64,000 nucleotides of DNA from Galactobacter caseinivorans. GTDB lineage: Bacteria; Actinomycetota; Actinomycetes; Actinomycetales; Micrococcaceae. The notes beneath the pieces are model-generated. The model was not told the DNA's origin and ran no database searches. It saw nothing but the letters and a program-made list of their open reading frames with translations. The DNA lies in NCBI RefSeq assembly GCF_003640665.1, contig NZ_QQXL01000004.1:114858-178857 (forward strand), in the 5' to 3' direction. Positions 1-64,000 of the stretch are shown here, one piece after another. The position numbers were made by a program, and so were the translations under genes. How positions within the stretch are numbered: the stretch's first letter is position 1; the number at the start of each line of letters is the position of its first letter.

Positions 1-2
1 TG

Positions 3-98
3 GGGTTGGTGCCCGTCGGGAGCGCCGATTATCAGCGCCTTTCCACGGATAAGGGGCTGGCTCAGAAGCAGGCGCTGCGCTCGTCTCGGAAGGTTTGA
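3..98 (+). CDS. C-terminal end of an unidentified protein (cut by window edge)
   Basis: An open frame enters from the left edge and stops at TGA 96-98, giving about 31 residues that end QALRSSRKV. Its length and start are unknown. The tail is polar and basic, as expected for the cytoplasmic end of a membrane protein or a loose C-terminus. In related actinomycetes a transporter gene often lies just before dnaB, so that is one possibility, but nothing in this fragment proves it. It could also be a chance open frame. Confidence 0.3.
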   Translation, partial: GLVPVGSADYQRLSTDKGLAQKQALRSSRKV

Positions 99-125
99 GC
101 GCGGCGTTCGTGGTTGCGGGCGCGC

Positions 126-569
126 TTAGTTGACCTGCTCGCCCGCGGCGCCCTTGGCCTTCCATGTCAGAGCGTGCGCGTACCCCGTCTCGGTGAGCTC
201 GCGGAGCACCGCCAGATCGACGTCCGCCAAGGTGTTGACGTACAGGCATGACGCGCCGATCTTGTGCTTGCCCAGCTTGGCTAGGAGCGCCGCGCCCTCC
301 GGCTGGCCCGTGAGCCCATAGAGGGAGAGCGACGCCTTGCGCGGGCTGAAACCGATCAACGGCGCGGTCCCCGAATGGCCGGAGGCGTAGCGGTAGCTGT
401 ACTCATCAAAGCCCACGATGCTTGGCCCCCACATCCGCGCAGGCTGGCCGGAGACCCCCGCAAAGAGCTCCAGAAGGTACAGGCCGTCCGCGCGGCGGAC
501 TGCGTGCTCCACGGACTCCACAAACACCAGCGGTTCGACGCCGGTGGGCTGGGTTTTCTGCTCATTCAT
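126..569 (-). CDS. DUF1801 domain-containing protein
   Basis: A 147-residue cytosolic protein with the DUF1801 (YdhG-like) fold pattern: a conserved GFDEYSYRY segment near residue 53, then SPRKASLSLYG near 75 and LGKHKIGASCLYV near 100. The family is small, widespread in soil bacteria and without an established reaction. Length is normal for the family. The start is an ATG at 567-569 on the minus strand. The gene is convergent with whatever enters from the left edge, and it diverges from dnaB across a 568-bp spacer that carries DnaA-like boxes. No functional link to replication can be claimed from position alone. Confidence 0.8.
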   Translation of the reverse strand: MNEQKTQPTGVEPLVFVESVEHAVRRADGLYLLELFAGVSGQPARMWGPSIVGFDEYSYRYASGHSGTAPLIGFSPRKASLSLYGLTGQPEGAALLAKLGKHKIGASCLYVNTLADVDLAVLRELTETGYAHALTWKAKGAAGEQVN

Positions 570-734
570 GCCTCAGTTTCGGTGCTGAGCGGGCAGGGGG
601 CAAGCCCCGCCGTTGCCGAGCCGTTGCCGCTAGCGGTGATCGATGCCACGTATGTGGATGTGGGCATGTTTGCCCGCATGGCGGACGGTGGTGGTCGGGC
701 GGACACTTCGGGGTCGTCACGCGGCTGGCGTGTC

Positions 735-989
735 TGTGGAGAAGCGGCCAAAACTGTGGATAACTAGCCCCCCCACACGTGGAGGGTCCGCGTCAAGTCC
801 ACATACGCACAAGCAAGCTGGGGACAACGGGCCAAAAATAAACTTGAGCGGACTCGCCAGTAACCCCGGAAACTCAACGAAGTACAGCGTTAGAAAACAG
901 TTGTGCACCTGACTGTCCCCAAGTTGTCCACAGTTGTCCCCACCTTCTGTGGCACTTGTTAACAGAGCTCCTGTGGAACTTGTGGATAA
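735..989. promoter_or_regulatory. Cluster of DnaA-box-like 9-mers upstream of dnaB
   Basis: The 568-bp gap 570-1137 holds no gene. Two perfect TTATCCACA boxes lie on the minus strand at 755-763 and 981-989. A TTGTCCACA lies at 924-932, TTGTCCCCA at 934-942, CTGTCCCCA at 913-921, its inverted form TGGGGACAA at 819-827, and a one-mismatch box at 735-743. Between them, 830-905 is distinctly A/T-richer than its surroundings (for example AAAAATAAACT). Box density and the A/T-rich spacer resemble an origin or a DnaA-titration or autoregulatory site. Actinobacterial oriC usually lies beside dnaA/dnaN, and neither gene is visible here. Confidence 0.6.
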
Positions 990-1137
990 CTGGTTTGTCT
1001 ACTGCGGCAAACGGCCCTACCGTGGGGTCATTCCTCTACCTACGCGCCACATGGCGCGGGGGCATTCCCTGCCCAGCAAAGCGTCGGCCCCACGGCGCAC
1101 TCTGGGTAGGTCAGGAACCAGCAGCGAGGAGTCCAGG

Positions 1138-2529
1138 GTGAGCGTTCAGGAGTACGAGGGCAGCAGAAGCGCCCCCGGGGATGCCGGAGCGCGCACGCCC
1201 CCTCAGGACCTGGTTGCGGAGCAGTCCGTACTGGGCGGCATGATGCTCTCCAAGGACGCCATCGCGGATTGCGTGGAGACGCTGCGCGGCATGGACTTTT
1301 ACCGTCCCAGCCACGAAAACATCTATGAGGCCGTCATTGACCTCTATGGTCGTGGCGAGCCCGCGGACGCGGTCACGGTGGCGGATGAGCTGACCAAGCG
1401 CGGCGATCTGCAGCGGGTGGGCGGCGCCGCCTACCTTCACGAGCTGATTCAGTCCGTGCCGACGGCGGCCAACGCTGGCTTCTATGCGGAGATCGTGCGG
1501 GAGCGCGCTGTGTTGCGCCGCCTGGTGGATGCGGGCACGCGCATCGTGCAGATGGGCTACTCCTCTGATGGCGAGGTGGACGCCATTGTGAATGAGGCCC
1601 AGGCAGAGGTCATGAAGGTCGCAGATCGCCGCGGCGGCGAGGACTACGTGGCACTGAAGGACATCATCGAGGGCACCGTTGATGAGATTGAGTCGGCGAG
1701 CTCCCGCACCGAGGGCATCACCGGTGTCCCCACCGGCTTCTACGAGTTTGATGAGCTGACCCAGGGCCTGCAGGGCGGCCAGATGATCGTGGTTGCCGCG
1801 CGTCCCGCCGTCGGTAAGTCCACGTTCGCCCTGGATATTGCCCGCTCCGCTGCCATTAAGCACCACCTCACCACCGTGTTCTTCTCCTTGGAAATGGGCC
1901 GGAACGAGATCGCGATGCGTCTGCTTTCTGCGGAGGCCACCATTGGCCTGCAGGACCTGCGCAAGGGCCAGGTCAAGGACGAGCAGTGGACCAAGATCGC
2001 CAACACCATGGGCAATCTCAACGACGCGCCGCTCTTCATTGACGACAGCCCCAACATGTCCCTCATGGAGATCCGGGCCAAGGCACGCCGCCTCAAGCAG
2101 AAGCATGACCTGAAGCTGGTGGTCCTGGACTACCTGCAGCTCATGAGCTCCGGCAAGCGCGTGGAGTCCCGCCAGCAAGAGGTCTCCGAGTTCTCCCGTG
2201 CGCTCAAGCTCATGGCCAAGGAACTGGACGTGCCGGTGATTGCGCTGTCTCAGCTGAACCGTGGCTCCGAGCAGCGCACGGATAAGCGCCCGCAGGTCAG
2301 CGATCTGCGCGAGTCCGGCTCCATTGAGCAGGACGCCGACATGGTGATCCTGCTGCACCGCGAGGACATCTACGACAAGGAATCCCCGCGCGCCGGCGAG
2401 GCGGACGTGATCGTGGCCAAGCACCGTAACGGCCCCACCAAGACCATCGTGGTCGCGTTCCAGGGCCACTACTCGCGCTTTAACAACATGGCGCAGGGTG
2501 ACTACGCGGAGCCCGGCGGCGGGGTATAG
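1138..2529 (+). CDS. dnaB: Replicative DNA helicase DnaB
   Basis: 463 residues, the normal length of a DnaB without an intein. DnaB is the ring-shaped hexameric helicase that unwinds the lagging-strand template at the fork and recruits primase. The N-terminal DnaB domain covers about residues 20-125 (PQDLVAEQSVLGGMM). The RecA-like ATPase follows, with Walker A ARPAVGKST near 221-229, Walker B VVLDYLQLM near 329-336, and the RSGSIEQDAD-type segment with E-S-G-S-I-E-Q-D-A-D near 395-404. I chose GTG 1138 because GAGGA lies seven bases upstream and homology begins right after it; the frame is open further upstream but looks non-coding. The promoter region contains clustered DnaA-like boxes. Confidence 0.97.
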   Translation: MSVQEYEGSRSAPGDAGARTPPQDLVAEQSVLGGMMLSKDAIADCVETLRGMDFYRPSHENIYEAVIDLYGRGEPADAVTVADELTKRGDLQRVGGAAYLHELIQSVPTAANAGFYAEIVRERAVLRRLVDAGTRIVQMGYSSDGEVDAIVNEAQAEVMKVADRRGGEDYVALKDIIEGTVDEIESASSRTEGITGVPTGFYEFDELTQGLQGGQMIVVAARPAVGKSTFALDIARSAAIKHHLTTVFFSLEMGRNEIAMRLLSAEATIGLQDLRKGQVKDEQWTKIANTMGNLNDAPLFIDDSPNMSLMEIRAKARRLKQKHDLKLVVLDYLQLMSSGKRVESRQQEVSEFSRALKLMAKELDVPVIALSQLNRGSEQRTDKRPQVSDLRESGSIEQDADMVILLHREDIYDKESPRAGEADVIVAKHRNGPTKTIVVAFQGHYSRFNNMAQGDYAEPGGGV

Positions 2530-2543
2530 CGGCAGGACTATCG

Positions 2544-2559
2544 GGTGCCCGACGCCGCC
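2544..2559 (+). repeat. REP-like motif, single copy (after dnaB)
   Basis: GGTGCCCGACGCCGCC in the short gap between dnaB and the next gene. The same motif recurs at 17395-17440, 20343-20358, 23959-24088, 37833-37872, 42084-42127 and 45661-45675, at several of these as an inverted pair. Confidence 0.55.
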
Positions 2560-2597
2560 TGGCAGGGTGGCGCGGGCAGTCGTGAAACACTGCTCAG

Positions 2598-3023
2598 GTG
2601 ACCTCCCCAGACCCGGCCCTGGTTCCCGAACTGCTCGTCGCTGACGTGCAGCGCAGCCTGCATTTTTGGATTGATCTGTGTGGCTTTGAGATCCAGTACC
2701 AGCGGGCAGAGGAGGGTTTCGCGTACATCGCGCGCGGTTCGGCTCATCTGATGCTGGAACAGCACGCGGTGGGTCGGAACTGGGTGACCGGCACGCTGGA
2801 GCGGCCCTTGGGCAGGGGGATCAACTTTCAGATCAGCGTTCCTGAGCTTGATCCGATTCTTGACGCGCTGCGCGCCGAGGAGTGGCCGCTCTTCATGGAG
2901 CCGGAGGCCACGTGGTACCGCGTGAGTCAGACCGAAGAGACTGGCGTGGAGCAGTTTCTCGTCACTGATCCCGATGGGTACCTGGTGCGGTTTCAGACGT
3001 CTGCGGGCCGTCGCGCTCTCTAA
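2598..3023 (+). CDS. VOC-family (glyoxalase/bleomycin-resistance-like) protein
   Basis: A 141-residue protein of the vicinal-oxygen-chelate superfamily. It opens with the typical beta-alpha-beta start PELLVADVQRSLHFW, has WIDLCGFEIQYQ near residue 24, and ends with FLVTDPDGYLVRFQT, the canonical last strand of bleomycin-resistance-type VOC proteins. These bind metal or bulky ligands and act as dioxygenases, isomerases or drug-sequestering proteins; the substrate cannot be read here. Start is GTG 2598. It is 68 bp downstream of dnaB on the same strand, separated by a REP-like motif, so co-transcription is possible. Confidence 0.85.
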   Translation: MTSPDPALVPELLVADVQRSLHFWIDLCGFEIQYQRAEEGFAYIARGSAHLMLEQHAVGRNWVTGTLERPLGRGINFQISVPELDPILDALRAEEWPLFMEPEATWYRVSQTEETGVEQFLVTDPDGYLVRFQTSAGRRAL

Positions 3024-3026
3024 GAC

Positions 3027-3737
3027 CTAGCCCAGCGCGACGGCACATTGCGCGCCAACAGTGATGAAGCCCAGCCGCGCGGCGAGCCGGTGGGAGGATT
3101 CGTTGTCCGTGCGACTGCGCCATTGGGGGATCAGCCCCCGTTCCAGTGCGGCGCTGACGGCCGCGGACGCCGCGGAATACGCATGATCACCACCGCGATG
3201 TTCGGGGTGTGTCAGGACGCCCAGCTGAGCTATTTCGGAATGCCAGGGATCAAAACCGCTGACGGCCACGGTCGCTCCCGACCCCGCCGCTGTGGAGGCC
3301 CAAGCGTGAGGCATGCCGCCCACGCCGGACTCATCGTCTTCTTCCTCGGTGCAGGCCGTCCGCACTGCGGTGAGGTCCGTGGCCGTCGCCGTCGATGTCT
3401 CGCGACTCCCTGGCGGCGGCGCGACTGCGAGGTATGAGAGCGTCGCAGTGCCGATCGGCACGGCAGCCGGTCCAAGCGCGGAGGCCACCACGCGCGCGTC
3501 GAGCAATTGTTCCGGGTCCAAGCGCCGCAGGCGCCTCATCAGGTCCGGCGGAGCGGCGACCAGGCGCGTGCCAAAGAGGGCCACGGAGACCACAGCGTCC
3601 AGGTCGTCACGCTCCACGAATTCGATCCCGCCGTCGGCCACGAGGCCGCTCGCCCCGAGCGCCTCCAGCCACACCCGGCGAATTCTTGCCTCGAGGTGAG
3701 CCGGCAAACGGTCCTGGGCCTCAGACGCCTTGCACAT
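3027..3737 (-). CDS. GNAT-family N-acetyltransferase
   Basis: About 236 residues from ATG 3737; a GTG at 3773 would add 12. The C-terminal third carries the GNAT/FR47-like acetyl-CoA site: IAQLGVLTHPEHRGGDHA (motif A, V-x-P-x-x-R-G-G) followed by QWRSRTDNESSHRLAARLGF. The N-terminal half is variable, as in GNATs that read a specific acceptor, and it contains an acidic linker (TEEEDDESG) near the middle. Acceptor unknown. Its 3' end almost touches the convergent VOC gene. It follows the PPC-domain gene and a possible small overlapping gene on the same strand, which suggests one transcript. Confidence 0.8.
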   Translation of the reverse strand: MCKASEAQDRLPAHLEARIRRVWLEALGASGLVADGGIEFVERDDLDAVVSVALFGTRLVAAPPDLMRRLRRLDPEQLLDARVVASALGPAAVPIGTATLSYLAVAPPPGSRETSTATATDLTAVRTACTEEEDDESGVGGMPHAWASTAAGSGATVAVSGFDPWHSEIAQLGVLTHPEHRGGDHAYSAASAAVSAALERGLIPQWRSRTDNESSHRLAARLGFITVGAQCAVALG

Positions 3738-3891
3738 ACTGCCGGCAGACGTAGACGCGCGCGAACCGTTCACGCAGAACGGCGACCAAGGCCAGAGCTG
3801 GCTGCTTCGGCAGGGTGCGGTGTGGCTTCACGTCGTCGAAGTACTGGGTCCCCAGGAAGGAGAGCGCACGGCAACAGTCCCGGCCCGTCAC
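3721..3891 (-). CDS. Possible small protein between PPC-domain and GNAT genes
   Basis: A 56-codon frame whose GTG start overlaps the TGA of the PPC-domain gene (GTGA) and whose stop overlaps the start of the GNAT gene. Codon third positions are mostly G/C, like the neighbours, and the product is basic with a hydrophobic stretch (QPALALVAVLRERF). I recognise no family. It may be a genuine translationally coupled small gene or the remnant of a larger one; only the overlaps and codon use support it. Confidence 0.35.
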   Translation of the reverse strand: MTGRDCCRALSFLGTQYFDDVKPHRTLPKQPALALVAVLRERFARVYVCRQYVQGV

Positions 3892-4382
3892 AGCGTGAAG
3901 ATGTTGAGGCCCAGATCTGCGTCTAACGCCTTCTCCAGCGGATGGGCCGCAACCGTGATGAAGAATTCGCCGGCACCGCGGATCCACGCCTCCTTGAGAT
4001 GCCCGGCGATCGCCGAATAGTCGGAACGCCCCAACGTGGTGTGGATGTGCACCAGGGTCTCGTCGCCGCGCACCGAAATGTTGCCCTGCAGGCCGGCGAT
4101 CTCCATCTGCTCATCAAACTCGCGGTCCACGTAGGTGAGCTCGATGGGGTCGCGGAAGAGCAGGGTGGCCCGGCTGACCGCACCGATTCCGCGAACCGCC
4201 CCACCCCGGATGCCCTGGCTACGGGCAAAATCGGTGATCGCCGCGACTAGTTCGGCGCCCGTGCGAACGCTCAGCACGTGGTTGGGGCCGCCGATGTGCC
4301 TGGCTGACCAGGTGGCGCCGGCTGTTGCCCCCGACGTGGTCTCCGGCTGTCCCGCGGGCTGGCTCGGGGTAGTGGGCTGCAT
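3888..4382 (-). CDS. PPC-domain (DUF296) protein
   Basis: 164 residues from ATG 4382, chosen because GGAGG lies nine bases upstream on the minus strand. After a short Thr/Pro/Ser-rich leader, the body matches the PPC (plant and prokaryote conserved) domain: HVLSVRTGAELVAAI, then GGAVRGIGAVSRATLLF, then GDETLVHIHTTLG and a final hydrophobic FFITVAAHPLEKAL strand. In plants the domain sits in AT-hook proteins; bacterial single-domain forms are trimers of unknown role, some with a histidine site for metal. HIHTT near the C-terminal half is such a candidate site. First gene of a likely PPC-small ORF-GNAT unit. Confidence 0.85.
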   Translation of the reverse strand: MQPTTPSQPAGQPETTSGATAGATWSARHIGGPNHVLSVRTGAELVAAITDFARSQGIRGGAVRGIGAVSRATLLFRDPIELTYVDREFDEQMEIAGLQGNISVRGDETLVHIHTTLGRSDYSAIAGHLKEAWIRGAGEFFITVAAHPLEKALDADLGLNIFTL

Positions 4383-4631
4383 GGAACAGTCCTCCGTTTC
4401 TGCGCACCAGGGCGCATCAGTCGGGTGAACTCGCATCATGGCCCGGATCGACGGGGGAGTCAACGGGCCCGCGTGAACTCCAGTTCGTCGCTGGTGCCGG
4501 CTGTGAACCAGGTCGCGGGCCGGGAGGGGCTCATGCCGGGTTCGTTGGTTCTCCTGGGGTGCTGGCGATGCGAGCTCAGGGCGCCGCGGGCGTGAAATAA
4601 TGGGGCTACCCCCCACCCTGAAGGATCCTCG

Positions 4632-5357
4632 ATGTCACGCTGGGCCGTCGTCTCGCGCGCCTGGGCCACCTCGGCCCTCGCCGTGGCGTGTGCTCTGTGG
4701 GCCCACACGGCCGCCGGCGGCACCGTGACCTCCTGGCTGGGACCCCTGCTGGCCCTAGCGCTCGGCTCCGTCCTGGCGCTTCCGTTGATGCGTGCGCGCC
4801 CCAGTTGGCTGCGCACGCTGGGCCTGCTGCTCCCGTCGCAGCTGGCGTACCACTTCCTTTTTGGGTCCATGGGTGCGCCTTCCCTGCCCGACGCCGCTGG
4901 CCCCCTCCCAGCGCACACGCACCACGGCGCGCTGGGTACCCCAGGGCAATCGGCCGGTTCCCTGGACGGGATGCCTTCCGGGCACCAGATGGGCGGCCAC
5001 CAGATGGGTGGCCATGAGATGACCGGGCCGCTGGCGGACCTGGCCAGCGCCTCCCCGTGGGGCGCGGACCAGTTCATGATTGTCGCGCACGTGGGGGCAG
5101 CCGTGGCCTCCGCCCTGCTGGTGCGATGGGGCGAGCTGCTCCTGATCGCGCTCTGTGCGCAGTTACGCCTGGGTGCTCGCGCGGTGGCGTCGTCAGCAGT
5201 CGCCTCCGCCCAGCGGGTGGCCCTCATCCTGGGAACCAGGGCTCCCCGACCGGCCGCCCTGCGCTGGGCAGCTGGGGTGGACCCACATCCGCACCGGCCC
5301 GGGTCCCTTCGGCTGGTTGGCTCGCTGCGATTCCGCGGGCCGCCCTCGCCCGCCTGA
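4632..5357 (+). CDS. His/Met-rich membrane protein, probable metal-associated
   Basis: 241 residues. The N-terminal half has about three hydrophobic segments (roughly residues 10-30, 35-52, 62-78). A loop follows with repeated HQMGG units and further His and Met near residues 115-130, then another hydrophobic segment near 150-180 and a basic, Pro/Arg-rich tail. His/Met clusters like this typically bind copper or other soft metals outside the membrane. I cannot assign a named family. ATG 4632 has AAGGA six bases upstream. The next gene is a PepSY-TM protein, and a CsoR-like operator and an NreB-like exporter lie further on, so a role in metal homeostasis is inferred. Confidence 0.65.
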   Translation: MSRWAVVSRAWATSALAVACALWAHTAAGGTVTSWLGPLLALALGSVLALPLMRARPSWLRTLGLLLPSQLAYHFLFGSMGAPSLPDAAGPLPAHTHHGALGTPGQSAGSLDGMPSGHQMGGHQMGGHEMTGPLADLASASPWGADQFMIVAHVGAAVASALLVRWGELLLIALCAQLRLGARAVASSAVASAQRVALILGTRAPRPAALRWAAGVDPHPHRPGSLRLVGSLRFRGPPSPA

Positions 5358-5578
5358 GCCACTCACCCGGAACCGGCCTCACCGCCGTGCCCCGCCAGGA
5401 GTGAGCCTGCGCGCCTCCCCACGCCCGCGTCGTCGGGCAGCCCCACCGCACCCCCGGTGAAGGGCCAGGCAGGCGTGCCCTCCCCTTTTCCTTTCGCGCT
5501 CGCCGTCAGCCGCCGCGCGCCCCCGTGGGGGCGGAGCGTCGCACTCGCCAGCGCCCCGGCTCCCCAAGGAGCACCCGC

Positions 5579-7042
5579 ATGTCCACTCCCACCCCTTCCT
5601 CTGTGGTGCCGCAGACGCGGCCCGCAGCTGAACCCCCACGGCCAGGCGCCCGCCGCAGGCCCTGGCTCAAGCCGCTCGTGATGCGCCTGCACTTCTACGC
5701 CGGCATCTTTGTGGCGCCCTTCATCTTGTTGGCCGCCGTCACCGGCGCAGCCTATTCGGTCACTCCGCAGCTGGAAAGAGTGATCTATGCCCATGAATTG
5801 AACGGTTCTGGTACTGCGGAAACGCCCATGGCCAGCCTCGAATCACAGCTGAGTGCAGCCCAGCGGCACACGAACGACGCGGCCGTGGTCGCCGTGCGCC
5901 CGGCGCAAGACGCAACACATTCCACGCGGGTTATGTATGCCGATCCCGAGGACACAGATGGAGGCCAGCGCACCGTCTTTGTTGATCCAGTCAGCGCCGA
6001 GGTGCTGGGCAGTTTCAATACCTACACCAGCGTGGGCCAGACCCCGATGCGCCACTGGCTGGAGGGCTTCCATTCCTCGCTGCAACTGGGTGAGCCGGGC
6101 CGGATCTACTCGGAGATTGCCGCCTCCTGGCTAGGTGTGATTGCCGCGGCTGGCCTGTTCCTCTGGTTGTGGACCTGGGGCAAGTCCAAGCGTGCGGCCA
6201 GGCGAGACCTGCTGCGGCCGGCGCTCAAGCAGACAGGGTATCGACGAGCCCGGAGTCTACATACCTCTGTTGGCATATGGGCACTTGTGGCCATGCTTTT
6301 CCTGTCCGCCACCGGCATCACGTGGTCGCAATGGGCCGGGAACAACGTCACGGAGCTGCGCGCGGCGCTGAGTTGGACCGCCCCCAAGCTCACCTCCACC
6401 CTGGGTGGCGCCCCGGCGGGCGGCGGCGGTGGCGCGCACGCCGAGCACGGCGGCATGGCCGCCCCGACCGAGGGAAACCAGTGGAGTGATCCCGCGGCCT
6501 TCACCCAGGTGCTTTCCCTGGCGCGCATGAGCAATATCGACGGGAATCAGTTGGAGATCCGCCCGCCCGCAGATCAGGGGAGCGCGTGGGTGGTGAAGGA
6601 GACCCGCGCGCAATTCCCGGTCAAGGCGGACCAGATAGCCATAGACCGCGCCAATGGCACGGTGGTTGACCGCCTGGACTTTAATGACCAGAACCTGCCC
6701 TCCCAGTTGGCCACCTTGGGCATCAACTTGCACATGGGTGAGCTCTTTGGCATCTGGAATCAGGTGGGCCTGCTCCTGGTCGCGCTGGCCATCATCGTGA
6801 TCATCCTGGCCGGCTACCGCACCTGGTACCTGCGGCGCCCGCAGGGGTTGCGCCTGCGGGACAAGAAGCCGCCCTTCCGGCCCTTCGCGGTCCCGTGGTG
6901 GGGCTGGGCGCTGTTCGGCGCTGCCGGGTTGGGGCTGGGTCTGTTCCTGCCTGCGCTGGGACTGACGCTGACCGCGTTTGTGCTCTGCGATGTAGTGCTC
7001 ATGCTGACCCGGGGCGCCCGCTCGCGCCGCCTCGCAGCGTAG
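5579..7042 (+). CDS. PepSY-associated transmembrane protein
   Basis: 487 residues from ATG 5579, which has AAGGAG eight bases upstream. It follows the PepSY_TM plan: a first helix near residues 38-60 (FYAGIFVAPFILLAAVTG), an extracytoplasmic PepSY-like region, a second helix after EGFHSSLQLGEPGRIYSEI, a third near SLHTSVGIWALVAMLFLSATG, a long outer loop and two or three C-terminal helices. The paired His in FYAG/LHTS segments resemble haem- or metal-linked PepSY_TM proteins used in iron or copper handling. The outer loop has a Gly/His patch (GGGGGAHAEHGG). It lies downstream of the His/Met-rich membrane protein on the same strand. Confidence 0.85.
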   Translation: MSTPTPSSVVPQTRPAAEPPRPGARRRPWLKPLVMRLHFYAGIFVAPFILLAAVTGAAYSVTPQLERVIYAHELNGSGTAETPMASLESQLSAAQRHTNDAAVVAVRPAQDATHSTRVMYADPEDTDGGQRTVFVDPVSAEVLGSFNTYTSVGQTPMRHWLEGFHSSLQLGEPGRIYSEIAASWLGVIAAAGLFLWLWTWGKSKRAARRDLLRPALKQTGYRRARSLHTSVGIWALVAMLFLSATGITWSQWAGNNVTELRAALSWTAPKLTSTLGGAPAGGGGGAHAEHGGMAAPTEGNQWSDPAAFTQVLSLARMSNIDGNQLEIRPPADQGSAWVVKETRAQFPVKADQIAIDRANGTVVDRLDFNDQNLPSQLATLGINLHMGELFGIWNQVGLLLVALAIIVIILAGYRTWYLRRPQGLRLRDKKPPFRPFAVPWWGWALFGAAGLGLGLFLPALGLTLTAFVLCDVVLMLTRGARSRRLAA

Positions 7043-7089
7043 GCGAACTCAGCCGGCGCCCCACCGCCCAGCCGCTTAGCCGCGCGGCC

Positions 7090-7134
7090 GCCCAGCCGCG
7101 CCATCCGGACGCTCACCGGGTGGCGCGGCTGGGC
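7090..7134 (+). terminator. Strong hairpin, probable terminator after the PepSY gene
   Basis: GCCCAGCCGCGCCA (7090-7103) pairs perfectly with TGGCGCGGCTGGGC (7121-7134), and CCGG/CCGG pairs again inside. It lacks a T-tract, which is common for actinobacterial terminators. Confidence 0.65.
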
Positions 7135-7206
7135 ATCCTCAACCCGCTGCCGCCCGGCTACGCGGCGGGGGACACAGCTCCACGCGCAGTGGCTAGGCTG
7201 AGCCCC

Positions 7207-8655
7207 ATGTCGACGCGCGAGTATGACCTGATTGTGTTGGGTGCCGGGCCGGTGGGCGAGAACGTGGCCGATCGCGCCGTGCAGGGCGGGCTCTCCGCCG
7301 TGGTTGTGGAGGCGGAATTGGTGGGAGGCGAATGCTCCTACTGGGCTTGCATGCCGTCCAAAGCACTCCTTCGCCCGGCCGCAGCCCTGGCAGAGGCGCG
7401 CGCCGTGGCGGGCTCTGCGCAGGCCGCGACTGGTGACCTGGACGTGGCCGCCATGTTCAAGCGCCGCACCTCCTTCACCCACGACTGGGATGACAAGTCT
7501 CAGGAGGACTGGCTTGCCACCGCGAAGATCGACCTGGTGCGCGGCACCGGTCGGATCGTGGGGGAGCGTCTCGTGGAGGTGACCGGCGCCGATGGTGAGG
7601 TCACGCGCCTCAGTGCGCGCCACGCCGTCGCGCTCTGCACCGGCACCTCGGCCTTTGTTCCGCCGGTTCCCGGCCTCAGCGACGCAGACCCGTGGACCAG
7701 CCGCGAGGCGACCAGCGCCACGAGCGTTCCCGAGTCCCTCATTGTGCTGGGCGGCGGTGTGGTGGGCGCGGAGATGGCGACGCTGTATTCCGCGCTTGGC
7801 TCGCGCGTGACGGTGGTGGCACGCAGCGGGATGTTGCCGCAGCTGGAGCCGTTCGCGGGTCAGGCGGTGGAGGCCTCGCTGACGGCGCGCGGGGCGTCGG
7901 TGGTGCGGGCCGGCGTGAGTGCTGCCGGGCGCGCTGGGGCTGGCGAGACTGGGCCCACCAAGTTTGTGGAACTGGACAACGGTGAGCGGGTGGAGGCCCA
8001 GGAGATTCTGGTGGCGACGGGCCGCGCGCCGCGCACGGAGGGGCTGGGGCTGGACGCCCTGGGCCTGGAGGGTGTGAGGGACGGCGGCTGGCTTCCTGTG
8101 GATGAGACGCTGCGCGTGGTCGGCAGCGAGTGGCTCTACGCAGTCGGAGATGTGAACCACCGCGCCCTGCTCACGCACCAGGGCAAGTACCAAGCGCGCG
8201 CGGCCGGCGACGTGATCGCGGCGCGGGCGCTGGGCCAGCCAGTGTTCGACGACGCGTGGGGGGCTCACGCTGCCACCGCGGACCACGCGGCGGTCCCGGC
8301 CACGGTCTTCACCGATCCGCCCATCGCCTCTGTTGGCCCCACGGCCAAGCAGGCAGAGGCCGCGGGCCATCAGGTGCGGGCGATCGACTACAACCTGGGG
8401 TGGGTGGCCGGCGCGGCCACCTTCGCGGACGGCTATCAGGGCACCGCGCGCGTGGTGATAGACACGGAGCGCGATGTGCTGCTCGGCGCCACCTTTGTTG
8501 GTCCTGGCGTGGAGGAGATGGTGCAGGCCGCGACCATTGCGGTGGTCGGCGAGGTGCCGATTGACCGGCTCTGGCATGCCGTGCCCGCCTATCCCACCAT
8601 CAGTGAGGTGTGGCTGCGTTGGCTGGAGGAGTACGGGCGCCCAGGTGCCCGCTGA
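7207..8655 (+). CDS. MerA/Lpd-like pyridine nucleotide-disulfide oxidoreductase
   Basis: 482 residues from ATG 7207. Two dinucleotide-binding motifs are clear: LIVLGAGPVGENVA for FAD near residue 10 and LIVLGGGVVGAEMA for NAD(P)H near 180. The redox-active pair is Cys43-x4-Cys48 in GGECSYWACMPSK. The C-terminal dimerisation domain ends with HAVPAYPTISEVW, the His/Glu catalytic pair region. This is the class I disulfide reductase family (lipoamide dehydrogenase, mercuric reductase, mycothione reductase). There is no heavy-metal NmerA domain and no C-terminal vicinal cysteine pair, so mercury reduction is unlikely. The true substrate is open. It stands alone behind a terminator hairpin. Confidence 0.9.
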   Translation: MSTREYDLIVLGAGPVGENVADRAVQGGLSAVVVEAELVGGECSYWACMPSKALLRPAAALAEARAVAGSAQAATGDLDVAAMFKRRTSFTHDWDDKSQEDWLATAKIDLVRGTGRIVGERLVEVTGADGEVTRLSARHAVALCTGTSAFVPPVPGLSDADPWTSREATSATSVPESLIVLGGGVVGAEMATLYSALGSRVTVVARSGMLPQLEPFAGQAVEASLTARGASVVRAGVSAAGRAGAGETGPTKFVELDNGERVEAQEILVATGRAPRTEGLGLDALGLEGVRDGGWLPVDETLRVVGSEWLYAVGDVNHRALLTHQGKYQARAAGDVIAARALGQPVFDDAWGAHAATADHAAVPATVFTDPPIASVGPTAKQAEAAGHQVRAIDYNLGWVAGAATFADGYQGTARVVIDTERDVLLGATFVGPGVEEMVQAATIAVVGEVPIDRLWHAVPAYPTISEVWLRWLEEYGRPGAR

Positions 8656-8685
8656 GGCACGCGGCGGGCGTGCTAGCGTCGCCGC

Positions 8686-9267
8686 ATGCCCCAAGAGCTT
8701 CCCCAAGAGTCTCTCCAAGACCTGCCCCAAAACCTGCCCCAGGCTGCCCGCCTGGTGAAGCCCTCCGTCGCCTATCGCGAGTCCTTCTTGGCCTCGCATG
8801 CGGAGTGGGAGGGAGCCTGGCAGGACGGTGCGGGAGTGGACGCGGACGCGGACTTCTCCGCGCCCGGCGCCTTTGAGCAGTGGGTGGCCCGACTGCTGAG
8901 CCAGGAAAGCGAGCCGCTGAGCCCGGGCATGGTCACGTGCACCTTCCGGTGGTTGGTGGCGGGGGATCAGTACTTGGGTTCTGTTGCGTTGCGGCACGAG
9001 CTCAACGAATACCTGGCAAACTTCGGCGGCCACCTTGGGTACGGGATCCGCCCCTCGGCCAGGCGCCAGGGCCACGCCACCGCCGCGCTGGCCCAGATGC
9101 TGGACCTGGCCCGTGAGCGGGGGATGGACAGGGTTCTGCTCACGTGCGCCGAGGCCAATCTGGGCTCGCGCGGCACCATCGAGGCCAACGGGGGCGTGCT
9201 GGAGGACGTGCGTGTGGACGGCGACGGCGTGGCGCTGCGGCGGTATTGGATCTCGCTCGGTGCGTGA
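8686..9267 (+). CDS. GNAT-family N-acetyltransferase
   Basis: 193 residues. The core shows FRWLVAGDQYLGSVALRHELN, then LGYGIRPSARRQGHATAAL (acetyl-CoA site, with Arg-x-x-Gly-x-Ala in RRQGHA) and VLLTCAEANLGSRGTIEANGG. This is the pattern of uncharacterised GNATs that act on small molecules. The N-terminus is odd: residues 2-18 repeat PQ(E/D/N)LPQ, coded by a CCCCAAGAGCTTC-like 15-bp repeat, and may not be translated if an internal start is used. It lies 30 bp after the MerA-like gene on the same strand and precedes an sRNA-like element with a hairpin. Confidence 0.8.
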   Translation: MPQELPQESLQDLPQNLPQAARLVKPSVAYRESFLASHAEWEGAWQDGAGVDADADFSAPGAFEQWVARLLSQESEPLSPGMVTCTFRWLVAGDQYLGSVALRHELNEYLANFGGHLGYGIRPSARRQGHATAALAQMLDLARERGMDRVLLTCAEANLGSRGTIEANGGVLEDVRVDGDGVALRRYWISLGA

Positions 9268-9300
9268 GGCCAGGCCCGGTCAGGGAGTGAATCGCTGGTG

Positions 9301-9402
9301 CACAGGCCGCTCCTAAAATCCGCACGTATTGTCGAAGACACCTCAAGGGTGCGAGTGATGACAAGACAAAAGCCCCGACCGGATGCCCCGGTCGGGGCTT
9401 TT
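9301..9402 (+). ncRNA. sRNA-like element copy A (promoter box, conserved core, hairpin)
   Basis: CACAGG (9301-9306), 20 bp, TATTGT (9327-9332), 12 bp, then AAGGGTGCGAGTGATGAC and a perfect hairpin AAAAGCCCCGACC / GGTCGGGGCTTTT (9368-9380 with 9390-9402). The same plan is seen at 31546-31652, 33419-33525, 45530-45631 and 46142-46244. The predicted RNA would be about 60-70 nt and end at the hairpin. This copy alone has T-tracts flanking the stem, so it also works as a terminator for the GNAT gene. Confidence 0.55.
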
Positions 9403-9430
9403 GTGCGTCCCGATGCGTCCCGATGGGCCC

Positions 9431-9463
9431 GGCCAGGGTGAGGAGACCGGACTCACCCTGGCC
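9431..9463. repeat. Inverted repeat before the CsoR-like operator
   Basis: GGCCAGGGTGAG (9431-9442) pairs with CTCACCCTGGCC (9452-9463), leaving a 9-nt loop. It sits between the sRNA-like element and the operator at 9469. It could be a second terminator or part of the regulatory region. Confidence 0.5.
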
Positions 9464-9468
9464 AATCA

Positions 9469-9485
9469 ATACCCCTGTGGGGTAT
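9469..9485. promoter_or_regulatory. CsoR-like copper operator
   Basis: ATACCCCTGTGGGGTAT is a perfect palindrome with the C4/G4 tracts and flanking ATA/TAT of Cu(I)-sensor CsoR operators. It lies 65 bp upstream of a His-rich protein gene. No csoR gene is present in the window, so the regulator would be encoded elsewhere. Confidence 0.7.
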
Positions 9486-9549
9486 GTTCTGACTGTGGCC
9501 GTCGCAGAGACGACCGGACCAGCAGCGCAACAGAAAGCAGGGCGGCATC

Positions 9550-10380
9550 ATGGCCGGAACGGAACTGGGCACCAGCGAGTACCTCCTGAGCGCCATCAGC
9601 GCACCCACGGAGATCAACACCCCGGGTGAGCTCAGCTTCCACATCGTTGGCCCGGACGGCGCCGCGGTCACTGACTTTGAAACCTCCCATGACAAGGCCC
9701 TGCACCTCATGGTGGTGCGCTCCGACGGGCAGAACTTCCTCCACGTACACCCCGTCCTTGACGCGACGACCGGCACGTGGAGCCTGCCCTGGAGTTGGGT
9801 GGAGGCCGGCAGCTACCGGGTGTTTGTGGACATCACCCCGCGCGGCGCTGAAGCCATGACGCTGAGCCGCATGATCGACGTCGGAGGGGTGCTGACCCCG
9901 CGCCCGGCCACCGGTCCGGTGCGCGCCGTCAGCGTGGGTGGCTTCGACGTCAGCATTACCGGCGAGCTGCTGGGCGGGGACATGAGTGATCTGGTGGTGA
10001 GCGTGAGCCAGAACGGCGCCCCGGTGACCGCGTTGGAGCCCTACCTTGGCGCGTTTGGCCACCTGGTGAGCCTGCGGGACGGGGACCTCTCCTACCTGCA
10101 CATCCACCCGCATGGCGATGAGCCGCAGCCCGGCCGGCACTCCGGCCCGGAGGTGAGCTTCATGGCCCACACGCCCAGCGAGGGCCGCTACCTGCTCTTC
10201 TTCGACTTCCAGGTGGCGGGCCAGGTGCACAGTGCGCACCTGGTGCTCGACGCCGCTCGGGGCACCTCGGTGCCCGGCTCGCCTCACGCGGGCCATGAGA
10301 TGGCGATGGGCCACGGCGCCCACGGCGCCCACGGCGCCCACGGCGGGCAGGGCGAGAACAGCCACGGGGCACACGCGTGA
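9550..10380 (+). CDS. His-rich protein under CsoR-like control, probable copper-related
   Basis: 276 residues. Two beta-rich repeats are visible: ALHLMVVRSDGQNFLHVHP near residue 57 and FGHLVSLRDGDLSYLHIHP near 165, each ending in a His-x-His motif. The C-terminus from about residue 245 is a His/Gly/Ala tail (HGAHGAHGAHGG) coded by tandem 9-bp GCCCACGGC repeats. The His pairs and tail suggest Cu or other metal binding. Homologues I recall are usually secreted or lipid-anchored, but no signal peptide is evident here, so this form would be cytosolic unless the start lies elsewhere. The CsoR-like palindrome upstream supports copper induction. Confidence 0.65.
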   Translation: MAGTELGTSEYLLSAISAPTEINTPGELSFHIVGPDGAAVTDFETSHDKALHLMVVRSDGQNFLHVHPVLDATTGTWSLPWSWVEAGSYRVFVDITPRGAEAMTLSRMIDVGGVLTPRPATGPVRAVSVGGFDVSITGELLGGDMSDLVVSVSQNGAPVTALEPYLGAFGHLVSLRDGDLSYLHIHPHGDEPQPGRHSGPEVSFMAHTPSEGRYLLFFDFQVAGQVHSAHLVLDAARGTSVPGSPHAGHEMAMGHGAHGAHGAHGGQGENSHGAHA

Positions 10381-10402
10381 GCCCCCGGTACCCCTCGGGG
10401 AC

Positions 10403-10492
10403 GGTTCCTTGCGGCTGACGTCGTCGCGCAGTGCGACGACCTAACGAACCCATCATCGTTAGCGCCCCTTAGGGGCACCGTTGCAAGGAACC
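10403..10492 (+). promoter_or_regulatory. Cloverleaf-like leader sequestering the SD of the NreB-like gene
   Basis: Outer stem GGTTCCTTGC (10403-10412) pairs perfectly with GCAAGGAACC (10483-10492), and the latter contains the AAGGA ribosome site of the gene starting at 10496. Inside are three abutting hairpins: GTCGTCGC/GCGACGAC (10420-10440), CTAACGA/TCGTTAG (10441-10462) and GCCCC/GGGGC (10464-10476). The result is a four-way junction that would switch translation off when the outer stem forms. It looks like a riboswitch or RNA thermometer class. The middle palindrome could also be a protein operator. Confidence 0.6.
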
Positions 10493-10495
10493 CTC

Positions 10496-11737
10496 ATGCT
10501 CTCCGTCCTGAAAAACCCCAGCTACGCCAAGCTCTTCTCCGCCCAGGTCATAGCCCTCATCGGCACTGGCCTGCTCACCGTGGCCCTTGGGCTCTTCGCC
10601 TACGACATCGCCGGGGATCAAGGCGGTGTGGTGATGGGCGTGGCCATGACCATCAAGATGCTTGCCTACGTGGGCGTCACCCCGGTGGTCAGCGCGCTCA
10701 CCGCCAGGCTGCCGCGCAAGACCGTGCTGATCGCCGCGGATGTGGTGCGCGCGGCCGTGGCCCTGGCGCTGCCGTGGGTGTCAGAGGCCTGGCACATCTA
10801 TGCGCTGATCTTCCTGCTGCAGTCCGCCTCCGCCACCTTCACTCCCACGTTCCAGGCGCTGATTCCCTCGGTATTGCCTGCGGTGCGGGACTACACCAAG
10901 GCGCTGTCCCTGTCCCGCCTGGCCTATGACATGGAGGCGCTGGCGAGTCCCCTGCTCGCGGTGCTCTTGTTGCAGTTGGTGGACTACCACCAGCTCTTCT
11001 TTGGGACGGTCGCCGGGTTTGTGATCTCCGCGCTGCTGGTCCTGATCACCCGGCTCCCCGGCACGGTCGCAGGCGGCCCTCAGCGCAGCTTTGCCCAGCG
11101 GCTCACGGGTGGCATCAAGCTGTTCTGGACCAGGCGCGAGCTGCGGGGCCTGCTGGCACTGAACCTGGTGGATGCGGCCGTCACCGCCATGGTCATCGTC
11201 AATACTGTGGTGATTGCCCAGAGCCTCTTTGGCCGGGACCAGTCCCAGGCGGCGCTGCTGCTGGCGGCCAATGGCACCGGCTCCCTGCTGGTGGCGTTCG
11301 CGATGGTCCCGTTGCTTGATCGCTTCAACGACCGGGCGGTCATGAAGGTGGGCGCCACCGCCCTCCCGCTGGCCCTGCTGTTGGGCGCGGCCGTGATGTT
11401 CCTTGGCAGCGGGGACGCGCAATGGGTGCTGCTGCTGGCGGTGTGGTTCCTGATCGGGGCCAGCACGGCACTGACGCTCACCCCGTCCTCGCGCCTGCTG
11501 CAGCGCAACTCCACGGATGACACGCGCCAGGAGGTGTATTCGGCGCAATTCTCCCTCTCCCACGCCGCATTCCTGCTGACGTATCCGCTGGCCGGATTCC
11601 TGGGTTCGGCGCTGGGCATGCCCGCCACCGCGTTGATTCTGGCGGGCGTGGCGCTGGCCGCCATGGTGCTGCTGCGCCTGGCGTGGGCGGGGCTTCAGCC
11701 CCGGATTGGCGCGCCGGTGGTTGCGGTGGAAGCGTAG
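10496..11737 (+). CDS. MFS transporter, NreB-like (putative nickel/metal exporter)
   Basis: 413 residues from ATG 10496, preceded by AAGGAA five bases upstream. It is an MFS carrier with about 12 hydrophobic segments. The opening MLSVLKNPSYAKLFSAQ, followed by LIGTGLLTVALGLFAYDIAG, closely resembles the NreB/NRE nickel-resistance branch as I know it; the central loop RLTGGIKLFWTRRELRGLL separates the two halves. Unlike classical NreB, there is no histidine-rich C-terminus. Placement after a CsoR-like operon and behind a structured leader supports a metal-efflux role, but the substrate is inference. Confidence 0.75.
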   Translation: MLSVLKNPSYAKLFSAQVIALIGTGLLTVALGLFAYDIAGDQGGVVMGVAMTIKMLAYVGVTPVVSALTARLPRKTVLIAADVVRAAVALALPWVSEAWHIYALIFLLQSASATFTPTFQALIPSVLPAVRDYTKALSLSRLAYDMEALASPLLAVLLLQLVDYHQLFFGTVAGFVISALLVLITRLPGTVAGGPQRSFAQRLTGGIKLFWTRRELRGLLALNLVDAAVTAMVIVNTVVIAQSLFGRDQSQAALLLAANGTGSLLVAFAMVPLLDRFNDRAVMKVGATALPLALLLGAAVMFLGSGDAQWVLLLAVWFLIGASTALTLTPSSRLLQRNSTDDTRQEVYSAQFSLSHAAFLLTYPLAGFLGSALGMPATALILAGVALAAMVLLRLAWAGLQPRIGAPVVAVEA

Positions 11738-11741
11738 GGGC

Positions 11742-12680
11742 ATGATCACGCTCGACGACGTCCGCGCGGCGCACGCTCTCATCTCACCTTCCGTGCGGGT
11801 CACCCCCCTGAGCCGCTGGTCACCGCGGGTGTTGCTCAAGCACGAATACATGCAACTCTCCGGCACGTTTAAGGCCCGCGGCGCCTACGCGCGGCAGCTG
11901 GCGGCCCTGGCCTCAGGGGAGTTGGATCCGCGGGTCGGCGTGGTCGTGGCCTCCGGCGGCAACGCCGGCCTGGCCCACGCGCTCGTGGCGCGGGAGTTGG
12001 GCCACCCTGCGGAGGTTTTTGTGCCGGGCGCCGCCTCGGAGGTCAAGGTCAAGCGCCTGCGGGCGGCCGGCGCTACGGTGCACCAGGTGGGCCGCATCTA
12101 TGACGACGCCTTTGCCGCGTCCCAGGAGCGGGTGGCCCAGACGGGCGCCATCTTCTGCCACGCCTACGACCAGCCGGACATCCTGGCCGGCGCCGGGTCC
12201 GTGGCGCTGGAGCTGCAGGAACAGGCCCCGGACGTGGACACCGTGATGGTCTCCGTGGGCGGCGGCGGTCTGCTGGGTGGCCTCCTGGCCGGACTGCGCC
12301 CCGGCATCAAGGTCGTGGCCGTGGAGACGCAGGGCTGCCCCACGCTGCACTCCGCGCTCGCCGCGGGGGAGCTCGTGGATGTGGAGGTGGGCGGCGTGGC
12401 CGCCGATTCCCTCGGCGCAACGCGCCTGGGCGCGCTGGGCTGGGAGCTGGCCAAAGCGGCGTCGGGCACTGTCGAAGCGCGGTTGCGCAGCGTCCTGGTG
12501 AGCGACGACGCGGTGCTGGCCGCGCAGGCGGCGCTCTGGGACGAGCAGCGCGTGATCACCGAACCGGCCGCGGCCACCGCGCTGGCCGCGCTGACCTCTG
12601 GGGCATACATCCCGGCCGCGTCGGAGACGGTTGCCGTGATTCTGTGTGGGGCAAATACCTCGCCCGGGCTGGTGGCCTGA
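11742..12680 (+). CDS. Fold-type II PLP-dependent threonine/serine dehydratase
   Basis: 312 residues from ATG 11742, four bases after the previous stop. The signature of the family is complete: the PLP lysine in LSGTFKARGAYA near residue 48, the phosphate/substrate loop ASGGNAGLAHAL near 80, the Gly-rich phosphate-binding loop VGGGGLLGGLLAG near 180, and a C-terminal EPAAATALAAL. These enzymes deaminate threonine or serine to oxo-acids. There is no ACT domain, so it is a catabolic or side-activity dehydratase rather than allosteric biosynthetic IlvA. The DNA glycosylase gene follows within five bases. Confidence 0.88.
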   Translation: MITLDDVRAAHALISPSVRVTPLSRWSPRVLLKHEYMQLSGTFKARGAYARQLAALASGELDPRVGVVVASGGNAGLAHALVARELGHPAEVFVPGAASEVKVKRLRAAGATVHQVGRIYDDAFAASQERVAQTGAIFCHAYDQPDILAGAGSVALELQEQAPDVDTVMVSVGGGGLLGGLLAGLRPGIKVVAVETQGCPTLHSALAAGELVDVEVGGVAADSLGATRLGALGWELAKAASGTVEARLRSVLVSDDAVLAAQAALWDEQRVITEPAAATALAALTSGAYIPAASETVAVILCGANTSPGLVA

Positions 12681-12684
12681 AGCC

Positions 12685-13299
12685 GTGCCGGAACAGCCCG
12701 CGGAACTGTCTGCGGTGCAGCCCCCGGACCCGCGCTGGGCGTGGCTGGACGTCCCGGTGGAGGAGGCGGCGCGCCGATTGCTGGGGTGCCGGCTCATCAG
12801 CGAGGTGGGCGGGGACCTCACTAGCGCCCGGATTGTGGAGACGGAGGCGTACTCCCCGGATGACCCGGCTAGTCACACCTTTCGCGGGCCAAACAAGCGC
12901 AATGCGGCCATGTTCCTGGGCGCCGGGCACGCCTATGTGTACCTGAGCCATGGGATCCACAGCTGCCTCAACATCGTGAGTGGGCGCGCAGGGGCGGGTT
13001 GCGGTGTGCTCATCCGCGCCGTGGAACCCCTGGAGGGCGGCGGGCTCATGCGCCTGCGCCGCGGCGGCCGCGACGGGGTGGAGCTGAGCAATGGGCCGGG
13101 CAAGCTGGGGCAGGCGCTGGGCATCAACCTGGGGTTGACCGGGCATGACCTGCAGGCGCCTCCGCTGCGGCTGCTGCGCGGCGCCGAGCCGCCGCGGGTG
13201 GTTGTCACCACGCGGATCGGGATCAGCAAGGGAGTTGAGCTCCCGCGCCGTTTTTACGACGCGGAAAGCCGGTACGTCTCCAAGTACGTCCGGGCGTAG
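12685..13299 (+). CDS. 3-methyladenine DNA glycosylase (AAG/MPG family)
   Basis: 204 residues from GTG 12685; a start at 12646 would overlap the previous gene and add 13 residues. It removes alkylated purines in base-excision repair. The catalytic glutamate is in RIVETEAY near residue 53, followed by ASHTFRGPNKRNAAMF and by AYVYLSHGIHSCLNIV, which carries the intercalating Tyr region. Later blocks GVLIRAVEPLEG, NGPGKLGQALGI and ISKGVELPRRFY are also family hallmarks. Length matches bacterial AAG. Tight spacing suggests co-transcription with the dehydratase. Confidence 0.93.
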   Translation: MPEQPAELSAVQPPDPRWAWLDVPVEEAARRLLGCRLISEVGGDLTSARIVETEAYSPDDPASHTFRGPNKRNAAMFLGAGHAYVYLSHGIHSCLNIVSGRAGAGCGVLIRAVEPLEGGGLMRLRRGGRDGVELSNGPGKLGQALGINLGLTGHDLQAPPLRLLRGAEPPRVVVTTRIGISKGVELPRRFYDAESRYVSKYVRA

Positions 13300-13342
13300 G
13301 CCTCAGTCGCTAGGCGCTCAGCACCAAGTACGAGACGCGAGG

Positions 13343-13457
13343 CGTGTGGGGCGTGGGGCGTGACGCGTGGGGAGTGGGCCGTGGCGCCCGGGGCGTGGGC
13401 CGAGACGTGTGGGGCGTGACGCGTGGGAGTGGGGCGTGGACCGTGGCGCCCGGGGCC
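13343..13457. repeat. Imperfect tandem repeat of a GTGGGGCGTG-rich ~52-bp unit
   Basis: Two related copies start at 13343 and 13406, each running CGTGTGGGGCGTG through GTGGCGCCCGGGGC. They occupy the gap between the glycosylase and PadR genes (13300-13728), which holds no convincing gene. The purine-rich strand is uninterrupted over more than 100 bp. Confidence 0.6.
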
Positions 13458-13488
13458 AGCGCCGCCTCTGACGACGATTCCAGCCTGA

Positions 13489-13548
13489 GTGCCACTTCAT
13501 ACGACATTTGCCGTCTTGCAAGACGGCAAATGTCGTATGAAGTGGCAC
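13489..13548. repeat. Perfect 60-bp palindrome
   Basis: Bases 13489-13518 are the exact reverse complement of 13519-13548: 30-bp arms with no mismatch and no loop (centre CTTG|CAAG). The arm interior (ACTTCATACGACATTTGCC) is A/T-richer than its surroundings. As RNA it would be a very stable hairpin; as DNA it could extrude a cruciform. No family assignment. Confidence 0.85.
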
Positions 13549-13728
13549 GGGCACGGGCGACGGGCGAGGGTGCTCATGCACGTGCCGAACCCACCGCTTG
13601 CTCGTCCCGAGCCCACCCCGCCGAGCCCACCGGGCCCTACCCAACACCACCCCCGGGCTTGCGCTTTCTCCACTATTCAGTGATGCTATGTACCAGTACT
13701 CAGTAACAAAGAGGAGCGAGGAGGGCAC

Positions 13729-14163
13729 ATGGGCAAGCAAGCCACAGAGATGCTCAAGGGAGTCCTGGAGGGAATCGTCCTGGCCATCCTGGGCCGGCAA
13801 TCCGCCTATGGCTACGAGATCACGGCCTGGCTGCGGGATCAGGGCTTCACGGACATCGCAGAGGGCACCGTCTACGCGTTGCTGGTGCGTGTGGAGCAGC
13901 GCGGGCTCGTGGACGTGGAGAAGGTCCCGTCGGAGAAGGGCCCCCCGCGCAAGGTCTACACCCTCAATTCGCAGGGCCGGGCGCACCTGGACGAGTTCTG
14001 GGGCCAATGGGGCCTCCTCGTTGACCGGGTGGAGTCCCTGCACCGCCCAGGAGCTACCTCAGCCGGAGCTACCTCAGCCGGAGCTACCTCAGCCGGAGCT
14101 AGCTCCGCCGGCACCAACGCAACTGAAGACACCGCACAGGAAGGCACCCATCATGGCCGCTGA
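13729..14163 (+). CDS. PadR-family transcriptional regulator
   Basis: 144 residues from ATG 13729. The winged-helix PadR domain covers residues 5-90: EMLKGVLEGIVLAILG, YGYEITAWL, GTVYALLVRVEQRGLV and GPPRKVYTLNSQGRAHL are the usual blocks. The C-terminal tail is unusual, with repeated GATSA units coded by a 15-bp tandem repeat. PadR proteins repress drug- or phenolic-responsive genes, and this one heads a PadR-DUF1048-ABC operon. The gene end overlaps the next start by 11 bp. The promoter region holds short dyads (CACTATTCAGTG near 13670) that may be autoregulatory. Confidence 0.92.
   Translation: MGKQATEMLKGVLEGIVLAILGRQSAYGYEITAWLRDQGFTDIAEGTVYALLVRVEQRGLVDVEKVPSEKGPPRKVYTLNSQGRAHLDEFWGQWGLLVDRVESLHRPGATSAGATSAGATSAGASSAGTNATEDTAQEGTHHGR
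14051..14110 (+). repeat. 15-bp tandem repeat inside padR (4 units)
   Basis: GAGCTACCTCAGCCG is repeated exactly three times from 14051 to 14095, plus a diverged fourth unit (GAGCTAGCTCCGCCG) to 14110. It encodes the Gly-Ala-Thr-Ser-Ala tail of the PadR protein. Because the unit is a multiple of three, copy number can change without frameshift. Confidence 0.9.
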
Positions 14164-14524
14164 ATGGATTGAAAAGCTCACCGGTTCCTTTGAGGACAAG
14201 AAGCGCTACCGGAACTATCGGGCCCGCGTGGAGGCGCTTCCCACGGCCTACGGAGACTCCGTCAAGGCGCTGGAGCGCTACCTCACCTACGCCGGCGCCA
14301 TCTCCGCGGGAGACACGCTGGTGCAGATGTTGGATGACCTGGCAGTGCTCTTTGAGGAGGCCGCCGCCAACTCCACGCCCCTGCGCGACGTGACGGGGGA
14401 GAACCCCGCAGAATTCGCCGAGGACTTCCTCGCCAACTACTCCGACGGGCAGTGGATCAACAAGGAACGCATGCGCCTGAACTCCGCGATCGCCAAGGCG
14501 GCGGGGGAGGCCGGCTCCTCGTGA
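14153..14524 (+). CDS. DUF1048 protein of PadR/ABC operon
   Basis: 123 residues, helical, with the DUF1048 pattern: WIEKLTGSFEDKKRYRNYRARV at the start and AYGDSVKALERYLTYAG in the middle. Proteins of this family commonly sit between a PadR regulator and an ABC exporter in Firmicutes and Actinobacteria, exactly as here; their biochemical role is not established. The start ATG 14153 overlaps the padR 3' end. The stop overlaps the GTG of the ABC ATPase (GTGA), so the genes are translationally coupled. Confidence 0.88.
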   Translation: MAAEWIEKLTGSFEDKKRYRNYRARVEALPTAYGDSVKALERYLTYAGAISAGDTLVQMLDDLAVLFEEAAANSTPLRDVTGENPAEFAEDFLANYSDGQWINKERMRLNSAIAKAAGEAGSS

Positions 14525-15354
14525 CTACGTCGCCGAAGGGTGACGCCGCCATCAGCGTGCGCGGCATCACCAAGTCTTTCAAGGATCAGCAGGTGCTGCG
14601 CGGGGTGGACCTGGACGTGGCCCGCGGGAGCATTTTTGCCCTGCTTGGCTCCAACGGTGCAGGCAAAACCACCCTGATCAAGATCCTCTCCACGCTGCTG
14701 CGCGCTGACGCAGGCACCGCGACGGTGCACGGTCGCGACGTTGTGTCCGACGCCGCTGGGGTGCGTCAGGCGATCAGCCTCACCGGGCAGTTCGCCGCCG
14801 TGGATGAGGTCCTGACGGGCCGGGAAAACCTGGTGCTGGTGGCCAAGCTGCGCCACCTGGTCGGCCCCGGCGGTATCGCCGACGAGCTGCTGGCTCGCTT
14901 TGATCTGACGGAGGCCGGGAAGCGGGCGGCCGGGACCTACTCCGGCGGCATGCGCCGGCGCCTGGACATCGCCATGAGCCTGATTGGCCACCCGCCGGTG
15001 GTGTTTTTGGACGAGCCCACCACGGGCCTTGACCCTGAGGCGCGCCTGGAGGTGTGGGCCGCGATCAAGGAGCTGGCGGCCGGCGGCACCACGGTGTTGC
15101 TGACCACCCAGTACCTGGATGAGGCGGAGCAGCTGGCGCAGCGCATCGCAATATTGCACCAGGGCCACATCATCGCCAACGGCACGCTGGCGGAGCTCAA
15201 GGCGCTACTGCCCCCGGTGGAGGTCACCTATGTGGAGAAGCAGCCCAGCCTGGAGGAGATCTTCCTGGCGATGACCGCCCGTGGCGAGGCGCCCACCCAA
15301 CCCAACCCCGCGGCGTCGGGCACAGGATCTGAAGACCAGGAGGCCTCGGCATGA
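14521..15354 (+). CDS. ABC transporter ATP-binding protein (DrrA-like)
   Basis: 277 residues from GTG 14521. The nucleotide-binding domain has Walker A LLGSNGAGKTTLIK near residue 42, the Q-loop ISLTGQFAAVDE, signature TYSGGMRRRLDIAM near 139 and Walker B VVFLDEPTTGLDPEA near 161, then the H-loop region LLTTQYLDEAE. The Q-loop and the EAEQLAQRIAIL stretch are typical of the drug-exporting DrrA/DRA subfamily. It would energise the permease encoded directly after it (ATGA overlap at 15351-15354). Regulation is presumably by the PadR protein at the head of the operon. Confidence 0.95.
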   Translation: MTTSPKGDAAISVRGITKSFKDQQVLRGVDLDVARGSIFALLGSNGAGKTTLIKILSTLLRADAGTATVHGRDVVSDAAGVRQAISLTGQFAAVDEVLTGRENLVLVAKLRHLVGPGGIADELLARFDLTEAGKRAAGTYSGGMRRRLDIAMSLIGHPPVVFLDEPTTGLDPEARLEVWAAIKELAAGGTTVLLTTQYLDEAEQLAQRIAILHQGHIIANGTLAELKALLPPVEVTYVEKQPSLEEIFLAMTARGEAPTQPNPAASGTGSEDQEASA

Positions 15355-16112
15355 GTAGCCACGCCCTGCAGGACACGGCCGTGCTGACCGGGCGGCTGCT
15401 GACGCGGATCCGGCGCAGCCCGGACACCATCGTCACCACCGCCATCATGCCCATTGCCCTGTTGTTGCTCTTTGTCTATGTGCTGGGCGGGGCCATCCAG
15501 ACCGGCGGCGGCACGTACATCAATTACATGCTCCCCGGAATCCTGCTCATCACCATTGCCTCTGGCATTGCCTACACCGCCTTTAGGCTGTTCCAGGACC
15601 TGCAGGGCGGCATCTTTGAGCGCTTCCAGTCCATGCCCATTGGGCGCTCCGCCATGCTGTGGTCCCACGTCATCACCTCGCTCGTGGCCAATGTGGTCTC
15701 CCTGGTGATTGTGGTGGGGGTGGCCCTGCTCATGGGCTTCCGCACCGGAGCCAGCGTGCTTGGATGGCTCGGCGTGGCGGGCATGCTGGTGCTCTTCACT
15801 CTGGCGCTGACCTGGATCTCGGTGATCGCAGGCCTGAGTGCCAAGACGGTGGACGGCGCCAGCGCGTTCTCTTACCCGCTGATCTTCCTGCCGTTCGTGA
15901 GTTCCGCGTTTGTGCCCACCAACAGCATGCCGGGCCCGGTGCGTTGGTTCGCCGAGCACCAGCCGGTCACCTCGCTCGTCAACGCCATCCGGGCCATCTT
16001 TGAGGGTCAGCCCATCGGCTCGGATCTGTGGGTGGCGCTGGGCTGGTGCGTCGGGATTCTGGTGCTGGCGTACATCGGCGCCATGCTGATCTATCGCCGC
16101 CGCGCCAGCTGA
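15351..16112 (+). CDS. ABC-2 type permease (DrrB-like)
   Basis: 253 residues with six hydrophobic segments. The first follows TRIRRSPDTIVTTAIMPI. The conserved ABC-2 loop appears as FRLFQDLQGGIFERFQSMPI, where the Glu-Arg region contacts the ATPase. The later block FLPFVSSAFVPTNSMPGP and WFAEHQPVTSLVNAIRA is a DrrB hallmark. Together with the upstream ATPase it forms a drug or lipid exporter. Last gene of the PadR operon; the next gene is convergent with a gap of 12 bp. Confidence 0.93.
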   Translation: MSSHALQDTAVLTGRLLTRIRRSPDTIVTTAIMPIALLLLFVYVLGGAIQTGGGTYINYMLPGILLITIASGIAYTAFRLFQDLQGGIFERFQSMPIGRSAMLWSHVITSLVANVVSLVIVVGVALLMGFRTGASVLGWLGVAGMLVLFTLALTWISVIAGLSAKTVDGASAFSYPLIFLPFVSSAFVPTNSMPGPVRWFAEHQPVTSLVNAIRAIFEGQPIGSDLWVALGWCVGILVLAYIGAMLIYRRRAS

Positions 16113-16124
16113 TCTGAGCTGCGG

Positions 16125-17393
16125 TCAGCTCGCGTTGCGGCGCTGCTGGCCGGCCATGATGAGCCAGATGATGACCGTGCCGACGATCAGCGCGATCCCG
16201 CCCCAGGCCACGGCCCAGCCGATGCCCAGGAGCGAGCCGAGCACCGCCAGCGTCACGCCGTTGCCGGTGCGCAGCCCGGATCCGAACATGTTGTAGACGC
16301 CCACCACGCGTCCGCGCTCCTGGGTCTTGGCGCGCAGTTGCACCATGGCCTGGCCAATGGACGCGGAGGCCAGGGCGGCCACGCCGCCCACCACCAGTGA
16401 GGCGACGGCCACCACATAGGACCCGGTCAGCGCCACGGTCACGGTGGTCACGCCAAAGAGGATCGTGGCAATGGCGGCGGCGCGCACGGTGGGTTTGATG
16501 GCGCCGGTGGCCTCCAGGAGTAGCCCGCCGATCACCCCGCCCACGCCGTTGGCGAAGAGCAGCAGGCCGTAGCCCGCGCCGCCCTCGTCCCCGGCGCCGA
16601 GCGTGGTCGCGAACTCGGGGATGGAGACCTGCAGCGAGCCGCCCACGCCCAGCGCCACCAGGCCGGAGAGCAGGATCATGCCGAGCAGGATCCGGTCGTG
16701 GGCCACGGAGCGCAACACTCCTAGCGTCTCGCCGAAGGTGGGCCGCTGGTTCAGCACAAAGCCGCTGCGCGTGTGGCCCGTGTACGGCGTGCGCATCATG
16801 AAGTACGTCATGGGCAGGTAGAACAGGATGTTCACGAGGATGCCCCACGCCGGGCCAAGGGACCACAGCAGGAACGAGCCCACCACTGGCCCGGCGAGCA
16901 TGCCAAGGCTGCGGAAGGTGGCGTTGAGTCGCACGGCGCCGGGCAGGTCCTCCGGTTCGGCGTAGTCATGCAACATCATCTGCTCGGCCGGGGCCCACAG
17001 CGCGCCGGCGCAACCGTGCAGCACCAGGAGCACGCAGGCATGCCACAGCTCCAGGGTGTTGGTCAGGAAGAGGATGCCCCACGCCAGGGACACCAGCATG
17101 AAGACCACCTGGGCCAGCTGGATCAGCTTGCGGTTATCGAACCGCTCCGCGAGTGTTCCAAAGGGGACGGACAACAAAAGGAAAGGCAGCCAGTGAGAAA
17201 TGACCTGGAAGCCGGTCAGAAGCGGGGAGTGGAAGGTCTGCCACAGCACCCAATAGGTGATGACGTGCTCAATGTTGTCCGCCATCATGGAGAGCCCGGC
17301 GCCAAAAAGATACGGGCGCGTCAGCTTGTCCCGCAGGGCGGCAAACTTGCGGGGCTGCGGCGAAGGGGTCTGGCTCACCCGCCTATCCAACAC
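16125..17393 (-). CDS. MFS transporter (MFS_3/EntS-like)
   Basis: 422 residues from a GTG at 17393; an internal GTG at 17378 is also plausible. It has about 12 hydrophobic segments. Features of the MFS_3 (enterobactin-exporter-like) group are FGTLAERFDNRKLIQ in the first cytoplasmic loop, ATFRSLGMLAGPVVGSFLL in helix 5, and a long central loop with YTGHTRSGFVLNQRPTFGE. Substrate unknown. It converges on the PadR-ABC operon and begins next to a REP-like hairpin shared with the LCP gene spacer. Confidence 0.88.
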   Translation of the reverse strand: MLDRRVSQTPSPQPRKFAALRDKLTRPYLFGAGLSMMADNIEHVITYWVLWQTFHSPLLTGFQVISHWLPFLLLSVPFGTLAERFDNRKLIQLAQVVFMLVSLAWGILFLTNTLELWHACVLLVLHGCAGALWAPAEQMMLHDYAEPEDLPGAVRLNATFRSLGMLAGPVVGSFLLWSLGPAWGILVNILFYLPMTYFMMRTPYTGHTRSGFVLNQRPTFGETLGVLRSVAHDRILLGMILLSGLVALGVGGSLQVSIPEFATTLGAGDEGGAGYGLLLFANGVGGVIGGLLLEATGAIKPTVRAAAIATILFGVTTVTVALTGSYVVAVASLVVGGVAALASASIGQAMVQLRAKTQERGRVVGVYNMFGSGLRTGNGVTLAVLGSLLGIGWAVAWGGIALIVGTVIIWLIMAGQQRRNAS

Positions 17394-17394
17394 C

Positions 17395-17440
17395 CAGGTG
17401 CCCGACGGCGCTAACTCACGTCAGCGGCGTCGGGCACCTG
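17395..17440. repeat. REP-like inverted pair
   Basis: CAGGTGCCCGACGGCGCT (17395-17412) and AGCGGCGTCGGGCACCTG (17423-17440) form a stem with one mismatch. It lies between the LCP gene and the MFS gene, so it may also terminate transcription coming from the LCP gene. Confidence 0.75.
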
Positions 17441-17484
17441 GGGTGCCGTACCCGGCTCAGGCGCGCTGCGCCGCAGCGGGGCGC

Positions 17485-18537
17485 TCAGTCCTTGAACTGG
17501 TCCGGAACCTGCTTGTAGAGCGCAGTCATCTTGCCCTTTTCCATGGCGTCCCCGACCTTGCGGTTCCAGAGCGGGTTATCCAGCTCCATGGACTCGCCGC
17601 CCACGGTGGAGGTGCCGCCGGTGGGGAGGGTGAAGTTCTTGATGTCCTTGGCGCGCAGATCCTTCATCTGCACGGCCAGGCCAATCAGCATCTGCTGGTC
17701 GTGGAGCTTGGAATCCATGGTCACAAACGGCATGACCTTCTCCATGACGTCCGCGATCTTGATGGGAGAGGCCAGGACCTCCGGGCTCAGGACCTTGTTG
17801 AAGACCTGCTTCAGGAACTGCTGCTGGTTCTTCACGCGCTGGTAGTCGCTGGTGGGGAAGGCGTGGCGCTCGCGCACCCACTTCAGGGCGCGCTGGCCCT
17901 GGATCGTGATCTTGCCGGCGTCAAAGCAGACGTCCGGGGTGGTCTTGTAGGCGCAGAACGCCTTGGGGTTATCCACCGTGACGCCGCCAATCGCCGAGGA
18001 AAGGCCGCGGAAGCTCTGGAAATCCACCATGGCGACGTGGTCAATGCGAGCGTCCAACATGCCCTCAATGGTCTGGCGCAGCAGCGGAACGCCGCCGAAT
18101 TGCAGGGCTGAGTTGAGCTTGTTCTTGCCGTGGCCGGGGATGGTGACGTAGGTGTCGCGGACCATGGACATCAGGTACGCGCCCTTGTGGCCCTGCGGAA
18201 TGTGCAAAATCATCATGGAATCGGAGCGCTGATCCGTGCCGCTGGCGGTGAGGTTGGGCTTGGCGCCGCCCTCGCTGCGGTCCGCGCCGAGCAGCAGGAT
18301 GTTCATGCTGTCATCGCCCGGATCCTTGTATGGCTGGTCCTTGTAGGTGGGAAGGACCTCCTCCTGCGCCACCACATTGGCGGAGTTAAAGGCGGTCTGC
18401 AGGCGGCCGGCGTACGCGCCGCCCACACCGGCAACGGTCGCGAGCACGGTCACCAGGCACATCACGATCACGAGTCCAACGCGCCGAGGCTTGCGGCTAT
18501 AGCGTCGGGGGACGTAGGTGGGCGGGTTAGCCGGCAC
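17485..18537 (-). CDS. LCP (LytR-CpsA-Psr) family cell-wall glycopolymer ligase
   Basis: 350 residues from GTG 18537, which has AAGGAG six bases upstream on the minus strand. A basic N-terminus leads into one membrane helix (about residues 18-40, VGLVIVMCLVTVLATVAG). The LCP domain begins at SMNILLLGADRSEGG near residue 75 and continues with RSDSMMILHIP, LMSMVRDTYVTIPG (substrate-binding Asp and Arg) and GVTVDNPKAFC. It ends with KWVRERHAFPTSDYQRVKNQQQ. LCP enzymes transfer teichoic-acid-type or arabinogalactan polymers from lipid carriers to peptidoglycan outside the membrane. Length is typical. The gene diverges from the HAD gene. Confidence 0.93.
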   Translation of the reverse strand: MPANPPTYVPRRYSRKPRRVGLVIVMCLVTVLATVAGVGGAYAGRLQTAFNSANVVAQEEVLPTYKDQPYKDPGDDSMNILLLGADRSEGGAKPNLTASGTDQRSDSMMILHIPQGHKGAYLMSMVRDTYVTIPGHGKNKLNSALQFGGVPLLRQTIEGMLDARIDHVAMVDFQSFRGLSSAIGGVTVDNPKAFCAYKTTPDVCFDAGKITIQGQRALKWVRERHAFPTSDYQRVKNQQQFLKQVFNKVLSPEVLASPIKIADVMEKVMPFVTMDSKLHDQQMLIGLAVQMKDLRAKDIKNFTLPTGGTSTVGGESMELDNPLWNRKVGDAMEKGKMTALYKQVPDQFKD

Positions 18538-18724
18538 GCTCGGCTCCTTCTGGCAGAGATGAGTGGCGCGATGTTGACCGCGACATAACCAGGGAATCAA
18601 GCGATTCTGATGGAGTCCTGGGATAACGGTGTTCCGACGGAGATCTGTTGCGTAAGTGATGGGTGATTGAAAGATGGGGCCGTCAGGATCGGAGGGAAGC
18701 GCGGCACATGGGAGGATCCAGAGC

Positions 18725-19345
18725 ATGATCAAGGCCGTCGTTTTTGACCTGGACGGGGTGGTGCGCCACTTCGATCCCGACCATCTCAGCGGCATCGAGG
18801 CCGCCCACCATCTGAAGGCCGGCGCCATCCTCGGTGTGGCATTTCAGCCAGCGCTGCTGGAGGCGGTGACGACGGGGCGCATCACCCGGGCAGAGTGGGT
18901 GGCACGAGTCGGCGCGGCCGTGGGTGCGCCGGCGGCCGCCGCGGCGTGGGCGGCTGAGCGCGGGGTGCTCGACGACGCTGTGCTGGCTTTGGTGGGCGAG
19001 CTTCGGAACGCGGGGGTACGGACCGCCATCCTCACCAACGGCACGGACACCATCCCGGAGGAGGCGCGGCACCTAGGGCTTCCCGAGCACTTTGAGCGGA
19101 TCTTCAACTCCGCGGAGCTGGGCGTGACCAAGCCCGACGTGCGGGCGTTTGAGCAGGTGCTGCGCGGGCTGGGACTGGACGCGACACAGGTGTTTTTCAC
19201 GGACGATTCCGCGCACAAGCTCGCCGGGGCCCGCGAAGTGGGGATGCCGGTGCATCACTTTGAGGCCAACGGCGGGCGCTCCGCCGTGGAGGGGCTGCGT
19301 GCTGCGCTCGCCGGGGCCGGCCTGCCGTTGCCGCAGCACCCATAG
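18725..19345 (+). CDS. HAD-superfamily hydrolase
   Basis: 206 residues. Motif I is VVFDLDGVVRHFD (nucleophile Asp in D-x-D), motif II ILTNGTD near residue 99, motif III lysine in ELGVTKPDVRAFEQ and motif IV FFTDDSAHKLAGARE. It is a subfamily I enzyme of the epoxide-hydrolase/haloacid-dehalogenase-like phosphatase type with a helical cap; substrate unknown. Start ATG 18725. It diverges from the LCP gene across a 187-bp gap in which I see no specific site. Confidence 0.9.
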   Translation: MIKAVVFDLDGVVRHFDPDHLSGIEAAHHLKAGAILGVAFQPALLEAVTTGRITRAEWVARVGAAVGAPAAAAAWAAERGVLDDAVLALVGELRNAGVRTAILTNGTDTIPEEARHLGLPEHFERIFNSAELGVTKPDVRAFEQVLRGLGLDATQVFFTDDSAHKLAGAREVGMPVHHFEANGGRSAVEGLRAALAGAGLPLPQHP

Positions 19346-19369
19346 CGCTACGGCAGCGCTACAGCTGCG

Positions 19370-20302
19370 CTACGGCGCCAGCCACACCCCGGTGGAGCGC
19401 TCCGCCGCCGCCTCAACCTGCGCGGGAAAATCGCGCCCGCGGGCCACGCGCGGGAGTTTGACGATCCCGCCAGGGCCGGCCGTGCCGAAGCGCTTGGAGG
19501 GCCCAAAGTAGGCGGCTTGGGGCGCCGATTCCGCCCCGGCGGCGAGCAGGATGGCCTCGACGCCCAGCTCCACGGGCATGGCTCCCGGCGCAGCGCTGTG
19601 CAGGGCCGCATTCGTGGCGCCGCCGCGCTCTTTGCCGTCATTTCCGCGCATTTGCGGCCCGGCGGTCATGAGGCCCGTGCTGGTGAAACCCGGGTGCGCG
19701 GCGGTGGAGCGCAGACCCCAGCCGTGTTCCTGCGACAGCTCGGCCAGGCGCAGCGCCAATCCCAGGTCCGCCAGCTTGGAGTTGGAGTAGGCGCGCCACG
19801 GGACGTAGCGACGCTCCGACTCGGGGTCCTGGTCGTTGAAGCGCAGCAGGTGCCCCATGAAGCTAGCTTGAGTGGCCACGCGTGGCCTGTCCGAGCGCAG
19901 CAGCGTGGGCAGCAGCCCCGCCGTCAGCAGGTACGCGCCCAGGAAATTGGTGCCCCATTGCAGCTCGTGCCCGTCCTCGGTCTCAAAGCGCGTGGGCGGC
20001 ATCATGACGCCGGCATTGTTGATGAGGGTGTCCACGGATTGCCCGTCGGCCTCGATCTGGCGGGAGAACGCCTCGATCGACGCACGCGATCCCAGGTCCA
20101 CCGCTCGAAAACTCAGCTGCGCGTCGGGTTGATCCGCGCGGAGCCGGTCCATGGTCTGCGCGGCCTTCTCGGGATTGCGGGCGGCGAGAATCACGTGCGC
20201 GCCCACCTCTGCAAAGCGCCGCGCAGCCTCCTGCCCCAGCCCAGAAGTGGGCCCGGTGATCAGGACGGTGCGGCCGGAGTGGTCGGGAAGAATCAGCGGC
20301 AT
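19370..20302 (-). CDS. Short-chain dehydrogenase/reductase (SDR)
   Basis: 310 residues, cytosolic. The cofactor loop is LITGPTSGLGQEAARRF (T-G-x3-G-x-G) near residue 14, the NNAG motif appears as LINNAGVMM near 90, and the catalytic Tyr-x3-Lys is in AYSNSKLADLGLAL near 175. AARNPEKAA after the second strand, with Arg, suggests NADP(H). The pattern RVATQASF, where the active-site Ser region stands, and the overall length match retinol-dehydrogenase-like/oxidoreductase-WWOX-type bacterial SDRs. Substrate unknown. Confidence 0.9.
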   Translation of the reverse strand: MPLILPDHSGRTVLITGPTSGLGQEAARRFAEVGAHVILAARNPEKAAQTMDRLRADQPDAQLSFRAVDLGSRASIEAFSRQIEADGQSVDTLINNAGVMMPPTRFETEDGHELQWGTNFLGAYLLTAGLLPTLLRSDRPRVATQASFMGHLLRFNDQDPESERRYVPWRAYSNSKLADLGLALRLAELSQEHGWGLRSTAAHPGFTSTGLMTAGPQMRGNDGKERGGATNAALHSAAPGAMPVELGVEAILLAAGAESAPQAAYFGPSKRFGTAGPGGIVKLPRVARGRDFPAQVEAAAERSTGVWLAP

Positions 20303-21074
20303 TCGGGGTCCTTGCGTGAGGTGCTGGGCTGGCGTTTCTTTCCTGCCCGACGGCGTGGGGTTGCCTCACGCTAACAAGGTCGCCTCGGTGTGGGGTCCCG
20401 GCCAGGCGCGTCGTCGCGAACAGCGCAGCGCAACGTGGGGCATCGCTGGCGTTAACCAACCAACTTTAGGACTACAAGGTGTGCTTGGCCCGGCCCTGCC
20501 GAACGTTGGTGAACCGTGACAGCTTGGCCAGCACACACCTCTGAACCCCAGACGTGGACGTCCACCAGCCGCGGCCCCGGAGCGCGGGCCGGCGTTGATG
20601 CTGGACCTGGAGCGTTATGTTGCCCGCACGGGCACGGTGGATCTCTTCGTCGAGTTCCTCGCGGAGTCCGTGCACGTGGCAGGAACCCAGGCTCTGGAGT
20701 CGGCCTCTCGGCTGGAGATCCTCACTCAGCAATGGCACGAGGCCGCGCCGTCCAGGGCAGGCAGCACGAACAAGCGGCTGATCGGGACCTAGCTTGAACA
20801 ACCGCTGGCGACCGCGCAGGCCGCGGCATCCCGACTGGGCTGCAGGCGATGTGCTCGACGAGGCGGAGTCCCTCGTCAGTCGGACGGGGGAGGCGCCCCA
20901 GCGCTTGCTCACCCCCAACACTCGGAGCCTTTTTGGCGTCGCGAGGGTTGCTCGCCGGCGGATGAGCCGCCACGCCCCCCTCGGACTGAGCGGGGCCGGT
21001 CCACGCTCACAAGCCTGACTCACCTGAGGGGTGGGAGTGGTGTGCGGCATCGCCGAAATTGGTACGGTTCGCAG
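20303..21074. other. Gene-poor boundary region before the MazG/DUF2075 pair
   Basis: No recognisable gene in 772 bp. A REP-like motif stands at 20343-20358. A frame at 20595-20792 (plus strand, TTG/ATG start, about 65 codons, QWHEAAPSRAGSTNKRLIGT at its end) looks protein-like but matches nothing I know. A second frame at 20794-21018 is Arg/Pro-rich and unconvincing. The region may hold remnants of a mobile element at the left edge of the island that follows. Confidence 0.4.
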
Positions 21075-21398
21075 GTGGACTCCGTTGACGACATACTCAC
21101 GCAATTGCGAGCGTTCAATCAAGAGCGCGAATGGAACCAATTTCATTCGCCAGAAAACCTCGCCAAAAGTATCTCCATCGAGGCCGGCGAGCTTCTTGAG
21201 TGCTTCCAGTGGACTGCCGACACAGATGCTCGTCGCGTGTCCGGAGAACTCGCGGATGTCCTCACCTACAGCTTCCTCTTGGCCGACGCGATGGGGGTCG
21301 ATCCGCTTCAAGTGATCCGCGAGAAGCTCGCAGTGAGTGCCGCGAAGTACCCGGTGGAGAAGGCGAAGGGGCGGAGCACAAAATATGATCGGCTCTGA
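21075..21398 (+). CDS. MazG-like nucleotide pyrophosphohydrolase
   Basis: 107 residues from GTG 21075. The all-alpha NTP pyrophosphatase signature is present: SISIEAGELLECFQW (E-x-x-E) near residue 34 and GELADVLTYSFLLAD (E-x-x-D) near 58, the four Mg-binding acidic positions. The family hydrolyses (d)NTPs to monophosphates plus pyrophosphate and includes dCTPases. The product is a stand-alone MazG core, shorter than housekeeping MazG. Its end overlaps the GIY-YIG/DUF2075 gene, implying coupled translation and joint function. Codon use is less GC-biased than in flanking genes. Confidence 0.88.
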   Translation: MDSVDDILTQLRAFNQEREWNQFHSPENLAKSISIEAGELLECFQWTADTDARRVSGELADVLTYSFLLADAMGVDPLQVIREKLAVSAAKYPVEKAKGRSTKYDRL

Positions 21399-23172
21399 TA
21401 TGAATCCGCGGCCCTTCAGGGACGATGTTGTGAGCGCGTGGGCGGCGAGCGACCAGCGGTTGCGGAACTGGCCCGTGGTTTACACGATTGATGGACGCGA
21501 CGCGATCTACGTTGGCGAAACACTCAATTTCGCCAGCCGAATGCAGCAGCATCTAACGAACCCAGAGAAGGCTCATCTGGAGAATGTTCGCGTTGTGGTC
21601 CGCGATACGTTCAATAAATCTGCTTGTTTGGATCTGGAGTCTTTCTTAATCCGCATGTTTGCCGGTGACGGAGTTTATCGTGTGCTGAATCGAAACAGCG
21701 GAGTGACTGAGTCGGAGTACTTCGACCGACCCGCCTACCAGGTCGGGTTCGAACAGATTTTTTCTGAATTGAAGTCTCAGGGTCTCTTTGAGCACACCAT
21801 TACAGAGATTCAAAACAGTGATCTATTCAAGTTGTCGCCCTTCAAGTCTCTCAATGACGACCAGGTTGAGGCCATGACTGGAATTCTGGAGGGGCTTTTC
21901 GCCGATCTGGAGCCTTCCGCTCAGGCAACGACGAGGGGTCCGATTGTTGTCCAGGGTGATCCAGGCACCGGGAAGACCATCGTCGCGATCTTTCTGATGA
22001 AGTTACTTCGCGACATTGCGGACTCCGCTGACGACGCACCCGATGCTCCCGAGCAAGGTGAAGAATCACAGTTCGCCGGGTTCTTTGACTCTCGCTATGC
22101 AGCGCTGGTGCGGAATTTTTCGATTGGCCTGGTGATCCCGCAGCAATCGCTACGCGAGTCCATCAAATCGGTGTTTGTTCGCACGCCCGGCTTGGATCCT
22201 GACATGGTATTGGACCCCTATAAGGTCGCTGAATCTGGCCGCGTCTGGGATTTGCTCATCGTCGACGAAACCCATCGGCTCAACAGGCTCTCGGCCCAGG
22301 CCTACGGCGGCATGACGGTACGATTCCGCGAGATCAATGCCAGGCTGGCGGCCGATGCAGTTGCCGGTGTGGACCCACAGCAGCTGACCCAACTTGATTG
22401 GATAGTTGCACATAGCAAACATCAGTTGTTGCTCGTAGATATCCGCCAGTCTGTTCGTCCCTCCGATGTCCCAGCCGACCTGTTGAGGGGATTGGCCGCG
22501 ACGGCAGAGCTTAGTGATCGACACTACCGACTGAAGCAACAAATGCGGGTGCGCGGCGGCGCGGATTATATCCGGCATACGCGCACGCTGCTTTCCTTTG
22601 CGAACGAGGGAGCGAGCACGCATGAAAGCCGCGATTTTCAAGATTATGATTATCGAGTTTTCGACGATCTCGGAGAGATGATCAAGGAGATTAGAGAGAA
22701 GGAGGCCGAGGTTGGGCTGTCTCGAATCGTGGCGGGGTACGGCTGGAAGTGGGTATCTCATAGCAAGGGACAGCGCCACAGGTACGATATTGAAATCGAT
22801 GGGATTCAATTGAGATGGAATTCGACGTCCAAAGACTGGATCAACTCGAAGAAAAGTAAGGATGAAGTGGGTTCGATTCACACCGTCCAAGGCTATGACC
22901 TCAATTACGCCGGAGTCATTATTGGACCTGAACTCACTATCGATCCACAGTCTGGACGGTTCAAGTTGGATCGCTCCAATTATTTTGACACCCGAGGCAA
23001 GTCAAACAACGGAATGCTTGGCATCACATTCGGCGATGATGACGTATTGGACTACGTTAAGAATATCTACGCGGTGCTGATGACGCGGGGCATGCGTGGG
23101 ACCTTCGTGTATGCGGTCGATCCTGGGGTCAGAGCGCATCTCGCGTCCTGGCAGCAGGACTCACGCAGCTGA
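21385..23172 (+). CDS. GIY-YIG nuclease fused to DUF2075 (SF1 helicase-like)
   Basis: 595 residues from ATG 21385; ATG 21400 is the alternative. The N-terminal GIY-YIG domain spans about 27-110: PVVYTI, AIYVGETLNFASRMQQHL (catalytic Arg) and LDLESFLIRMFAGD (catalytic Glu). The DUF2075 ATPase follows, with Walker A VVQGDPGTGKT near 188-198, Walker B LLIVDETHRLNR near 291-302, motif III LLLVDIRQSVRP, then YRLKQQMRVRGG, SIHTVQGYDLNYAGV near 498 and LMTRGMRGTFVYAVD as motif VI. Such COG3410 proteins often travel with MazG-like enzymes in defence islands. GC content and codon use are clearly lower than in the neighbours, indicating transfer. An anti-phage role is inference. Confidence 0.9.
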   Translation: MIGSDMNPRPFRDDVVSAWAASDQRLRNWPVVYTIDGRDAIYVGETLNFASRMQQHLTNPEKAHLENVRVVVRDTFNKSACLDLESFLIRMFAGDGVYRVLNRNSGVTESEYFDRPAYQVGFEQIFSELKSQGLFEHTITEIQNSDLFKLSPFKSLNDDQVEAMTGILEGLFADLEPSAQATTRGPIVVQGDPGTGKTIVAIFLMKLLRDIADSADDAPDAPEQGEESQFAGFFDSRYAALVRNFSIGLVIPQQSLRESIKSVFVRTPGLDPDMVLDPYKVAESGRVWDLLIVDETHRLNRLSAQAYGGMTVRFREINARLAADAVAGVDPQQLTQLDWIVAHSKHQLLLVDIRQSVRPSDVPADLLRGLAATAELSDRHYRLKQQMRVRGGADYIRHTRTLLSFANEGASTHESRDFQDYDYRVFDDLGEMIKEIREKEAEVGLSRIVAGYGWKWVSHSKGQRHRYDIEIDGIQLRWNSTSKDWINSKKSKDEVGSIHTVQGYDLNYAGVIIGPELTIDPQSGRFKLDRSNYFDTRGKSNNGMLGITFGDDDVLDYVKNIYAVLMTRGMRGTFVYAVDPGVRAHLASWQQDSRS

Positions 23173-23251
23173 AGCGCAACGTGAGTCGCACTAGAAAGTG
23201 ACCGGGTTCCGCTAGCCTGTGGATGATCATCCTCGGAAAGGGACACCGCTC

Positions 23252-23923
23252 ATGAGCAGCAACCCGTACGACCCGGCTCAGCCCGGCCAGCAGCCGCAGC
23301 AGCCTTACGGCCAGCAGCAGCCGGCGCAGCAGCAGCCTTACGGCCAGCAGCACCAGCCCGCCGTGCAGTACCTGCCGCGCTTCTTCGTCAAGCAGCGCAT
23401 CACCATGATGGTGAATCGCTACGAGATCCGCATGGCGAACCCGGATGGCAGCGAGGGCCAGATCATCGGCGTGGCCCAGCAGAAGCGCATGGCGTTTAAG
23501 GAAGAGGTCACCTTCTATGGTGACGAGGCGCGCACCAAGCCGGTCTTCTCCTTCAAGGCCCGCTCCGTCATGGATCTGAACGCGGGGTACGACATCCGCG
23601 ACGCGGCCGGCACGCCCATCGGCTACTTCCAGAAGGACTTCAAGGCCAGCCTGCTGCGCTCCTCCTTCCACCTCAGCGCCCCGGGCATCGAGGCCTACGG
23701 GCAGGAGCGCAACCACACGGTCGCGATCGTGCGCCGCTTCATCGACTTCCCTATGGCTTTTCACTTCGACTTCACGGACAAGAACTCCAACCAGGTGGTC
23801 ATGTCCAGCGAGCGCAAGGCCTCCCTGCGGGACCGCTACACCGTCAACGTCCCGGATCAGCGCCTTGACTACCGCGTTGCCGCGGCAGTCGCCGTCGCGC
23901 TGGATGCCTTGATGCAGCGCTGA
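23252..23923 (+). CDS. LURP-one/scramblase-like (tubby C-terminal fold) protein
   Basis: 223 residues from ATG 23252. The first 45 residues are low complexity and Gln/Pro/Gly/Tyr-rich, with three QPYGQQ-like repeats. The remainder matches LURP-one-related beta-barrel proteins: RFFVKQRITMMVNRYEI, then QQKRMAFKEEVTFY, VFSFKARSVMDLNAGYDI, GTPIGYFQKDFKASLL and a final DYRVAAAVAVALDAL helix, which is the membrane-like central helix of the tubby/scramblase fold. Bacterial members are uncharacterised and may sense or bind lipids. A bidirectional terminator separates it from the convergent gluconate permease. Confidence 0.8.
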   Translation: MSSNPYDPAQPGQQPQQPYGQQQPAQQQPYGQQHQPAVQYLPRFFVKQRITMMVNRYEIRMANPDGSEGQIIGVAQQKRMAFKEEVTFYGDEARTKPVFSFKARSVMDLNAGYDIRDAAGTPIGYFQKDFKASLLRSSFHLSAPGIEAYGQERNHTVAIVRRFIDFPMAFHFDFTDKNSNQVVMSSERKASLRDRYTVNVPDQRLDYRVAAAVAVALDALMQR

Positions 23924-23958
23924 CGCACCTCGCGAGGTCTCGGCAGGCACCCAACGCC

Positions 23959-24088
23959 ACCACGCGGCGTCGGGCAGGCGCAGTAAAAAGGTGCCCCGCA
24001 CAAGATATGGACCGCGGGTCCATTTCCTGTGCGGGGCACTTTTTCGCGTGACGGTCAGGCGCAGATCATCTGCCCGACGCCGCGTGGT
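23959..24088. repeat. REP-like inverted pair enclosing a terminator
   Basis: ACCACGCGGCGTCGGGCAG (23959-23977) is the exact reverse complement of CTGCCCGACGCCGCGTGGT (24070-24088). The two arms are 92 bp apart and enclose a separate strong hairpin at 23985-24044. This nested arrangement, two REP arms around a hairpin, is REPIN-like. Confidence 0.8.
23985..24044. terminator. Bidirectional terminator between convergent genes
   Basis: AAAAAGGTGCCCCGCACA pairs with TGTGCGGGGCACTTTTT (one bulge), and the stem continues inward through ATGGACC/GGTCCAT. A-tract on one side and T-tract on the other make it usable from both strands, for the LURP-one-like gene and for the gluconate permease gene. Confidence 0.85.
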
Positions 24089-24114
24089 GCAGCCACCGGC
24101 GCGGCTCACCGCGG

Positions 24115-25515
24115 CTACATCAAACTGGCGAGCCCAAACAGCGCCGCCGCCACGGCAAAGCCGATCAGCGAGATGAGCGTCTCCAGCACCGTCCACGTCT
24201 TCAGAGTCGTCTTCACGTCCATCTCGAAGAAGCGGCTCACCAGCCAGAAGCCGGAATCGTTCACGTGGGAGGCGATCACGGAACCGGCCGCCACCACCAG
24301 CGCCATAGCGGCCAGCTGCAGCGGGTTGTAGCCCGCCGTCGCCACACCCTCGGCGATCAGACCAGCCGTGGTGGTCAGCGCCACGGTCGCGGAACCCTGG
24401 GCAACGCGCAGCAGTGCCGCGATGACGAAGCCGGCCAGGAAGAGCGGCATGTTGATGCTCTCAAGGGAACCCGAGAGCGCGTCGCCAATGCCAGAGGAGC
24501 GCAGCACCCCGCCAAACATGCCGCCGGCGCCCGTGATCAGGATGACGGAGCAGACCGGGCCAAGAGCGGACTCCACCTGGTTCTGCACGTCCTGACGGGA
24601 GAGCCCACGCTTGAGGCCCAAGACCACGGACGCGACCACCACGGTGATGAGCAGCGCCACCGGAGTCTCGCCCAAGGCCACCAGCACCTGGAACCAGGAC
24701 TGCCCGGCCGTGGCCTTGTCCACCACTTCACTCTTGGCCAGCGTGCTGAGCCCGGTGTTCATGAAGATGAGCACCAGCGGCAGCAGCAACACGGACATGA
24801 CCACGCCAAAGCGCGGCGGGTTGGCCAGCTGCTTCTCGCCGGCCTCGCCCAGCAGGGCCGGGATGGGCAGCACCCACTTCTTCCCGGCGTAGCGGGCAAA
24901 GAGGTAAGCGCCGAAGTACCAGGCGGGCAGCGCAACAACCAGGCCGAGCAGCAGGACCAGGCCCACGTTGGCGCCAAGGAAGGTCGCGGCGGACACTGGT
25001 CCGGGGTGCGGGGGCACAAACACGTGCATCACGGAGAAGCCACCCGCGGCAGCGAGTCCGTAGGTCAACAGCGAGCCGTTCAAGCGCCGGGCCACGGCAA
25101 AGACGACAGGGAGCATGACCACAAGCCCGGCGTCGAAGAAGATGGGGAAGCCAAAGAGCAGGGAGGCGACGCCCAGGGCAAAGGCCGCGCGCTTCTCACC
25201 GAACGCCTTCACAAAGCGATCCGCCAGCACCTGTGCGCCGCCAGAGGTCTCCACGAGCCGGCCAAGCATGGCGCCGAGTCCCACGAGTAGCGCCACGGTG
25301 CCGAGCGTGCCGCCAAAGCCCCCCGTGAGCACCCCCACCACCTTGCCCGCGGGAATGCCTGCGGCAAAGGCGGTGATGAGGCTGACGATCACGAGCGAGA
25401 GCAGCGCGTGAATCTTCAGGTAAATGATCATGACCAGCAGCAGCGCCACGGCGCCCGCGGCGATGAGCAGCAGCGCCCAGGCGGGCATGGTTTGTGTCCA
25501 GCCTTCGATCATCAT
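24115..25515 (-). CDS. Gluconate permease, GntP family
   Basis: 466 residues, an inner-membrane proton symporter for gluconate with 12-14 hydrophobic segments. Family blocks include MIIYLKIHALLSLVIVS near the N-terminus, GFGGTLGTVALLVGLGAMLG, FGFPIFFDAGLVVMLPV, HVFVPPHPGPVSAA, LITGAGGMFGGVLRSSGIG and IASHVNDSGFWLVSRF near the C-terminus. All are strongly conserved in GntP/GntT proteins. The start overlaps the gluconokinase stop (ATGA at 25512-25515), so kinase and permease are translationally coupled. A divergent GntR-type gene presumably regulates both. Confidence 0.95.
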   Translation of the reverse strand: MMIEGWTQTMPAWALLLIAAGAVALLLVMIIYLKIHALLSLVIVSLITAFAAGIPAGKVVGVLTGGFGGTLGTVALLVGLGAMLGRLVETSGGAQVLADRFVKAFGEKRAAFALGVASLLFGFPIFFDAGLVVMLPVVFAVARRLNGSLLTYGLAAAGGFSVMHVFVPPHPGPVSAATFLGANVGLVLLLGLVVALPAWYFGAYLFARYAGKKWVLPIPALLGEAGEKQLANPPRFGVVMSVLLLPLVLIFMNTGLSTLAKSEVVDKATAGQSWFQVLVALGETPVALLITVVVASVVLGLKRGLSRQDVQNQVESALGPVCSVILITGAGGMFGGVLRSSGIGDALSGSLESINMPLFLAGFVIAALLRVAQGSATVALTTTAGLIAEGVATAGYNPLQLAAMALVVAAGSVIASHVNDSGFWLVSRFFEMDVKTTLKTWTVLETLISLIGFAVAAALFGLASLM

Positions 25516-26060
25516 GCGAGGTTCCTTCCGTGGGGATCCGCACCGAGCAGATCAGTGAGTCCGGCCAGTGCGTCCGTCAGCAGATCCTGCGGAGAGCCGT
25601 TGTTGGGGAGCATGTGCCCGTCCTCGTCCGGCTCCAGCGGTTCCAGGGTGGCGAGCTGGCTTGGCAGCAGCGAGGCCGGCATGAAGTGGCCCTCGCGGTG
25701 ATTCATGCGGTCCTCAATCACCTCAGTTGGCGCCGTGATCTGCAAGAAGACCACGCGCCCGCGGGCGGTTTCTAGCAGCTCGCGGTACTCGCGCTTGAGC
25801 GCCGAGCAGGTGACCACGGACCCGGAGCCGTTGTCTGCGTGCTGACTCATCCAGTCGCGGATGGAGCCAAGCCACGGCCAGCGGTCCTCATCTGTCAGCG
25901 GGATCCCCGCGGACATCTTGTTGATGTTGCTCTCCGGGTGGAACTCGTCCGCCTCCGCAAACGGCCACCCCAGCTCCTGTGAGAGCGACGTCGCGAGAGT
26001 GGTCTTGCCTGAGCCGGAGATGCCCATGACAACCACGTGAACTGCCGGTAACGGGGCCAC
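25512..26060 (-). CDS. Gluconokinase
   Basis: 182 residues from GTG 26060, which has AAGGAGG four bases upstream. It phosphorylates D-gluconate to 6-phosphogluconate for the pentose phosphate pathway. The P-loop is VVMGISGSGKTTLA near residue 10. The substrate-binding segments FAEADEFHPESNINKMSAGIPL (in part) and DEDRWPWLGSIRDW are nearly invariant in the family, as are SALKREYRELL and HFMPASLLPSQLATLEPLE. Length is standard. It is the first gene of the gntK-gntP unit, divergent from the GntR gene across about 144 bp. Confidence 0.96.
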   Translation of the reverse strand: MAPLPAVHVVVMGISGSGKTTLATSLSQELGWPFAEADEFHPESNINKMSAGIPLTDEDRWPWLGSIRDWMSQHADNGSGSVVTCSALKREYRELLETARGRVVFLQITAPTEVIEDRMNHREGHFMPASLLPSQLATLEPLEPDEDGHMLPNNGSPQDLLTDALAGLTDLLGADPHGRNLA

Positions 26061-26204
26061 ACTGCCTCCTTGAAATGCTGATGAACGATGCCCAACGGTG
26101 ATCAAAGTAACACTTAGCCCGCTGCTGGCGCTAGGGTCAGGTGTCCAAGGTCAGGCGCCGGGCGGGGTGTGGTGAAGAATGGAACAAACCTTTCAGGAGG
26201 CGTG

Positions 26205-26912
26205 GTGTTACCAGTAAGGCAGGCGGTGCTGCGGCAGGACGCGATCTTGCAGGAGCTGGGCCGCGAGGTGGTGGACGGTCTTGTCGCCGCCGGGCATCGC
26301 TACAAACTCGAGGCCCTGGTGGCGCGCTTTGACGTGTCCCGGACCGTGATTCGCGACGTGATCAGGACCCTGGAGTCCTTTGGGCTCGTGTCCCCGAAGC
26401 GCAGCATCGGCGTAGTGGTGAACCCGATGACGGACTGGAACGTCCACGCGCCGTCCGTCATCCGCTGGCGCCTGGAGGGTCACGACCGCGACACCCAGTT
26501 CAGGGAACTGACAGAGCTGCGCATCGCGGTGGAACCGCTTGCCGCCTCCGGCGCAGCCATGCAGGCCCCCGCCCAGGCCAGGGAGCGCCTTGAAGTCCTC
26601 GCCACCACCCTCAGGGAACTGGGCGAGGCCGGTGACTTGGAGGCGTTTCTTGAAGCGGACGTGGAGTTTCACGCCCTGATCCTCAAGCACTCCGGCAACA
26701 GCATGTTCGCCGCCCTGGATGACGTAGTGGCAGAGGTGCTGGCCGGCCGCACGCACGCGGGGCTCATGCCCTTCCACCCGCGGGAGGAAGCGCTACGGGC
26801 CCACGAGGGGCTCGCGGCAGCAATTGCCCGGGGCGATAGTGCGGCCGCGGAGGAGCAAAGCCGAGCACTGCTCACCGAGGTGAACACGGCCCTGGTGCGC
26901 CGGGAGGCCTAA
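26205..26912 (+). CDS. GntR-family (FCD domain) regulator, probable gluconate repressor
   Basis: About 235 residues from GTG 26205, four bases after AGGAGG; GTG 26169 would add 12. The N-terminal winged helix has LEALVARFDVSRTVIRDVIRTLESFGLV, shown here as consecutive blocks LEALVARFDVSRTVIRD and RTLESFGLV. The C-terminal FCD effector domain contains LTELRIAVEPLAASGAA (Asp/Arg metal-site helix replaced by E-L-R), EADVEFHALILKHSGNS and HEGLAAAIARGDS with its conserved His. FCD regulators bind organic acids such as gluconate. Divergence from gntK-gntP makes it the likely local regulator. I could not define the operator with confidence. Confidence 0.9.
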   Translation: MLPVRQAVLRQDAILQELGREVVDGLVAAGHRYKLEALVARFDVSRTVIRDVIRTLESFGLVSPKRSIGVVVNPMTDWNVHAPSVIRWRLEGHDRDTQFRELTELRIAVEPLAASGAAMQAPAQARERLEVLATTLRELGEAGDLEAFLEADVEFHALILKHSGNSMFAALDDVVAEVLAGRTHAGLMPFHPREEALRAHEGLAAAIARGDSAAAEEQSRALLTEVNTALVRREA

Positions 26913-27368
26913 TCTCGACAAGAAAACCCCCGAGATTCCGGGCCTGAGCGCGCGCGGACCAAGAGATTTTTCCCAAGCGGGTGCACAACTCGCGTTTTAC
27001 GCGTACAGTGTGGAATGTGAGTGAGAAATCGCGCACGATGCAAAAGAAGTAGATCGGCTTTATCTGCTTGAACCTCGTTCGGTTTCACCGCTGGACGCCT
27101 GACTGAATTGATTTCGTATTACTGTTTTCTCCTCCCGGTGAATCAAACCCGGGACGCCTTCCCAGGTACCTCTCCCCGCCTCACGGTGGGATGCGAGACC
27201 CGGACGGCCCCGAACCTCCACTACTTGGATAGCGCGAAGCGCACCTGCGCCCCCGCTGCCGTCCACCCCGGTTCCACATCCCGTGAGAATCGGCCACCAT
27301 CCCTCCGCATCGAAGTCGTCGGCGCGGAATGACCGGGTTTTCCGGTCGGCAACATGAAGGAAATTAAC
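26913..27368. promoter_or_regulatory. Long leader of the cold-shock gene
   Basis: 456 bp without a convincing gene. A promoter candidate is GTGCAC, 17 bp, TACAGT near 26980-27008, giving a leader of roughly 350 nt as is common for cspA mRNAs. A small perfect hairpin GACCGG/CCGGTC (27331-27347) sits just upstream of the AAGGA site at 27357. AATCTCG/CGAGATT near 26911-26937 forms a weak hairpin at the end of the GntR gene. Confidence 0.45.
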
Positions 27369-27572
27369 ATGGCTTCTGGCACTGTGAAGTGGTTCAACGG
27401 CGAAAAGGGCTTCGGCTTTATTGCTCCCGACGATGGCTCCGCCGACGTCTTCGCTCACTTCTCCGCAATCTCCGGCTCCGGCTTCCGCAACCTGGAAGAG
27501 GGCCAGCGCGTCGAGTTCGAGACGGTCTCCGGCCCCAAGGGTCTGCAGGCTGCTGACATCCGCGCCCTCTGA
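27369..27572 (+). CDS. cspA: Cold-shock protein (CspA family)
   Basis: 67 residues, the standard length. A single cold-shock domain with both RNP motifs: [17 protein letters not shown] (RNP1 K-G-F-G-F-I) and DVFAHFSAI (RNP2). It binds single-stranded RNA and DNA and melts mRNA structure. ATG 27369 follows AAGGAA; an upstream in-frame ATG at 27354 would add five residues and is less likely. It is monocistronic, with a long structured leader and a clean terminator after it. Confidence 0.97.
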
Positions 27573-27613
27573 TCTCAGAGAACGCAACGCGCTCCTTGTG
27601 AGCACGTAGCAAG

Positions 27614-27645
27614 AAGGGCGGGAGCATTGCGCTCCCGCCCTTTTT
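27614..27645 (+). terminator. Rho-independent terminator of cspA
   Basis: GGGCGGGAGC (27616-27625), loop ATTGC, GCTCCCGCCC (27631-27640), then TTTTT. A textbook intrinsic terminator, also facing the convergent alarmone synthetase gene. Confidence 0.93.
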
Positions 27646-27661
27646 CTATGCCCTGACGCGC

Positions 27662-28405
27662 TCAGCCCACCTCGCCGTGCAGCTCCCGATGCAGGCGCTC
27701 CATGCGAGAGTCCAGTTGAGAGGCAATCTCCGCGGCCTCGGTGAGTTCGGAGACAATCTTCTCCGGGACGTTGCTGGCGAATTTGTAATAGATCTTGTGC
27801 TCCAGCGAGGCCCAGAAGTCCATGGCGATGGTGCGGAACTGGATCTCCACGGTCACGGGCACGGGTCCGGTGGAGAGGAAGACCGGCACCTGCACCACGG
27901 CGTGCAGGCTCTTGTACCCGCTGGGCTTTGGCTTGGCGATGTAGTCCTTGACCTTGAGCACCGTGATGTCATCCTGCCGGGTCAGCAGGTCAAAGAGTCG
28001 GTACACATCCTTGGTGAAGCTGCACGTCACGCGGGCGCCGGCAATGTCGGTGATCTGTTCCTTGATGGCGTCCATGTCCGGGAGCACCTCCCGCCGCCCG
28101 ATCTTCTCCACGATGCTTTCCGGTGTCTTGACTCGGGTGGAGACGTGCTCAATGGGGTTGTAGGCGTGCATGTGCAAGAACTCATCCCGCAGGATCGCGA
28201 GCTTGGTCTCTACCTCACGCAGCCCAAATTGGTACTCCAGCATGAAGCGTTGCATCTGGGCCCGCAGTTCCCGCAGCTGTTCACCGTCCACGGCCCCTAG
28301 TGCCCCTGGGCTCAACTGCCCGGCCCCCAGTTTGCCGCTCGCCAGTTTGCCTACGGCGGCCTGGATGTCTCGGCCTAAGGATTCCGCCGACTGTCCCTCT
28401 TGCAT
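27662..28405 (-). CDS. Small alarmone synthetase (RelA/SpoT-domain GTP pyrophosphokinase)
   Basis: 247 residues with only the synthetase domain; no hydrolase, TGS or ACT regions. Motifs are RVKTPESIVEKI (ATP-binding Arg/Lys), ITDIAGARVTCSF, VKDYIAKPKPSGYKSLH (G-loop), VEIQFRTIAMDFWASLEHK (in part, with catalytic Glu in E-I-Q-F-R-T). These match RelQ/YjbM-type (p)ppGpp synthetases, which respond to stress mainly at the transcriptional level. The first 45 residues are a Gly/Ala-rich extension of uncertain role, coded by repeated GCC/CAG-rich units (ASGKLGAGQL). It is alone on its strand. Confidence 0.93.
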   Translation of the reverse strand: MQEGQSAESLGRDIQAAVGKLASGKLGAGQLSPGALGAVDGEQLRELRAQMQRFMLEYQFGLREVETKLAILRDEFLHMHAYNPIEHVSTRVKTPESIVEKIGRREVLPDMDAIKEQITDIAGARVTCSFTKDVYRLFDLLTRQDDITVLKVKDYIAKPKPSGYKSLHAVVQVPVFLSTGPVPVTVEIQFRTIAMDFWASLEHKIYYKFASNVPEKIVSELTEAAEIASQLDSRMERLHRELHGEVG

Positions 28406-28491
28406 GTCTCCCCCTGGTCGCGGCGTCCTGGCGACGCCCCCGCGGGATCAAGACTCTCACGCCACCCTGTGCCGCGGGGTAGCGTCGCGGC

Positions 28492-29580
28492 ATGGGCATT
28501 CTTGAGGCTGTGGAGATTCGGCATTCCCCTGAGCGGGTCATGGAGTGGTTTGCCCGGCCCGGCGCCTTTGCGAGGCTGGCCCCGCCGTGGATGCCGGCGC
28601 GCCTGGTGCGCGAGTCCGCCTCGCTGGCGGACGGCACCGCAGTGCTCGCCCTGCCGTTTGGCCTGCTGTGGGCGGCCCGTCACCAACCGCATGGCTACCT
28701 TCCGGGCAGGCGCTTTGAGGATCGTTCCGCGGTGGTCGGCCTGCGCAGCGCGCCCATGGGCCTGTTCCCCTGGATCCACGAGCACGGCTTTGAACCCACG
28801 CCGCAGGGCCACACGCTCATGAGCGATTCCCTCCGCACCCCCATCCCGCCCCGTCTGCTGCGTCCCATGATCCGCTTCCGCCAGCGCCAGGTGGCGTGGG
28901 ACCTGCAGCGCCATGCGGACGCGGAACAGGCTGGCGCCCGCTCCATGGTGATCGCCTTGGCTGCGGAGGATGGCGAGTTGAGCCGGGCCTTGACCGCCTT
29001 CCTGAGCACGGGCGGGCATCGCGTGATCCGTTTGGTGCACCACGCGGGCACCGGGCATGGCGCGCGCCAGTGGCACCCGCATGCACCAACCCCCGGTCTG
29101 CTCCAGGGGTGTGACGCCGTGATTGCCTGGGGCGCGGACGCGGAGGCGTCCGGCCTCCTGGTGCGAGAGGCCGCGCACGCGGGCGTGAGCGTCGCGGTGC
29201 TCGGTGAGGAGCACCTGCCCGACGCCGTGTGGTCACCAAACCCCGCTGCCTCACCGCCTGCACCGCGCGTCGTGCACATCCGGGCCGGATACGTTCTGGG
29301 TTCGGGTGCGGCCGAGCGTGGAATGCTGCGCCGGGGAACCCCAGCGCGCGGTGCGTGGATTGGGCTGGATGACCTGGTGGACGTGGTGCATCGATGCCTG
29401 TGGGACGCAGCCCTTCGGGGCACGGTGCTGGCGGCCGCGCCGTCCTCGCTCCCTGGCGCGGAGATGGATCCAGGGCTGCGCAGCACCGGGCACCGTTTCC
29501 GATACCCGGAGCTGAGCGCGGCCCTGCGGCACACCTTGGGCCGGGAGACCCAGGATCAGATCCCGAACGCGGGCGGGTAG
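28492..29580 (+). CDS. SRPBCC domain fused to a degenerate SDR39U1-type epimerase
   Basis: 362 residues. Residues 1-145 form an SRPBCC (START-like) domain with HSPERVMEWFARPGAFARL, as in fused TIGR01777 proteins. From about 150 the layout follows the NAD-dependent epimerase YfcH/SDR39U1: AFLSTGGHRVIRLVH, then DDLVDVVHRCL and FRYPELSAALRHTLG at the end. The normal dinucleotide loop G-A-S-G-x-I-G is replaced by AAEDGELSRA, and the usual NLAG motif by IAWGADA. The Rossmann site therefore looks lost, and the domain is about 80 residues short. It may be an inactive derivative with a binding role. Its 3' end overlaps the convergent GNAT gene by 25 bp. Confidence 0.75.
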   Translation: MGILEAVEIRHSPERVMEWFARPGAFARLAPPWMPARLVRESASLADGTAVLALPFGLLWAARHQPHGYLPGRRFEDRSAVVGLRSAPMGLFPWIHEHGFEPTPQGHTLMSDSLRTPIPPRLLRPMIRFRQRQVAWDLQRHADAEQAGARSMVIALAAEDGELSRALTAFLSTGGHRVIRLVHHAGTGHGARQWHPHAPTPGLLQGCDAVIAWGADAEASGLLVREAAHAGVSVAVLGEEHLPDAVWSPNPAASPPAPRVVHIRAGYVLGSGAAERGMLRRGTPARGAWIGLDDLVDVVHRCLWDAALRGTVLAAAPSSLPGAEMDPGLRSTGHRFRYPELSAALRHTLGRETQDQIPNAGG

Positions 29581-30086
29581 CTGATCTCCCCGCGCGGGGT
29601 GGGCCGGGAGGGGTCCAATGAAAGGGCTAGAAAGTAGCCCTCTGGCACCTCGAACGGGCCGGTGACCCCCATGGAAGCGGCGGGTACAAAGCCGAAGCGG
29701 GGGTAGTACGCCGCGTGGCCAAGGACCACCACCAGGTTCTCACCGGCCGCCCGCGCCGTCTCAAGGCCGGCCCGGATCGCAGCGGAGCCAGCCCCGCTGC
29801 CCTGAAACTGCGGCAGGGTGGCGCAGGGGGCCAGCGCCAGCGCGTCCTGCCCGCCCACGCGGCACCGAGTGAGCAGTGCGTGCGAAACCACCTCATCGCC
29901 GTCGGGCGCTGTGGCCACCGTGGAAAGCCCGTGGATCCAGGCGCCCGGGTCCCGCCGGAGCGCGTCCACCAGATCCGCCTCCGCCGCCGTCTCAAAGGCC
30001 GCCGCGTTTACCCGGTGGACCGCCGCAGCGTCCGCCGGCCGCTCCGGCCGCGTGACCCAAGGAACGTTGTTCTGACCTGAACTCAT
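29556..30086 (-). CDS. GNAT-family N-acetyltransferase (YhbS-like)
   Basis: 176 residues from ATG 30086. The catalytic core is CATLPQFQGSGAGSAAIRAGL (in part; acetyl-CoA loop Q-x-x-G-x-G/A) followed by VVVLGHAAYYPRFGFVPA, the H-x-x-Y-Y-x-R-F-G-F block of the YhbS/COG3153 subfamily, and by EGYFLALSLDP. The acceptor is unknown. Its ATG overlaps the rsgA stop by one base (TGATG), so the two genes form an operon. Its end overlaps the convergent SRPBCC-epimerase gene. Confidence 0.9.
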   Translation of the reverse strand: MSSGQNNVPWVTRPERPADAAAVHRVNAAAFETAAEADLVDALRRDPGAWIHGLSTVATAPDGDEVVSHALLTRCRVGGQDALALAPCATLPQFQGSGAGSAAIRAGLETARAAGENLVVVLGHAAYYPRFGFVPAASMGVTGPFEVPEGYFLALSLDPSRPTPRGEISYPPAFGI

Positions 30087-31249
30087 CACTGATCCCCCCT
30101 GTTGAACCGGTTGCCGGGAATCTTTTTCATGTCGCGAATCTGACGCGCCGTGGACTTCACCCGCGCAGTGCGTGCCGAGCGAGCCTTGGCGTCGGTGCGG
30201 GAGGCCTGCCACGCGGTCTCGCGAAGCAGCTTGCGATAACTTTCCAGCCGACGCTCGCCCAGCGTGCCCGCCGCAATCGCGTCAAGGACCGCACAACCCG
30301 GCTCGGTGCGGTGCTCGCAATCGCCAAAACGACACTCGAGCGCCAGCGCCTCCACGTCGGCGAAGGTGCGCCCGAGCCCCTCGTCGCTGCCGGTCAGGCC
30401 AATGGAGCGCAGCCCCGGGGTGTCCAGGAGCACGCCTCCGCCGGGCAGGGGCAACAGCTCGCGCCACGCAGTGGTGTGCCGGCCCTTGCCGTCCGCCTCA
30501 CGCACGTCCCCAGTGGCGAGCAACTCCTGGCCAAGCAGGCGGTTGCCGAGCGTGGATTTACCGGCGCCGGAGGGCCCCAACAGCACCACCGTCCCGTGCA
30601 CGACGGCGGCCAGCGCCTCCGTGCCCTGGTCCAGGCTGGCGCTGGTCAGGATCACGTCCACCCCCAGTGCTACCTGTCTCATGTCCGCGAGCGCGGCCTC
30701 CGGATCGGCCTGGGCATCCGCCTTGGTCAGGGCTACGACGGGGCGCGCCCCGCTCTCCCACGCGAGCGCCAGCAGGCGTTCGGTGCGGGTGTGGCGCAGG
30801 GGCGCGGCGAGGGAGACCGTCACCACCACCGTGTCCACGTTGGCCGCCAGCACTTGCCCGCGAGAGGAGCCGTCCGCGCTGGACCTGGCCAGCGCGGTGC
30901 GCCGCGGAAGGATGGCATCTAGCAGGGCCGGGTCCGCCCCAGTGGCTGGGATGATCGCGAGCCAGTCTCCCGTGGTCGGGGTGTCCTCAGGCCCGTGGTG
31001 GTGGGCGCCCTGGAGGAGAACCCGGGCGGGGCCGTGCTCCGTGAGGACCTCACACAGCCCGCGTTCTGCGCGCAGGACGCGTGCGGGGACGGAGCCTGGC
31101 TTGGCGTGTTCGGTGAAGGCGTCAGCCCAGGACTGGTCCCACCCCAGGTCGGTGAGTGAGGCGGCGCTGGTGTCGGTGTGGGTGTGGGTGTCGGCGGTGC
31201 CGGCGTGAGTGTTGTTGGCGTTGGAAAAGGAAGAACGGTGCAGAGACAA
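30086..31249 (-). CDS. rsgA: Ribosome small-subunit GTPase RsgA
   Basis: 387 residues from a TTG at 31249 with AAAGG nine bases upstream. RsgA is a circularly permuted GTPase that checks the late 30S decoding centre. In order: a Thr/His-rich leader (residues 12-30), an OB-fold (ARVLRAERGLCEVL), G4 ALTKAD, G1 VLLGPSGAGKSTLGN, G2-like KGRHTT, G3 LLDTPGLRS, and the zinc site in LECRFGDCEHRTEPGC (Cys-x5-Cys-x-His-x5-Cys). The C-terminal basic helix region ends NRFNRGDQ. The permuted G4-G1-G2-G3 order is diagnostic. Co-transcribed with the GNAT gene. Confidence 0.95.
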   Translation of the reverse strand: MSLHRSSFSNANNTHAGTADTHTHTDTSAASLTDLGWDQSWADAFTEHAKPGSVPARVLRAERGLCEVLTEHGPARVLLQGAHHHGPEDTPTTGDWLAIIPATGADPALLDAILPRRTALARSSADGSSRGQVLAANVDTVVVTVSLAAPLRHTRTERLLALAWESGARPVVALTKADAQADPEAALADMRQVALGVDVILTSASLDQGTEALAAVVHGTVVLLGPSGAGKSTLGNRLLGQELLATGDVREADGKGRHTTAWRELLPLPGGGVLLDTPGLRSIGLTGSDEGLGRTFADVEALALECRFGDCEHRTEPGCAVLDAIAAGTLGERRLESYRKLLRETAWQASRTDAKARSARTARVKSTARQIRDMKKIPGNRFNRGDQ

Positions 31250-31545
31250 GGGAGAGACCTTTGCTCGTGGACCAGACGCGTTGGGTGCATCGACGGTGCG
31301 ATGCCGACCGTGCGCGCATCAAGGCGCTACGGCGTAAAGAGTGTCAGGCGCTGGGCCGGGAGGTGTGGGAACTGGGCATCTGATCGCTTGGTACGTCATG
31401 GCGCACGGCAATCGTGGTCTGGGCAGTCATCTGTCACACCTCCTCTTCTTCTACTCGCTTGGCCGGCGGCTGATCCTCGGTGCCACGCGGCACCGGCTGG
31501 ACAACGCCGCTGATTCGGAACGTTAGCACCTGCGCCGGGACAGAT
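31250..31545. other. Intergenic region upstream of rsgA
   Basis: About 300 bp between the rsgA start and the hairpin of sRNA-like element B. It should contain the rsgA promoter on the minus strand. Short open frames on the plus strand exist but have no recognisable product or ribosome site. I see no further specific structure. Confidence 0.5.
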
Positions 31546-31652
31546 GAAGGCCCCGAGCGATCTTGGGGAAAATCGCTCGGGGCCTTCGCGTCATCACTCG
31601 CACCCTTTGAGGTAGTTAAAACAATAATGACGCTCCCTGTAAATCCGCTGAG
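31546..31652 (-). ncRNA. sRNA-like element copy B
   Basis: Read on the minus strand: CTCAGC (31652-31647), 20 bp, TATTGT (31626-31621), TTTAACTACCTC, the core AAGGGTGCGAGTGATGAC, GCG, then hairpin GAAGGCCCCGAGCGATTTT / AAGATCGCTCGGGGCCTTC ending at 31546. Stem bases differ from the other copies yet pairing is kept. No T-tract follows. It points away from the ABC-2-like gene at 31674 and toward rsgA. Confidence 0.5.
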
Positions 31653-31673
31653 CGCCATCCTGGAGTTGCATGG

Positions 31674-32723
31674 TCAGGGGCTGGTCGCCACCCGTGGGGA
31701 GCTGCCAGCCAGGCGCCGGCGCTTCAGCGCCTCCCCGGCCAGGGCAAGCAGCGCGCCGAAGATCACCCAGGCCGCCAGGGTGAGCCATTGCTGAGCCGTA
31801 TTGGCCTCCGGGAAATAGCTGATGTCTCGAAGCAGGGTGTTGCCGGCACCGGGGACCAGGAACTGACCGATGGCGCCCCAAGGCTCGGGTATGAACTGCC
31901 ACGGGGCGTTGGAGCCGGAGAGCGGGTTGCCGAGCAGAACGGTGACGATGGGACCCAAGGCGATGCCGGGTGAACCGAGGAGTTTCACGCAGCCGATCAT
32001 GAAGGTGGCTGTCGCTCCCACGGTGAGACCGATCGCCGCGACGTTGAGCCACGCGTTGCCCTGTAAGTAGCCAAACCAGGCCTGCATGATCAGCACCAAC
32101 AGCCCGCCGGCCGCAGCGGCAAAGACGGCGGCCCCACCCAAACGGCGCCACGTGCCGTGCACCTTCGTGGAGAGGAGGACGCCGCCGATCACGCCACCCA
32201 GGGCCAGGGGCAGGGCGGCCAACGCCAAGCCGGAACCCATGGGGTCGTTGGCGGAGAGCTGCACGAGGGGGATGACGGTGACCTTGGCACTGGCTGGATC
32301 ACCGCCGGCGGCGGCGATCTGCTTGCCCATGTCCGCCTGGAGCTTGGAGGCCAGTCCGGTGAGCATCTGAGTGGGTGCGGCACCCGCGGCGGGGGCAGTG
32401 AGCACCTCCGGCGGCGCGGGCTGCCCGCCGTTCCCGGTGCTCAACACGATGGCTCCGTAGGTCACGCGCCGCTTGATCTGAGACTCGGCCTCAGTGCGGT
32501 CGGCGGCGCGGTGCACCACAAAGGTGCCAGGGGAGGCCTGTTCCAGCTGTTTTTCTACGGCGGTGACAGCGGCCTCGGGACCGGCCAGGCTCACGGGCAG
32601 GTGGTGGGCGGTGGACGTCTTGGCCGGCCACATGAAGGCCAAGACGAGGAGGGCGACCACGAGTGACCCACCCAGGCCGAGCACCGCCGCCTTGATCCAG
32701 GGGGTGCGGATGCGAATATTCAT
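31674..32723 (-). CDS. Multi-pass membrane protein, ABC-2/YhgE-like
   Basis: 349 residues: one N-terminal hydrophobic segment (about 12-32), a 130-residue extracytoplasmic region with HLPVSLAGPEAAVTAVEKQL and RVTYGAIVLSTGNGG, then five or six hydrophobic segments from about 165 on. That topology, and AIVLSTG in the outer region, match YhgE/Pip- or ABC-2-type proteins that act in export. There is no ATPase gene nearby. The gene diverges from a TetR gene, and two related palindromes lie between them, so it is the probable target of that regulator. Confidence 0.75.
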   Translation of the reverse strand: MNIRIRTPWIKAAVLGLGGSLVVALLVLAFMWPAKTSTAHHLPVSLAGPEAAVTAVEKQLEQASPGTFVVHRAADRTEAESQIKRRVTYGAIVLSTGNGGQPAPPEVLTAPAAGAAPTQMLTGLASKLQADMGKQIAAAGGDPASAKVTVIPLVQLSANDPMGSGLALAALPLALGGVIGGVLLSTKVHGTWRRLGGAAVFAAAAGGLLVLIMQAWFGYLQGNAWLNVAAIGLTVGATATFMIGCVKLLGSPGIALGPIVTVLLGNPLSGSNAPWQFIPEPWGAIGQFLVPGAGNTLLRDISYFPEANTAQQWLTLAAWVIFGALLALAGEALKRRRLAGSSPRVATSP

Positions 32724-32733
32724 GACTACTCCT

Positions 32734-32785
32734 AAAACAGAACGTTCGTTTTCTTTGGCTTCACTGTAGCAGAACGTTTATTCTG
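32734..32785. promoter_or_regulatory. Paired TetR-type operators
   Basis: AAAACAGAACGTTCGTTTT (32734-32752) and CAGAACGTTTATTCTG (32770-32785) share AGAACGTT and are each near-palindromic. They fill the 67-bp gap between the divergent membrane-protein and TetR genes; the second abuts the TetR start codon. Both promoters would be blocked by one regulator. Confidence 0.7.
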
Positions 32786-32790
32786 TTTGC

Positions 32791-33387
32791 ATGCCCAAGC
32801 TCACAGAAGAGGGGCGCCAGTCGCGCCGCTTACAGATCGCCGAGGCCGCCCTGCGGTGCTTTGCTCGCAATGGCTTTGTTGCCACCTCCATGACGGACAT
32901 CATTCGTGAGAGCGGCCTGTCCGCGGGGTCCATCTACTCGCACTTCGATTCCAAGGCCGAACTTGTCCGGTTCTCAGCGCTGGCGCTCTTGGAGGATCGC
33001 GGCGCCCTGCTGCAGCACCTCTCCGGCGGTTCGCCCGGTGTTATTACCCCGCACCGCTTGCTGCGCCGGCTCGTGGAGCAGGTCCTGCCGGAGGAGTTGG
33101 GTGCTGTGGTGCTGCAGCTCTTTGCCGAATCCGCGAGGGACCGGGACCTGGCCGCGGTCGTGGAGGAGGCGCTGGAGAAGGTGAAGGGCATTGTGGCGCG
33201 GGAACTGGGCCCGTGGGCTCAGACGCAGGAAGGGAACGGCCGCTTCGAGGGGGTGGATGCCGACGCTGTGGCGCTGCGCATGGCGGACGTGATCATGGTC
33301 AATGTCCACGGCTTTGTGCTGCGGCGGGGCCTGATCGCCGACCTGGATCGGGAGTCGCTCCTGGTGGACCTGCTGCCGGACGCCTAA
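32791..33387 (+). CDS. TetR/AcrR-family regulator
   Basis: 198 residues. The helix-turn-helix is AALRCFARNGFVATSM, then TDIIRESGLSAGSIYSHF with the usual Y-x-H-F end, followed by DSKAELV. The C-terminal ligand domain is variable and helical (LLEDRGALLQHL to LVDLLPDA). ATG 32791 directly follows the second operator palindrome, so autoregulation is likely. The divergent membrane protein at 31674 is the natural target. The ligand is unknown. Confidence 0.92.
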   Translation: MPKLTEEGRQSRRLQIAEAALRCFARNGFVATSMTDIIRESGLSAGSIYSHFDSKAELVRFSALALLEDRGALLQHLSGGSPGVITPHRLLRRLVEQVLPEELGAVVLQLFAESARDRDLAAVVEEALEKVKGIVARELGPWAQTQEGNGRFEGVDADAVALRMADVIMVNVHGFVLRRGLIADLDRESLLVDLLPDA

Positions 33388-33418
33388 GGGTCCGGGCGCA
33401 TTGGCTGCCGCACATGAT

Positions 33419-33525
33419 GAAGGCCCCGGCCGGTTTGGGGGAAACCGGTCGGGGCCTTCGCGTCATCACTCGCACCCTTTGGAGGTAGTCATGACTCTAC
33501 GAGCCGACTCTTTGGGGCGGCTGTG
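33419..33525 (-). ncRNA. sRNA-like element copy C
   Basis: Minus strand: CACAGC (33525-33520), 20 bp, TAGAGT (33499-33494), CATGACTACCTCC, core AAAGGGTGCGAGTGATGAC, GCG, then hairpin GAAGGCCCCGACCGGTTTC / AAACCGGCCGGGGCCTTC ending at 33419. A G-U/C-G difference in the stem keeps pairing. It lies between two TetR genes that converge on it. Confidence 0.5.
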
Positions 33526-33573
33526 CGCACCCATCGCGTGTACTACACATCCCCGGTGCGCCCGCTGTGTGCG

Positions 33574-34134
33574 TCAGCTGGTGGTGAGTGCGAGCCCCGC
33601 TGCGATCTCGATGTCATCCGAGGCCCCGGCAAAACCCGCGCCATGCGCCAGCGCCGAGCCAAAGATGGACGTCCAAAACGTCTTGGCAGAACTGCGAACG
33701 CCGTGTGCGGTACCCCAGCCACGCGTCGTCGTCTCCGCTTCGAGAAAGCGCTCCGAACGGGAGAGGAGGAGGCGCAGGTAGCCGGAGACCACGTCCTGCA
33801 GTGCCGGGTTGTTGCGCGCCAGTGCCAGTGAGCTGACCACCGAATCAAGGGACGGCATGGTCAGTGCGGTGCGCGTGATGGCGGCGGCGAAGGCGTCCGT
33901 GGTGCGCGCGGAGCGGACGGCGCGGGGCAGGCGTGAGGTGTCGCGCAAGAAGCGGGAGAAGGCAGCCGCGACGTAGAGCTGGTCCTTGGAGCCAAAGTGG
34001 TGAGTGACCTGGTTGGGGAAGACGCCGGCGGCCTCGGCGACCTGTTTGACCGTCAACTCGGCCGGTGTGCGCTCCAGGACCAGGGCGGCCGCGGCGGTGC
34101 GGATCAGCGTGCGAGTGTCACGACGGGTAGACAT
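33574..34134 (-). CDS. TetR-family regulator, divergent from fabF-like gene
   Basis: 186 residues. The N-terminal DNA-binding part has TLIRTAAAALVLERTP, then LTVKQVAEAAGVFPNQVTHHF (recognition helix, in part) and GSKDQLYVAAAF. The C-terminal domain (RTALTMPSLDSVVSSLALARNN and following) is typical of small TetR proteins of unknown ligand. It diverges from the ketoacyl-synthase gene across 67 bp containing a double palindromic operator, so it probably represses both itself and that gene. Confidence 0.9.
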   Translation of the reverse strand: MSTRRDTRTLIRTAAAALVLERTPAELTVKQVAEAAGVFPNQVTHHFGSKDQLYVAAAFSRFLRDTSRLPRAVRSARTTDAFAAAITRTALTMPSLDSVVSSLALARNNPALQDVVSGYLRLLLSRSERFLEAETTTRGWGTAHGVRSSAKTFWTSIFGSALAHGAGFAGASDDIEIAAGLALTTS

Positions 34135-34141
34135 GTGCCGA

Positions 34142-34177
34142 TTGTATGCCGTACAACTGTAGTTGTACGTCGTACAA
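34142..34177. promoter_or_regulatory. Double palindromic TetR operator before fabF-like gene
   Basis: TTGTATGCCGTACAA (34142-34156) and TTGTACGTCGTACAA (34163-34177) are two 15-bp palindromes, the second perfect. Their centres are 21 bp apart, about two helical turns, so two dimers could bind the same face. Together they also form a larger inverted repeat. Confidence 0.82.
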
Positions 34178-34201
34178 GAACTTCAACTGAGGAGGCAGGC
34201 C

Positions 34202-35431
34202 GTGGCGGTCGTCGTAACCGGTCTTGGGGCCGTATCCCCACTGGGCGCCAACGTGGAGGAACTGTGGGAGGGGCTGCTCCAGGGCAGGTCCGGCATCACG
34301 GAGCTCAAGCTGGACCCAGCACTCTTTGAGCAGCCGCGCCAGGGTGTGGGGCAGGTGAGCACCGATCTCAGCGAAATTCTGGGACGCGCCGCCGCCAAGC
34401 GCCTTGACCGCCAGCAGCAGTTGGCCCTCGTCGCCGCCCTGGAGGCCTGGGCGGACGCGGGCAGCCCCGAGGTGGATGGCGACCGCATGGCCACGAGCAT
34501 CGGCACCGGTGTGGGCGGGCTGTTGACCACGCTCTCTCAGGAGGCCGTGCTCAACGAGAAGGGCGCCCGCCGCGTCTCCCCGCGCACGGTCCCACAGCTC
34601 ATGGCCAACGCGGCCTCGGCCCAGATCAGCATGGCCTACGGCGCCCGCGCGGGCGTCTACACGCCGGTCTCCGCCTGTGCCGCTGGCGCGGAGGCCATTG
34701 CCCACGGCGCCCGGCTGATCGAGTCCGGCGAGGCGGATGTGGTGATCGCCGGCGGCACCGAGGCCGCCATAGCGCAGCTCACCGTGGCCGCCTTTGCCCA
34801 GACGCAGGCGCTGGCCGCCCCCGCCGCGGACGAGGACCTGTCCCAGTTCTCCCGCCCCTTTGCCGAGGACCGCAAGGGCTTTGTACTCGGGGAGGGCGCG
34901 GGGGTGGTTATCTTGGAGAGCGCGGCGCACGCCGTGGCCCGCGGCGCGCGCATCCATGCGCACCTGGCCGGCTGGGGCATCACCTCAGATGCCTTCCACA
35001 TCACCTCCTCAGACCCAGCAGCCCGCGGGCAGCGCTTGGCCATTGAGAAGGCCCTGCGCCAGTCCGGGCTCTCCCCGGCCGGGATCAAGCAGGTCAACGC
35101 CCACGCCACAGGCACCTCCGTGGGAGATGCCTCAGAGGCCCTGGCGCTGAGCTCCACCGGAGTGGCCGGCGTGGACGGCGGCGCGGCCGTCACGGCGATC
35201 AAGGGTGCCACCGGGCACCTGGTCGGAGCGGCCGGCGCCGTGGAGGCCATCGTCTCCATCCGTCAGGCCCAAACCGGCCTGGTCCCGCCGACTGCCCACC
35301 TGAGTGACTCGGATCCGGCATGCGGACTGGACGTGGTGCGCGGCCAGCCGCGCGATGTGGGTCCCGGCGCGGTCCTCTCCAACTCCTTTGGCTTTGGCGG
35401 ACAGAACGTGTCGCTGATCTTCACGGTGTGA
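34202..35431 (+). CDS. Beta-ketoacyl-ACP synthase II (FabF-like)
   Basis: 409 residues from GTG 34202, which has GGAGG upstream. It is a thiolase-fold condensing enzyme extending acyl-ACP with malonyl-ACP. The catalytic triad is intact: Cys159 in VSACAAGAEAIAHG, His301 in VNAHATGTSVGD and His339 in GATGHLVGAAGAVEA. NSFGFGGQNVSLIF closes the protein as in FabF. No other fatty-acid gene is near, and the gene has its own divergent TetR with a double operator. That suggests a regulated, specialised or supplementary synthase rather than the housekeeping copy. Confidence 0.93.
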   Translation: MAVVVTGLGAVSPLGANVEELWEGLLQGRSGITELKLDPALFEQPRQGVGQVSTDLSEILGRAAAKRLDRQQQLALVAALEAWADAGSPEVDGDRMATSIGTGVGGLLTTLSQEAVLNEKGARRVSPRTVPQLMANAASAQISMAYGARAGVYTPVSACAAGAEAIAHGARLIESGEADVVIAGGTEAAIAQLTVAAFAQTQALAAPAADEDLSQFSRPFAEDRKGFVLGEGAGVVILESAAHAVARGARIHAHLAGWGITSDAFHITSSDPAARGQRLAIEKALRQSGLSPAGIKQVNAHATGTSVGDASEALALSSTGVAGVDGGAAVTAIKGATGHLVGAAGAVEAIVSIRQAQTGLVPPTAHLSDSDPACGLDVVRGQPRDVGPGAVLSNSFGFGGQNVSLIFTV

Positions 35432-35455
35432 TGCGCTGACGGGCCGCGCCCCCGG

Positions 35456-37204
35456 CTACTCCACGAGCTTGCCGTCCACCGAGTCATCCATGCCCTCCTG
35501 GGCCAGCGCGCGGAAGGACTCCGGGGCGTCCGGCAGCGGCTCGAAGCTCACGCCGTCCGCGGGGGTCCACAGGAAGTTGCCCCGCAGCGCCGGATCCTGC
35601 TGCGGGAAGTCAGCGCGGTTGTGGCAACCGCGGGTCTCGCGGCGCTCGATGGCGCACTCCAGCGTGGCGCGGGCCGCGAGCAACGAACCCATCAGGTCGT
35701 AGGCGTGGGCCAGGTCGTCAAAGCCGGCGATGTCCGGGTGCGCCGTGACGTTGGCCGTGCGCTCCTCAATGGCGGCGATCTTGGCGAGGCCGGCGCGGAG
35801 GCCCTCCTCGGTGCGCACCACATTGGCGTGCTCCGTCATGATGTCCCGGATCTCGCGCTGCAGGCGGCGGGGCACCTCGCGCCCGTCATTGCTGAGGAAG
35901 GACTGCATCTCATCCCGGGCGGCCTGGACCGCGGCGGGATCGCGATGCACCTCGGTGCGGGTCTGGGCGTACTCCGCCGCGACCTCACCCGTGATGCGCC
36001 CGTACACCATGAGTTCGATGAGCGAGTTTCCGCCCAGGCGGTTGGCACCATGCAGGCCGGAGGATGCCTCGCCGATGGCGTACAGGCCCTCCACGCCGGT
36101 GCCGTGATCCTCCGGGCGCACCCACACGCCACCCATGGAGTAGTGGGCCGTGGGGGCAATCTCGATGGGCTGCTCCGTGATGTCCACCATCTGCAGGTCA
36201 ATGAGATTGCGGTAGACGCGGGGCAGCTTGGCCAGGATGGTCTCGCGGGGCAGGTGGGACACGTCCAGGTACACGCCGCCCTTGGCCGTGCCGCGCCCCT
36301 CGGCAATCTCCGTGTAGCTGGCCAGCGCCACGCGGTCTCGCGTGGAGAGCTCCATGCGCTCCGGGTCGTACTTCTCCATGAAGCGCTCGCCCAGAGCGTT
36401 GCGCAACACGCCGCCCTCGCCACGCGCCGCCTCCGAGACCAAGGTGCCCGCGACGTCGTCGGGCTCCATGAGTCCCGAGGGGTGGAACTGGACCAACTCC
36501 GCGTCGCGAATCTTGCCGCCAGCCAAGGCGGCCAGGCGGAAGGAATCTCCCGTATTCTCGTCGCGTCGTGAGCTGGTGTAACGCCAGATGCGCGTGTGGC
36601 CGCCGGCCGCGAGGATGACGGCGTCCGCGTGGATTTGCACCGGCTGGCCGGTGACCACGTCAAAGCCGTAGGCGCCAAAGATGGTGCCGTCCGCGACCAG
36701 GAGCCGCGTGATGTAGACCGTGTCGATGATGGGGACGTTGAGCTCCGCGGCCCGGCGCATCAGGGTGCGCTGGATTTCCAGGCCCGTGTAGTCCCCGGCG
36801 TAGGCGGTGCGGCGGTACTTGTGTGCGCCGAAGAAGCGCTGTGAGATGCGCCCGTCCTCTTCACGGGCGAAGGGCATGCCCCAGCGGTCCAGGTCCTCGA
36901 TGCCGCGGGCGGCGTTCTTGGTGACTGTCTCCACGATCTCCGGGTCCGCGAGGAAGTAGGACTCGCGCAGGGTGTCCGCGGCGTGCTGCTGCCAGGAATC
37001 CTCGGGATCCATGGTGGAGAGGGCGGCGTTGATGCCGCCGGCGGCCAGGGTGGTGTGTGCGTCGTGCTTGCGGCGCTTGCCCACCGCGAGGACCTGCACG
37101 CCGCGCTCGGCCAATTCGATGGAGGCGCGGAGGCCTGCGCCGCCCGTACCGATGACGAGGACGGAGGTGGTGAGAAGCTTTTCCGGGGCATGCTGAGTGG
37201 TCAT
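35456..37204 (-). CDS. Fumarate reductase/succinate dehydrogenase-type flavoprotein
   Basis: 582 residues. FAD-binding motif VLVIGTGGAGLRASIELAE near residue 15, AAGGINAALSTMDPEDSWQQH with the His-linked flavin environment, then ELVQFHPSG, the catalytic region ARGEGGVLRN and MGGVWVRPEDHGTGVEGLYA (in part) with GEASSGLHGANRLGGNSL. The C-terminal helical domain has RGCHNRADFPQQD. This matches SdhA/FrdA and L-aspartate oxidase relatives. No iron-sulfur or membrane-anchor subunit gene lies next to it, so it may work as a soluble oxidoreductase or with partners elsewhere. It diverges from a LysR gene. Confidence 0.88.
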   Translation of the reverse strand: MTTQHAPEKLLTTSVLVIGTGGAGLRASIELAERGVQVLAVGKRRKHDAHTTLAAGGINAALSTMDPEDSWQQHAADTLRESYFLADPEIVETVTKNAARGIEDLDRWGMPFAREEDGRISQRFFGAHKYRRTAYAGDYTGLEIQRTLMRRAAELNVPIIDTVYITRLLVADGTIFGAYGFDVVTGQPVQIHADAVILAAGGHTRIWRYTSSRRDENTGDSFRLAALAGGKIRDAELVQFHPSGLMEPDDVAGTLVSEAARGEGGVLRNALGERFMEKYDPERMELSTRDRVALASYTEIAEGRGTAKGGVYLDVSHLPRETILAKLPRVYRNLIDLQMVDITEQPIEIAPTAHYSMGGVWVRPEDHGTGVEGLYAIGEASSGLHGANRLGGNSLIELMVYGRITGEVAAEYAQTRTEVHRDPAAVQAARDEMQSFLSNDGREVPRRLQREIRDIMTEHANVVRTEEGLRAGLAKIAAIEERTANVTAHPDIAGFDDLAHAYDLMGSLLAARATLECAIERRETRGCHNRADFPQQDPALRGNFLWTPADGVSFEPLPDAPESFRALAQEGMDDSVDGKLVE

Positions 37205-37261
37205 GACTTCACTGTAGGAAGCGTGCTGTCAATGCGTCCAATGTATAGTTTGCCTGGCTCT

Positions 37262-37278
37262 CATAGCGATACGCTATG
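37262..37278. promoter_or_regulatory. LysR-type operator between the flavoprotein and LysR genes
   Basis: CATAGCGATACGCTATG is a perfect palindrome with the T-N11-A form of LysR boxes (ATAGC-N5-GCTAT). It lies in the divergent gap of about 77 bp and runs up to the lysR start, which is normal for autoregulated LysR systems. Confidence 0.78.
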
Positions 37279-37281
37279 GGC

Positions 37282-38421
37282 ATGAAGCTTGAGCAATTGG
37301 CCTCCTTTGAGGCAGTGACGCGGCTGGGGAACTTCACCAGAGCCGCGGAGGAGCAGTTCCTGGCACAACCCTCGCTCAGCCGGCAAATCTCCACACTGGA
37401 GTCGGATCTGGGGCAGGGGCTCTTTGAGCGCGCGACCAGCGGGGTGCGGCTGACACAGGCCGGAGAGGCGCTGCTGCCCATCGCGCGGCGCATGCTGGCG
37501 GACGCCGAGGCGGCCCGCCGCGAGATGCAGGCCCTCTCCGGCCTGGAGCGCGGGCGCGTGCGTCTGGGGGCGCCGCCCACCCTGTGCGTCTCCGTGGTGG
37601 CAGAGGTGCTGGCGGAGTTCCGCGAGGCCCACCCCGGCGTGGCCCTCGAGGTCATGGAGGCCGGCTCCCACGCGCTGGCGCAGGCGTTGGCGCAGGGTCA
37701 GCTTGACCTGGCGCTGACCATCGAGCGCGGCATCCTGGACCCCTCCGTGGAGTCGGTGCAGCTCTTCACCGAGGAGCTGGTGGTTGCGTCCGCCCGGTCG
37801 GAGGGCGGTCCGGGGTCCCAGCACCGCGCAGCGCCCGACGCCGCGCGCTCGGGTGAGCGGGCGGCGTCGGGCAACGCTGGTGCCGGGGCGCCGGCCGTTT
37901 CGTCGGCGGTAGTGCAGAACGGGCCGCGTCCGGGGCGTGGCCGGGCCGCGCTGCTGATGGGCTCCGACTTTGACCCGCCGCAAGCGCGGGCCGTTGCGGT
38001 ACGGGCCGGGGCGTCGCGCGCGGCGGTCTCCGGGCGCATCACCCTGGCCCAGTTGGCGCGACTGCCGCAGGTGGCCTTCAACCGCTCCTACGATCTGCGC
38101 CAAGCCACGGACGCCGCATTCGAGGCCGCCGGGCTGCGCCCCACCGTGGCCGTGGAGGGGGCGGAAATGGACGCCGTGCTGCGCTTTGTGGAGCGTGGCC
38201 TTGGGGTGGCCGTGGTCCCGGCGACCATCCTGCTAGACCGGCCCGGCCTGCAGGCCGCGCGGCTGGTCCGGCCCGCACTGACGCGTACCGCCGCCCTGTC
38301 GCTGCGGGCCGGGGCCACCCCGGACGCCGCCACCCGCGCCATGCGGGCCCTGGTGTTTCAGGTGTCTGCCAGGCTGACCGCGCCCGGGGCAGAGCTGGCG
38401 GAGTTTGTGGTGCCCGCATAG
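37282..38421 (+). CDS. LysR-family regulator with a REP-derived insertion
   Basis: 379 residues from ATG 37282 (ATG 37276 is inside the operator). The helix-turn-helix is typical: LEQLASFEAVTRLGNFTRAAEE, then AQPSLSRQISTLESDLG (in part) and FERATSGVRLTQAGE. The effector domain starts RVRLGAPPTLCVSVVAEVL. It is about 70 residues longer than usual. Between VVASARSEGG and GRITLAQLARLPQV stands a low-complexity Ala/Gly/Arg stretch (near residues 175-245) containing an in-frame REP-like inverted pair. The rest of the effector domain (AFNRSYDLRQATDAAF, GLGVAVVPATIL) is intact. It probably regulates the divergent flavoprotein gene. Confidence 0.88.
   Translation: MKLEQLASFEAVTRLGNFTRAAEEQFLAQPSLSRQISTLESDLGQGLFERATSGVRLTQAGEALLPIARRMLADAEAARREMQALSGLERGRVRLGAPPTLCVSVVAEVLAEFREAHPGVALEVMEAGSHALAQALAQGQLDLALTIERGILDPSVESVQLFTEELVVASARSEGGPGSQHRAAPDAARSGERAASGNAGAGAPAVSSAVVQNGPRPGRGRAALLMGSDFDPPQARAVAVRAGASRAAVSGRITLAQLARLPQVAFNRSYDLRQATDAAFEAAGLRPTVAVEGAEMDAVLRFVERGLGVAVVPATILLDRPGLQAARLVRPALTRTAALSLRAGATPDAATRAMRALVFQVSARLTAPGAELAEFVVPA
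37833..37872. repeat. REP-like inverted pair inside the lysR coding sequence
   Basis: GCCCGACGCCGC (37833-37844) and GCGGCGTCGGGC (37861-37872) are perfect reverse complements around a 16-nt loop, in frame within the LysR effector domain. The same 12-mer makes up the intergenic REP-like sites. Confidence 0.8.
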
Positions 38422-38498
38422 GCGTGGTGGGGCCGGGTTGCGAAGGAATCTTCGTAGGCTGAGCGGTGAATATAGAACCATCAACTGGGGGAATTGCT

Positions 38499-39347
38499 AT
38501 GGGTGGCACAGAAAAGGTGAAGCGCGGGCGGAGTGCTGCGACTCTGGGGGCCGCGTTTGTGGTGGCGCTGGGGCTCACCGCGTGCGCGGGGTCCTCGCCA
38601 GCGACGCAGGGCTCGTCCTCCGTTCAGGGTTCCGCAGCAGCATCCAACGCCGAGGCCGGCTCCGGCAACGTCTACACCTTCGAGGGGAAGTCCGCCCCTG
38701 CCAAAGAGATCACCCTGCGCTACCCGGACGCGCTGGTGAAGTCCATCGAAGGCGGCGGGCGGAGCCTGGCTGTGCGATCCATCAAGGTCACCGCCGAGAA
38801 GGTGAAGGAAGGCGCCACGCTGTGCGCCGTGCGGATGGAGGTGGAGTGGGCAGAGGGGGCGCAGGCGCGAATCAGTGAGACGCCGGAGGAGCCGCCCCTG
38901 ATTGCGGGGACCACGCAAGAGCCCCGCAAGGAGTTCGATTTCCTCGCCTCGTCGCTCATGAGGCCGCTCACGGGGGTGTATCCCCTCGAAGAGTGGACCG
39001 GGGACCCGCGTGAGGATGTCAACTACGCCGATGCGGACTTCAAGAACGTGGTCGCCGTCGTGAGCTGCTCCGAGGCGCCCAAGCCTGATCCCAATGACCC
39101 TTCCTACATGCGGGCCCGTAAGTACGCGGAGGTGGACATCCCGATTCTTCGGGCCTCGTCGGAGACGGCGGATGCAGAGCAGAAGACGTACGTGCCCGGC
39201 GCCTCCCTCATACTTGGCGTCTCAAAAGATGGCGATGTGACGGCCGAAATGGACAGGGCCTACGGTTTCAAGCCAGATGGCAAGGGTGGCTGGGAGCAAA
39301 CCAACAAGTACTGGATCAAGTCCCGAGACGGCGCTCAGTCCAAGTAA
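38499..39347 (+). CDS. Putative lipoprotein
   Basis: 282 residues from ATG 38499, preceded by a GGGGG-rich ribosome site. A basic n-region and hydrophobic helix lead to the lipobox LGLTAC at about residues 30-35, so the mature protein would be anchored by a diacylglyceryl cysteine on the outer face. A Ser/Ala-rich linker follows (GSSSVQGSAAAS). The folded part, from YTFEGKSAPAKEITLRYPDALVK (in part) to the C-terminal YWIKSRDGAQSK, has two Cys (TLCAVRME, VVSCSEAP) that may form a disulfide. I recognise no family and assign no function. Confidence 0.75.
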   Translation: MGGTEKVKRGRSAATLGAAFVVALGLTACAGSSPATQGSSSVQGSAAASNAEAGSGNVYTFEGKSAPAKEITLRYPDALVKSIEGGGRSLAVRSIKVTAEKVKEGATLCAVRMEVEWAEGAQARISETPEEPPLIAGTTQEPRKEFDFLASSLMRPLTGVYPLEEWTGDPREDVNYADADFKNVVAVVSCSEAPKPDPNDPSYMRARKYAEVDIPILRASSETADAEQKTYVPGASLILGVSKDGDVTAEMDRAYGFKPDGKGGWEQTNKYWIKSRDGAQSK

Positions 39348-39396
39348 GACCCCCGGGCGCAAACCTTGTGCGTTCTGGGGAGGGGCCGGCCGCGGA

Positions 39397-40032
39397 TCAG
39401 TGCGGGTGCTTGTGCGCCTTCTCGCCCTCCTGGGTGAACAGGCTCAGGTAGTCCACGGGGCGGTGATCGGCGGCGCCAAACCAGTGCGGAGTCGTTGTAT
39501 CGAACTCCGCGGCCTGCCCGCGCTCCAGCACAAACTCGCGCTCGCCGAGCACCAGGCGCAGGCGCCCGGCCAGGACGTAGACCCAGTCGAACCCCGGGTG
39601 GGACATCAGTTGTTGCCCGCTGGCGCTGGCGCTGGCGCTGGCGCCGGCACCCGTCGCCGAGCCCGCCTCGATGCGCGTGCGAAACACCCGGACGGCGGAG
39701 TTGCGGCGGGTCAGCGTTTGCACCACGCGATCCCCGTCCCGGTGTGCCTGCGGGGTGATGCGTGGATCCACCACAGTGGGGAGCGTGACCAGCTCATCCA
39801 GGGAGACGCCGTATTCCCGAGACAGCGGAAGGAGCAACTCCAAGGTGGCCCGTCGCTGCCCCGACTCGAGGCGGGACAGGGTGCTCACGGAGATGCCGGT
39901 GGTCGCGGAAAGCTGGGCAAGAGTGGCGCCGGAGCGCTCGCGCAGGGTGCGCAGACGTACCCCTAGGCCGTCCAGTACCGCCCCCAAGGAAGGGGCGGGG
40001 GGCGAAGAAGATTGCGCAGAAGGGTTTGCCAT
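39397..40032 (-). CDS. XRE-family regulator with C-terminal cupin domain
   Basis: 211 residues from ATG 40032. N-terminal helix-turn-helix: LGVRLRTLRERSGATLAQLS, then SVSTLSRLESGQRRATLELLLP (in part) around residues 15-70. The C-terminal cupin begins near 150 with HPGFDWVYVLAGRLRLVLGE and FVLERGQAAEFDTTTPHWF. Between them lies a linker of alternating Ala-Ser (GAGASASASASG) coded by a hexamer repeat (CGCTGG units at 39610-39650). Such XRE-cupin regulators sense small metabolites. It diverges from a thioredoxin-reductase-like gene, and a perfect palindrome lies right at its start codon. Confidence 0.9.
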   Translation of the reverse strand: MANPSAQSSSPPAPSLGAVLDGLGVRLRTLRERSGATLAQLSATTGISVSTLSRLESGQRRATLELLLPLSREYGVSLDELVTLPTVVDPRITPQAHRDGDRVVQTLTRRNSAVRVFRTRIEAGSATGAGASASASASGQQLMSHPGFDWVYVLAGRLRLVLGEREFVLERGQAAEFDTTTPHWFGAADHRPVDYLSLFTQEGEKAHKHPH

Positions 40033-40054
40033 AACGGCAAGCATAGTTGCCGTT
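40033..40054. promoter_or_regulatory. Palindromic operator at the XRE-cupin start
   Basis: AACGGCAA (40033-40040), six bases, TTGCCGTT (40047-40054), an exact inverted repeat abutting the start codon of the XRE-cupin gene and about 115 bp upstream of the divergent oxidoreductase gene. Likely autoregulatory. Confidence 0.72.
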
Positions 40055-40168
40055 CTCTCCCGCCGAGGTCAAGCTGGACGCAGACCAGCTGGATCATCGG
40101 CCTCGGCCCGCGACCACGCGCTACGAGCCACGCATCCAGCACCTTCTTGCCACATCACAGGAGCGCTC

Positions 40169-41224
40169 ATGAACCACAGCGACGTTGCCCCCAAGCACCT
40201 TGACCTCACCGACTTCGACCCCTCCGTAGATCCCACCGAGGTGGACGTCCTCGTGATCGGCGGCGGTGCGGCCGGACTCAACGGCGCCCTGCAGCTGGTG
40301 CGCCAGCGCCGCAGCGTCTTGGTGCTCGACGCCGGTCAGCCGCGCAATGCCCCGGCCCACGAGATGCACGGGTACCTGGGCCTGGACGGCCTCAACCCCG
40401 CCGAACTGCTGGCCCGTGGCCGGGCAGAGGTGGCCGGGTACGGAGGCAAGATCCGTCGCGCGGTCGTCACCGGGGCCCGAGCCCTAACGCAGGACGAGTC
40501 CGCCGCTCCGGACGGCGTGGGATTTGAGGTGACCATCGAGTCCGGGGCGCGCGTCCGGGCGCGCAGGCTCCTGGTGACCACCGGCGTCGTCGACGCTTTG
40601 CCGCAGGTGCCCGGGCTGGCGCAGCGGTGGGGGCGCGACGTGGTGCACTGCCCGTATTGCCACGGCTGGGAGGTGCGGGACCAGACCATCGTGGTGCTGG
40701 GCACCGGCCCCGCGGCCACGCACCAGTCGCTGCTGTTCAGCCAGCTGAGCCGCGACGTGACGCTGCTGCTGCACTCGGCCGAGCCGGATGCGCAGCAGCA
40801 GGCGCTGCTGCGCGCGGCCGGGGTGCGGATCGTGACGGGGCAGGCGGAGGAGCTGGTAGTGCTCGACGACGCATTGACCGGTGTGCGCCTGGCCGGCGGT
40901 GAGGTGCTCCCCGCCCAGGCGGTCGTGGCGGCATCGCATCCGGAGGCACAGGCCGGTTTCCTGGCCGAGCTGGGGCTACTCACGGAGGACATGGGCGGCG
41001 GCATGGCCACGCTGGTGCCCTCCGGAATGGGCGGATCCAGCTCCGTGCCCGGCGTGTGGCTGGCCGGCAACGTGACGGAGCCGATGGCGCAGGTGGGCGC
41101 CTCCGCGGCAGGTGGGGCCATGGCCGGTGCGCAGATCAACGCGGAACTGGTGATGGCGGACGCGCAGGCCAGGCTTGCGCGCGTTGGTGAGGGCGCCGGT
41201 GTGGGTGCGGCAGTCGGGGCGTAG
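40169..41224 (+). CDS. Thioredoxin-reductase-like NAD(P)/FAD oxidoreductase
   Basis: 351 residues from ATG 40169. The FAD loop is VLVIGGGAAGLNGALQL near residue 31, the NAD(P)H loop IVVLGTGPAATHQSLL near 172. The redox-active disulfide is Cys161-Pro-Tyr-Cys164 in VVHCPYCHGWE, placed between the two nucleotide domains as in low-molecular-weight TrxR and its relatives. GVWLAGNVTEPMAQVGASAAGG (in part) is the second FAD-contact block. CPYC rather than CATC is typical of the actinobacterial TrxR-like subgroup whose partners are uncertain. Regulated presumably by the divergent XRE-cupin protein. Confidence 0.92.
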   Translation: MNHSDVAPKHLDLTDFDPSVDPTEVDVLVIGGGAAGLNGALQLVRQRRSVLVLDAGQPRNAPAHEMHGYLGLDGLNPAELLARGRAEVAGYGGKIRRAVVTGARALTQDESAAPDGVGFEVTIESGARVRARRLLVTTGVVDALPQVPGLAQRWGRDVVHCPYCHGWEVRDQTIVVLGTGPAATHQSLLFSQLSRDVTLLLHSAEPDAQQQALLRAAGVRIVTGQAEELVVLDDALTGVRLAGGEVLPAQAVVAASHPEAQAGFLAELGLLTEDMGGGMATLVPSGMGGSSSVPGVWLAGNVTEPMAQVGASAAGGAMAGAQINAELVMADAQARLARVGEGAGVGAAVGA

Positions 41225-41239
41225 CCAGGCCCTCGGCGA

Positions 41240-41311
41240 AGGTTTGCGCTCCGATGTGTGCGGATGCAGGCCAAAGCGGGGCTGCATCCGCACACATTGA
41301 GGCGCAAACCT
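41240..41311. repeat. 72-bp palindromic repeat, copy 1
   Basis: Left arm 41240-41269 begins AGGTTTGCGCTCCGATGTG; right arm 41282-41311 ends GAGGCGCAAACCT. The 30-nt arms pair with three mismatches around a 12-nt loop. A near-identical element lies at 41974-42045; the two bracket the SRPBCC gene in the same orientation. Confidence 0.85.
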
Positions 41312-41472
41312 CGAGTCAGGGGCTGGGCGCGGGGCGCTTGGCGCGCAAGACTGGTCCCCGTGGCGCCGCGCGTCCGGCGTAGGCCGAGCGCGTGGCGGAC
41401 CACCCGCGGGCGGGCCAGCTCAAGCCTGCCGCTCGCGGCCACAGAGTAGCCAATGAGTACGGGGGAGCAAGC

Positions 41473-41958
41473 ATGACCGAAGAGAACGTGGACCAGTCCG
41501 GTGCGGAGTTTGGCGAGGAGGCCTTGGTGGAGGGCATCACCATCGACCGCGTCTTTGATGCGCCGCCGGCCGCGGTGTTTGCCGCCTGGACCCAGGCGGA
41601 GTCCTTCTCGCGCTGGTTTGGGGGCCCCGACATCGAGGTGCCGATGGATCGCCTGGACTACGTGGCGCAGCCGGGCCGCGAGTGGCGGGCCGTCATGGTG
41701 CTTCCGGACGGGAACACCATGAACTGGGCGGGCAACTTCGAGACGGTGGAGCCGGATGCCTCGCTGGTCCTGACCATCACCGATCGCCCGGATGAGCCCA
41801 CGCGCGCCAAGATCACCGTTGACCTGAGTCCCGAGGGCGAGGGCACCGCGATGTACTTTGCCCAGGACACCCCGGGCTTCACGCCCGAGCAGCAGGACTC
41901 GCTGGTGGGCGGGTGGAACCACTTCTTTGACGAGATGGCCAAGGTCGCGGGGGCGTAG
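41473..41958 (+). CDS. SRPBCC (AHSA1-like) domain protein
   Basis: 161 residues from ATG 41473. After a short acidic leader the AHSA1/START-like fold is clear: ITIDRVFDAPPAAVFAAWT, then FSRWFGGPDIEVPM, GREWRAVMVLPDGNTMNWAG, FETVEPDASLVLTITD and the C-terminal helix QQDSLVGGWNHFFDEMAKV (in part). These domains bind hydrophobic ligands; many bacterial ones are uncharacterised. It stands alone between two copies of a 72-bp palindrome, which could mean the gene was carried or duplicated with them, though its codon use is like that of its neighbours. Confidence 0.88.
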   Translation: MTEENVDQSGAEFGEEALVEGITIDRVFDAPPAAVFAAWTQAESFSRWFGGPDIEVPMDRLDYVAQPGREWRAVMVLPDGNTMNWAGNFETVEPDASLVLTITDRPDEPTRAKITVDLSPEGEGTAMYFAQDTPGFTPEQQDSLVGGWNHFFDEMAKVAGA

Positions 41959-41973
41959 CCGGGCCCGCGGCGG

Positions 41974-42045
41974 AGGTTTGCGCTCCGATCTGTGCGGATG
42001 CAGCCCAAAGCGGGCCTGCATCCGCACACATTGAGGCGCAAAGCC
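41974..42045. repeat. 72-bp palindromic repeat, copy 2
   Basis: Left arm begins AGGTTTGCGCTCCGATCTG at 41974; right arm starts CTGCATCCGCACACATTG at 42016. It differs from copy 1 at only a few positions, mainly in the loop and the last bases of the right arm. It ends about 40 bp before a REP-like hairpin. Confidence 0.83.
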
Positions 42046-42083
42046 CGCGCCAAGGGCCGGCAGCGCCACTGTGCCACAGAGCC

Positions 42084-42127
42084 AGGTGCCCGACGCCGCT
42101 GACGTGAGTCAGCGGCGTCGGGCACCT
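42084..42127. repeat. REP-like perfect inverted pair
   Basis: AGGTGCCCGACGCCGCTGAC (42084-42103), loop GTGA, GTCAGCGGCGTCGGGCACCT (42108-42127). A flawless 20-bp stem, the best copy of the dispersed motif in the window, followed by TTTG. It probably also terminates SRPBCC transcription. Confidence 0.88.
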
Positions 42128-42202
42128 TTGCCTTGTGGGGACGTCCCAAAAGTGTGACGCACCTGGCGCGGGGGTGTGATCTGGGTCTACAGTGATGGGA
42201 AG

Positions 42203-42239
42203 ATATTCGATATGGGAACGCCGCGTTCTATAAACGAAC
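42203..42239. promoter_or_regulatory. Candidate IclR-type operator upstream of the hydroxylase
   Basis: ATATTCGATAT (near 42203-42213), GAACGCCGCGTTC (42216-42228) and GTTC-N7-GAAC (42225-42239) are overlapping short palindromes 44-80 bp upstream of the hydroxylase start. IclR-family activators of aromatic catabolism use imperfect repeats of this kind. Assignment is tentative. Confidence 0.45.
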
Positions 42240-42282
42240 ACTCAATGACGAGCAGGGCAACCAGAGGCAAAGCGAGGCCAGC

Positions 42283-44229
42283 ATGCAGTTCCACGAAGAC
42301 GGGTATGTCACCGGAGACCCGATCATCAAGCGCCCGGCCGGAATTGGCCTGAACCGCACCGCGGAGCTGCCCGTCGAGCTGGACGTGCTGATTGTGGGTG
42401 AGGGCCCGGCCGGGATGATCACCGCCGCGCAGCTCTCCCAGTTCCCCGGCATCAACGCCCGCCTGGTGGAGCGCCGCCCGGAGGAGCTGCTGGTGGGTCA
42501 GGCGGACGGCATTCAGGCCCGCTCCGTGGAGACCTTCCAGGCGTTCGGCTTCGCCAACCGGGTGATTGACGAGGGCTATCACATCACCGAGATGTCCTTC
42601 TGGAAGCCAGGGACCACCAATCCAAGCGAGATTGTGCGCGCGGCCGTGGCCAAGGATGACGAGCTCAACGTCTCCGAGTTTCCGCACCTGATCGTGAACC
42701 AGGCCCGCATCATGCAGTACTTCGGCGAGGTCATGCGCCAGTCGCCCACGCGCATGGTGCCGGACTACGGGATCGAGTACCTCTCGCATCAGATCGACGA
42801 GTCAGAGGAATACCCGGTCGCCGTCACGCTGCGCCGCGTGGCCGGCCCCCAGTCCGGCGAGGAGTTGGTGGTCCGCACCAAGTACCTGGTGGGTGCGGAC
42901 GGCGCCCGGTCCCAGATTCGCCGCGACATCGGCGCCACCCGTCAGGGCAAGCAGGCCGCCCACGCATGGGGCGTGGTGGATTCCTTGGCCGTCACCGACT
43001 TCCCGGATTGGCGCGTGAAGTGCGCCATTCAGTCCAATGACGGCGGATCCATCTTGCACATCCCCCGCGAGGGCGGGCAGCTCACGCGCATGTACGTGGA
43101 CCTGGGCGAGGTGGCGGAGGATGACAACCACGCCGTGCGCGAGACCCCGATGAGCCAGATCATTGCCCGGGCCAACCAGATTTTGCACCCCTACACGGTG
43201 GACGTGAAGCACATCGCCTGGTCCTCCGTGTACGAGGTGGGCCACCGCGTCACCGATCGCTTCGACGACGTGCCGGCGCAGGAGCGCGCGGTGCGCCAGC
43301 CCCGCGCCTTCATCCTGGGCGATGCCTGCCACACGCACTCCGCCAAGGCTGGGCAGGGCATGAACGTCTCCATGCAGGACGGGTTCAACCTGGGCTGGAA
43401 GCTGGCCCACGTGCTGCTGGGCGTGGCCCCCACCGAGCTGCTGCGCACCTACACGGATGAGCGTCAGGAGATTGCGCAGAATCTCATTGACTTTGACAAG
43501 ACGTGGTCCTCGATGATGGCCGCCAAGCCGGAGGACTTTGACTCGCCCACGGAGCTAGAGGACTTCTACGTTCGCACCGCCGAGTTCCCGGCCGGGTTCA
43601 TGACCGAGTACAAGACCTCGCTGGTGTGCGGCACCCAGGACCACCAGGACCTGGCCACCGGTTACACCGTGGGCAAGCGCTTCCGCTCCGCCCAGGTGGT
43701 GCGCCGCGCCGAGGGCAACCCGGTGCAGCTGGGCCACCTGGCCCAAGCCGATGGCCGCTGGCGCATCTACGTTTTCGCGGACGCCCCCGCCGCCGGCCAG
43801 CCCTCCAAGACCACCGATCTGGGGGAGTGGCTCGCGAATGATCCGGCCTCGCCGTTGGTGGGTGCCGACCTGGGCGGCCGGCGTCGCCGCGAGTGGTTTG
43901 ACGCCAAGGTGATCTACCAGCAGAACCACCTGGACTTTGAGCTGCTGGACGCGCCCGCCGCCTTCCGCCCCGTCTACGGTGCGTTTGACCTGATGCAGTA
44001 CGAGAACGTGTTCTCTGCCGACCCCGAAACGGACATCTACGCGGAGCGCGGAATCTCCCGCGACGGCGCAGTGGTGGTGGTCCGCCCGGATCAGTACGTG
44101 GCCCAGGTGCTGCCGCTGGACGCGCACTCCGAGCTGGCTGCCTTCTTTGAGGTCGTGATGCCGCACACCGGCGCGGGCGTCTTGGCCGCCACCGGAACGG
44201 CCGCCACCGCCACATCTACTCAGGCCTGA
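42283..44229 (+). CDS. FAD-dependent aromatic hydroxylase (3-hydroxybenzoate 4-monooxygenase/phenol 2-monooxygenase type)
   Basis: 648 residues, the length of MobA/PheA-type flavin hydroxylases. The FAD loop is VLIVGEGPAGMITAAQLS near residue 35, the DG motif VGADGARSQIRR near 205 and the GD motif FILGDACHTHSAKAGQGMN near 343-361, followed by DGFNLGWKLAHVLLG. The C-terminal thioredoxin-like domain (from about 470; FRSAQVVRRAEGNPVQLGHL) is present. The enzyme inserts one oxygen ortho to a phenolic hydroxyl using NAD(P)H; 3-hydroxybenzoate or a phenol is the likely substrate. The IclR gene follows after three bases, so regulator and enzyme share a transcript. Confidence 0.9.
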   Translation: MQFHEDGYVTGDPIIKRPAGIGLNRTAELPVELDVLIVGEGPAGMITAAQLSQFPGINARLVERRPEELLVGQADGIQARSVETFQAFGFANRVIDEGYHITEMSFWKPGTTNPSEIVRAAVAKDDELNVSEFPHLIVNQARIMQYFGEVMRQSPTRMVPDYGIEYLSHQIDESEEYPVAVTLRRVAGPQSGEELVVRTKYLVGADGARSQIRRDIGATRQGKQAAHAWGVVDSLAVTDFPDWRVKCAIQSNDGGSILHIPREGGQLTRMYVDLGEVAEDDNHAVRETPMSQIIARANQILHPYTVDVKHIAWSSVYEVGHRVTDRFDDVPAQERAVRQPRAFILGDACHTHSAKAGQGMNVSMQDGFNLGWKLAHVLLGVAPTELLRTYTDERQEIAQNLIDFDKTWSSMMAAKPEDFDSPTELEDFYVRTAEFPAGFMTEYKTSLVCGTQDHQDLATGYTVGKRFRSAQVVRRAEGNPVQLGHLAQADGRWRIYVFADAPAAGQPSKTTDLGEWLANDPASPLVGADLGGRRRREWFDAKVIYQQNHLDFELLDAPAAFRPVYGAFDLMQYENVFSADPETDIYAERGISRDGAVVVVRPDQYVAQVLPLDAHSELAAFFEVVMPHTGAGVLAATGTAATATSTQA

Positions 44230-44232
44230 TCC

Positions 44233-44934
44233 ATGCCAGACGCCGCACCCTCCGCCGGCTCGCAGACCCTGTCCCGGGGCCTGCGGGTCATGGAGGTCTT
44301 GGCTGAGGCGGAGTCTGCGCTGGGCATTCCCGAGCTGTGCGATCGGCTGGGGCTGCACCGCTCCATCGTCTACCGTCTGCTGCGCACGCTGGAGGAGCAC
44401 GGCCTGGTGGTGCGGGACAAGGGCGGCTCCGTCCGCCTTGGGCCGGGCCTGGCGGCGCTGGCCCGCACGGTGGAGCGGGACTTGCAGGCCTCGGTCCTCC
44501 CGGAGCTGACTGCCCTGGCGAATCAGCTGGGGTTCACGGCGTTCCTCGCCGTCCTGGACGACGACGCTGTGGTCACCTTGGTCTCCGTGGAACCTCGGCA
44601 CGGGAAGGCATCCGTGGCGCAGCGCCCGGGCACGCGGCATTCCTTGAATGTTGGCGGGCCGGGGGCGGCGATCCGTTGGCTGCTGGCGTCGGAGGAGCTG
44701 CGCAGCCGCGGGTTGGAGCGCCCGCAGCTGCGCTCCACCGACGCCGGGATCCTCTACGCCGTCAGCAACGCAGAGGTGATCCCAGGGGTGTCCTCGGTGG
44801 CGGTGCCACTGGTGCTCCCGGATCACCCGCCCGCCGCGCTCGCCGTGGTGCGCGTGGGTCCAAGCGAGGACCCGGGGCAGGCCGCGGCGCTCTTGGCAAC
44901 CGCGGCCCGAGCCGTGGAGGCGGACCTCAGCTGA
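44233..44934 (+). CDS. IclR-family transcriptional regulator
   Basis: 233 residues. Winged helix: LSRGLRVMEVLAEAESAL, then IPELCDRLGLHRSIVYRLLRTL (in part) and HGLVVRDKGGSVRLGPGL around residues 12-75. The effector domain follows from about 85 (LQASVLPELTALANQLGFTAFL in part) with RHSLNVGGPGAAIRWLL, where the signature Gly-Ala-Ala-Ile/Leu and the expected ligand loop lie, and SNAEVIPGVSSVAVPL. It is the last gene after the hydroxylase, three bases away, and probably controls its expression in response to the aromatic substrate. Confidence 0.92.
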   Translation: MPDAAPSAGSQTLSRGLRVMEVLAEAESALGIPELCDRLGLHRSIVYRLLRTLEEHGLVVRDKGGSVRLGPGLAALARTVERDLQASVLPELTALANQLGFTAFLAVLDDDAVVTLVSVEPRHGKASVAQRPGTRHSLNVGGPGAAIRWLLASEELRSRGLERPQLRSTDAGILYAVSNAEVIPGVSSVAVPLVLPDHPPAALAVVRVGPSEDPGQAAALLATAARAVEADLS

Positions 44935-44953
44935 CCGGGGTCAGCGGCGCTGT

Positions 44954-45376
44954 TTAGTCGTCGCTGACGGAGACCGTCACCTCAATGTTGCCGCGCGTGG
45001 CGTTGGAGTACGGGCAGACCTGATGGGCGGCGTCCGCCAGGGCCTGAGCGGCGTCATGCTCCAGCTCGGGGAGCACCACCTCCAGGTGAACGGCGAGCTG
45101 GAAGCCGCCCTGGCCGTTGTCCCCAATGCTGACGCGCGCGCCCACGCTGGAGCCATGGATGGCGACCTTCTGCGCGCGGGCCACGGCCTGCAGGGCGGAG
45201 TTGAAGCACGCGGCGTAGCCGGCGGCAAAGAGCTGCTCGGGGTTGGCGCCATCGCCGGCGCCGCCCATGGCCTGGGGGACCCGCATCTCGAATTCCAACG
45301 GCGACTCGGAGACGGAGACGTGGCCGTCGCGGCCGCCTCCGGTAGCGAGGGCTTCGGTGGTGTAAATCGGCTTCAT
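44954..45376 (-). CDS. ohr: Organic hydroperoxide resistance protein (Ohr)
   Basis: 140 residues from ATG 45376, the standard Ohr length. Ohr is a homodimeric thiol peroxidase for organic and fatty-acid hydroperoxides. Catalytic Cys57 stands in GYAACFNSALQAVA and resolving Cys121 in HQVCPYSNATRGNI. The conserved Arg (EMRVP) and Glu (NPEQLFAAG) complete the active site. The pattern separates it from OsmC proper. No OhrR gene is adjacent. An sRNA-like element lies in the upstream gap on the other strand. Confidence 0.95.
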   Translation of the reverse strand: MKPIYTTEALATGGGRDGHVSVSESPLEFEMRVPQAMGGAGDGANPEQLFAAGYAACFNSALQAVARAQKVAIHGSSVGARVSIGDNGQGGFQLAVHLEVVLPELEHDAAQALADAAHQVCPYSNATRGNIEVTVSVSDD

Positions 45377-45529
45377 GGAAACACCTTTCTGCAGTGCCAC
45401 CCGGGTGGGGCGGCTGGGTCAAGCGGTGAGGCCGCGGAAGCAGCCACCACTGACACTACGAGCGTGTGGGCCCGCTGACCAGTTGGGAATGACGGCCCCA
45501 CGGGGCACACACCGGCCTGGATGGTGGGG

Positions 45530-45631
45530 CACAGGCGGCCCACAAACTGGGGGCCTACAGTCGTGACTACCTCGAAGGGTGCGAGTGATGACAAGGAGCG
45601 GGGCTCCGGCTAACAAGCCGGGGCCCCGCTC
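45530..45631 (+). ncRNA. sRNA-like element copy D
   Basis: CACAGG (45530-45535), 20 bp, TACAGT (45556-45561), CGTGACTACCTCG, core AAGGGTGCGAGTGATGAC, AAG, then hairpin GAGCGGGGCTCCGGC / GCCGGGGCCCCGCTC (45596-45631). It lies in the 334-bp gap between the ohr and VOC genes, which contains no other gene. A REP-like half-site follows at 45661-45675. Confidence 0.52.
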
Positions 45632-45660
45632 TCGTTGTGGGCGGCTCTGGGAGCCGGCCC

Positions 45661-45675
45661 AGCGGCGTCGGGCAC
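45661..45675 (-). repeat. REP-like motif, single copy
   Basis: AGCGGCGTCGGGCAC, the reverse complement of GTGCCCGACGCCGCT, 36 bp before the VOC gene. Confidence 0.5.
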
Positions 45676-45710
45676 TGTTGCCAGCCCCGGCTGGGGAGTA
45701 GCTTCGAGGC

Positions 45711-46094
45711 ATGAGCAGCCGAGTTTCCCACACCAGCATTGATTGCACCGACGCGTTTGCGCTGTCCGAATGGTGGCGGCAGAGCCTTGACTACGAGATG
45801 GACCCGGCGGATCCCAATCTGCCGGGGCACGAGGAGTGCCTGATCCATTCGCCGGTGGACGGGCACCAGCTGCTCTTCATTGAGGTGCCGGAGGGCAAGG
45901 GTGGCAAGAACCGGATCCATTTTGACCTGAGGCCCACCGACCGCTCCCGCGATCAGGAGGTGGACGCGCTCCTGGAGAGGGGCGCGAGCGTCTACGCCGA
46001 TCTGCGCAAGCCCGACGGCACGGGCTGGGTCACCATGCAGGATCCGGAGGGCAACGAGTTCTGCGTGCTGCGCTCGGACGCCGAGTTGGGTTGA
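45711..46094 (+). CDS. VOC-family protein (glyoxalase-like domain)
   Basis: 127 residues from ATG 45711. It follows the Glyoxalase_6 pattern: HTSIDCTDAFALSEWWRQSL at the start (in part), LLFIEVPEGKGGKNRIHFDL in the middle and WVTMQDPEGNEFCVLRS at the end, the D-P-E-G-N-E-F-C block of this subgroup. His near residue 7 and Glu in NEFC are the possible metal ligands. Substrate unknown. It is framed by two sRNA-like elements, D upstream and E downstream, both on the same strand. Confidence 0.9.
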   Translation: MSSRVSHTSIDCTDAFALSEWWRQSLDYEMDPADPNLPGHEECLIHSPVDGHQLLFIEVPEGKGGKNRIHFDLRPTDRSRDQEVDALLERGASVYADLRKPDGTGWVTMQDPEGNEFCVLRSDAELG

Positions 46095-46141
46095 GTTCGG
46101 CACGTTTCACCGCGCCGATTTCACCGCACTGGCGGCTGGCG

Positions 46142-46244
46142 CACAGGGCTGGCACAAGATGACTCCTTAGAGTCATAACTACCTCCAAGGGTGCGAGTGA
46201 TGACGCGAAGCGGGGCCTCGGCTGATCAGCCGGGGCCCCGCTTC
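46142..46244 (+). ncRNA. sRNA-like element copy E
   Basis: CACAGG (46142-46147), 20 bp, TAGAGT (46168-46173), CATAACTACCTCC, core AAGGGTGCGAGTGATGAC, GC, then hairpin GAAGCGGGGCCTCGGCTG / CAGCCGGGGCCCCGCTTC (46207-46244). It starts 48 bp after the VOC gene and may serve as that gene's terminator or be an independent transcript. Confidence 0.53.
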
Positions 46245-46254
46245 ATGTCCGCGT

Positions 46255-46857
46255 TCAGGCCTGCTTGCCTCCGCCACTTCGCGACCTGATGACCCGGATC
46301 AGCGTGATGACGCAGACCAGCGCGATGACCAGGCTCAGGCCCCGAAACACCCACCCAAAGTAGGAGATCACGTTGATGGGGGAGCTGGCCATAGGTGGGA
46401 TCTCGCTCGCCAGCATGACCCGGGACGGGTCAGCGGCCTGGTAACGCACCTCGGCACCGACGATGGTCTCCTTGCCGGAGAACTGATCCACCCAGGCCGT
46501 CCTCATCGGTGCGCCGCCCACCGTGTCCGGAAAGAAGTACGTGGTGCCCTTCTGGACCTTGCCCTGGGCGTCCGTGAAGGTGAGCTCCAGCTGCGGGGCC
46601 GCGTTAGTGTTCGTTGAGTTCTTGGTGCCTCGAATCCGCGCGTCCTCCACCATGGCGCTCTTCCCGCTGCTTCGCAGCTCACTGGCCAGGTCGCGGTTAC
46701 CGCTCTCGCCAGAGATGAATGCACCACCCATACCCCAGGCCGCGAGGGCGAACAGGAGCCCCAGGATGCAGGCCACGACGGTGCCCTTGGCGGGGAGCTT
46801 GGCGCGTCCGGGGCGCTGCGGGGCTTGCTCGGGCTCAGAGCCGGGGTAGGGCATCAT
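46255..46857 (-). CDS. DUF3592 membrane protein
   Basis: 200 residues with a Pro-rich cytoplasmic start, one hydrophobic segment near residues 28-48 (VVACILGLLFALAAWGMGG), an extracytoplasmic beta-rich region (VEDARIRGTKNS, PQLELTFTDAQGKVQKGT, VGAEVRYQAADPSRVMLA) and a second hydrophobic segment near 170-192, ending in a basic tail. This two-helix layout with VRYDPxDP-like YQAADPSR is the DUF3592 pattern. Function is unknown; relatives are stress- or envelope-associated. Confidence 0.82.
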   Translation of the reverse strand: MMPYPGSEPEQAPQRPGRAKLPAKGTVVACILGLLFALAAWGMGGAFISGESGNRDLASELRSSGKSAMVEDARIRGTKNSTNTNAAPQLELTFTDAQGKVQKGTTYFFPDTVGGAPMRTAWVDQFSGKETIVGAEVRYQAADPSRVMLASEIPPMASSPINVISYFGWVFRGLSLVIALVCVITLIRVIRSRSGGGKQA

Positions 46858-46913
46858 GGGCGGGTTTCGCTTTCGAGAGGAGTGATGGACTCTGAGGGGC
46901 GCGGCAGGGAGAT

Positions 46914-47482
46914 TCAGTCTTGCATGAGCCGCTGCACCGCGCGCTCCACGCGGGCGGCGAGTACCGCGGGGTTGGGTGCGGTCACGAGGGTGTGCATCAC
47001 CGAGTAGCGCTGGGTCCGGTTCATGGCGTCAAAAGTGCGCGACGCCGCGGGGTTGGCCCCCAGCGCGGCCTCCAGTTCCGGCGGGACCTGGATGGAGGCG
47101 GGCCCGGCGTAAGCCCTGTCCCACCGGCCGTCCTCCTTGGCGCGGGCAATCTCCGCATGCCCGCGTTCGCGCATGCGCTGGGCCTGGATCAGTTCGGTGA
47201 CCAGCCCAATATTGCGCAGGGACCAGAGCGAACGGGCTCGGCGCGGCGTGAAGCGCTGCGCAAAGCTCGTGGCATCAAGGGACTTGCGCTGCCCATCCAC
47301 CCACCCGGAACACAGCGCCTCCAGGAGGGCCTCCTGGTAGCCAAGCGAGGTGGGCTCGGTGACGCCCTTCTTCGCCAGACGCAACCACACGCCGTCGTGC
47401 GTGTGTTCGTGGTGATCCAGCCACGCACGCCAGGCCGCGGCGTCCGCCACGGTCAGCGGGGCCTCCGGAAGCGCACCTTCCA

Positions 47483-47483
<1 letters not shown>
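46914..47483 (-). CDS. YdeI/OmpD-associated family protein
   Basis: 189 residues. The family blocks are AWRAWLDHHEHTHDGVWLRLAKK (in part) at the start, LGYQEALLEALCSGWVDGQ, then FTPRRARSLWSLRN and RAKEDGRWDRAYAGPAS, closing with a helical C-terminus (AALGANPAASRTFDAM). YdeI-type proteins have been linked in enterobacteria to resistance to peptides, but the biochemical role is unclear. Its ATG overlaps the UvrA-like stop by one base, so the two genes are coupled. Confidence 0.88.
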
Positions 47484-49840
<2,357 letters not shown>

Positions 49841-49969
49841 GGCGCTCCTTGACGGGCTGCGGCTGGCGCAGGTCTTGGGTAAGTGCTGAGCACAGTATGG
49901 CGGATCAGGCCGACTCCCTGGTGCCGGGTCGCAGCAGACATCACGCACGCGCCGCCGTAAGGTGCGTTC

Positions 49970-50515
49970 ATGGAACACGAACCCACGCCGGTGCCAGGCG
50001 AGACCAGAGACTGGACCTTCGTGATGCGCGAGGGGTGCCCGGAGTGCGGGTGGAGGCAATGGCCCGACGTCGAGTCGTTGCGTGCCGCGTGGAGCGCCGC
50101 CGCGGCGGCGTGGCCGGGGATTGTGACGGCGCCTGGTGCTGCCACGCGTCCCAAGCCCACGGTGTGGTCCCCGCTGGAGTATGGAGTGCACGCCAGGGAC
50201 ATGATTCGGCTGCTGGGTTACCGGCTGGAGGCCATGGTGTCCCGGCATGATCCGGAGTTCAACAATTGGGATGGCGACCTGGCCAATGTGGTGCGCCGGG
50301 ACTGGGCGACCGATCCGCGGGCGCTCGCCGCCGACGTCGAGCTGGCGGCCCGCCAGACCGACTCCGTGTTGCGTTCCCTGGTGCCGGAACAGCTGGAGAG
50401 GCGGGGCCACCGGACCGACGGCGCCCCGTTTAGTGTCCTGACGCTGTGGCAGTACATGGACCACGACATTGAGCACCACGTCTGGGACGTGACCGGCGCG
50501 CGCGTGCAGCCCTAG
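49970..50515 (+). CDS. DinB-like (DUF664/MDMPI-type) four-helix protein
   Basis: 181 residues from ATG 49970. The helical DinB/YfiT pattern is seen in WSPLEYGVHARDMIRLLGYRL (in part), RALAADVELAARQTDSVL and SVLTLWQYMDHDIEHHVWDV. The three metal-binding histidines would be in YGVHARD and DHDIEHHVWD. An unusual N-terminal element MREGCPECGWRQWP carries a Cys-x2-Cys. DinB proteins use thiols such as mycothiol in actinomycetes; a mycothiol-transferase role is plausible. The 3' end overlaps the convergent MarR gene by four bases. Confidence 0.85.
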   Translation: MEHEPTPVPGETRDWTFVMREGCPECGWRQWPDVESLRAAWSAAAAAWPGIVTAPGAATRPKPTVWSPLEYGVHARDMIRLLGYRLEAMVSRHDPEFNNWDGDLANVVRRDWATDPRALAADVELAARQTDSVLRSLVPEQLERRGHRTDGAPFSVLTLWQYMDHDIEHHVWDVTGARVQP

Positions 50516-51042
50516 TGGTCCGTGCGTAGGACGGCAACCAAGGGGGCCAGCTCCGGGTCCAGTTCCAGCGCGTCAAAGGCCTGATGCAGCGCGCGCTCAT
50601 TGGTGGGGCGCGCCTCGTTGAGCAGCTGGGTGCCCTCTGGGGAGACGTCCGTGTAGATGCCGCGCCTGTCCGTGGCGCAGATGTAGCGCGAGAGCAGCCC
50701 GCGCTCCTCCATGCGGCTGACCAGGCGGGTGGTGGCGCTCTGGCTCAGGGCCACCGCATGCGCCACCTCCTTCATCTGTAGGTGTCCGCCCTCGCCGCTG
50801 TGCTGGCGACCCAGCACCTCCAGGAGGGAAAACTCGCGCGTGCTGAGGCCGTGCCCCTCTTGCAGTGCGCGGTCCAGGCTGGCGTCGATGCGGTCGTGGA
50901 GCGTGGCCAGGGCGCACCAGCGCTGAGCCAGGGGGGTGTGTCCGTTCACGACGTAATCCACCGGGCCGTTGGCGGTGTCTCTTGCGGCACTTGTTGCGGT
51001 GCCGGTGGGGTGCTCTCGCTTCGTGTCCTGCTGCGTGCTCAC
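50512..51042 (-). CDS. MarR-family transcriptional regulator
   Basis: 176 residues from GTG 51042, chosen for AGGAG five bases upstream; an ATG at 51078 would add 12. Winged helix: LSTREFSLLEVLGRQ, then LQMKEVAHAVALSQSATTRLV (in part) and RMEERGLLSRYICATDRRGIYTD with the wing D-R-R-G. The Cys in RYICATDRRG could respond to oxidants but is not at the usual OhrR position. It diverges from an MFS gene; the intervening 87 bp has repeated TTGCAATAG/CTGCAACTAC elements that may form the operator. Confidence 0.92.
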   Translation of the reverse strand: MSTQQDTKREHPTGTATSAARDTANGPVDYVVNGHTPLAQRWCALATLHDRIDASLDRALQEGHGLSTREFSLLEVLGRQHSGEGGHLQMKEVAHAVALSQSATTRLVSRMEERGLLSRYICATDRRGIYTDVSPEGTQLLNEARPTNERALHQAFDALELDPELAPLVAVLRTDH

Positions 51043-51129
51043 GTGAACTCCTGAGGTGCTGATGCCGCGGGATGGCATGTCTTGAGTGTAGCGCTTGCAA
51101 TAGTCCGCGTCTGCAACTACTTTAAATGC

Positions 51130-52359
51130 ATGAGCAATCAACCCGCGTCTGCAACTAACTCCCCTCGGTACTCCCTCCTGGCGCTAGCCCTTGGCGCCTT
51201 TGGTATCGGCATGACGGAGTTTGTGCCGATCGGCTTGCTGCCCCAGATCGCGGAGCACTTCTCGGTGAGCATTCCGGCCGCGGGCTGGGTGGTGAGCGTG
51301 TACGCGCTGGGCGTTCTGGTGGGCGTGCCCATCATGACGGTGGTGGGCTCCCGCCTGAATCGGCGCACCATGCTGGCCGGGCTCATGGTCTTGTACGCGG
51401 TGGGAAATCTGGTGACGGCCCTGGCCCCCTCCTTCGGGTTCCTGCTGGGCGGCCGGGTCTTGGCGTCCTTCACGCACGGGGCGTTCTTTGGGATTGGCGC
51501 CATCGTGGCCGCGCAACTCGTGGGCCCGGCCCAGCGTTCGGGGGCCATCGCCATGATGTTCACCGGGCTCACGTTGGCGAACCTGGTGGGAGTGCCCGCG
51601 GGCGCCTGGATTGGGGCGGTGGCCGGATGGCAGGCCACGTTCGCGGTCATGGTGGCGCTCGGACTGCTGGCCGCAGGCGCGTTGTGGGTGCTGATCCCGC
51701 GGCTGGCGCCCCCGGCCGGATTCAGCTTCAAGGGCGAGCTGCGCTCCGCGGCCAGGCCGCAGGTCATCATGGCCATGCTGGTGACGCTGCTGGGCTTTGG
51801 TGGGGTCTTTGCCGCCATCACCTACCTGGCTCCCATGCTTCACGCGGAGGCAGGGGTCTCCGAATCCGGCATGACGCTGATGCTCGCGCTCCTGGGCGTC
51901 GGCATGGTCGTGGGTAACTCGCTGGGCGGCAGGCTGGCGGATCGTCACCAGATCGCCACGGCCGTGGCGGGGCTGCTGGGTCTCATCCTGGCGCTGGGTT
52001 CCCTGGCCTTCACCATGCACTCGTACTGGGCCGCCGCCGTGTCCGTCCTGCTCATCGGCGGCTTTGGCTTCCTGATCGTGCCGCCGCTACAGGCGCGCGT
52101 CTTGGACCAGGCGGCGGCCGCACCCACCCTGGCCTCCGCGCTCAACATCGGCGCGTTCAACATCGGCAACGCCGTGGCGGCCTGGGCCGCCGGGGCCACC
52201 CTCAGCCTTGGCTGGGGTTACGCCTCCGCCGCCTGGGTGGGTGTGGGGCTCTCCGCTCTTGGCCTGGTGGTGTTGCTGGTCTCCGTGGCGTCCAAGCGCG
52301 GTGCGGCCCCGGAACCGGAGCCCGCGGTGGCCGCGGGTCAGGAACTGCGCACGGCCTAG
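51130..52359 (+). CDS. MFS exporter (AraJ/DHA1 type)
   Basis: 409 residues, about 12 hydrophobic segments. The opening FGIGMTEFVPIGLLPQIAEH is the hallmark of the AraJ/YdhP/Cmx-like DHA1 group, and ASFTHGAFFGIGAIVAAQLV and GVPAGAWIGAVAGWQATF are further conserved blocks. Members export sugars, drugs or metabolites. Start ATG 51130 has no good ribosome site upstream, so a leaderless or short-leader mRNA is possible. It is divergent from the MarR gene, its likely repressor. Confidence 0.92.
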   Translation: MSNQPASATNSPRYSLLALALGAFGIGMTEFVPIGLLPQIAEHFSVSIPAAGWVVSVYALGVLVGVPIMTVVGSRLNRRTMLAGLMVLYAVGNLVTALAPSFGFLLGGRVLASFTHGAFFGIGAIVAAQLVGPAQRSGAIAMMFTGLTLANLVGVPAGAWIGAVAGWQATFAVMVALGLLAAGALWVLIPRLAPPAGFSFKGELRSAARPQVIMAMLVTLLGFGGVFAAITYLAPMLHAEAGVSESGMTLMLALLGVGMVVGNSLGGRLADRHQIATAVAGLLGLILALGSLAFTMHSYWAAAVSVLLIGGFGFLIVPPLQARVLDQAAAAPTLASALNIGAFNIGNAVAAWAAGATLSLGWGYASAAWVGVGLSALGLVVLLVSVASKRGAAPEPEPAVAAGQELRTA

Positions 52360-52425
52360 CTGTCGGACGGTGGCTTGGGTAGCGGATGAGGCGAGGGATG
52401 GAGACGCCGGCCGGGGCGGGACACC

Positions 52426-53106
52426 TCAGTCGAGCCGAGAGGCGTCAAGCGCTCGGGCGGAGCGCAGCAGGGCCACGCCGCTCACGAACTGCCACAGCAT
52501 GAAGGTGTACACGGACCCGCGTTCCCAGACGCCGTCCGGCAGCAGTACGTGCAACTGCCACAGCGCCATGCTGACAAAGCCGAGGGCGCCCAGGATCAAG
52601 CCAAGGCGTCGAGCGGATCGAGGCAATGCGGTGCCACGAAACGCCCAAGCCGAGGCGATCGCAGCGAGGTTCCCGCCCACGATGGCACCGAACGCGCCCA
52701 GAAGGTGGATGGTCATGAGCCCGTTCGCGGCGTTCTCAGGCGAGCCGGGCACCAGTCCAACCAACGCGATCCCGACCGAGTGCAACACGCCAAAGACCGT
52801 CAGGAGCACCCGGGGTGCGCCAGGCTCCAGGACGGGGAACAGCCGGGACAGCCCGACCAGGAACAACAGCCCGGCGCCGATGAAGCCGGCGTCCATGACC
52901 TGGGGGAGTTGAGAGGCCAGCTCGCGACCCTCAAAGACCCCAAAGCTCGGCACGCCGAGGTCGCTGATGTAAAACGTCGCGTAGTTGTACCCGCGAAAGG
53001 CCGATGCGGCGATGGCCTCGCACAGCAGGTACCAAGCGGGCGCCACACACCAGACCAGGCCAACCGAGGAGACGGTGGCGGGGCAGGGGCGAACGGAATC
53101 TGTCAT
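52426..53106 (-). CDS. DUF998 family membrane protein
   Basis: 226 residues from ATG 53106, with AAGGA upstream. Six hydrophobic segments, with the usual DUF998 blocks: YNYATFYISDLGVPSFG in the first outer loop (the I-S-D-L-G motif), MDAGFIGAGLLFLVGLSRLF (in part), SVGIALVGLVPGSPENAANG and MTIHLLGAFGAIVGGNLA. The family has no established activity. No neighbour suggests a role. It converges on the AraJ-type MFS gene. Confidence 0.88.
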   Translation of the reverse strand: MTDSVRPCPATVSSVGLVWCVAPAWYLLCEAIAASAFRGYNYATFYISDLGVPSFGVFEGRELASQLPQVMDAGFIGAGLLFLVGLSRLFPVLEPGAPRVLLTVFGVLHSVGIALVGLVPGSPENAANGLMTIHLLGAFGAIVGGNLAAIASAWAFRGTALPRSARRLGLILGALGFVSMALWQLHVLLPDGVWERGSVYTFMLWQFVSGVALLRSARALDASRLD

Positions 53107-53240
53107 GGCAGTCCTTCGTTGGGGGGCCCGAAGGTCGTCTCCGAACAAGCGCAGACGGGGGGTCCGCCTCGCTTCAGTATGCGCCGAGTGGTGCGCCCAT
53201 CTCCACCCCCCAGCGCCAGCACCAGCCCGCCCCGAGCGGG

Positions 53241-54179
53241 CTACGTGCCGGAGAGCCAGGAGATGATTTTCTTCTTGCGGGTGGGCGTATTGATGCGGCC
53301 CGGGCTGCCGGTGAACTCGATTGCTTCACGGTCGTAGTGGAGCTCTGGGTGGGCCGCCTCCACCTGCGCCAGCACACCCGGGATGTCGTTGATGACCTCC
53401 GCCAGGCTGACCGAACCCTTCAGCGAGCGCTGGGAGTTCGGGAAGAAGCGCTCGTACTCACCCAAGGCCAGGCCGAGTTGTGGGATGACCTGGATGCCGC
53501 CGCCCAGGGCGTTGTAGTTCGCGGCTCCCATGCGGAGGGAAAAGCCCGCCCCCATGCCGGGGTAGCTCTCGATCTCGATGACGATGGCCGCATCGAGTCT
53601 GCCCTGGTCCATCACGACGGGCACACGAATGTACATTTCCCAGGTCCCCGCGGGCATGCCCAGGCCCAGTTCCTTGTCCCACTGTTCGGCCTGGGTCTCG
53701 GGTTCCCGCGCCAGGCGTTCACTCACGGCGGCCCGGAGCGCCACCGCCGCCTCTTCCTTGCGGTACTTGCTGCTGAGAAGCTCGATCTGGTCCACCTGCT
53801 GGGGGGTCATGCTGGGGATGAGTGCTAGCACCTTGGCGAGCTGCACGTCAGCTGCGGCGGCCAGTTCCGGGATAGCCGCGCCATTAATGAGAGCGGCCAA
53901 GGCGTAGCCGGTAGTGACGTACTCGCTTCCGAAGTGCTCTTCGGGGTGCGCAATCTCGTCGCTGCGCATCGTCACGAAGGCCTCACCGATGGCCGTCAAC
54001 ACCTCTGGGGTGAGGACCGCGACAATCCGGTCCGCCTCTTTCCGCGTCCCGGGGGCCCGAAAAAAGCCGTCCAGCTTCGCGGCCGCCGCCTCTAGGTCAT
54101 CTGCCAGCGGTTGCGGTGCGTTCTCCGCGGTAGCACGGAGGTGGCCGGCAACACTCTCATGGAAGGGCATGGAGCCCAT
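53241..54179 (-). CDS. Hypothetical protein
   Basis: 312 residues from ATG 54179; ATG 54170 is an alternative. The first 170 residues are Ala/Glu-rich and predicted helical (AVLTPEVLTAIGEAFVTM, DQIELLSSKYRKEEAAV). The remainder is mixed alpha/beta (MYIRVPVVMDQGRLDAAIVI, SYPGMGAGFSLRMG). No signal peptide or membrane segment is evident. The C-terminus is basic (TPTRKKKIISWLSGT). I do not recognise the family. Codon use is typical of the window and the length of open frame supports a real gene. Confidence 0.72.
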   Translation of the reverse strand: MGSMPFHESVAGHLRATAENAPQPLADDLEAAAAKLDGFFRAPGTRKEADRIVAVLTPEVLTAIGEAFVTMRSDEIAHPEEHFGSEYVTTGYALAALINGAAIPELAAAADVQLAKVLALIPSMTPQQVDQIELLSSKYRKEEAAVALRAAVSERLAREPETQAEQWDKELGLGMPAGTWEMYIRVPVVMDQGRLDAAIVIEIESYPGMGAGFSLRMGAANYNALGGGIQVIPQLGLALGEYERFFPNSQRSLKGSVSLAEVINDIPGVLAQVEAAHPELHYDREAIEFTGSPGRINTPTRKKKIISWLSGT

Positions 54180-54317
54180 GCTATCGATGCGGGCTGATGC
54201 AGAGAAGGGTCACGGGGGCGAGTCCACGCTTGCCACGGCCGGGGCTGAGGAGAAGGATCACAGGAGGCGACGGCCAGCGCACCGCTGCGGCCGCGCCGTC
54301 GAGCGAGAGGACACAGC

Positions 54318-54545
54318 ATGAGCCAAGAGAACCAGGGCGAGTACGTGGAGTCAGACGGCATGCAGCGCCTAGAGGAGGACGAGTCCACGGGTAGCTACGT
54401 GGACGAGAACCTCACCGGCGACGGCGAACAGGCCGCGGGAGAACGGCACCAAGGCGAGTTCACCCAGATGCAGGACGCCGACGGCGAGTTTGAGGGAGAA
54501 GAGCTGCGAGAGGCCGGCAGCTACACGGACGCCAACGAGGAGTGA
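54318..54545 (+). CDS. Small very acidic protein
   Basis: 75 residues, about one-third Asp/Glu, almost no hydrophobic residues, so likely disordered. Three related units are visible: GEYVESDG near residue 7, GSYVDENLTGDGE near 25 and GSYTDANEE at the end, plus GEFTQM and GEFEGEELREAG between them. ATG 54318 follows a GAGAGGA site. Small acidic disordered proteins can be chaperone-like, nucleic-acid mimics or stress proteins; nothing here decides. Divergent from the hypothetical gene at 54179. Confidence 0.7.
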   Translation: MSQENQGEYVESDGMQRLEEDESTGSYVDENLTGDGEQAAGERHQGEFTQMQDADGEFEGEELREAGSYTDANEE

Positions 54546-54570
54546 TGCACCGCAGGGCAGCTGGCCCGAG

Positions 54571-55149
54571 CTACTGAGCCCGGTGAGTCCGCTCAGCCCC
54601 GCGCGTCATGGCGAGCAATCGCTCGCGCAGCGCGTCCAGGCGCTCTGGGGAGTACTCCTCTCCCCAGAGCGGCGCCACCGACGCTCCGTCCGCTGCTGCG
54701 ACCACCACATCCGTCAGGAGTGGGTCAAAGCCGTCCTCGCCTAGAGCCTCGTTCCACCACTGTGCTTCCTGGCCGCAGATCTCGCGCACGGAATCCACAG
54801 TGATGAGCCGGGCCATGAGCCCGTGGCGCTCGATGCTGGAAGCGGTATCAACGGCGGGGGAGAGGGCGGAGCGCACGTAGGCGCGCAGGAGCCGCCCTGG
54901 TTCCTGATCCGCCGGGTCAAGGTGCGCGTCCACCTCGGCGCGGAACGCCAGCGAGTGGTCTATCGCGAGGGCCTTGAGTAGCTCCTCCTTGCTGGCGAAG
55001 TGGTACTTCAGGCCACCCTTGGACACCCCGGCCGCGCGTGCAATGTCCTCCAAGGAGGCACCCAAGCCGCGCTCGCCGATCAGTCTCTCCGCGGCGTCGA
55101 GCAAGAGACGCCGCGTCTGTTCGGCGTCGCGCCCACTGATCCGTCCCAT
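54571..55149 (-). CDS. TetR/AcrR-family repressor of an efflux pump
   Basis: 192 residues from ATG 55149. Helix-turn-helix: TRRLLLDAAERLIGERG, then SLEDIARAAGVSKGGLKYHF and ASKEELLKAL. The C-terminal domain resembles TetR_C-type regulators of QacA/SmvA-like pumps. It diverges from the 14-helix MFS gene, and a 24-bp palindrome of the TACCGCCCGGGCGGTA kind, typical for such pairs, lies over the pump promoter. Confidence 0.92.
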   Translation of the reverse strand: MGRISGRDAEQTRRLLLDAAERLIGERGLGASLEDIARAAGVSKGGLKYHFASKEELLKALAIDHSLAFRAEVDAHLDPADQEPGRLLRAYVRSALSPAVDTASSIERHGLMARLITVDSVREICGQEAQWWNEALGEDGFDPLLTDVVVAAADGASVAPLWGEEYSPERLDALRERLLAMTRGAERTHRAQ

Positions 55150-55215
55150 GTTTCCCCTTGCTGGCTTCGAGATTCGTCTCGCAGTCACCGTAGTGTGTCG
55201 AGTTCCTCGTTGTGA

Positions 55216-55239
55216 ACTATACCGCCCGGGCGGTACAGT
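55216..55239. promoter_or_regulatory. TetR operator at the DHA2 pump promoter
   Basis: ACTATACCGCCC and GGGCGGTACAGT form a 24-bp palindrome with one mismatch, ending eight bases before the GTG start at 55247. It would overlap the -10 region and leader of the pump gene. Confidence 0.85.
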
Positions 55240-55246
55240 TTGCGAG

Positions 55247-56785
55247 GTGAATCAGCCGCAGCCTCCCGTCCCCGCCCCCTCGGCCGCGCCCCTCTCGGCA
55301 AAACGCCGCTGGGCCGCGCTTTCCGTCCTGGTCCTGGCGATTCTGCTCTTGGCGATCGACGGCACCGTGCTGTACCTCGCCGTGCCCGCGCTCACCGAGG
55401 CGCTGAACCCTAGCGCCACGCAGATCTTGTGGATTGGCGACATCTACTCGCTGGCGCTGGCCGGTCTGCTGGTGGTGATGGGCACCCTCGCGGACCGGAT
55501 TGGACGCAAACGTCTGCTCCTGATTGGCTCCGGCCTGTTCGGGGCCGCGTCCCTGGTGGCCGCCTTTGCCACCAGCGCGGAGATGCTGATGGCCGCGCGG
55601 CTGCTGCTCGGCGTCGCCGGCGCCACCCTGATGCCGTCCACGCTCTCCCTGATTCGCAACATCTTCCCCGACCCCCGTGAGCGCACCCGCGCCATCGCCA
55701 TCTGGTCCGCCGCGGCCGGCGGCGGCGCGGCACTTGGCCCGCTGGTGGGCGGCGTGCTGCTGCAGCACTTCTGGTGGGGCTCCGTGTTCCTGATCAACGT
55801 GCCCGTGGTCATCATCCTGATCGTGGCGGGCCTCTTCCTGCTGCCGGAGTCAAAGGACCCCCATCCGGGACGCTTTGACCTGCCCTCCGCCGTGCTGGCG
55901 CTGGCCTCGATTGTGCCGCTCGTGTATGCCGTGAAGCACACCGTGCAATCCGGCGTGGACGTGCTCGGGGTGGCCTGCCTGCTGGTGGGCCTGGGCCTTG
56001 GATGGCTCTTTGTCCGCCGCCAGCACCGCCTCGCCGCACCCATGATTGACGTTGACCTCTTCCGTAACCCAGCCTTCTCCGGCGCGGTCATCTCGCAGTT
56101 CATTGCAGTCTTTGCGCTGACTGGATTGCTCTTCTTCTTCTCGCAATATCTGCAACTGGCACGCGGCTTTAGCCCGCTGCAGGCCGGCCTGGCGGAGCTG
56201 CCTGCAACCCTCGCCTCCATCGCCGTGGTGATCCTGGTGGGCTGGTTCCTGGGGCGCCTCGGCGCGGGCCGGACCATCGCCGTCGGGCTGTTGCTCACAG
56301 CGCTGGGACTCATCGCCGTGGCCGTCGCGGAGGGCTCCGAGTCCTACCTCTGGCTGGGCCTGTCCCTGGTGCCGATTGGCCTTGGCGTGGGCCTGGCGCA
56401 GACTGTCACGGTGGACGCCGTAGTCACCGCCGTGCCCCAGTCCAAGGCCGGCGCCGCCTCCGCCATTTCGGAGACGGCGTACGAGTTGGGCGTGGCGCTT
56501 GGCATCGCGATCCTCGGCTCACTCATGACCACCCTGTACCGCTTCAATCTGCCTGCTGACCTGAGCGGGGAGCACGGCGGCGCGGTGCGCGAGTCCCTGG
56601 CCTCCGCCCTGGCGGTCCTTGACCCGGGCTCGCCGGCCAGTTCCGCGGCACAGCACGCCTTCACCTCTGGCATGCAGGTCACGGCGCTCGTGGCCGCGGC
56701 CGTCACGCTCCTCGGCGCGGTCATTGCCTGGCGCACCATTCCTTCTGTGAAGCTGGTGGGCAAGCGCCCGACGGCGGATCACTAG
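55247..56785 (+). CDS. MFS multidrug exporter, DHA2 family (QacA/SmvA-like)
   Basis: 512 residues from GTG 55247, 14 hydrophobic segments. DHA2 hallmarks: AIDGTVLYLAVPALTEAL in helix 1 (motif D1), GTLADRIGRKRLLLIG (motif A), LLLGVAGATLMPSTLSLIR in helix 4-5 and SAAAGGGAALGPLVGGVLL (motif C, the antiporter motif). QacA/SmvA relatives expel quaternary ammonium and other lipophilic cations using the proton gradient. It is under the divergent TetR. Its 3' end overlaps the convergent MFS gene by 65 bp. Confidence 0.95.
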   Translation: MNQPQPPVPAPSAAPLSAKRRWAALSVLVLAILLLAIDGTVLYLAVPALTEALNPSATQILWIGDIYSLALAGLLVVMGTLADRIGRKRLLLIGSGLFGAASLVAAFATSAEMLMAARLLLGVAGATLMPSTLSLIRNIFPDPRERTRAIAIWSAAAGGGAALGPLVGGVLLQHFWWGSVFLINVPVVIILIVAGLFLLPESKDPHPGRFDLPSAVLALASIVPLVYAVKHTVQSGVDVLGVACLLVGLGLGWLFVRRQHRLAAPMIDVDLFRNPAFSGAVISQFIAVFALTGLLFFFSQYLQLARGFSPLQAGLAELPATLASIAVVILVGWFLGRLGAGRTIAVGLLLTALGLIAVAVAEGSESYLWLGLSLVPIGLGVGLAQTVTVDAVVTAVPQSKAGAASAISETAYELGVALGIAILGSLMTTLYRFNLPADLSGEHGGAVRESLASALAVLDPGSPASSAAQHAFTSGMQVTALVAAAVTLLGAVIAWRTIPSVKLVGKRPTADH

Positions 56786-58151
56786 GTCCCGCTGCCAGGC
56801 GGCGGTTGGGTGCGGGGTGGGGGCGCCAGAGCGCTGGAAGCAGCCCGGCCGCCGCGGCAAACACGGCAGCAACCACGAAGGCGGTCAGGAAGCCCGTGTG
56901 AGCCAACGCCAGGGCAATTCCGCCAAAGAGCGCGATGCCCAGGCCGGCGCCCAGCGCAAACGCGACCTCCTGGATGGCCCCGACCTGCCCCGCCTGCTCC
57001 GGCGTCGTGACGTCAAACAAGGCGGTGGCGGCCAGGGTTCCGGACATTCCCATGCCGACGCCCACGAGCATGAGCGGCATGAAGAAGCTTCCAGGGGACG
57101 CACCAATCCAGGCCAGCCCCGCGGCTTGGGCGAGCAGGGCCGCCGCGATGACGGTGCTACTGGAGAGCCTGCGGAGGGCAAGCGGCGCCAGCACCCCACC
57201 GGCCACGATCATGACGGCGTGCGGGAGCAACGTCATTCCTGCCTCCACGGCGGTGTCCCCGCGGCTTTGCTGCAAGTGCAGGCTGACCAGGTAGACCGTG
57301 GCCGAGCTGGTGCCGGCGGCGATCAGGATCTGGAGGTAAGCGATGGAGAACCGACGGTTCTGAAACAGCCTCACGTCAACCAGAGGATCCTCCAACCGCC
57401 GCTGCCGCCGGACGAACAGGACCAAGGTCAGCACGCCGACCAGCCCGGCTACGGCGGAGGCGGCGGGCTGCAGCGAGGCGTGCTGCAGGCCATAGACCAG
57501 GCCCGCGATGGCCACCACCGACAGGGCGATGCTTGCCGCATCCCAGCTCGGCGTGACGGCGGTGCGCGAATTCGGGACCAGCCACGCAGCCAGGAGGGCG
57601 GCGATGCCGGCGACCGGCGCGGCCCCGAACAGGATCCAGCGCCAGCCTGGACCATCCGCCAAGAGCCCTCCGATCAAGGGCCCAAACGCGCTACCCGCAC
57701 CAAATGTGGCGGTCCAGAGGCCGTAGGCCAGCACCCGCTCGCGGGCCCGGAACTGCACGCCGATGGTGGCGACGACGGAGGCGATCACCATGGCCTCGGA
57801 CAGGCCAAGCAACACCCGCACGGCGATGAGTGCCATGCCGCTCGTGGCGAACCCGCCCAGCAGGTTGAAGACGGCAAAGCCGAGCAGGCCTACCACCATG
57901 ATCCGACGCCGGCCCATTTGGTCCCCGGCGCGGGCGGCGATGACCAGGGACACCGCCAGGGCCAGCAGGTACGAGTCGATCACCCAGGCCGCTTCTACGG
58001 GGGAGAGGCGGAGTTCGTTGATCATGGCGGGCAGCGCGGTGGTGGCGCTGCTGATGGCGACGGCGCCAATGAGGACGCCGAGCAGCATGGGGATCATGGC
58101 GAACCATCGGCGGGCATCGGGGGTGGTGAGGGTGGGGTTCTCTACGGACAT
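56721..58151 (-). CDS. MFS exporter, DHA2 family
   Basis: 476 residues from ATG 58151. Motifs: SSATTALPAMINELRLSP in helix 1, WVIDSYLLALAVSLVIAA, GDQMGRRRIMVVGLLG (motif A), LLGLSEAMVIASVVATIG and WTATFGAGSAFGPLIGGLLA (motif C). About 14 hydrophobic segments, then a Pro/Arg-rich cytoplasmic tail (from about residue 448) that lies in the overlap with the convergent pump gene. It diverges from an HxlR gene, which is its likely regulator. Substrate unknown. Confidence 0.93.
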   Translation of the reverse strand: MSVENPTLTTPDARRWFAMIPMLLGVLIGAVAISSATTALPAMINELRLSPVEAAWVIDSYLLALAVSLVIAARAGDQMGRRRIMVVGLLGFAVFNLLGGFATSGMALIAVRVLLGLSEAMVIASVVATIGVQFRARERVLAYGLWTATFGAGSAFGPLIGGLLADGPGWRWILFGAAPVAGIAALLAAWLVPNSRTAVTPSWDAASIALSVVAIAGLVYGLQHASLQPAASAVAGLVGVLTLVLFVRRQRRLEDPLVDVRLFQNRRFSIAYLQILIAAGTSSATVYLVSLHLQQSRGDTAVEAGMTLLPHAVMIVAGGVLAPLALRRLSSSTVIAAALLAQAAGLAWIGASPGSFFMPLMLVGVGMGMSGTLAATALFDVTTPEQAGQVGAIQEVAFALGAGLGIALFGGIALALAHTGFLTAFVVAAVFAAAAGLLPALWRPHPAPNRRLAAGPSDPPSGACPPASQKEWCARQ

Positions 58152-58180
58152 ACCTTCAGCGTGGGCTGTAGGCTCAATGA

Positions 58181-58214
58181 GTACAAGTACGGTCATTATT
58201 GGTTGATAGTGACC
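58181..58214. promoter_or_regulatory. Candidate HxlR operator between MFS and HxlR genes
   Basis: GTACAAGTAC (58181-58190) is a short palindrome, followed by GGTCA (58191-58195) and its inverted partner TGACC (58210-58214) fourteen bases apart. Lying in the 88-bp divergent gap, these could bind the HxlR dimer. Confidence 0.5.
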
Positions 58215-58239
58215 ATATGGATACTAAGGAAGGTCGCTG

Positions 58240-58632
58240 ATGCGCGCTCGAACCGAGCATGTCGCCAAAACTGGAGGCGGGGCGTGTGCGGCGGAGATCT
58301 CCGTCGCCGTGCTGGGCGGTGCCTGGAAGCCCAGCATCCTGACCCTTCTCCATGAGCGCGGAGTGCTGCGCTTCGGTGAGCTGGGCAGGGAGCTTGGCGG
58401 CCCCACGCCTAAGGTGCTCACACGCCAGCTGCGCGAGCTGGAGGAGGACGAATTGGTGATCAGGACTGTGTTCGCGCAGGTGCCGCCCAAGGTTGAATAC
58501 TCCCTCAGCGATGTGGGCCGTGACGCTATGCCGCTCGTCGATGAGCTTGCGCGGTGGGGTGCCGACTATGCGTCCCCGCAGCGGCAGGGGGAACGTTGCG
58601 GCAGAACCCCGTCGAACTCGGAGGAGAAGTAG
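58240..58632 (+). CDS. HxlR-family regulator
   Basis: 130 residues. The HxlR winged helix is complete: ISVAVLGGAWKPSILTLLHE with the near-invariant G-x-W-K-x-x-I-L, then GVLRFGELGRELGGPTPKVLT (in part) and LRELEEDELVIRTVFAQVPPKVEYSLS (as blocks LRELEEDELV and PPKVEYSLS). Cys15 in GGACAAEIS matches the redox or aldehyde-sensing Cys often seen near the start of these proteins. It diverges from the DHA2 exporter gene and is followed by an alpha/beta hydrolase. Confidence 0.93.
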   Translation: MRARTEHVAKTGGGACAAEISVAVLGGAWKPSILTLLHERGVLRFGELGRELGGPTPKVLTRQLRELEEDELVIRTVFAQVPPKVEYSLSDVGRDAMPLVDELARWGADYASPQRQGERCGRTPSNSEEK

Positions 58633-58709
58633 ACTCAATCCGGATATAAAAACCTTTTGGCATGTTCCCCTGAAGCGTTTGACGAACTCCCCGATTGAAA
58701 GTGATCCCC

Positions 58710-59663
58710 ATGAAGACTTTCCTCCGCCGTGCCGCGAAGACCCTCGGGGTGATCCTCGGGGTCCTGGTGCTGGCGATCGGCGCCACCACCGTGTGGCACC
58801 AGACCGCTACGGCGAATGAGGCCAAGAACCTCCCCGCCTACGGCCAGTATGTTGAGGTCGGGGGGAAGCGAATGAACGCTGTGGTGGCCGGATCCGGCCC
58901 GGAGACCATCGTGCTGATTCCCGGCTTCGGCACCGCGGCGCCCGCGCTGGATTTTGACCCGCTGATCAAGAAACTCTCCTCCAAGGCCCACGTCATTGCC
59001 CTTGAACCCTTCGGCTTTGGACTCAGCGACCCCACGGATCAGCCGCGCACGGCGGAGAACATCGTGAAGGAGATGCACCAGGCCGTCTCCCAACTTGGCG
59101 CGGACAAGTACACGCTCATGGGCCACTCCATCGGGGGTATCTATGGGCTGAAGTGGGCCCAGCTCTTTGGCAACGAAATGACCGCCTTCATCGGCATCGA
59201 CAGCAGCGTGCCCACCCAGTCCGGCATGGACACGCAGTTCCCGACCGGGCTCATGGCCGCCGCACGCTTCACCGGCGTGGCCCGGATCGCGGCGGGCCTG
59301 GGGGAGGGCCTGGACAAGGCGGTTTACAGCGAAGAATTGCAGCAGCAGATGGGTGTGCTGGCGAACCGCAACTCCTTGGCACCCACCTACCTGGACGAGA
59401 TGGAGCACATCGCCCCGAACTTCCGTGAGGCCAAGGGCAAGACCTTCCCGAAGAACCTGCCCGTCCTGCTCTTTGCGCGGGCCGGGGAAAACCCCGCCCA
59501 GCCAGACTGGATTGCCCTGCACCGGGAGCAGGCCGCCTCGGTGGAGCGCGGCGAGGTGGTGCTCCTGCCTGGCGAGCACTACCTGCACCACACCCACTCG
59601 CCGGAGATTGCCGAGCGGTCGCTGGCCTTCCTGGGGAAGCTTCCCGCCGCCGGACGAGCGTGA
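58710..59663 (+). CDS. Alpha/beta hydrolase, membrane-anchored
   Basis: 317 residues from ATG 58710. A basic start and one hydrophobic helix (about residues 10-30, TLGVILGVLVLAIGATTVW) anchor or export it. The hydrolase fold has IVLIPGFGTAAPALDF (oxyanion region), ALEPFGFGLSD, the nucleophile elbow LMGHSIGGIYG (Ser) and the catalytic His in LLPGEHYLHHTHSPEI. Substrate unknown; LIPGF-type members are often esterases or peptidase-like. The gap before it (58633-58709) is lower in GC. Confidence 0.88.
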   Translation: MKTFLRRAAKTLGVILGVLVLAIGATTVWHQTATANEAKNLPAYGQYVEVGGKRMNAVVAGSGPETIVLIPGFGTAAPALDFDPLIKKLSSKAHVIALEPFGFGLSDPTDQPRTAENIVKEMHQAVSQLGADKYTLMGHSIGGIYGLKWAQLFGNEMTAFIGIDSSVPTQSGMDTQFPTGLMAAARFTGVARIAAGLGEGLDKAVYSEELQQQMGVLANRNSLAPTYLDEMEHIAPNFREAKGKTFPKNLPVLLFARAGENPAQPDWIALHREQAASVERGEVVLLPGEHYLHHTHSPEIAERSLAFLGKLPAAGRA

Positions 59664-59666
59664 ACT

Positions 59667-60131
59667 GTGACCGACCAAGACGGGACTGACATGAGCAACT
59701 ACGCCCCCGCTTTCCTCATCCGCCCAGCGACGGAGCGGGACTCGGACTTTCTGCTAGAGCATGATCGCCACATCACGCCCACGGTGTGGGCCCGGGTGAT
59801 TGACGAGGGCAGGGCGCTTGTCCTGGAGGAAGAACAGGAACTCCGGGGCTGGCTGCGATGGTCCCTGTTCTGGGACGAGATCCCGTTCCTGAACATGCTC
59901 TTTTTGCTGGAAGGTCACCGCGGACGCACCTTGGGAAGCAAGCTCCTGGACGAATGGGAGAGTTCCATGTCTGCGGCGGGACACACCCAGGTGCTCACCT
60001 CCACCGCAGCGGATGAGCGGGCACAGCGCCTGTATCGGCGCCGCGACTACCTCGATAGCGGGGTGCTTCTGCTCCCTGGGGAAGTTGCGGAGCTCCTACT
60101 TGCCAAGAGCCTGACCCCCGGTTCGCCCTAA
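59667..60131 (+). CDS. GNAT-family N-acetyltransferase
   Basis: 154 residues from GTG 59667, three bases after the hydrolase stop; ATG 59691 would remove eight residues. Core blocks: FLIRPATERDSDFLLEHD, then ELRGWLRWSLFWDEIPFLN, LFLLEGHRGRTLGSKLLDEW (acetyl-CoA loop G-H-R-G-R-T-L-G) and TSTAADERAQRLYRRRDYLDSG (in part). Normal length. Likely co-transcribed with the hydrolase. Acceptor unknown. Confidence 0.88.
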   Translation: MTDQDGTDMSNYAPAFLIRPATERDSDFLLEHDRHITPTVWARVIDEGRALVLEEEQELRGWLRWSLFWDEIPFLNMLFLLEGHRGRTLGSKLLDEWESSMSAAGHTQVLTSTAADERAQRLYRRRDYLDSGVLLLPGEVAELLLAKSLTPGSP

Positions 60132-60157
60132 ATTGGCTCGCGCGACCGGGCGGGAGT

Positions 60158-61546
60158 TCACTGCTTCCGAGCGGCGCGCCGGAACGCCACCCACGCGGTG
60201 AGCGCGCCCAGGGCGGAGATGACCGCGATGCCCCACGAAAGATTGGCCGCGGCCTGCGGCACGTGCGGCATGCCGGCGGTGACAAAAACTCCTCCCAGTG
60301 CCACAAAGAGCATCTGCCCCATCTGGCTGGCGATGGGCACGCCCGCCGCCGCCTGCGCCGCCAGGCGCTCATCCTCCGTGCTGCTCATGACCGCGACGGA
60401 AAGGTGCGGGTTGGACATGCCGATGCCCACGCCCGCCAGGAAAAGGGTGAAGGCCCAGCCCAGCACCGAAAGCCCGCTGGGGCTCACCAACTGCAGCACC
60501 GCCGTCGCGCCCAAGGCGATCGCCGTGAGAAGGGGACCAAACATCGAGAGGCGCCGACGCGCAGCGGCGCTCTGAACCCGGGAACTGGGGATCGCCGCGG
60601 CGGACCAGCCGGCGGAGACGGTGGCGCCAAGGAAGCCGGCGACCAGCGGTTCAAGCCCAATCAGTCGCTGCCCAAAGAGCGGTGTGAATGCCTCCGTGAC
60701 GACCGCGGCGGAGCCCAACGCGATGGTCAGGTAGAGCCACTTGAGCGAGTTTCCGCGCCGGTAGGTGAACCGCGGCAGCACCGAGGTGGAACCGAAGCGC
60801 TCCGCCACAACGAACGCGCCGATCAGCAGGGCGCCCACGCCCAGCGCGACCCACGTGCCGGCCCCGCCGAGCACGCCGGCCAGGCTCATGGCGAGGACCG
60901 CGAGCGTGAGGGCGGCCATGGAGGCGAACGGAATCTGCCCGACGTCGTTGCTTCGCGCAGTATTCGGCAGCGCGCGCGGTACCAGCGCGGTGAGCGCGAG
61001 GCCGAGCGCGGCAAGCACCACAAAGGCGAGCCGCCAGATCCCGGCCTGCGCAAAGGCGCCGCCGAGCGCGGGACCCACCAAGGTGCCGATGGCGAACATG
61101 GCCGAGACGATCGCGGTTCCTTGCGACCACAGCGGCTGGGGCAGGGCGGAACGGATGGTAGCGAAGGAGAGGCCGGCGAGTAGCCCGCCGCCGAGCCCCT
61201 GCAACACACGGGAGACAAGGAAAATCTCCATGCCAGGGGCCAGGGCGGCGACCACGCAGCCGATCGCAAACACCCCAAAACCGACAACAAAGGCCGTCCG
61301 CGCGCCGAGCTTGAGGAGGGCCCGGCTGGAGAGCATGGCGGCACTGACGCTGGCGACGAAGTAGAGCGAGGCAACCCACGCGTAGAACGGCTCGCCTCCG
61401 ATCTCTGCCACCAGGTCCGGCAGCAGGCTGGAGGTCACGTAGGCGTTGAGGGCCTGCAGCAGGATGCCGCCGGCCAGGACCGCGACCGCTCCGCGGTAGT
61501 GGGAGAGCTGCGGGTGGGGTGCGAGGGGTGTTGGTGTGTTTGGCAT
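60158..61546 (-). CDS. MFS exporter under SoxR-type control
   Basis: 462 residues from ATG 61546. About 14 hydrophobic segments: LAGGILLQALNAYVTSSLLPDL in part, VASLYFVASVSAAMLSSRALLKLG with motif A, LQGLGGGLLAGLSFATIRS, and FAIGTLVGPALGGAFAQAG as motif C. It belongs to the drug:H+ antiporter group. The promoter is MerR-like: TTGACC and TAGCGT separated by 19 bp with the SoxR box between them, and the start codon only seven bases after the -10, so the mRNA is probably leaderless. Redox-cycling compounds would induce it through SoxR. Confidence 0.92.
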   Translation of the reverse strand: MPNTPTPLAPHPQLSHYRGAVAVLAGGILLQALNAYVTSSLLPDLVAEIGGEPFYAWVASLYFVASVSAAMLSSRALLKLGARTAFVVGFGVFAIGCVVAALAPGMEIFLVSRVLQGLGGGLLAGLSFATIRSALPQPLWSQGTAIVSAMFAIGTLVGPALGGAFAQAGIWRLAFVVLAALGLALTALVPRALPNTARSNDVGQIPFASMAALTLAVLAMSLAGVLGGAGTWVALGVGALLIGAFVVAERFGSTSVLPRFTYRRGNSLKWLYLTIALGSAAVVTEAFTPLFGQRLIGLEPLVAGFLGATVSAGWSAAAIPSSRVQSAAARRRLSMFGPLLTAIALGATAVLQLVSPSGLSVLGWAFTLFLAGVGIGMSNPHLSVAVMSSTEDERLAAQAAAGVPIASQMGQMLFVALGGVFVTAGMPHVPQAAANLSWGIAVISALGALTAWVAFRRAARKQ

Positions 61547-61560
61547 AGTCTTGACGCTAA

Positions 61561-61582
61561 GACCTCAACCAAGCTTGAGGTC
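61561..61582. promoter_or_regulatory. SoxR box in a 19-bp-spaced promoter
   Basis: GACCTCAA-CCAAGC-TTGAGGTC is a perfect palindrome matching the SoxR consensus CCTCAA-N6-TTGAGG. On the minus strand it sits between TTGACC (-35) and TAGCGT (-10, 61559-61554) with 19-bp spacing, the over-long spacing used by MerR-family activators, reading toward the MFS gene. Confidence 0.92.
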
Positions 61583-61641
61583 AAGTGATACCGGGGCGCT
61601 CCGATGGTGATGCCCCTCACGCCCCAATGTGTGGAGGTCGC

Positions 61642-62076
61642 ATGCTGCCCGAGGACTCACTCTCCGTCGGCGAGATTGCCGCGCGCACCGGCGTGGCCGT
61701 CTCCGCCCTGCACTACTACGAGCGGCTGGGCCTGGTGGTGTCGCACCGCACCGGGGGAAACCAGCGCCGCTACGCGCGCCACATGGTGCGCCGCGTCTCC
61801 CTCATCGTGGTCGCCAAGAACTTGGGCATCCCGCTCTCCGAGGTGGAGGAGGCGTTCGCCCCGCTGCCGCACAGCGACGCTCCGACGGCGGGTGACTGGC
61901 ATCGCGTCGCCGTCATCTGGAAGGCGAGTCTCACCAAGCGCCGGGAGCGGCTGGAGCGCTTGGAACGCGAGCTGCAGGGGTGCATCGGTTGCGGGTGCCT
62001 CTCCATGAAGGCCTGCTACCTGCTCAACCCCCAAGACGAGCTTGCCGCCAAGGGCCCCGGGCCGCAACGGATCTGA
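61642..62076 (+). CDS. soxR: Redox-sensing transcriptional activator SoxR
   Basis: 144 residues from ATG 61642, with GGAGG upstream. MerR-type helix-turn-helix: SVGEIAARTGVAVSALHYYER and GLVVSHRTGGNQRRYARHMVRR (in part). A coiled-coil dimerisation helix follows, then the [2Fe-2S] site Cys114-x2-Cys117-x-Cys119-x5-Cys125 in GCIGCGCLSMKAC. All four ligands are present, so it should be redox-active. In actinomycetes SoxR answers to redox-active metabolites and controls exporters rather than SoxS, consistent with the divergent MFS gene and its SoxR box. Confidence 0.97.
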   Translation: MLPEDSLSVGEIAARTGVAVSALHYYERLGLVVSHRTGGNQRRYARHMVRRVSLIVVAKNLGIPLSEVEEAFAPLPHSDAPTAGDWHRVAVIWKASLTKRRERLERLERELQGCIGCGCLSMKACYLLNPQDELAAKGPGPQRI

Positions 62077-62107
62077 GGTCTGCGCGGGGAGAGTCGCCGC
62101 GGATGCC

Positions 62108-63190
62108 TCAGCGGTGGAAGGTGGGCGCGGAGTTGGGTGCCGGGTTCGGGTTGAGGCGCACCCATTCCACGGCCAGGGCCATGAGGCGTTCGGGGGCGGG
62201 TTCTGGCCCGGCCAGCCCGTGGCCGCCCTTCATGGCGGCGCGGAGGCCGGCGGCTTCCTCCAGTAAGGGGGCCGCAAGCGGCGTGTCCTGGCCTAGCTGG
62301 TCCACGGTCCAGATCAGCATGGAGCTGAAGCCGCGATCCCAGTTGGCGCCGCCGTTGCGGAGGATTTCATCCGCCATCTTTCCGCTGGTGCGGATGATCT
62401 CGCCCTGGACGGTCGTGGCCGCGCCGGAGGCGGGGACCAGCAGGTCCCAGAGCGCACCGTGCTGCGCGCCCGGGGTGCCGGCGGGCACCTGGATGGGGGA
62501 GACGCCGTCGTGCCGTTGAAGCCGGGCAACCGGCGGCACATCAAAGAGGGAGTACAGCTCGTGAAGGCCGCGTTCTACCCGCGCCACCAGCTCGTTCGTC
62601 TCCGGATCATAGCTGGCCCCCGTGGAGTGGAACTCGAACTCCGTGCCCAGCCGGAGCACGTGCTTGCGCATGCGATCAGTGGGGGTGACGCCGGCCGCCA
62701 GGAGCTCCCGGGCAATCACCGCCGTGTGCTCCATATGGCCGGAGGAGGTGGTGGCCAGTGCCAACTCCAGCGCGTCCAGGTCGCGGTGATTCCTCGCGAA
62801 CGGGTCGGCGCCCCGGCGCAACAACAGAGAGACGACGACGTCGCGCCAGCCCTGCGCCGCCAGGTGCAGCACGGTGTTGCCGGCGTTGTCCGTGGCGCCG
62901 ATGTCCGCGCCGAGGTCCAGCAGCGACTCCGCCCCGCCCTTCCAGTCGAGGGCCCTGTGGTGCAGCGGCGTTTGGCCGTTTCTATCGCGGGCCTCCAGGT
63001 CGGCGCCCTGGGAGATCAGCCAGGTCGCAAGCTCCGGGGGGCACTCGGGGAAAAACAGTGCCGGCAGCTTGTCGTAGCCGCCCGTGGCGTTCAGCTCAAC
63101 CGTGTCAAACAGGGCGATGAGCTGATCCAGGGGTGCTTCCTTGAGCTGGGTGGCGAAGTCCTTGGGCAGGGTCTTGCGCTTGCGGGGCAT
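62108..63190 (-). CDS. Ankyrin-repeat protein
   Basis: 360 residues from ATG 63190 with a basic start (MPRKRKTLPKDF). Ankyrin repeats occupy roughly residues 45-150: ELATWLISQGADLEARDRNG, QTPLHHRALDWKGGAESLLDLGADI (in part), NTVLHLAAQGWRDVVVSLLLRRGADP (in part). The C-terminal 200 residues are not repeats and include LWDLLVPASGAATTVQGEII. Bacterial ankyrin proteins mediate protein contacts; the partner is unknown. The last 150 or more residues are nearly duplicated at 63550-64000. Confidence 0.85.
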   Translation of the reverse strand: MPRKRKTLPKDFATQLKEAPLDQLIALFDTVELNATGGYDKLPALFFPECPPELATWLISQGADLEARDRNGQTPLHHRALDWKGGAESLLDLGADIGATDNAGNTVLHLAAQGWRDVVVSLLLRRGADPFARNHRDLDALELALATTSSGHMEHTAVIARELLAAGVTPTDRMRKHVLRLGTEFEFHSTGASYDPETNELVARVERGLHELYSLFDVPPVARLQRHDGVSPIQVPAGTPGAQHGALWDLLVPASGAATTVQGEIIRTSGKMADEILRNGGANWDRGFSSMLIWTVDQLGQDTPLAAPLLEEAAGLRAAMKGGHGLAGPEPAPERLMALAVEWVRLNPNPAPNSAPTFHR

Positions 63191-63278
63191 GCTGAGTCCT
63201 CCGTGCTCTGGGAATTCTCACCCTAGTGGCCCGCCGCGGCGCGGGCCAGGGGGGTGGGCCAGGGGGTGGGTCGGGGCA

Positions 63279-63448
63279 TCAGGCCAGCGACAGCGCGACG
63301 TCCAGCATCTCCACCGCAGCGCCCGGGGCCACCCGCACCAGGGCCATGGCGGCAATGACGCTGGCGACGAAGTAGAGCGAGGCAACCCATGCGTAGAACG
63401 GCCCGCCTCCGATCTCTGCCACCAGGTCCGGCAGCAGGCTGGAGGTCG
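63279..63448 (-). pseudogene. Chimeric fragment of the MFS exporter gene (duplicate)
   Basis: Bases 63345-63448 repeat 61334-61436 of the MFS gene almost exactly, encoding LLPDLVAEIGGGPFYAW and SLYFVASVIAAM. On the minus strand the frame then runs into unrelated sequence (ALVRVAPGAAVEMLDVAL) and stops at 63279. The upstream part of the gene, its promoter and the SoxR box are missing: the sequence jumps, within the 8-bp identity TGGAGGTC, from MFS codons straight into the soxR leader. A relic, not a functional gene. Confidence 0.8.
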
Positions 63449-63449
63449 C

Positions 63450-63518
63450 ATGCTCCCCGAGGACTCACTCTCCGTCGGTGAGCTTGCCGCTAAGGGCCCT
63501 GGGCCGCACCGGATTTGA
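63450..63518 (+). pseudogene. soxR remnant with a 366-bp in-frame deletion
   Basis: ATG 63450 starts MLPEDSLSVGE as in soxR, then continues LAAKGPGPHRI and stops: only the first 11 and last 11 or so residues remain. The missing 366 bp (61671-62036 of the parent) lie between two copies of GAG(A/C)TTGCCGC, so slipped recombination between them explains the loss. The reading frame is kept, but DNA-binding and Fe-S parts are gone. Confidence 0.88.
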
Positions 63519-63549
63519 GGTCTGCGCAGGGAGAGTTGCCGAGGATGCC

Positions 63550-64000
63550 TCAGCGGTGGAAGGTGGGCGCGGAGTTGGGCGCCGGGTTCGGGTTGAGGCG
63601 CACCCACTCCACGGCCAGGGCCATGAGGCGTTCGGGGGCGGGTTCTGGCCCGGCCAGCCCGTGGCCGCCCTTCATGGCGGCGCGGAGGCCTGCGGCTTCC
63701 TCCAGTAAGGGGGCCGCAAGCGGCGTGCCCTGGCCTAGCTGGTCCACGGTCCAGATCAGCATGGAGCTGAAGCCGCGATCCCAGTTGGCGCCGCCGTTGC
63801 GGAGGATTTCGTCCGCCATCTTTCCGCTGGTGCGGATGATCTCGCCCTGGACGGTCGTGGCCGCGCCGGAGGCGGGGACCAGCAGGTCCCAGAGCGCACC
63901 GTGCTGCGCGCCCGGGGTGCCGGCGGGCACCTGGATGGGGGAGGCGCCGTCGTGCCGTTGAAGCCGGGCAACCGGCGGCACATCGAAGAGGGAGTACAGC
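63550..64000 (-). CDS. Second copy of the ankyrin-repeat gene (3' part, cut by window edge)
   Basis: The frame matches the C-terminal 150 residues of the gene at 62108-63190 with very few changes (for example GVSPIQ to GASPIQ, GQDTPL to GQGTPL) and has the same stop context. The start and ankyrin repeats would lie beyond position 64000. Because nucleotide identity is very high with mostly isolated substitutions, the duplication is recent or maintained by gene conversion. Whether this copy is intact cannot be seen here. Confidence 0.85.
   Translation of the reverse strand, partial: LYSLFDVPPVARLQRHDGASPIQVPAGTPGAQHGALWDLLVPASGAATTVQGEIIRTSGKMADEILRNGGANWDRGFSSMLIWTVDQLGQGTPLAAPLLEEAAGLRAAMKGGHGLAGPEPAPERLMALAVEWVRLNPNPAPNSAPTFHR

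Follow-up and report, generated by a model that had tools for sequence, protein, structure and literature searches.

A multicopy family of putative small RNAs with a shared seed behind response-regulator-type box arrays in Micrococcaceae

Described envelope-stress small RNAs and the present elements

In Gram-negative bacteria, the sigmaE and Cpx responses raise proteases and chaperones and lower envelope-protein mRNAs via seed-carrying small RNAs (RybB, MicA, CpxQ), which use Hfq. To our knowledge, Actinobacteria have no canonical Hfq, and base-pairing sRNAs of this phylum are poorly understood with only few having known targets. In Listeria monocytogenes, the multicopy sRNAs LhrC1-5 depend on the two-component system LisRK, are induced by envelope stress and hinder the translation of one envelope-protein mRNA (PMC4132741). 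In Mycobacterium tuberculosis, Mcr7 is activated by PhoP, controls export (tatC) and pairs at the mRNA 5' end, its major loop pairing over the tatC ribosome-binding site and first codons (PMC4038636).

The elements described here, found in a 64-kb stretch of Galactobacter caseinivorans DNA analysed as a whole (the window), resemble LhrC1-5 in being multicopy and in their two-component-dependent expression, the latter predicted from sequence. They differ in that LhrC carries redundant CU-rich sites, whereas the conserved stretch here is a single invariant GAGUGAUGA seed lacking CU-rich repeats, and in belonging to a different phylum with a family spanning the whole Micrococcaceae; we claim no homology. 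The proposed mode of action resembles that of LhrC or Mcr7. Unlike Mcr7, the predicted RNA is short and is encoded by several gene copies per genome, and its candidate targets are numerous, their sites lying upstream of the Shine-Dalgarno sequence. With the actinobacterial 6C RNA (RF01066) it shares C-rich loops, UUCCCCCAA loops being present in many family members; however, these are optional here and missing in several copies, and the elements fall short of the 6C model. The proposed regulon logic is that of RybB, MicA and CpxQ, which in contrast depend on Hfq. If our model is true, the elements would play in Actinobacteria, and without Hfq, the part of the sigmaE/Cpx and LhrC sRNAs. The family provides a candidate regulator, a promoter code, the seed and a ranking of predicted targets.

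Copies, architecture and distribution

A search of the window for GGGTGCGAGTGATGAC gives exactly five matches (9347+, 31590-, 33462-, 45577+ and 46189+), and a promoter-plus-core model recovers the same five elements (E 2e-19 to 8e-21; next hit E=0.14), confirming the five-element family claimed by the first-pass annotation for the window; the genome holds seven copies. As claimed there, all five contain a TANNGT -10 box, ACCTC and a strong GC-rich individual terminator hairpin, besides the invariant 16-mer and a small 5' hairpin, and all lie between genes, none overlapping a predicted gene.

Copy 1 (plus strand) consists of a response-regulator box array in an 11-bp register (9277-9326, including CACAGG at 9301-9306), the -10 box TATTGT (9327-9332) and a predicted RNA with putative ends at 9338 and 9404, comprising the hairpin CACCUCAAGGGUG, the single-stranded seed CGAGUGAUGA (9352-9361) and a terminator hairpin from 9366. 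Copy 2 (minus strand) shows the array at 31627-31676 (CTCAGC, TTTACAG), TATTGT at 31621-31626 and the predicted RNA at 31547-31615 with the seed at 31591-31600 and a terminator with the C-rich loop UUUUCCCCAAG. Copy 3, on the same strand, has its array at 33500-33549 (CACAGC, CCCAAAG), TAGAGT at 33494-33499 and the predicted RNA at 33418-33488, its seed being located at 33463-33472 and its terminator carrying the C-rich loop UUUCCCCCAAA. The remaining two are on the plus strand: copy 4 with the array at 45506-45555 (CACAGG, CCCACAA), TACAGT at 45556-45561 and the predicted RNA at 45567-45632 (seed 45582-45591, terminator hairpin 45595-45632), and copy 5 with the array at 46118-46167 (TTTCACCG, CACAGG, GCACAAG), TAGAGT at 46168-46173 and the predicted RNA at 46179-46244 (seed 46194-46203, terminator hairpin 46207-46244).

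Copies 1, 2 and 4 and a further copy at C14:214833 fold 5.6-6.8 SD better than shuffled sequences. In the 5' hairpin 98.1% of cells are paired compared to 30-62% when the alignment is slid, and its covariation is reached by none of 500 shuffles. Of 37 Micrococcaceae genomes sampled, 34 contained strong matches to the promoter-plus-core model (E<1e-10), whereas across 20 further families of this order the best match was no better than 1.5e-5. Copy number is usually 1-10 per Micrococcaceae genome; some family copies sit on plasmids. Rfam 15 covariance models gave no hit in the window at the gathering threshold, the elements yielding sub-threshold chance hits only, in line with the earlier remark that no familiar RNA family could be matched to them. 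With their own promoter and terminator, intergenic position and conservation, all seen at the sequence level, the elements are best read as copies of one small RNA that have the seed in common but each their own terminator, a probably undescribed sRNA family that is Micrococcaceae-wide and has no Rfam entry. This reading was already proposed by the first-pass annotation and is supported, the element being conserved family-wide and standing alone with a supported hairpin; the role of CACAGG within the promoter is revised. Each element would be a stand-alone gene for a trans-acting sRNA of ~65-75 nt, longer in some relatives, with transcription probably starting ~7 nt after TANNGT.

Promoter box array and candidate regulators

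A CACAGG-like box is indeed present in all five elements; however, it constitutes one unit of a TTCACAG-like 11-bp array that ends 10 bp upstream of the -10 box, and judged from this context it is a half-site of PhoP/MtrA-type response regulators, not a -35 element. Alignment of 75 family members shows information peaks at -44, -33, -22 and -11, revealing a second half-site 11 bp downstream within the 20-bp spacers, which had been thought to share nothing. M. tuberculosis PhoP binds TCACAGC-N4-TCACAGC (PMC4832192), and the array has the corresponding arrangement of direct TCACAGC-like 7-mers separated by 4 bp, its units being degenerate. This suggests that binding of a phosphorylated OmpR-family response regulator to the tandem half-sites would activate transcription, the likeliest candidate in the genus being the PhoP ortholog encoded at C16:50004, whose best PDB match is M. 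tuberculosis PhoP (241 bits compared to 178 for the next regulator) and whose own gene is directly preceded by an array.

The two-box promoter pattern yields 59 hits in four genomes of the genus compared to 13 for the reversed control, preceding genes for Lon_C/PDZ, M50 and HtrA-like proteases, SecA and BaxI; in this genus, boxes of this kind also precede an RseP-like protease as well as the fhaA and phoP operons. In the G. caseinivorans genome they precede genes for a MarP-like protease, SecG and fhaA, the hits of the promoter scan being only modestly above control after removal of the seven sRNAs. Envelope and secretion quality-control genes would thus belong to the same regulon as the sRNAs. 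The phosphate PHO regulon was tentatively set aside as sole explanation, pstS promoters carrying GTTCACC repeats that end in ACC, whereas the sRNA boxes end in CAG.

No PhoP ortholog was found at E<=1e-70 in nine of 36 family genomes searched, and seven of these nine keep strong sRNA hits, which rules out PhoP as sole regulator. A tentative alternative, which we consider possible but the less probable assignment, is that the sRNA family is real and activated by the near-universal MtrA or another OmpR-type regulator instead of PhoP. MtrA is present in 35 of the 36 genomes, including all seven that have strong sRNA hits and lack PhoP, and the half-sites described for mycobacterial MtrA are direct repeats resembling GTCACAgcg (PMC13189361, PMC6265350). 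However, the CAG ending fits the M. tuberculosis PhoP motif TCACAGC better than GTnAC, and the array precedes phoP itself while none was seen in the upstream region of mtrA. Moreover, proximal CAG half-sites at -22/-11 are common in PhoP-bearing genomes but occur in none of seven aligned promoters from PhoP-lacking genera, a small and phylogenetically confounded comparison from which promoter L195 was excluded.

Seed, candidate targets and alternative roles

The predicted RNA would fold into a short 5' hairpin (YACCU..AGGGUG), the exposed invariant seed and the individual terminator hairpin. Complements of the single-stranded core lie 20-50 nt ahead of the starts of membrane and exported genes. 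Target prediction for the core, as suggested earlier, found seed-complement 7-mers at -38 to -11 of 22 genes that are preceded by intergenic sequence, of which 15 encode hydrophobic N-termini compared to a background of 24% (Fisher 1.1e-5), in an analysis covering 82% of one genome (2.43 of 2.95 Mb) with home-made gene calls and with seed and search range picked after an initial inspection of this very genome. None of 1000 permuted seeds reached 15 hydrophobic genes. Seed-complement 8-mers identified ten genes, nine of them hydrophobic, while the sense-strand control gave seven genes with one hydrophobic, showing the enrichment to be strand-specific; the top 20 predicted duplexes include 13 hydrophobic genes compared to at most nine for shuffled cores. 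Complements of the 5' hairpin (hp1) and of the C-rich loops showed no clear enrichment upstream of starts. At the statistical level, mRNA leaders thus hold sites complementary to a conserved and accessible seed. Within the window, the candidate target site CATCACTC (46880-46887, minus strand) lies 30 nt upstream of a membrane-protein gene (46255-46857, minus strand). Predicted targets elsewhere in the genome include an OppB-like permease (C11:334117), an Ltp-type secreted protein (C15:54869), VanY (C15:260767), an SBP_bac_3 lipoprotein (C11:138492), an amino-acid permease (C14:35997) and COX3 (C12:288528). Just upstream of a homologous secreted protein from another genus (G019) lies the site, and cross-genus conservation of UCAUCACUC sites rests on one coordinate match.

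These data support a model in which the seed base-pairs with mRNAs for membrane proteins, lipoproteins, transporters and other exported proteins at UCAUCACUCG-type sites located 20-50 nt ahead of the start codon. Most probably this would make the mRNAs less stable or less well translated and thereby reduce envelope load while the regulon is on. As the sites are upstream of the Shine-Dalgarno sequence, ribosome occlusion is not automatic. We consider it reasonably probable that the elements encode a response-regulator-activated, shared-seed sRNA repressing export and transport mRNAs under envelope stress, with PhoP as the likeliest regulator. Slightly less firmly, we favour the sRNA acting as the post-transcriptional branch of a two-component regulon for envelope and secretion stress, in which near-redundant genes, often several per genome and with one invariant seed in common, reduce dozens of mRNAs for exported and transport proteins independently of Hfq. 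The presence of the family in nearly every sampled Micrococcaceae genus makes the post-transcriptional lowering of envelope load in high-GC Gram-positives directly testable.

An unlikely alternative regards the core as a protein-binding motif, the ACCUC hairpin and C-rich loops acting as sponge or decoy that titrates an RNA-binding protein or masks Shine-Dalgarno sequences. The invariance of the core, its duplication in some members and the C-rich loops reminiscent of 6C-type RNAs are compatible with this; yet it is the core complement, rather than the sense strand, that is over-represented upstream of a coherent class of genes, and several copies do without the loops.

Although copies 1 and 4 lie 5' of a same-strand gene, it is very improbable that the elements are cis-acting leaders or attenuators of downstream genes: these genes are unrelated to one another, those facing copies 3 and 5 are convergent, and every copy is ended by its own terminator; attenuation was rejected on orientation. 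Equally poor is the prospect of a short ORF or leader peptide, suggested by the resemblance of AAGGGTGCGAGTGATG to a ribosome-binding site plus start and by an SD-like AAGG ~9 nt before ATG in most copies. It was rejected on frame: GTGATTA or GTGATCA replaces GTGATGA in some members, the SD-like stretch is paired, the frame runs into the variable terminator, and tandem core duplications of 15 nt and 11 nt, the latter in one copy, imply that the core is not read in frame. A mobile or palindromic repeat (MITE, REP) devoid of regulatory function can practically be dismissed, the elements being multicopy, clustered and in some cases plasmid-borne, but with boxes, -10, hairpin and core constrained while spacers and stems vary freely, and with no element boundaries noted, on which ground it was rejected.

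Phage carriage was rejected because viral contigs gave no exact match and phage records unrelated partial hits only. Likewise, identity with 6C RNA was rejected, the elements being unmatched by its model and the genome's own 6C RNA being a separate locus (C11:205333).

Copies, anatomy and distribution of the putative small RNA

The invariant 16-mer GGGTGCGAGTGATGAC occurs five times in the window, within the elements at 9301-9402 (plus), 31546-31652 (minus), 33419-33525 (minus), 45530-45631 (plus) and 46142-46244 (plus), and no versions with one or two mismatches were found there. A covariance model built from an alignment of 75 elements, spanning from 50 nt upstream of the -10 box through the core, returned exactly these five in the window, confirming the copy number claimed by the first-pass annotation. 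Its claim of intergenic locations also holds for all five in a codon-usage gene call, and the elements at 33419-33525 and 46142-46244 face convergent genes and therefore cannot be leaders. Two more copies lie elsewhere in the genome, at C14:214833 and C16:57776, both ending in GATGAA. The latter, copy 7 (in the region G000:C16:57208-59466, L007), has a deaminase-like gene on one side and a tRNA gene on the other, with a phage-type integrase coming next; the PhoP-like operon lies 5-8 kb upstream. Two TetR-type regulators and one ABC-2-type membrane protein are encoded around copies 2 and 3 (31674-32723, 32791-34134).

Hairpin 1 (YACCU...AGGGUG) follows TANNNT, at a spacing of 7 nt in most elements, and is paired in 98.1% of cells compared to 30-62% in a slid control; its covariation score exceeds 500 of 500 shuffles, the changes being mostly one-sided. 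It is followed by the unpaired core GCGAGUGAUGA and a GC-rich hairpin, which, as proposed from the sequence alone, varies between copies while keeping its pairing. In some relatives the element is longer and includes two hairpins with UUCCCCCAA loops, a loop type retained in window copies 2 and 3. Tandem duplications of the core within single elements, at L022, L055, L056, L327 and L007, argue against a reading frame: the offset is 15 nt in several copies from one genus (L022, L055, L056), 11 nt for the copy on C16 (L007) and about 14 nt in an element on plasmid NZ_CP133844.1. Divergent members in genus genomes (L126, L127, L136) keep the promoter boxes but have the hairpin UGCCUCCUGAAGGCA and the core GGCACGAGTGATAA; the differences include compensatory replacement of an A-U by a G-C pair in hairpin 1.

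Allowing one mismatch, a 15-nt core is present in 282 of 398 same-family genomes and in all 32 genera drawn, the reversed pattern being much rarer. Of 37 family genomes, 34 gave strong matches (E<1e-10) in the covariance search of other Micrococcaceae that had been suggested earlier, typically with 1-10 copies, some in tandem 160-260 nt apart. Outside the family, 22 genomes of the same order, from 20 families, gave no match better than 1.5e-5. Plasmids carry copies in Citricoccus (NZ_CP039425.1, NZ_CP133844.1) and Micrococcus (NC_022599.1). The contig JABBNV010000125.1 (L039), labelled an Acidobacteria MAG, matches the family-placed G031:C219 in its element and in its length (7,873 bp) and is probably misnamed.

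The RNA family is absent from Rfam, in line with the earlier failure to match it to a known family. A literature search on sRNAs of Arthrobacter, Micrococcaceae and Micrococcus luteus, covering few subscription journals, found no description, and an earlier one may exist elsewhere. Two-component-activated, multicopy, envelope-targeting sRNAs are an already known kind. The canonical 6C RNA of this genome (G000:C11:205333-205411, L042), with several C-rich loops, occupies a separate locus.

Promoter array and candidate regulators

When 73 elements are anchored on the -10 box, information content peaks at four places spaced 11 bp from each other (A/G at -45/-44, -34/-33, -23/-22 and -12/-11), formed by TTC(A/C)CAG-like units with 4-bp spacing, the array ending 10 bp upstream of the -10 box. 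The CACAGG previously read as a promoter box is the -22 unit of this 11-bp register. Mycobacterium tuberculosis PhoP binds as a tandem dimer to TCACAGC-N4-TCACAGC (PMC4832192). The response regulator at C16:50004 has M. tuberculosis PhoP as its best solved match (241 bits; PrrA 178, RegX3 148, MtrA 142), shares four of six base-contacting residues with it (N, E, Y, Y; V to I and S to L differ), and its own gene's promoter reads ACACAG-N5-TCACAG-N5-GGACAG. A PhoP ortholog was not found at E<=1e-70 in 9 of 36 family genomes, 7 of which have strong sRNA matches. MtrA, which has similar half-sites, is present in 35 of these 36 genomes. As judged from few, related sequences, CAG is missing from the proximal -22/-11 units in the PhoP-less genera, and the distal pair is kept. 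Taken together, these comparisons suggest PhoP as the likeliest regulator in this genus, with MtrA as a serious rival. In pstS promoters across the order (L086-L115) GTTCACC-N4-GTTCACC repeats are found, and in that of L110 TTCACC lies 10 bp upstream of TAGCGT, the geometry of the sRNA box.

The two-unit pattern with a -10 box occurs 59 times versus 13 reversed in four genus genomes. Apart from the sRNAs, genes with this pattern upstream include those for a Lon_C/PDZ protease, an M50 (RseP-like) protease, an HtrA-like protease, SecA and a Bax inhibitor, and in G. caseinivorans also those for a MarP-like protease, SecG and a DUF4352 membrane protein. Scored with a 56-nt weight matrix, the seven sRNAs of this genome come out on top (26.5-34 bits), ahead of the fhaA operon (20), a response-regulator operon (15.5) and an ECF sigma/anti-sigma operon (15.2). 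Since scores below about 15 were no better than control, the case for the putative envelope regulon comes chiefly from the pattern recurring across the genus and not from the matrix alone.

Candidate targets and a model of action

Targets were scanned on contigs C11-C16 (2.43 of 2.95 Mb; 1,981 genes called). Seed-complementary 7-mers at -38 to -11 precede 27 genes, 15 with hydrophobic N-termini versus 24% of all genes (Fisher 4e-4); with intergenic upstream regions only, 15 of 22 are hydrophobic (Fisher 1.1e-5), and for 8-mers 9 of 10. None of 1,000 permuted seeds reached 15 hydrophobic genes, and the same seed on the sense strand gave seven genes, one being hydrophobic. Site positions peak at -50 to -21, where three 10-nt bins hold 63 sites, most other bins having about 6-13 each. 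In an independent duplex-energy ranking, 13 of the 20 best genes are hydrophobic, whereas shuffled cores gave 9 at most. Among the candidates are an OppB-like permease (11 nt of complementarity), an Ltp-type exported protein, a VanY carboxypeptidase, a Bmp lipoprotein, solute-binding lipoproteins of families 3 and 5, an amino-acid permease, a dicarboxylate symporter, DUF485 and DUF969 membrane proteins, COX3 and cytochrome bd. The membrane gene adjoining copy 5 (46255-46857) has the candidate site CATCACTC at -30. Across 41 family genomes the 10-mer TCATCACTCG, counted only with a next base other than C and thereby excluding the canonical core, occurs 91 times versus 44 for its reverse; one site in G019, a genome of another genus, lies directly upstream of a homolog of the exported candidate target.

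The most economical model is one according to which envelope or secretion stress would activate the regulator, which would increase expression of protease and translocase genes and raise several sRNA copies, whose shared seed would pair with the leaders of mRNAs for exported and membrane proteins, reducing their output. We infer repression of the candidate targets from the behaviour of LhrC and Mcr7 (PMC4132741, PMC4038636); alternatively, the sRNA may stabilise target mRNAs through 5'-end pairing. A second sRNA-like element with the same promoter type and the core AGGATACGAGTGACGGGG is found in genus genomes (L144, L162, L174), and in that of L162 CACUCG is able to pair with CGAGUG, which would hide the seed.

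Follow-up and report, generated by a model that had tools for sequence, protein, structure and literature searches.

The pair of genes studied here lies on the forward strand of a 64,000-nucleotide stretch of the Galactobacter caseinivorans genome (hereafter the window; contig NZ_QQXL01000004.1, positions 114,858 to 178,857). Its first gene, mazG, is an intact open reading frame of 107 aa that runs from a GTG start at 21075 to its stop at 21398 and encodes a DCTPP1-like all-alpha nucleotide pyrophosphohydrolase, while its second, an intact frame of 595 aa (ATG at 21385, end at 23172), encodes a GIY-YIG nuclease fused to an SF1 helicase, here called the nuclease-motor. As an earlier, sequence-only reading of this DNA had reported, the two genes overlap by 14 nt (21385-21398). 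This overlap is more than chance because the exact 14 nt recur in 35 of 40 loci from the host family, the remainder overlapping by 4 or 11 nt or being separated by 8 nt, and a 4-nt overlap is typical in Bacteroidota and Pseudomonadota; translation of mazG and the helicase gene is probably coupled through it. A -10-like TANNNT box (TACGGT, 21063-21068) stands 6 nt 5' of the mazG start codon. In 35 of 39 family loci such a box lies 4-14 nt 5' of a possible mazG start, where random sites would give a summed expectation of about 0.4, a figure that rises a few-fold when all candidate starts are included. The position of the box suggests that the mazG mRNA may be leaderless.

GC content within the pair is 54.6% against 67.1% in the surrounding 21 kb. 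The sequence-only reading had proposed comparing 20.3-23.2 kb with its flanks; the low-GC block is confined to the two genes and does not take in 20.3-21.1 kb, GC being 67.8% between 20001 and 21000. Nor could anything be made of the remnants suspected in the gene-poor stretch 5' of the pair (20303-21074), whose tested open reading frames matched no Pfam family and which gave no match longer than about 65 bp against 119 related genomes. An Rfam scan of window positions 19000-25000 also returned no match. Downstream, between convergent genes, a strong inverted repeat (23986-24044; 28-nt arms, 3-nt loop, T run at its end) looks like a terminator, and a second, perfect inverted repeat of 20 nt flanks this hairpin at 23958-23977 and 24070-24089.

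Profile, fold and residue comparisons all place MazG in the DCTPP1-like/MazG-like family PF12643 (E 3e-18; 66.2 bits against a curated cut-off of 27), with the all-alpha fold and the EExxE...ExxD metal site, whose residues E36, E39, E58 and D61 do not vary across 50 aligned sequences covering several phyla. Profile searches of the PDB returned 4qgp (7e-30) and DCTPP1/RS21-C6 (3e-24), and the AlphaFold2 model (pLDDT 90.7) had as its best Foldseek match the mouse dCTPase with 5-Me-dCMP (TM 0.82), such that the protein groups with archaeal AF1178 and human and mouse DCTPP1 and an identity as the long two-domain housekeeping MazG is ruled out. With human and mouse DCTPP1 (RS21-C6, XTP3TPA) it shares about 34-36% identity along almost its full length, the same fold, and the ERxWxQFHxP, ExGEL, FQW and ELxDVL blocks, and the nearest solved complexes contain dCMP or 5-Me-dCMP. 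DCTPP1 prefers dCTP and 5-methyl-dCTP (PMC4491611), and specific 5-methyl-dCTP hydrolases include E. coli Orf135 and mammalian RS21-C6/DCTPP1 (as cited in PMC10742078). For MazG we infer a substrate of the dCTP/5-modified-dCTP class.

The nuclease-motor is an SF1 helicase of the SLFN-g3 family (PF09848, formerly DUF2075, now SLFN-g3_helicase; E 3.5e-59, 201 bits against a cut-off of 24), its helicase domain spanning residues 187-579 (21943-23121) with the motor motifs intact, and its GIY-YIG nuclease domain lying at about residues 29-110 (21469-21714). A 62-sequence alignment, again across several phyla, revealed invariant motor residues K197, D294/E295, Q355, R388 and R568 and invariant nuclease residues Y33, Y42, G44, R52, E85 and N102, which puts the tyrosines, catalytic arginine and metal-binding glutamate of a GIY-YIG nuclease in place; together with the MazG alignment this bears out the earlier statement that the catalytic motifs are intact. 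The Pfam GIY-YIG model (PF01541) gave no match to the window's protein at 1e-3 and matches its relatives at best with 24.1 bits, just above the cut-off of 22.6, and the profile match of the domain is to phage T4 endonuclease II (2wsh, E 0.006). The AlphaFold2 model (pLDDT 91.7, pTM 0.92) matched Dna2, Upf1, RecD, SLFN11 and SLFN14 in Foldseek, and no known modified-base reader domain was found in the protein.

Evaluating the host family, we found nearly complete homologues of the nuclease-motor in 42 of 298 genomes (the window's own included), distributed patchily over genera. MazG is upstream in 40 of the 41 family loci inspected (39 relatives plus the window), and one family genome has a nuclease-motor without MazG. 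No other neighbour is common to more than 7 of the 41 loci, and a housekeeping operon is ruled out with MazG as the sole conserved neighbour. Conserved synteny with housekeeping genes across the genus, which the sequence-only reading had named as the pattern that would tell against it, was likewise not seen, the pair being absent from the three other genomes of the window's genus. In all 40 family loci compared, the GC of the pair is below that of its surroundings. Across 80 host-family genomes, 39 of 40 carriers have a single mazG copy, always beside the helicase gene, and all 40 non-carriers lack it, such that this bacterial MazG, unlike DCTPP1, is co-inherited with a nuclease-helicase and has no counterpart outside the pair in that set. 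In the close pairs examined, dN/dS is 0.05-0.17 for both genes, which by this measure are under strong purifying selection, and the divergences of mazG and the nuclease-motor gene correlate (r 0.67; 0 of 1000 permutations as high). Judged from these genome comparisons, MazG and the nuclease-motor are a dedicated, co-inherited unit.

A search of named genomes, with an alignment query that held no MazG, returned 80 loci, some of them in genomes shared with the family set, and these span Actinomycetota, Bacillota, Bacteroidota, Pseudomonadota, Mycoplasmatota and candidate phyla. MazG adjoins the nuclease-motor in 71 of them, usually directly upstream (it is downstream in L151, L157, L158 and L174 and divergent in L156), although start codons set too far upstream account for a few of the mazG distances, and truncated frames for those of L172 and L176. 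The MazG linkage proposed from the single locus is thus near-perfect on both surveys. Because nine of the 80 named loci and the one family genome have no MazG, the nuclease-motor can, on gene content, persist without it. Among the MazG-less loci, L163 (9456-14389) has a cassette with Vsr, a type II restriction enzyme and a C5-methyltransferase, and L170 (6225-11584) one with an MzaE-like gene and a C5-methyltransferase. At L116 (7842-11722), a gene with a PDC-S41-helicase-like C-terminal end lies directly upstream of the GIY-YIG version, perhaps forming a tandem of two helicase genes without MazG. Tree rows group mostly by phylum, with the Actinomycetota families mixed and Bacteroidota joined with Pseudomonadota. 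A DNA search with the Marinobacter version as query found no E. coli carrier, and a phage-borne module is ruled out, as viral contigs yielded a single distant relative and phage records only a few.

To the neighbourhoods of these relatives we turn for function. In the host family, 85 nearest neighbours match 86 PADLOC models at 1e-20, including mREase_IV (4 proteins), HEC-06 (3), and DpdE, DrmD, SoFic and ZorD (2 each), whereas 80 proteins drawn from random regions of the carrier genomes match 11 models, mostly as weak general-enzyme matches such as mad3 and HamB; although overlap among the models makes them non-independent, neighbours and random regions still differ strongly. The close neighbours of relatives are therefore richer in defence genes than random regions, as had been anticipated. 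At non-actinobacterial loci the nearest neighbours match Cas9, Cas1, Type IV enzymes, SoFic, HEC-06 and C5-methyltransferases, two genes, for an AAA ATPase and an IetS-like protease, lie upstream in Blautia, and plasmid examples adjoin hsdS/hsdM, cas6/cas10 and DUF3578 genes. The Marinobacter neighbours, considered as methyltransferases, proved to be glycyl-tRNA synthetase. Judged on the loci of relatives, the pair thus has the general marks of a defence system, being patchy, mobile and near defence genes above background.

Because synteny around the window is broken within the same genus, the hotspot test was done in Nesterenkonia. There, one slot (L252-L260) 5' of a single conserved right flank holds the pair in four genomes and a remnant of it in a fifth (G211), and its other occupants are a type I methyltransferase HsdM (G263), a type IIG restriction enzyme (G067) and BrxA/BrxB of BREX (G089). 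No other observation argues as strongly for the pair acting in defence as this exchange, and the genomic case for a candidate defence system, first made from the window's letters, holds up. Taken together, the genomic contexts make it very likely that the pair is an antiviral defence unit.

Comparison with known systems revealed no PADLOC-DB 2.0.0 (2023) model matching the pair beyond partial domains (PDC-S14 at 4e-7 in the GIY-YIG region, PDC-S41 at 1.5e-4), and no description of it was found in open-access full texts, with preprints, most subscription papers and post-2023 catalogues outside that search. The pair is apparently uncatalogued as a defence system, and its novelty is provisional. 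Nhi, AbiO and Hna share its nuclease-helicase defence logic, but their sequence matches are weak and short (AbiO 0.003, Nhi 0.017 over about 50 residues), which rules out Nhi identity for the nuclease-motor, and we know of no MazG partner for any of the three. Phage SSB activates Nhi and Hna (PMC10732053). Group III Schlafens (SLFN11, SLFN14) have a motor of the same Pfam family and are among the Foldseek matches, but in the pair a GIY-YIG nuclease replaces the Schlafen RNase core and the overall TM-score is about 0.3. Phage T4 uses EndoII and an all-alpha dCTPase together, separating its own DNA from host DNA, and its EndoII (2wsh) is similar to the pair's nuclease, whereas the pair is bacterial, has a motor domain and is represented in viral contigs by that one distant relative only.

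Relatives of the pair carry two kinds of additions. A C-terminal S24 (LexA/UmuD-like) domain is present on 20 nuclease-motors, 19 from Bacteroidota or Pseudomonadota and one from Nomurabacteria (L122, L125, L127, L130, L135, L138, L141-L144, L146, L149, L150, L152-L154, L159, L164, L166 and L175), and the window's protein has none. Conserved in it are the serine of a GESMN/GDSMN motif, the lysine of YT[VI]K or VTIK, and a cleavage site of Ala-Gly or Cys-Gly type; this site is AAAG in Bacteroidota and Pseudomonadota and APCG in Nomurabacteria (L127), and the domain was perhaps gained at least twice. In this large sister clade the LexA-type self-cleaving domain would let DNA damage or ssDNA signals switch the nuclease-motor. 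Upstream of the pair no SOS box rose above the shuffled background, which rules out SOS control through a LexA box.

The second addition is a PLD-helicase-DUF3427 (SauUSI-type) gene with an adjoining MutT/NudG-like NUDIX hydrolase, found near the pair in six loci (L057:5490-8884, L090:4312-7609, L121:1815-5123, L122:6232-9526, L131:1-2578 and L158:15041-18373). SauUSI-type DUF3427 enzymes cut m5C/hm5C DNA (PMC3874153). These Type IV enzymes resemble the GIY-YIG protein in being a single-chain nuclease plus motor found in defence loci, and differ in their PLD nuclease fold and motor family, the GIY-YIG protein having no DUF3427 reader. Orf135 of E. coli is itself a NUDIX enzyme. The NUDIX hydrolase that the six SauUSI-type genes have of their own parallels the MazG arrangement, and two unrelated pyrophosphohydrolases, each beside a nuclease-motor, suggest by analogy a shared logic, such that SauUSI-type enzyme plus NUDIX is a possible parallel module of pyrophosphohydrolase and nuclease-motor.

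With relatives sitting in defence neighbourhoods and MazG probably co-translated with the nuclease-motor, we lean towards reading the pair as a mobile two-gene anti-phage module of restriction type. The nuclease-motor would recognise and degrade invading DNA, and MazG would edit the cytosine nucleotide pool by hydrolysing 5-modified dCTP, possibly also dCTP itself, which would help self/non-self discrimination. MazG might do so either by keeping a modified cytosine that the nuclease attacks out of host DNA, or by depriving an infecting phage of the modified precursor with which it would mask its DNA. As an indirect test, C5-methyltransferases were counted in 40 carriers and 40 non-carriers and occur in 14 and 12 of them, respectively, which speaks against simple m5C-dependent restriction as a general rule; they adjoin three relatives (L163, L165 and L170), and the window's genome has a C5 DNA methyltransferase of its own (G000:C16:154493-155605, a 415-aa open frame). 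Because carriers do not avoid these enzymes, the modification read, if any, would not be m5C in every context. A broader version, which we offer only tentatively and consider rather improbable as a whole, is a new immunity class: a pyrophosphohydrolase would edit the nucleotide pool, and its partner nuclease-motor would distinguish self from foreign DNA by a precursor-borne cytosine modification. Such a class would have evolved more than once (MazG with the GIY-YIG/SLFN helicase, NUDIX with the SauUSI-type enzyme) and in some phyla would be switched by LexA-type self-cleavage on DNA damage.

Such pool editing would suit the predicted substrate class no less well than would general depletion, the basis of an abortive infection reading that we regard as unlikely, in which the nuclease-motor would sense infection and unleash MazG, draining dCTP and stopping replication of phage and host alike. 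Draining nucleotides is well established as a means of defence. In favour of this reading, enzymes of the DCTPP1 class also take unmodified dCTP as substrate (PMC4491611), and in the host family MazG is confined to the pair and is no general housekeeping enzyme; however, MazG is probably made and active constitutively, since it is small, is encoded first with its own conserved promoter-like box and has no visible regulatory domain, and some nuclease-motors persist without it. Still harder to credit is a role in DNA repair and pool sanitation, whereby MazG would remove damaged dNTPs and the UvrC-like GIY-YIG nuclease plus helicase would excise them from DNA. UvrC also uses a GIY-YIG nuclease, and the LexA/UmuD-like domain of relatives and the Vsr gene beside one MazG-less relative would agree with this, but the patchy distribution, low GC and strong defence neighbourhood argue against it, as do the slot where restriction or BREX genes take the pair's place and the lack of an SOS box upstream. 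A toxin-antitoxin type, with MazG as an antidote holding or countering a self-toxic nuclease-motor, is the least probable reading, for although the antidote-first order with tight coupling and the exclusive co-occurrence would suit it, MazG is kept as a complete enzyme with invariant catalytic residues, unlike a binding-only antitoxin, and intact MazG-less loci exist.

As a candidate restriction-type module, the pair extends the list of systems proposed for bacterial immunity by a widespread, apparently uncatalogued two-gene member, in which a nuclease-bearing helicase of Schlafen type is joined by a relative of human DCTPP1. The idea of a nucleotide hydrolase acting with a nuclease is now testable, since the unit is defined, substrates to try are named, and NUDIX plus the SauUSI-type enzyme offers a pair for comparison; the LexA-like domain of relatives gives a direct route to ask whether DNA damage or infection switches the effector. 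Finally, some gut Clostridia have two more genes 3' of the pair at repeated spacing (L121:7248-8938, L131:4712-6399, L157:11895-13310 and L158:11887-13582); those of L158 encode an HNH_4 nuclease and a small SAM methyltransferase and hint at a larger cluster around the pair in these bacteria.
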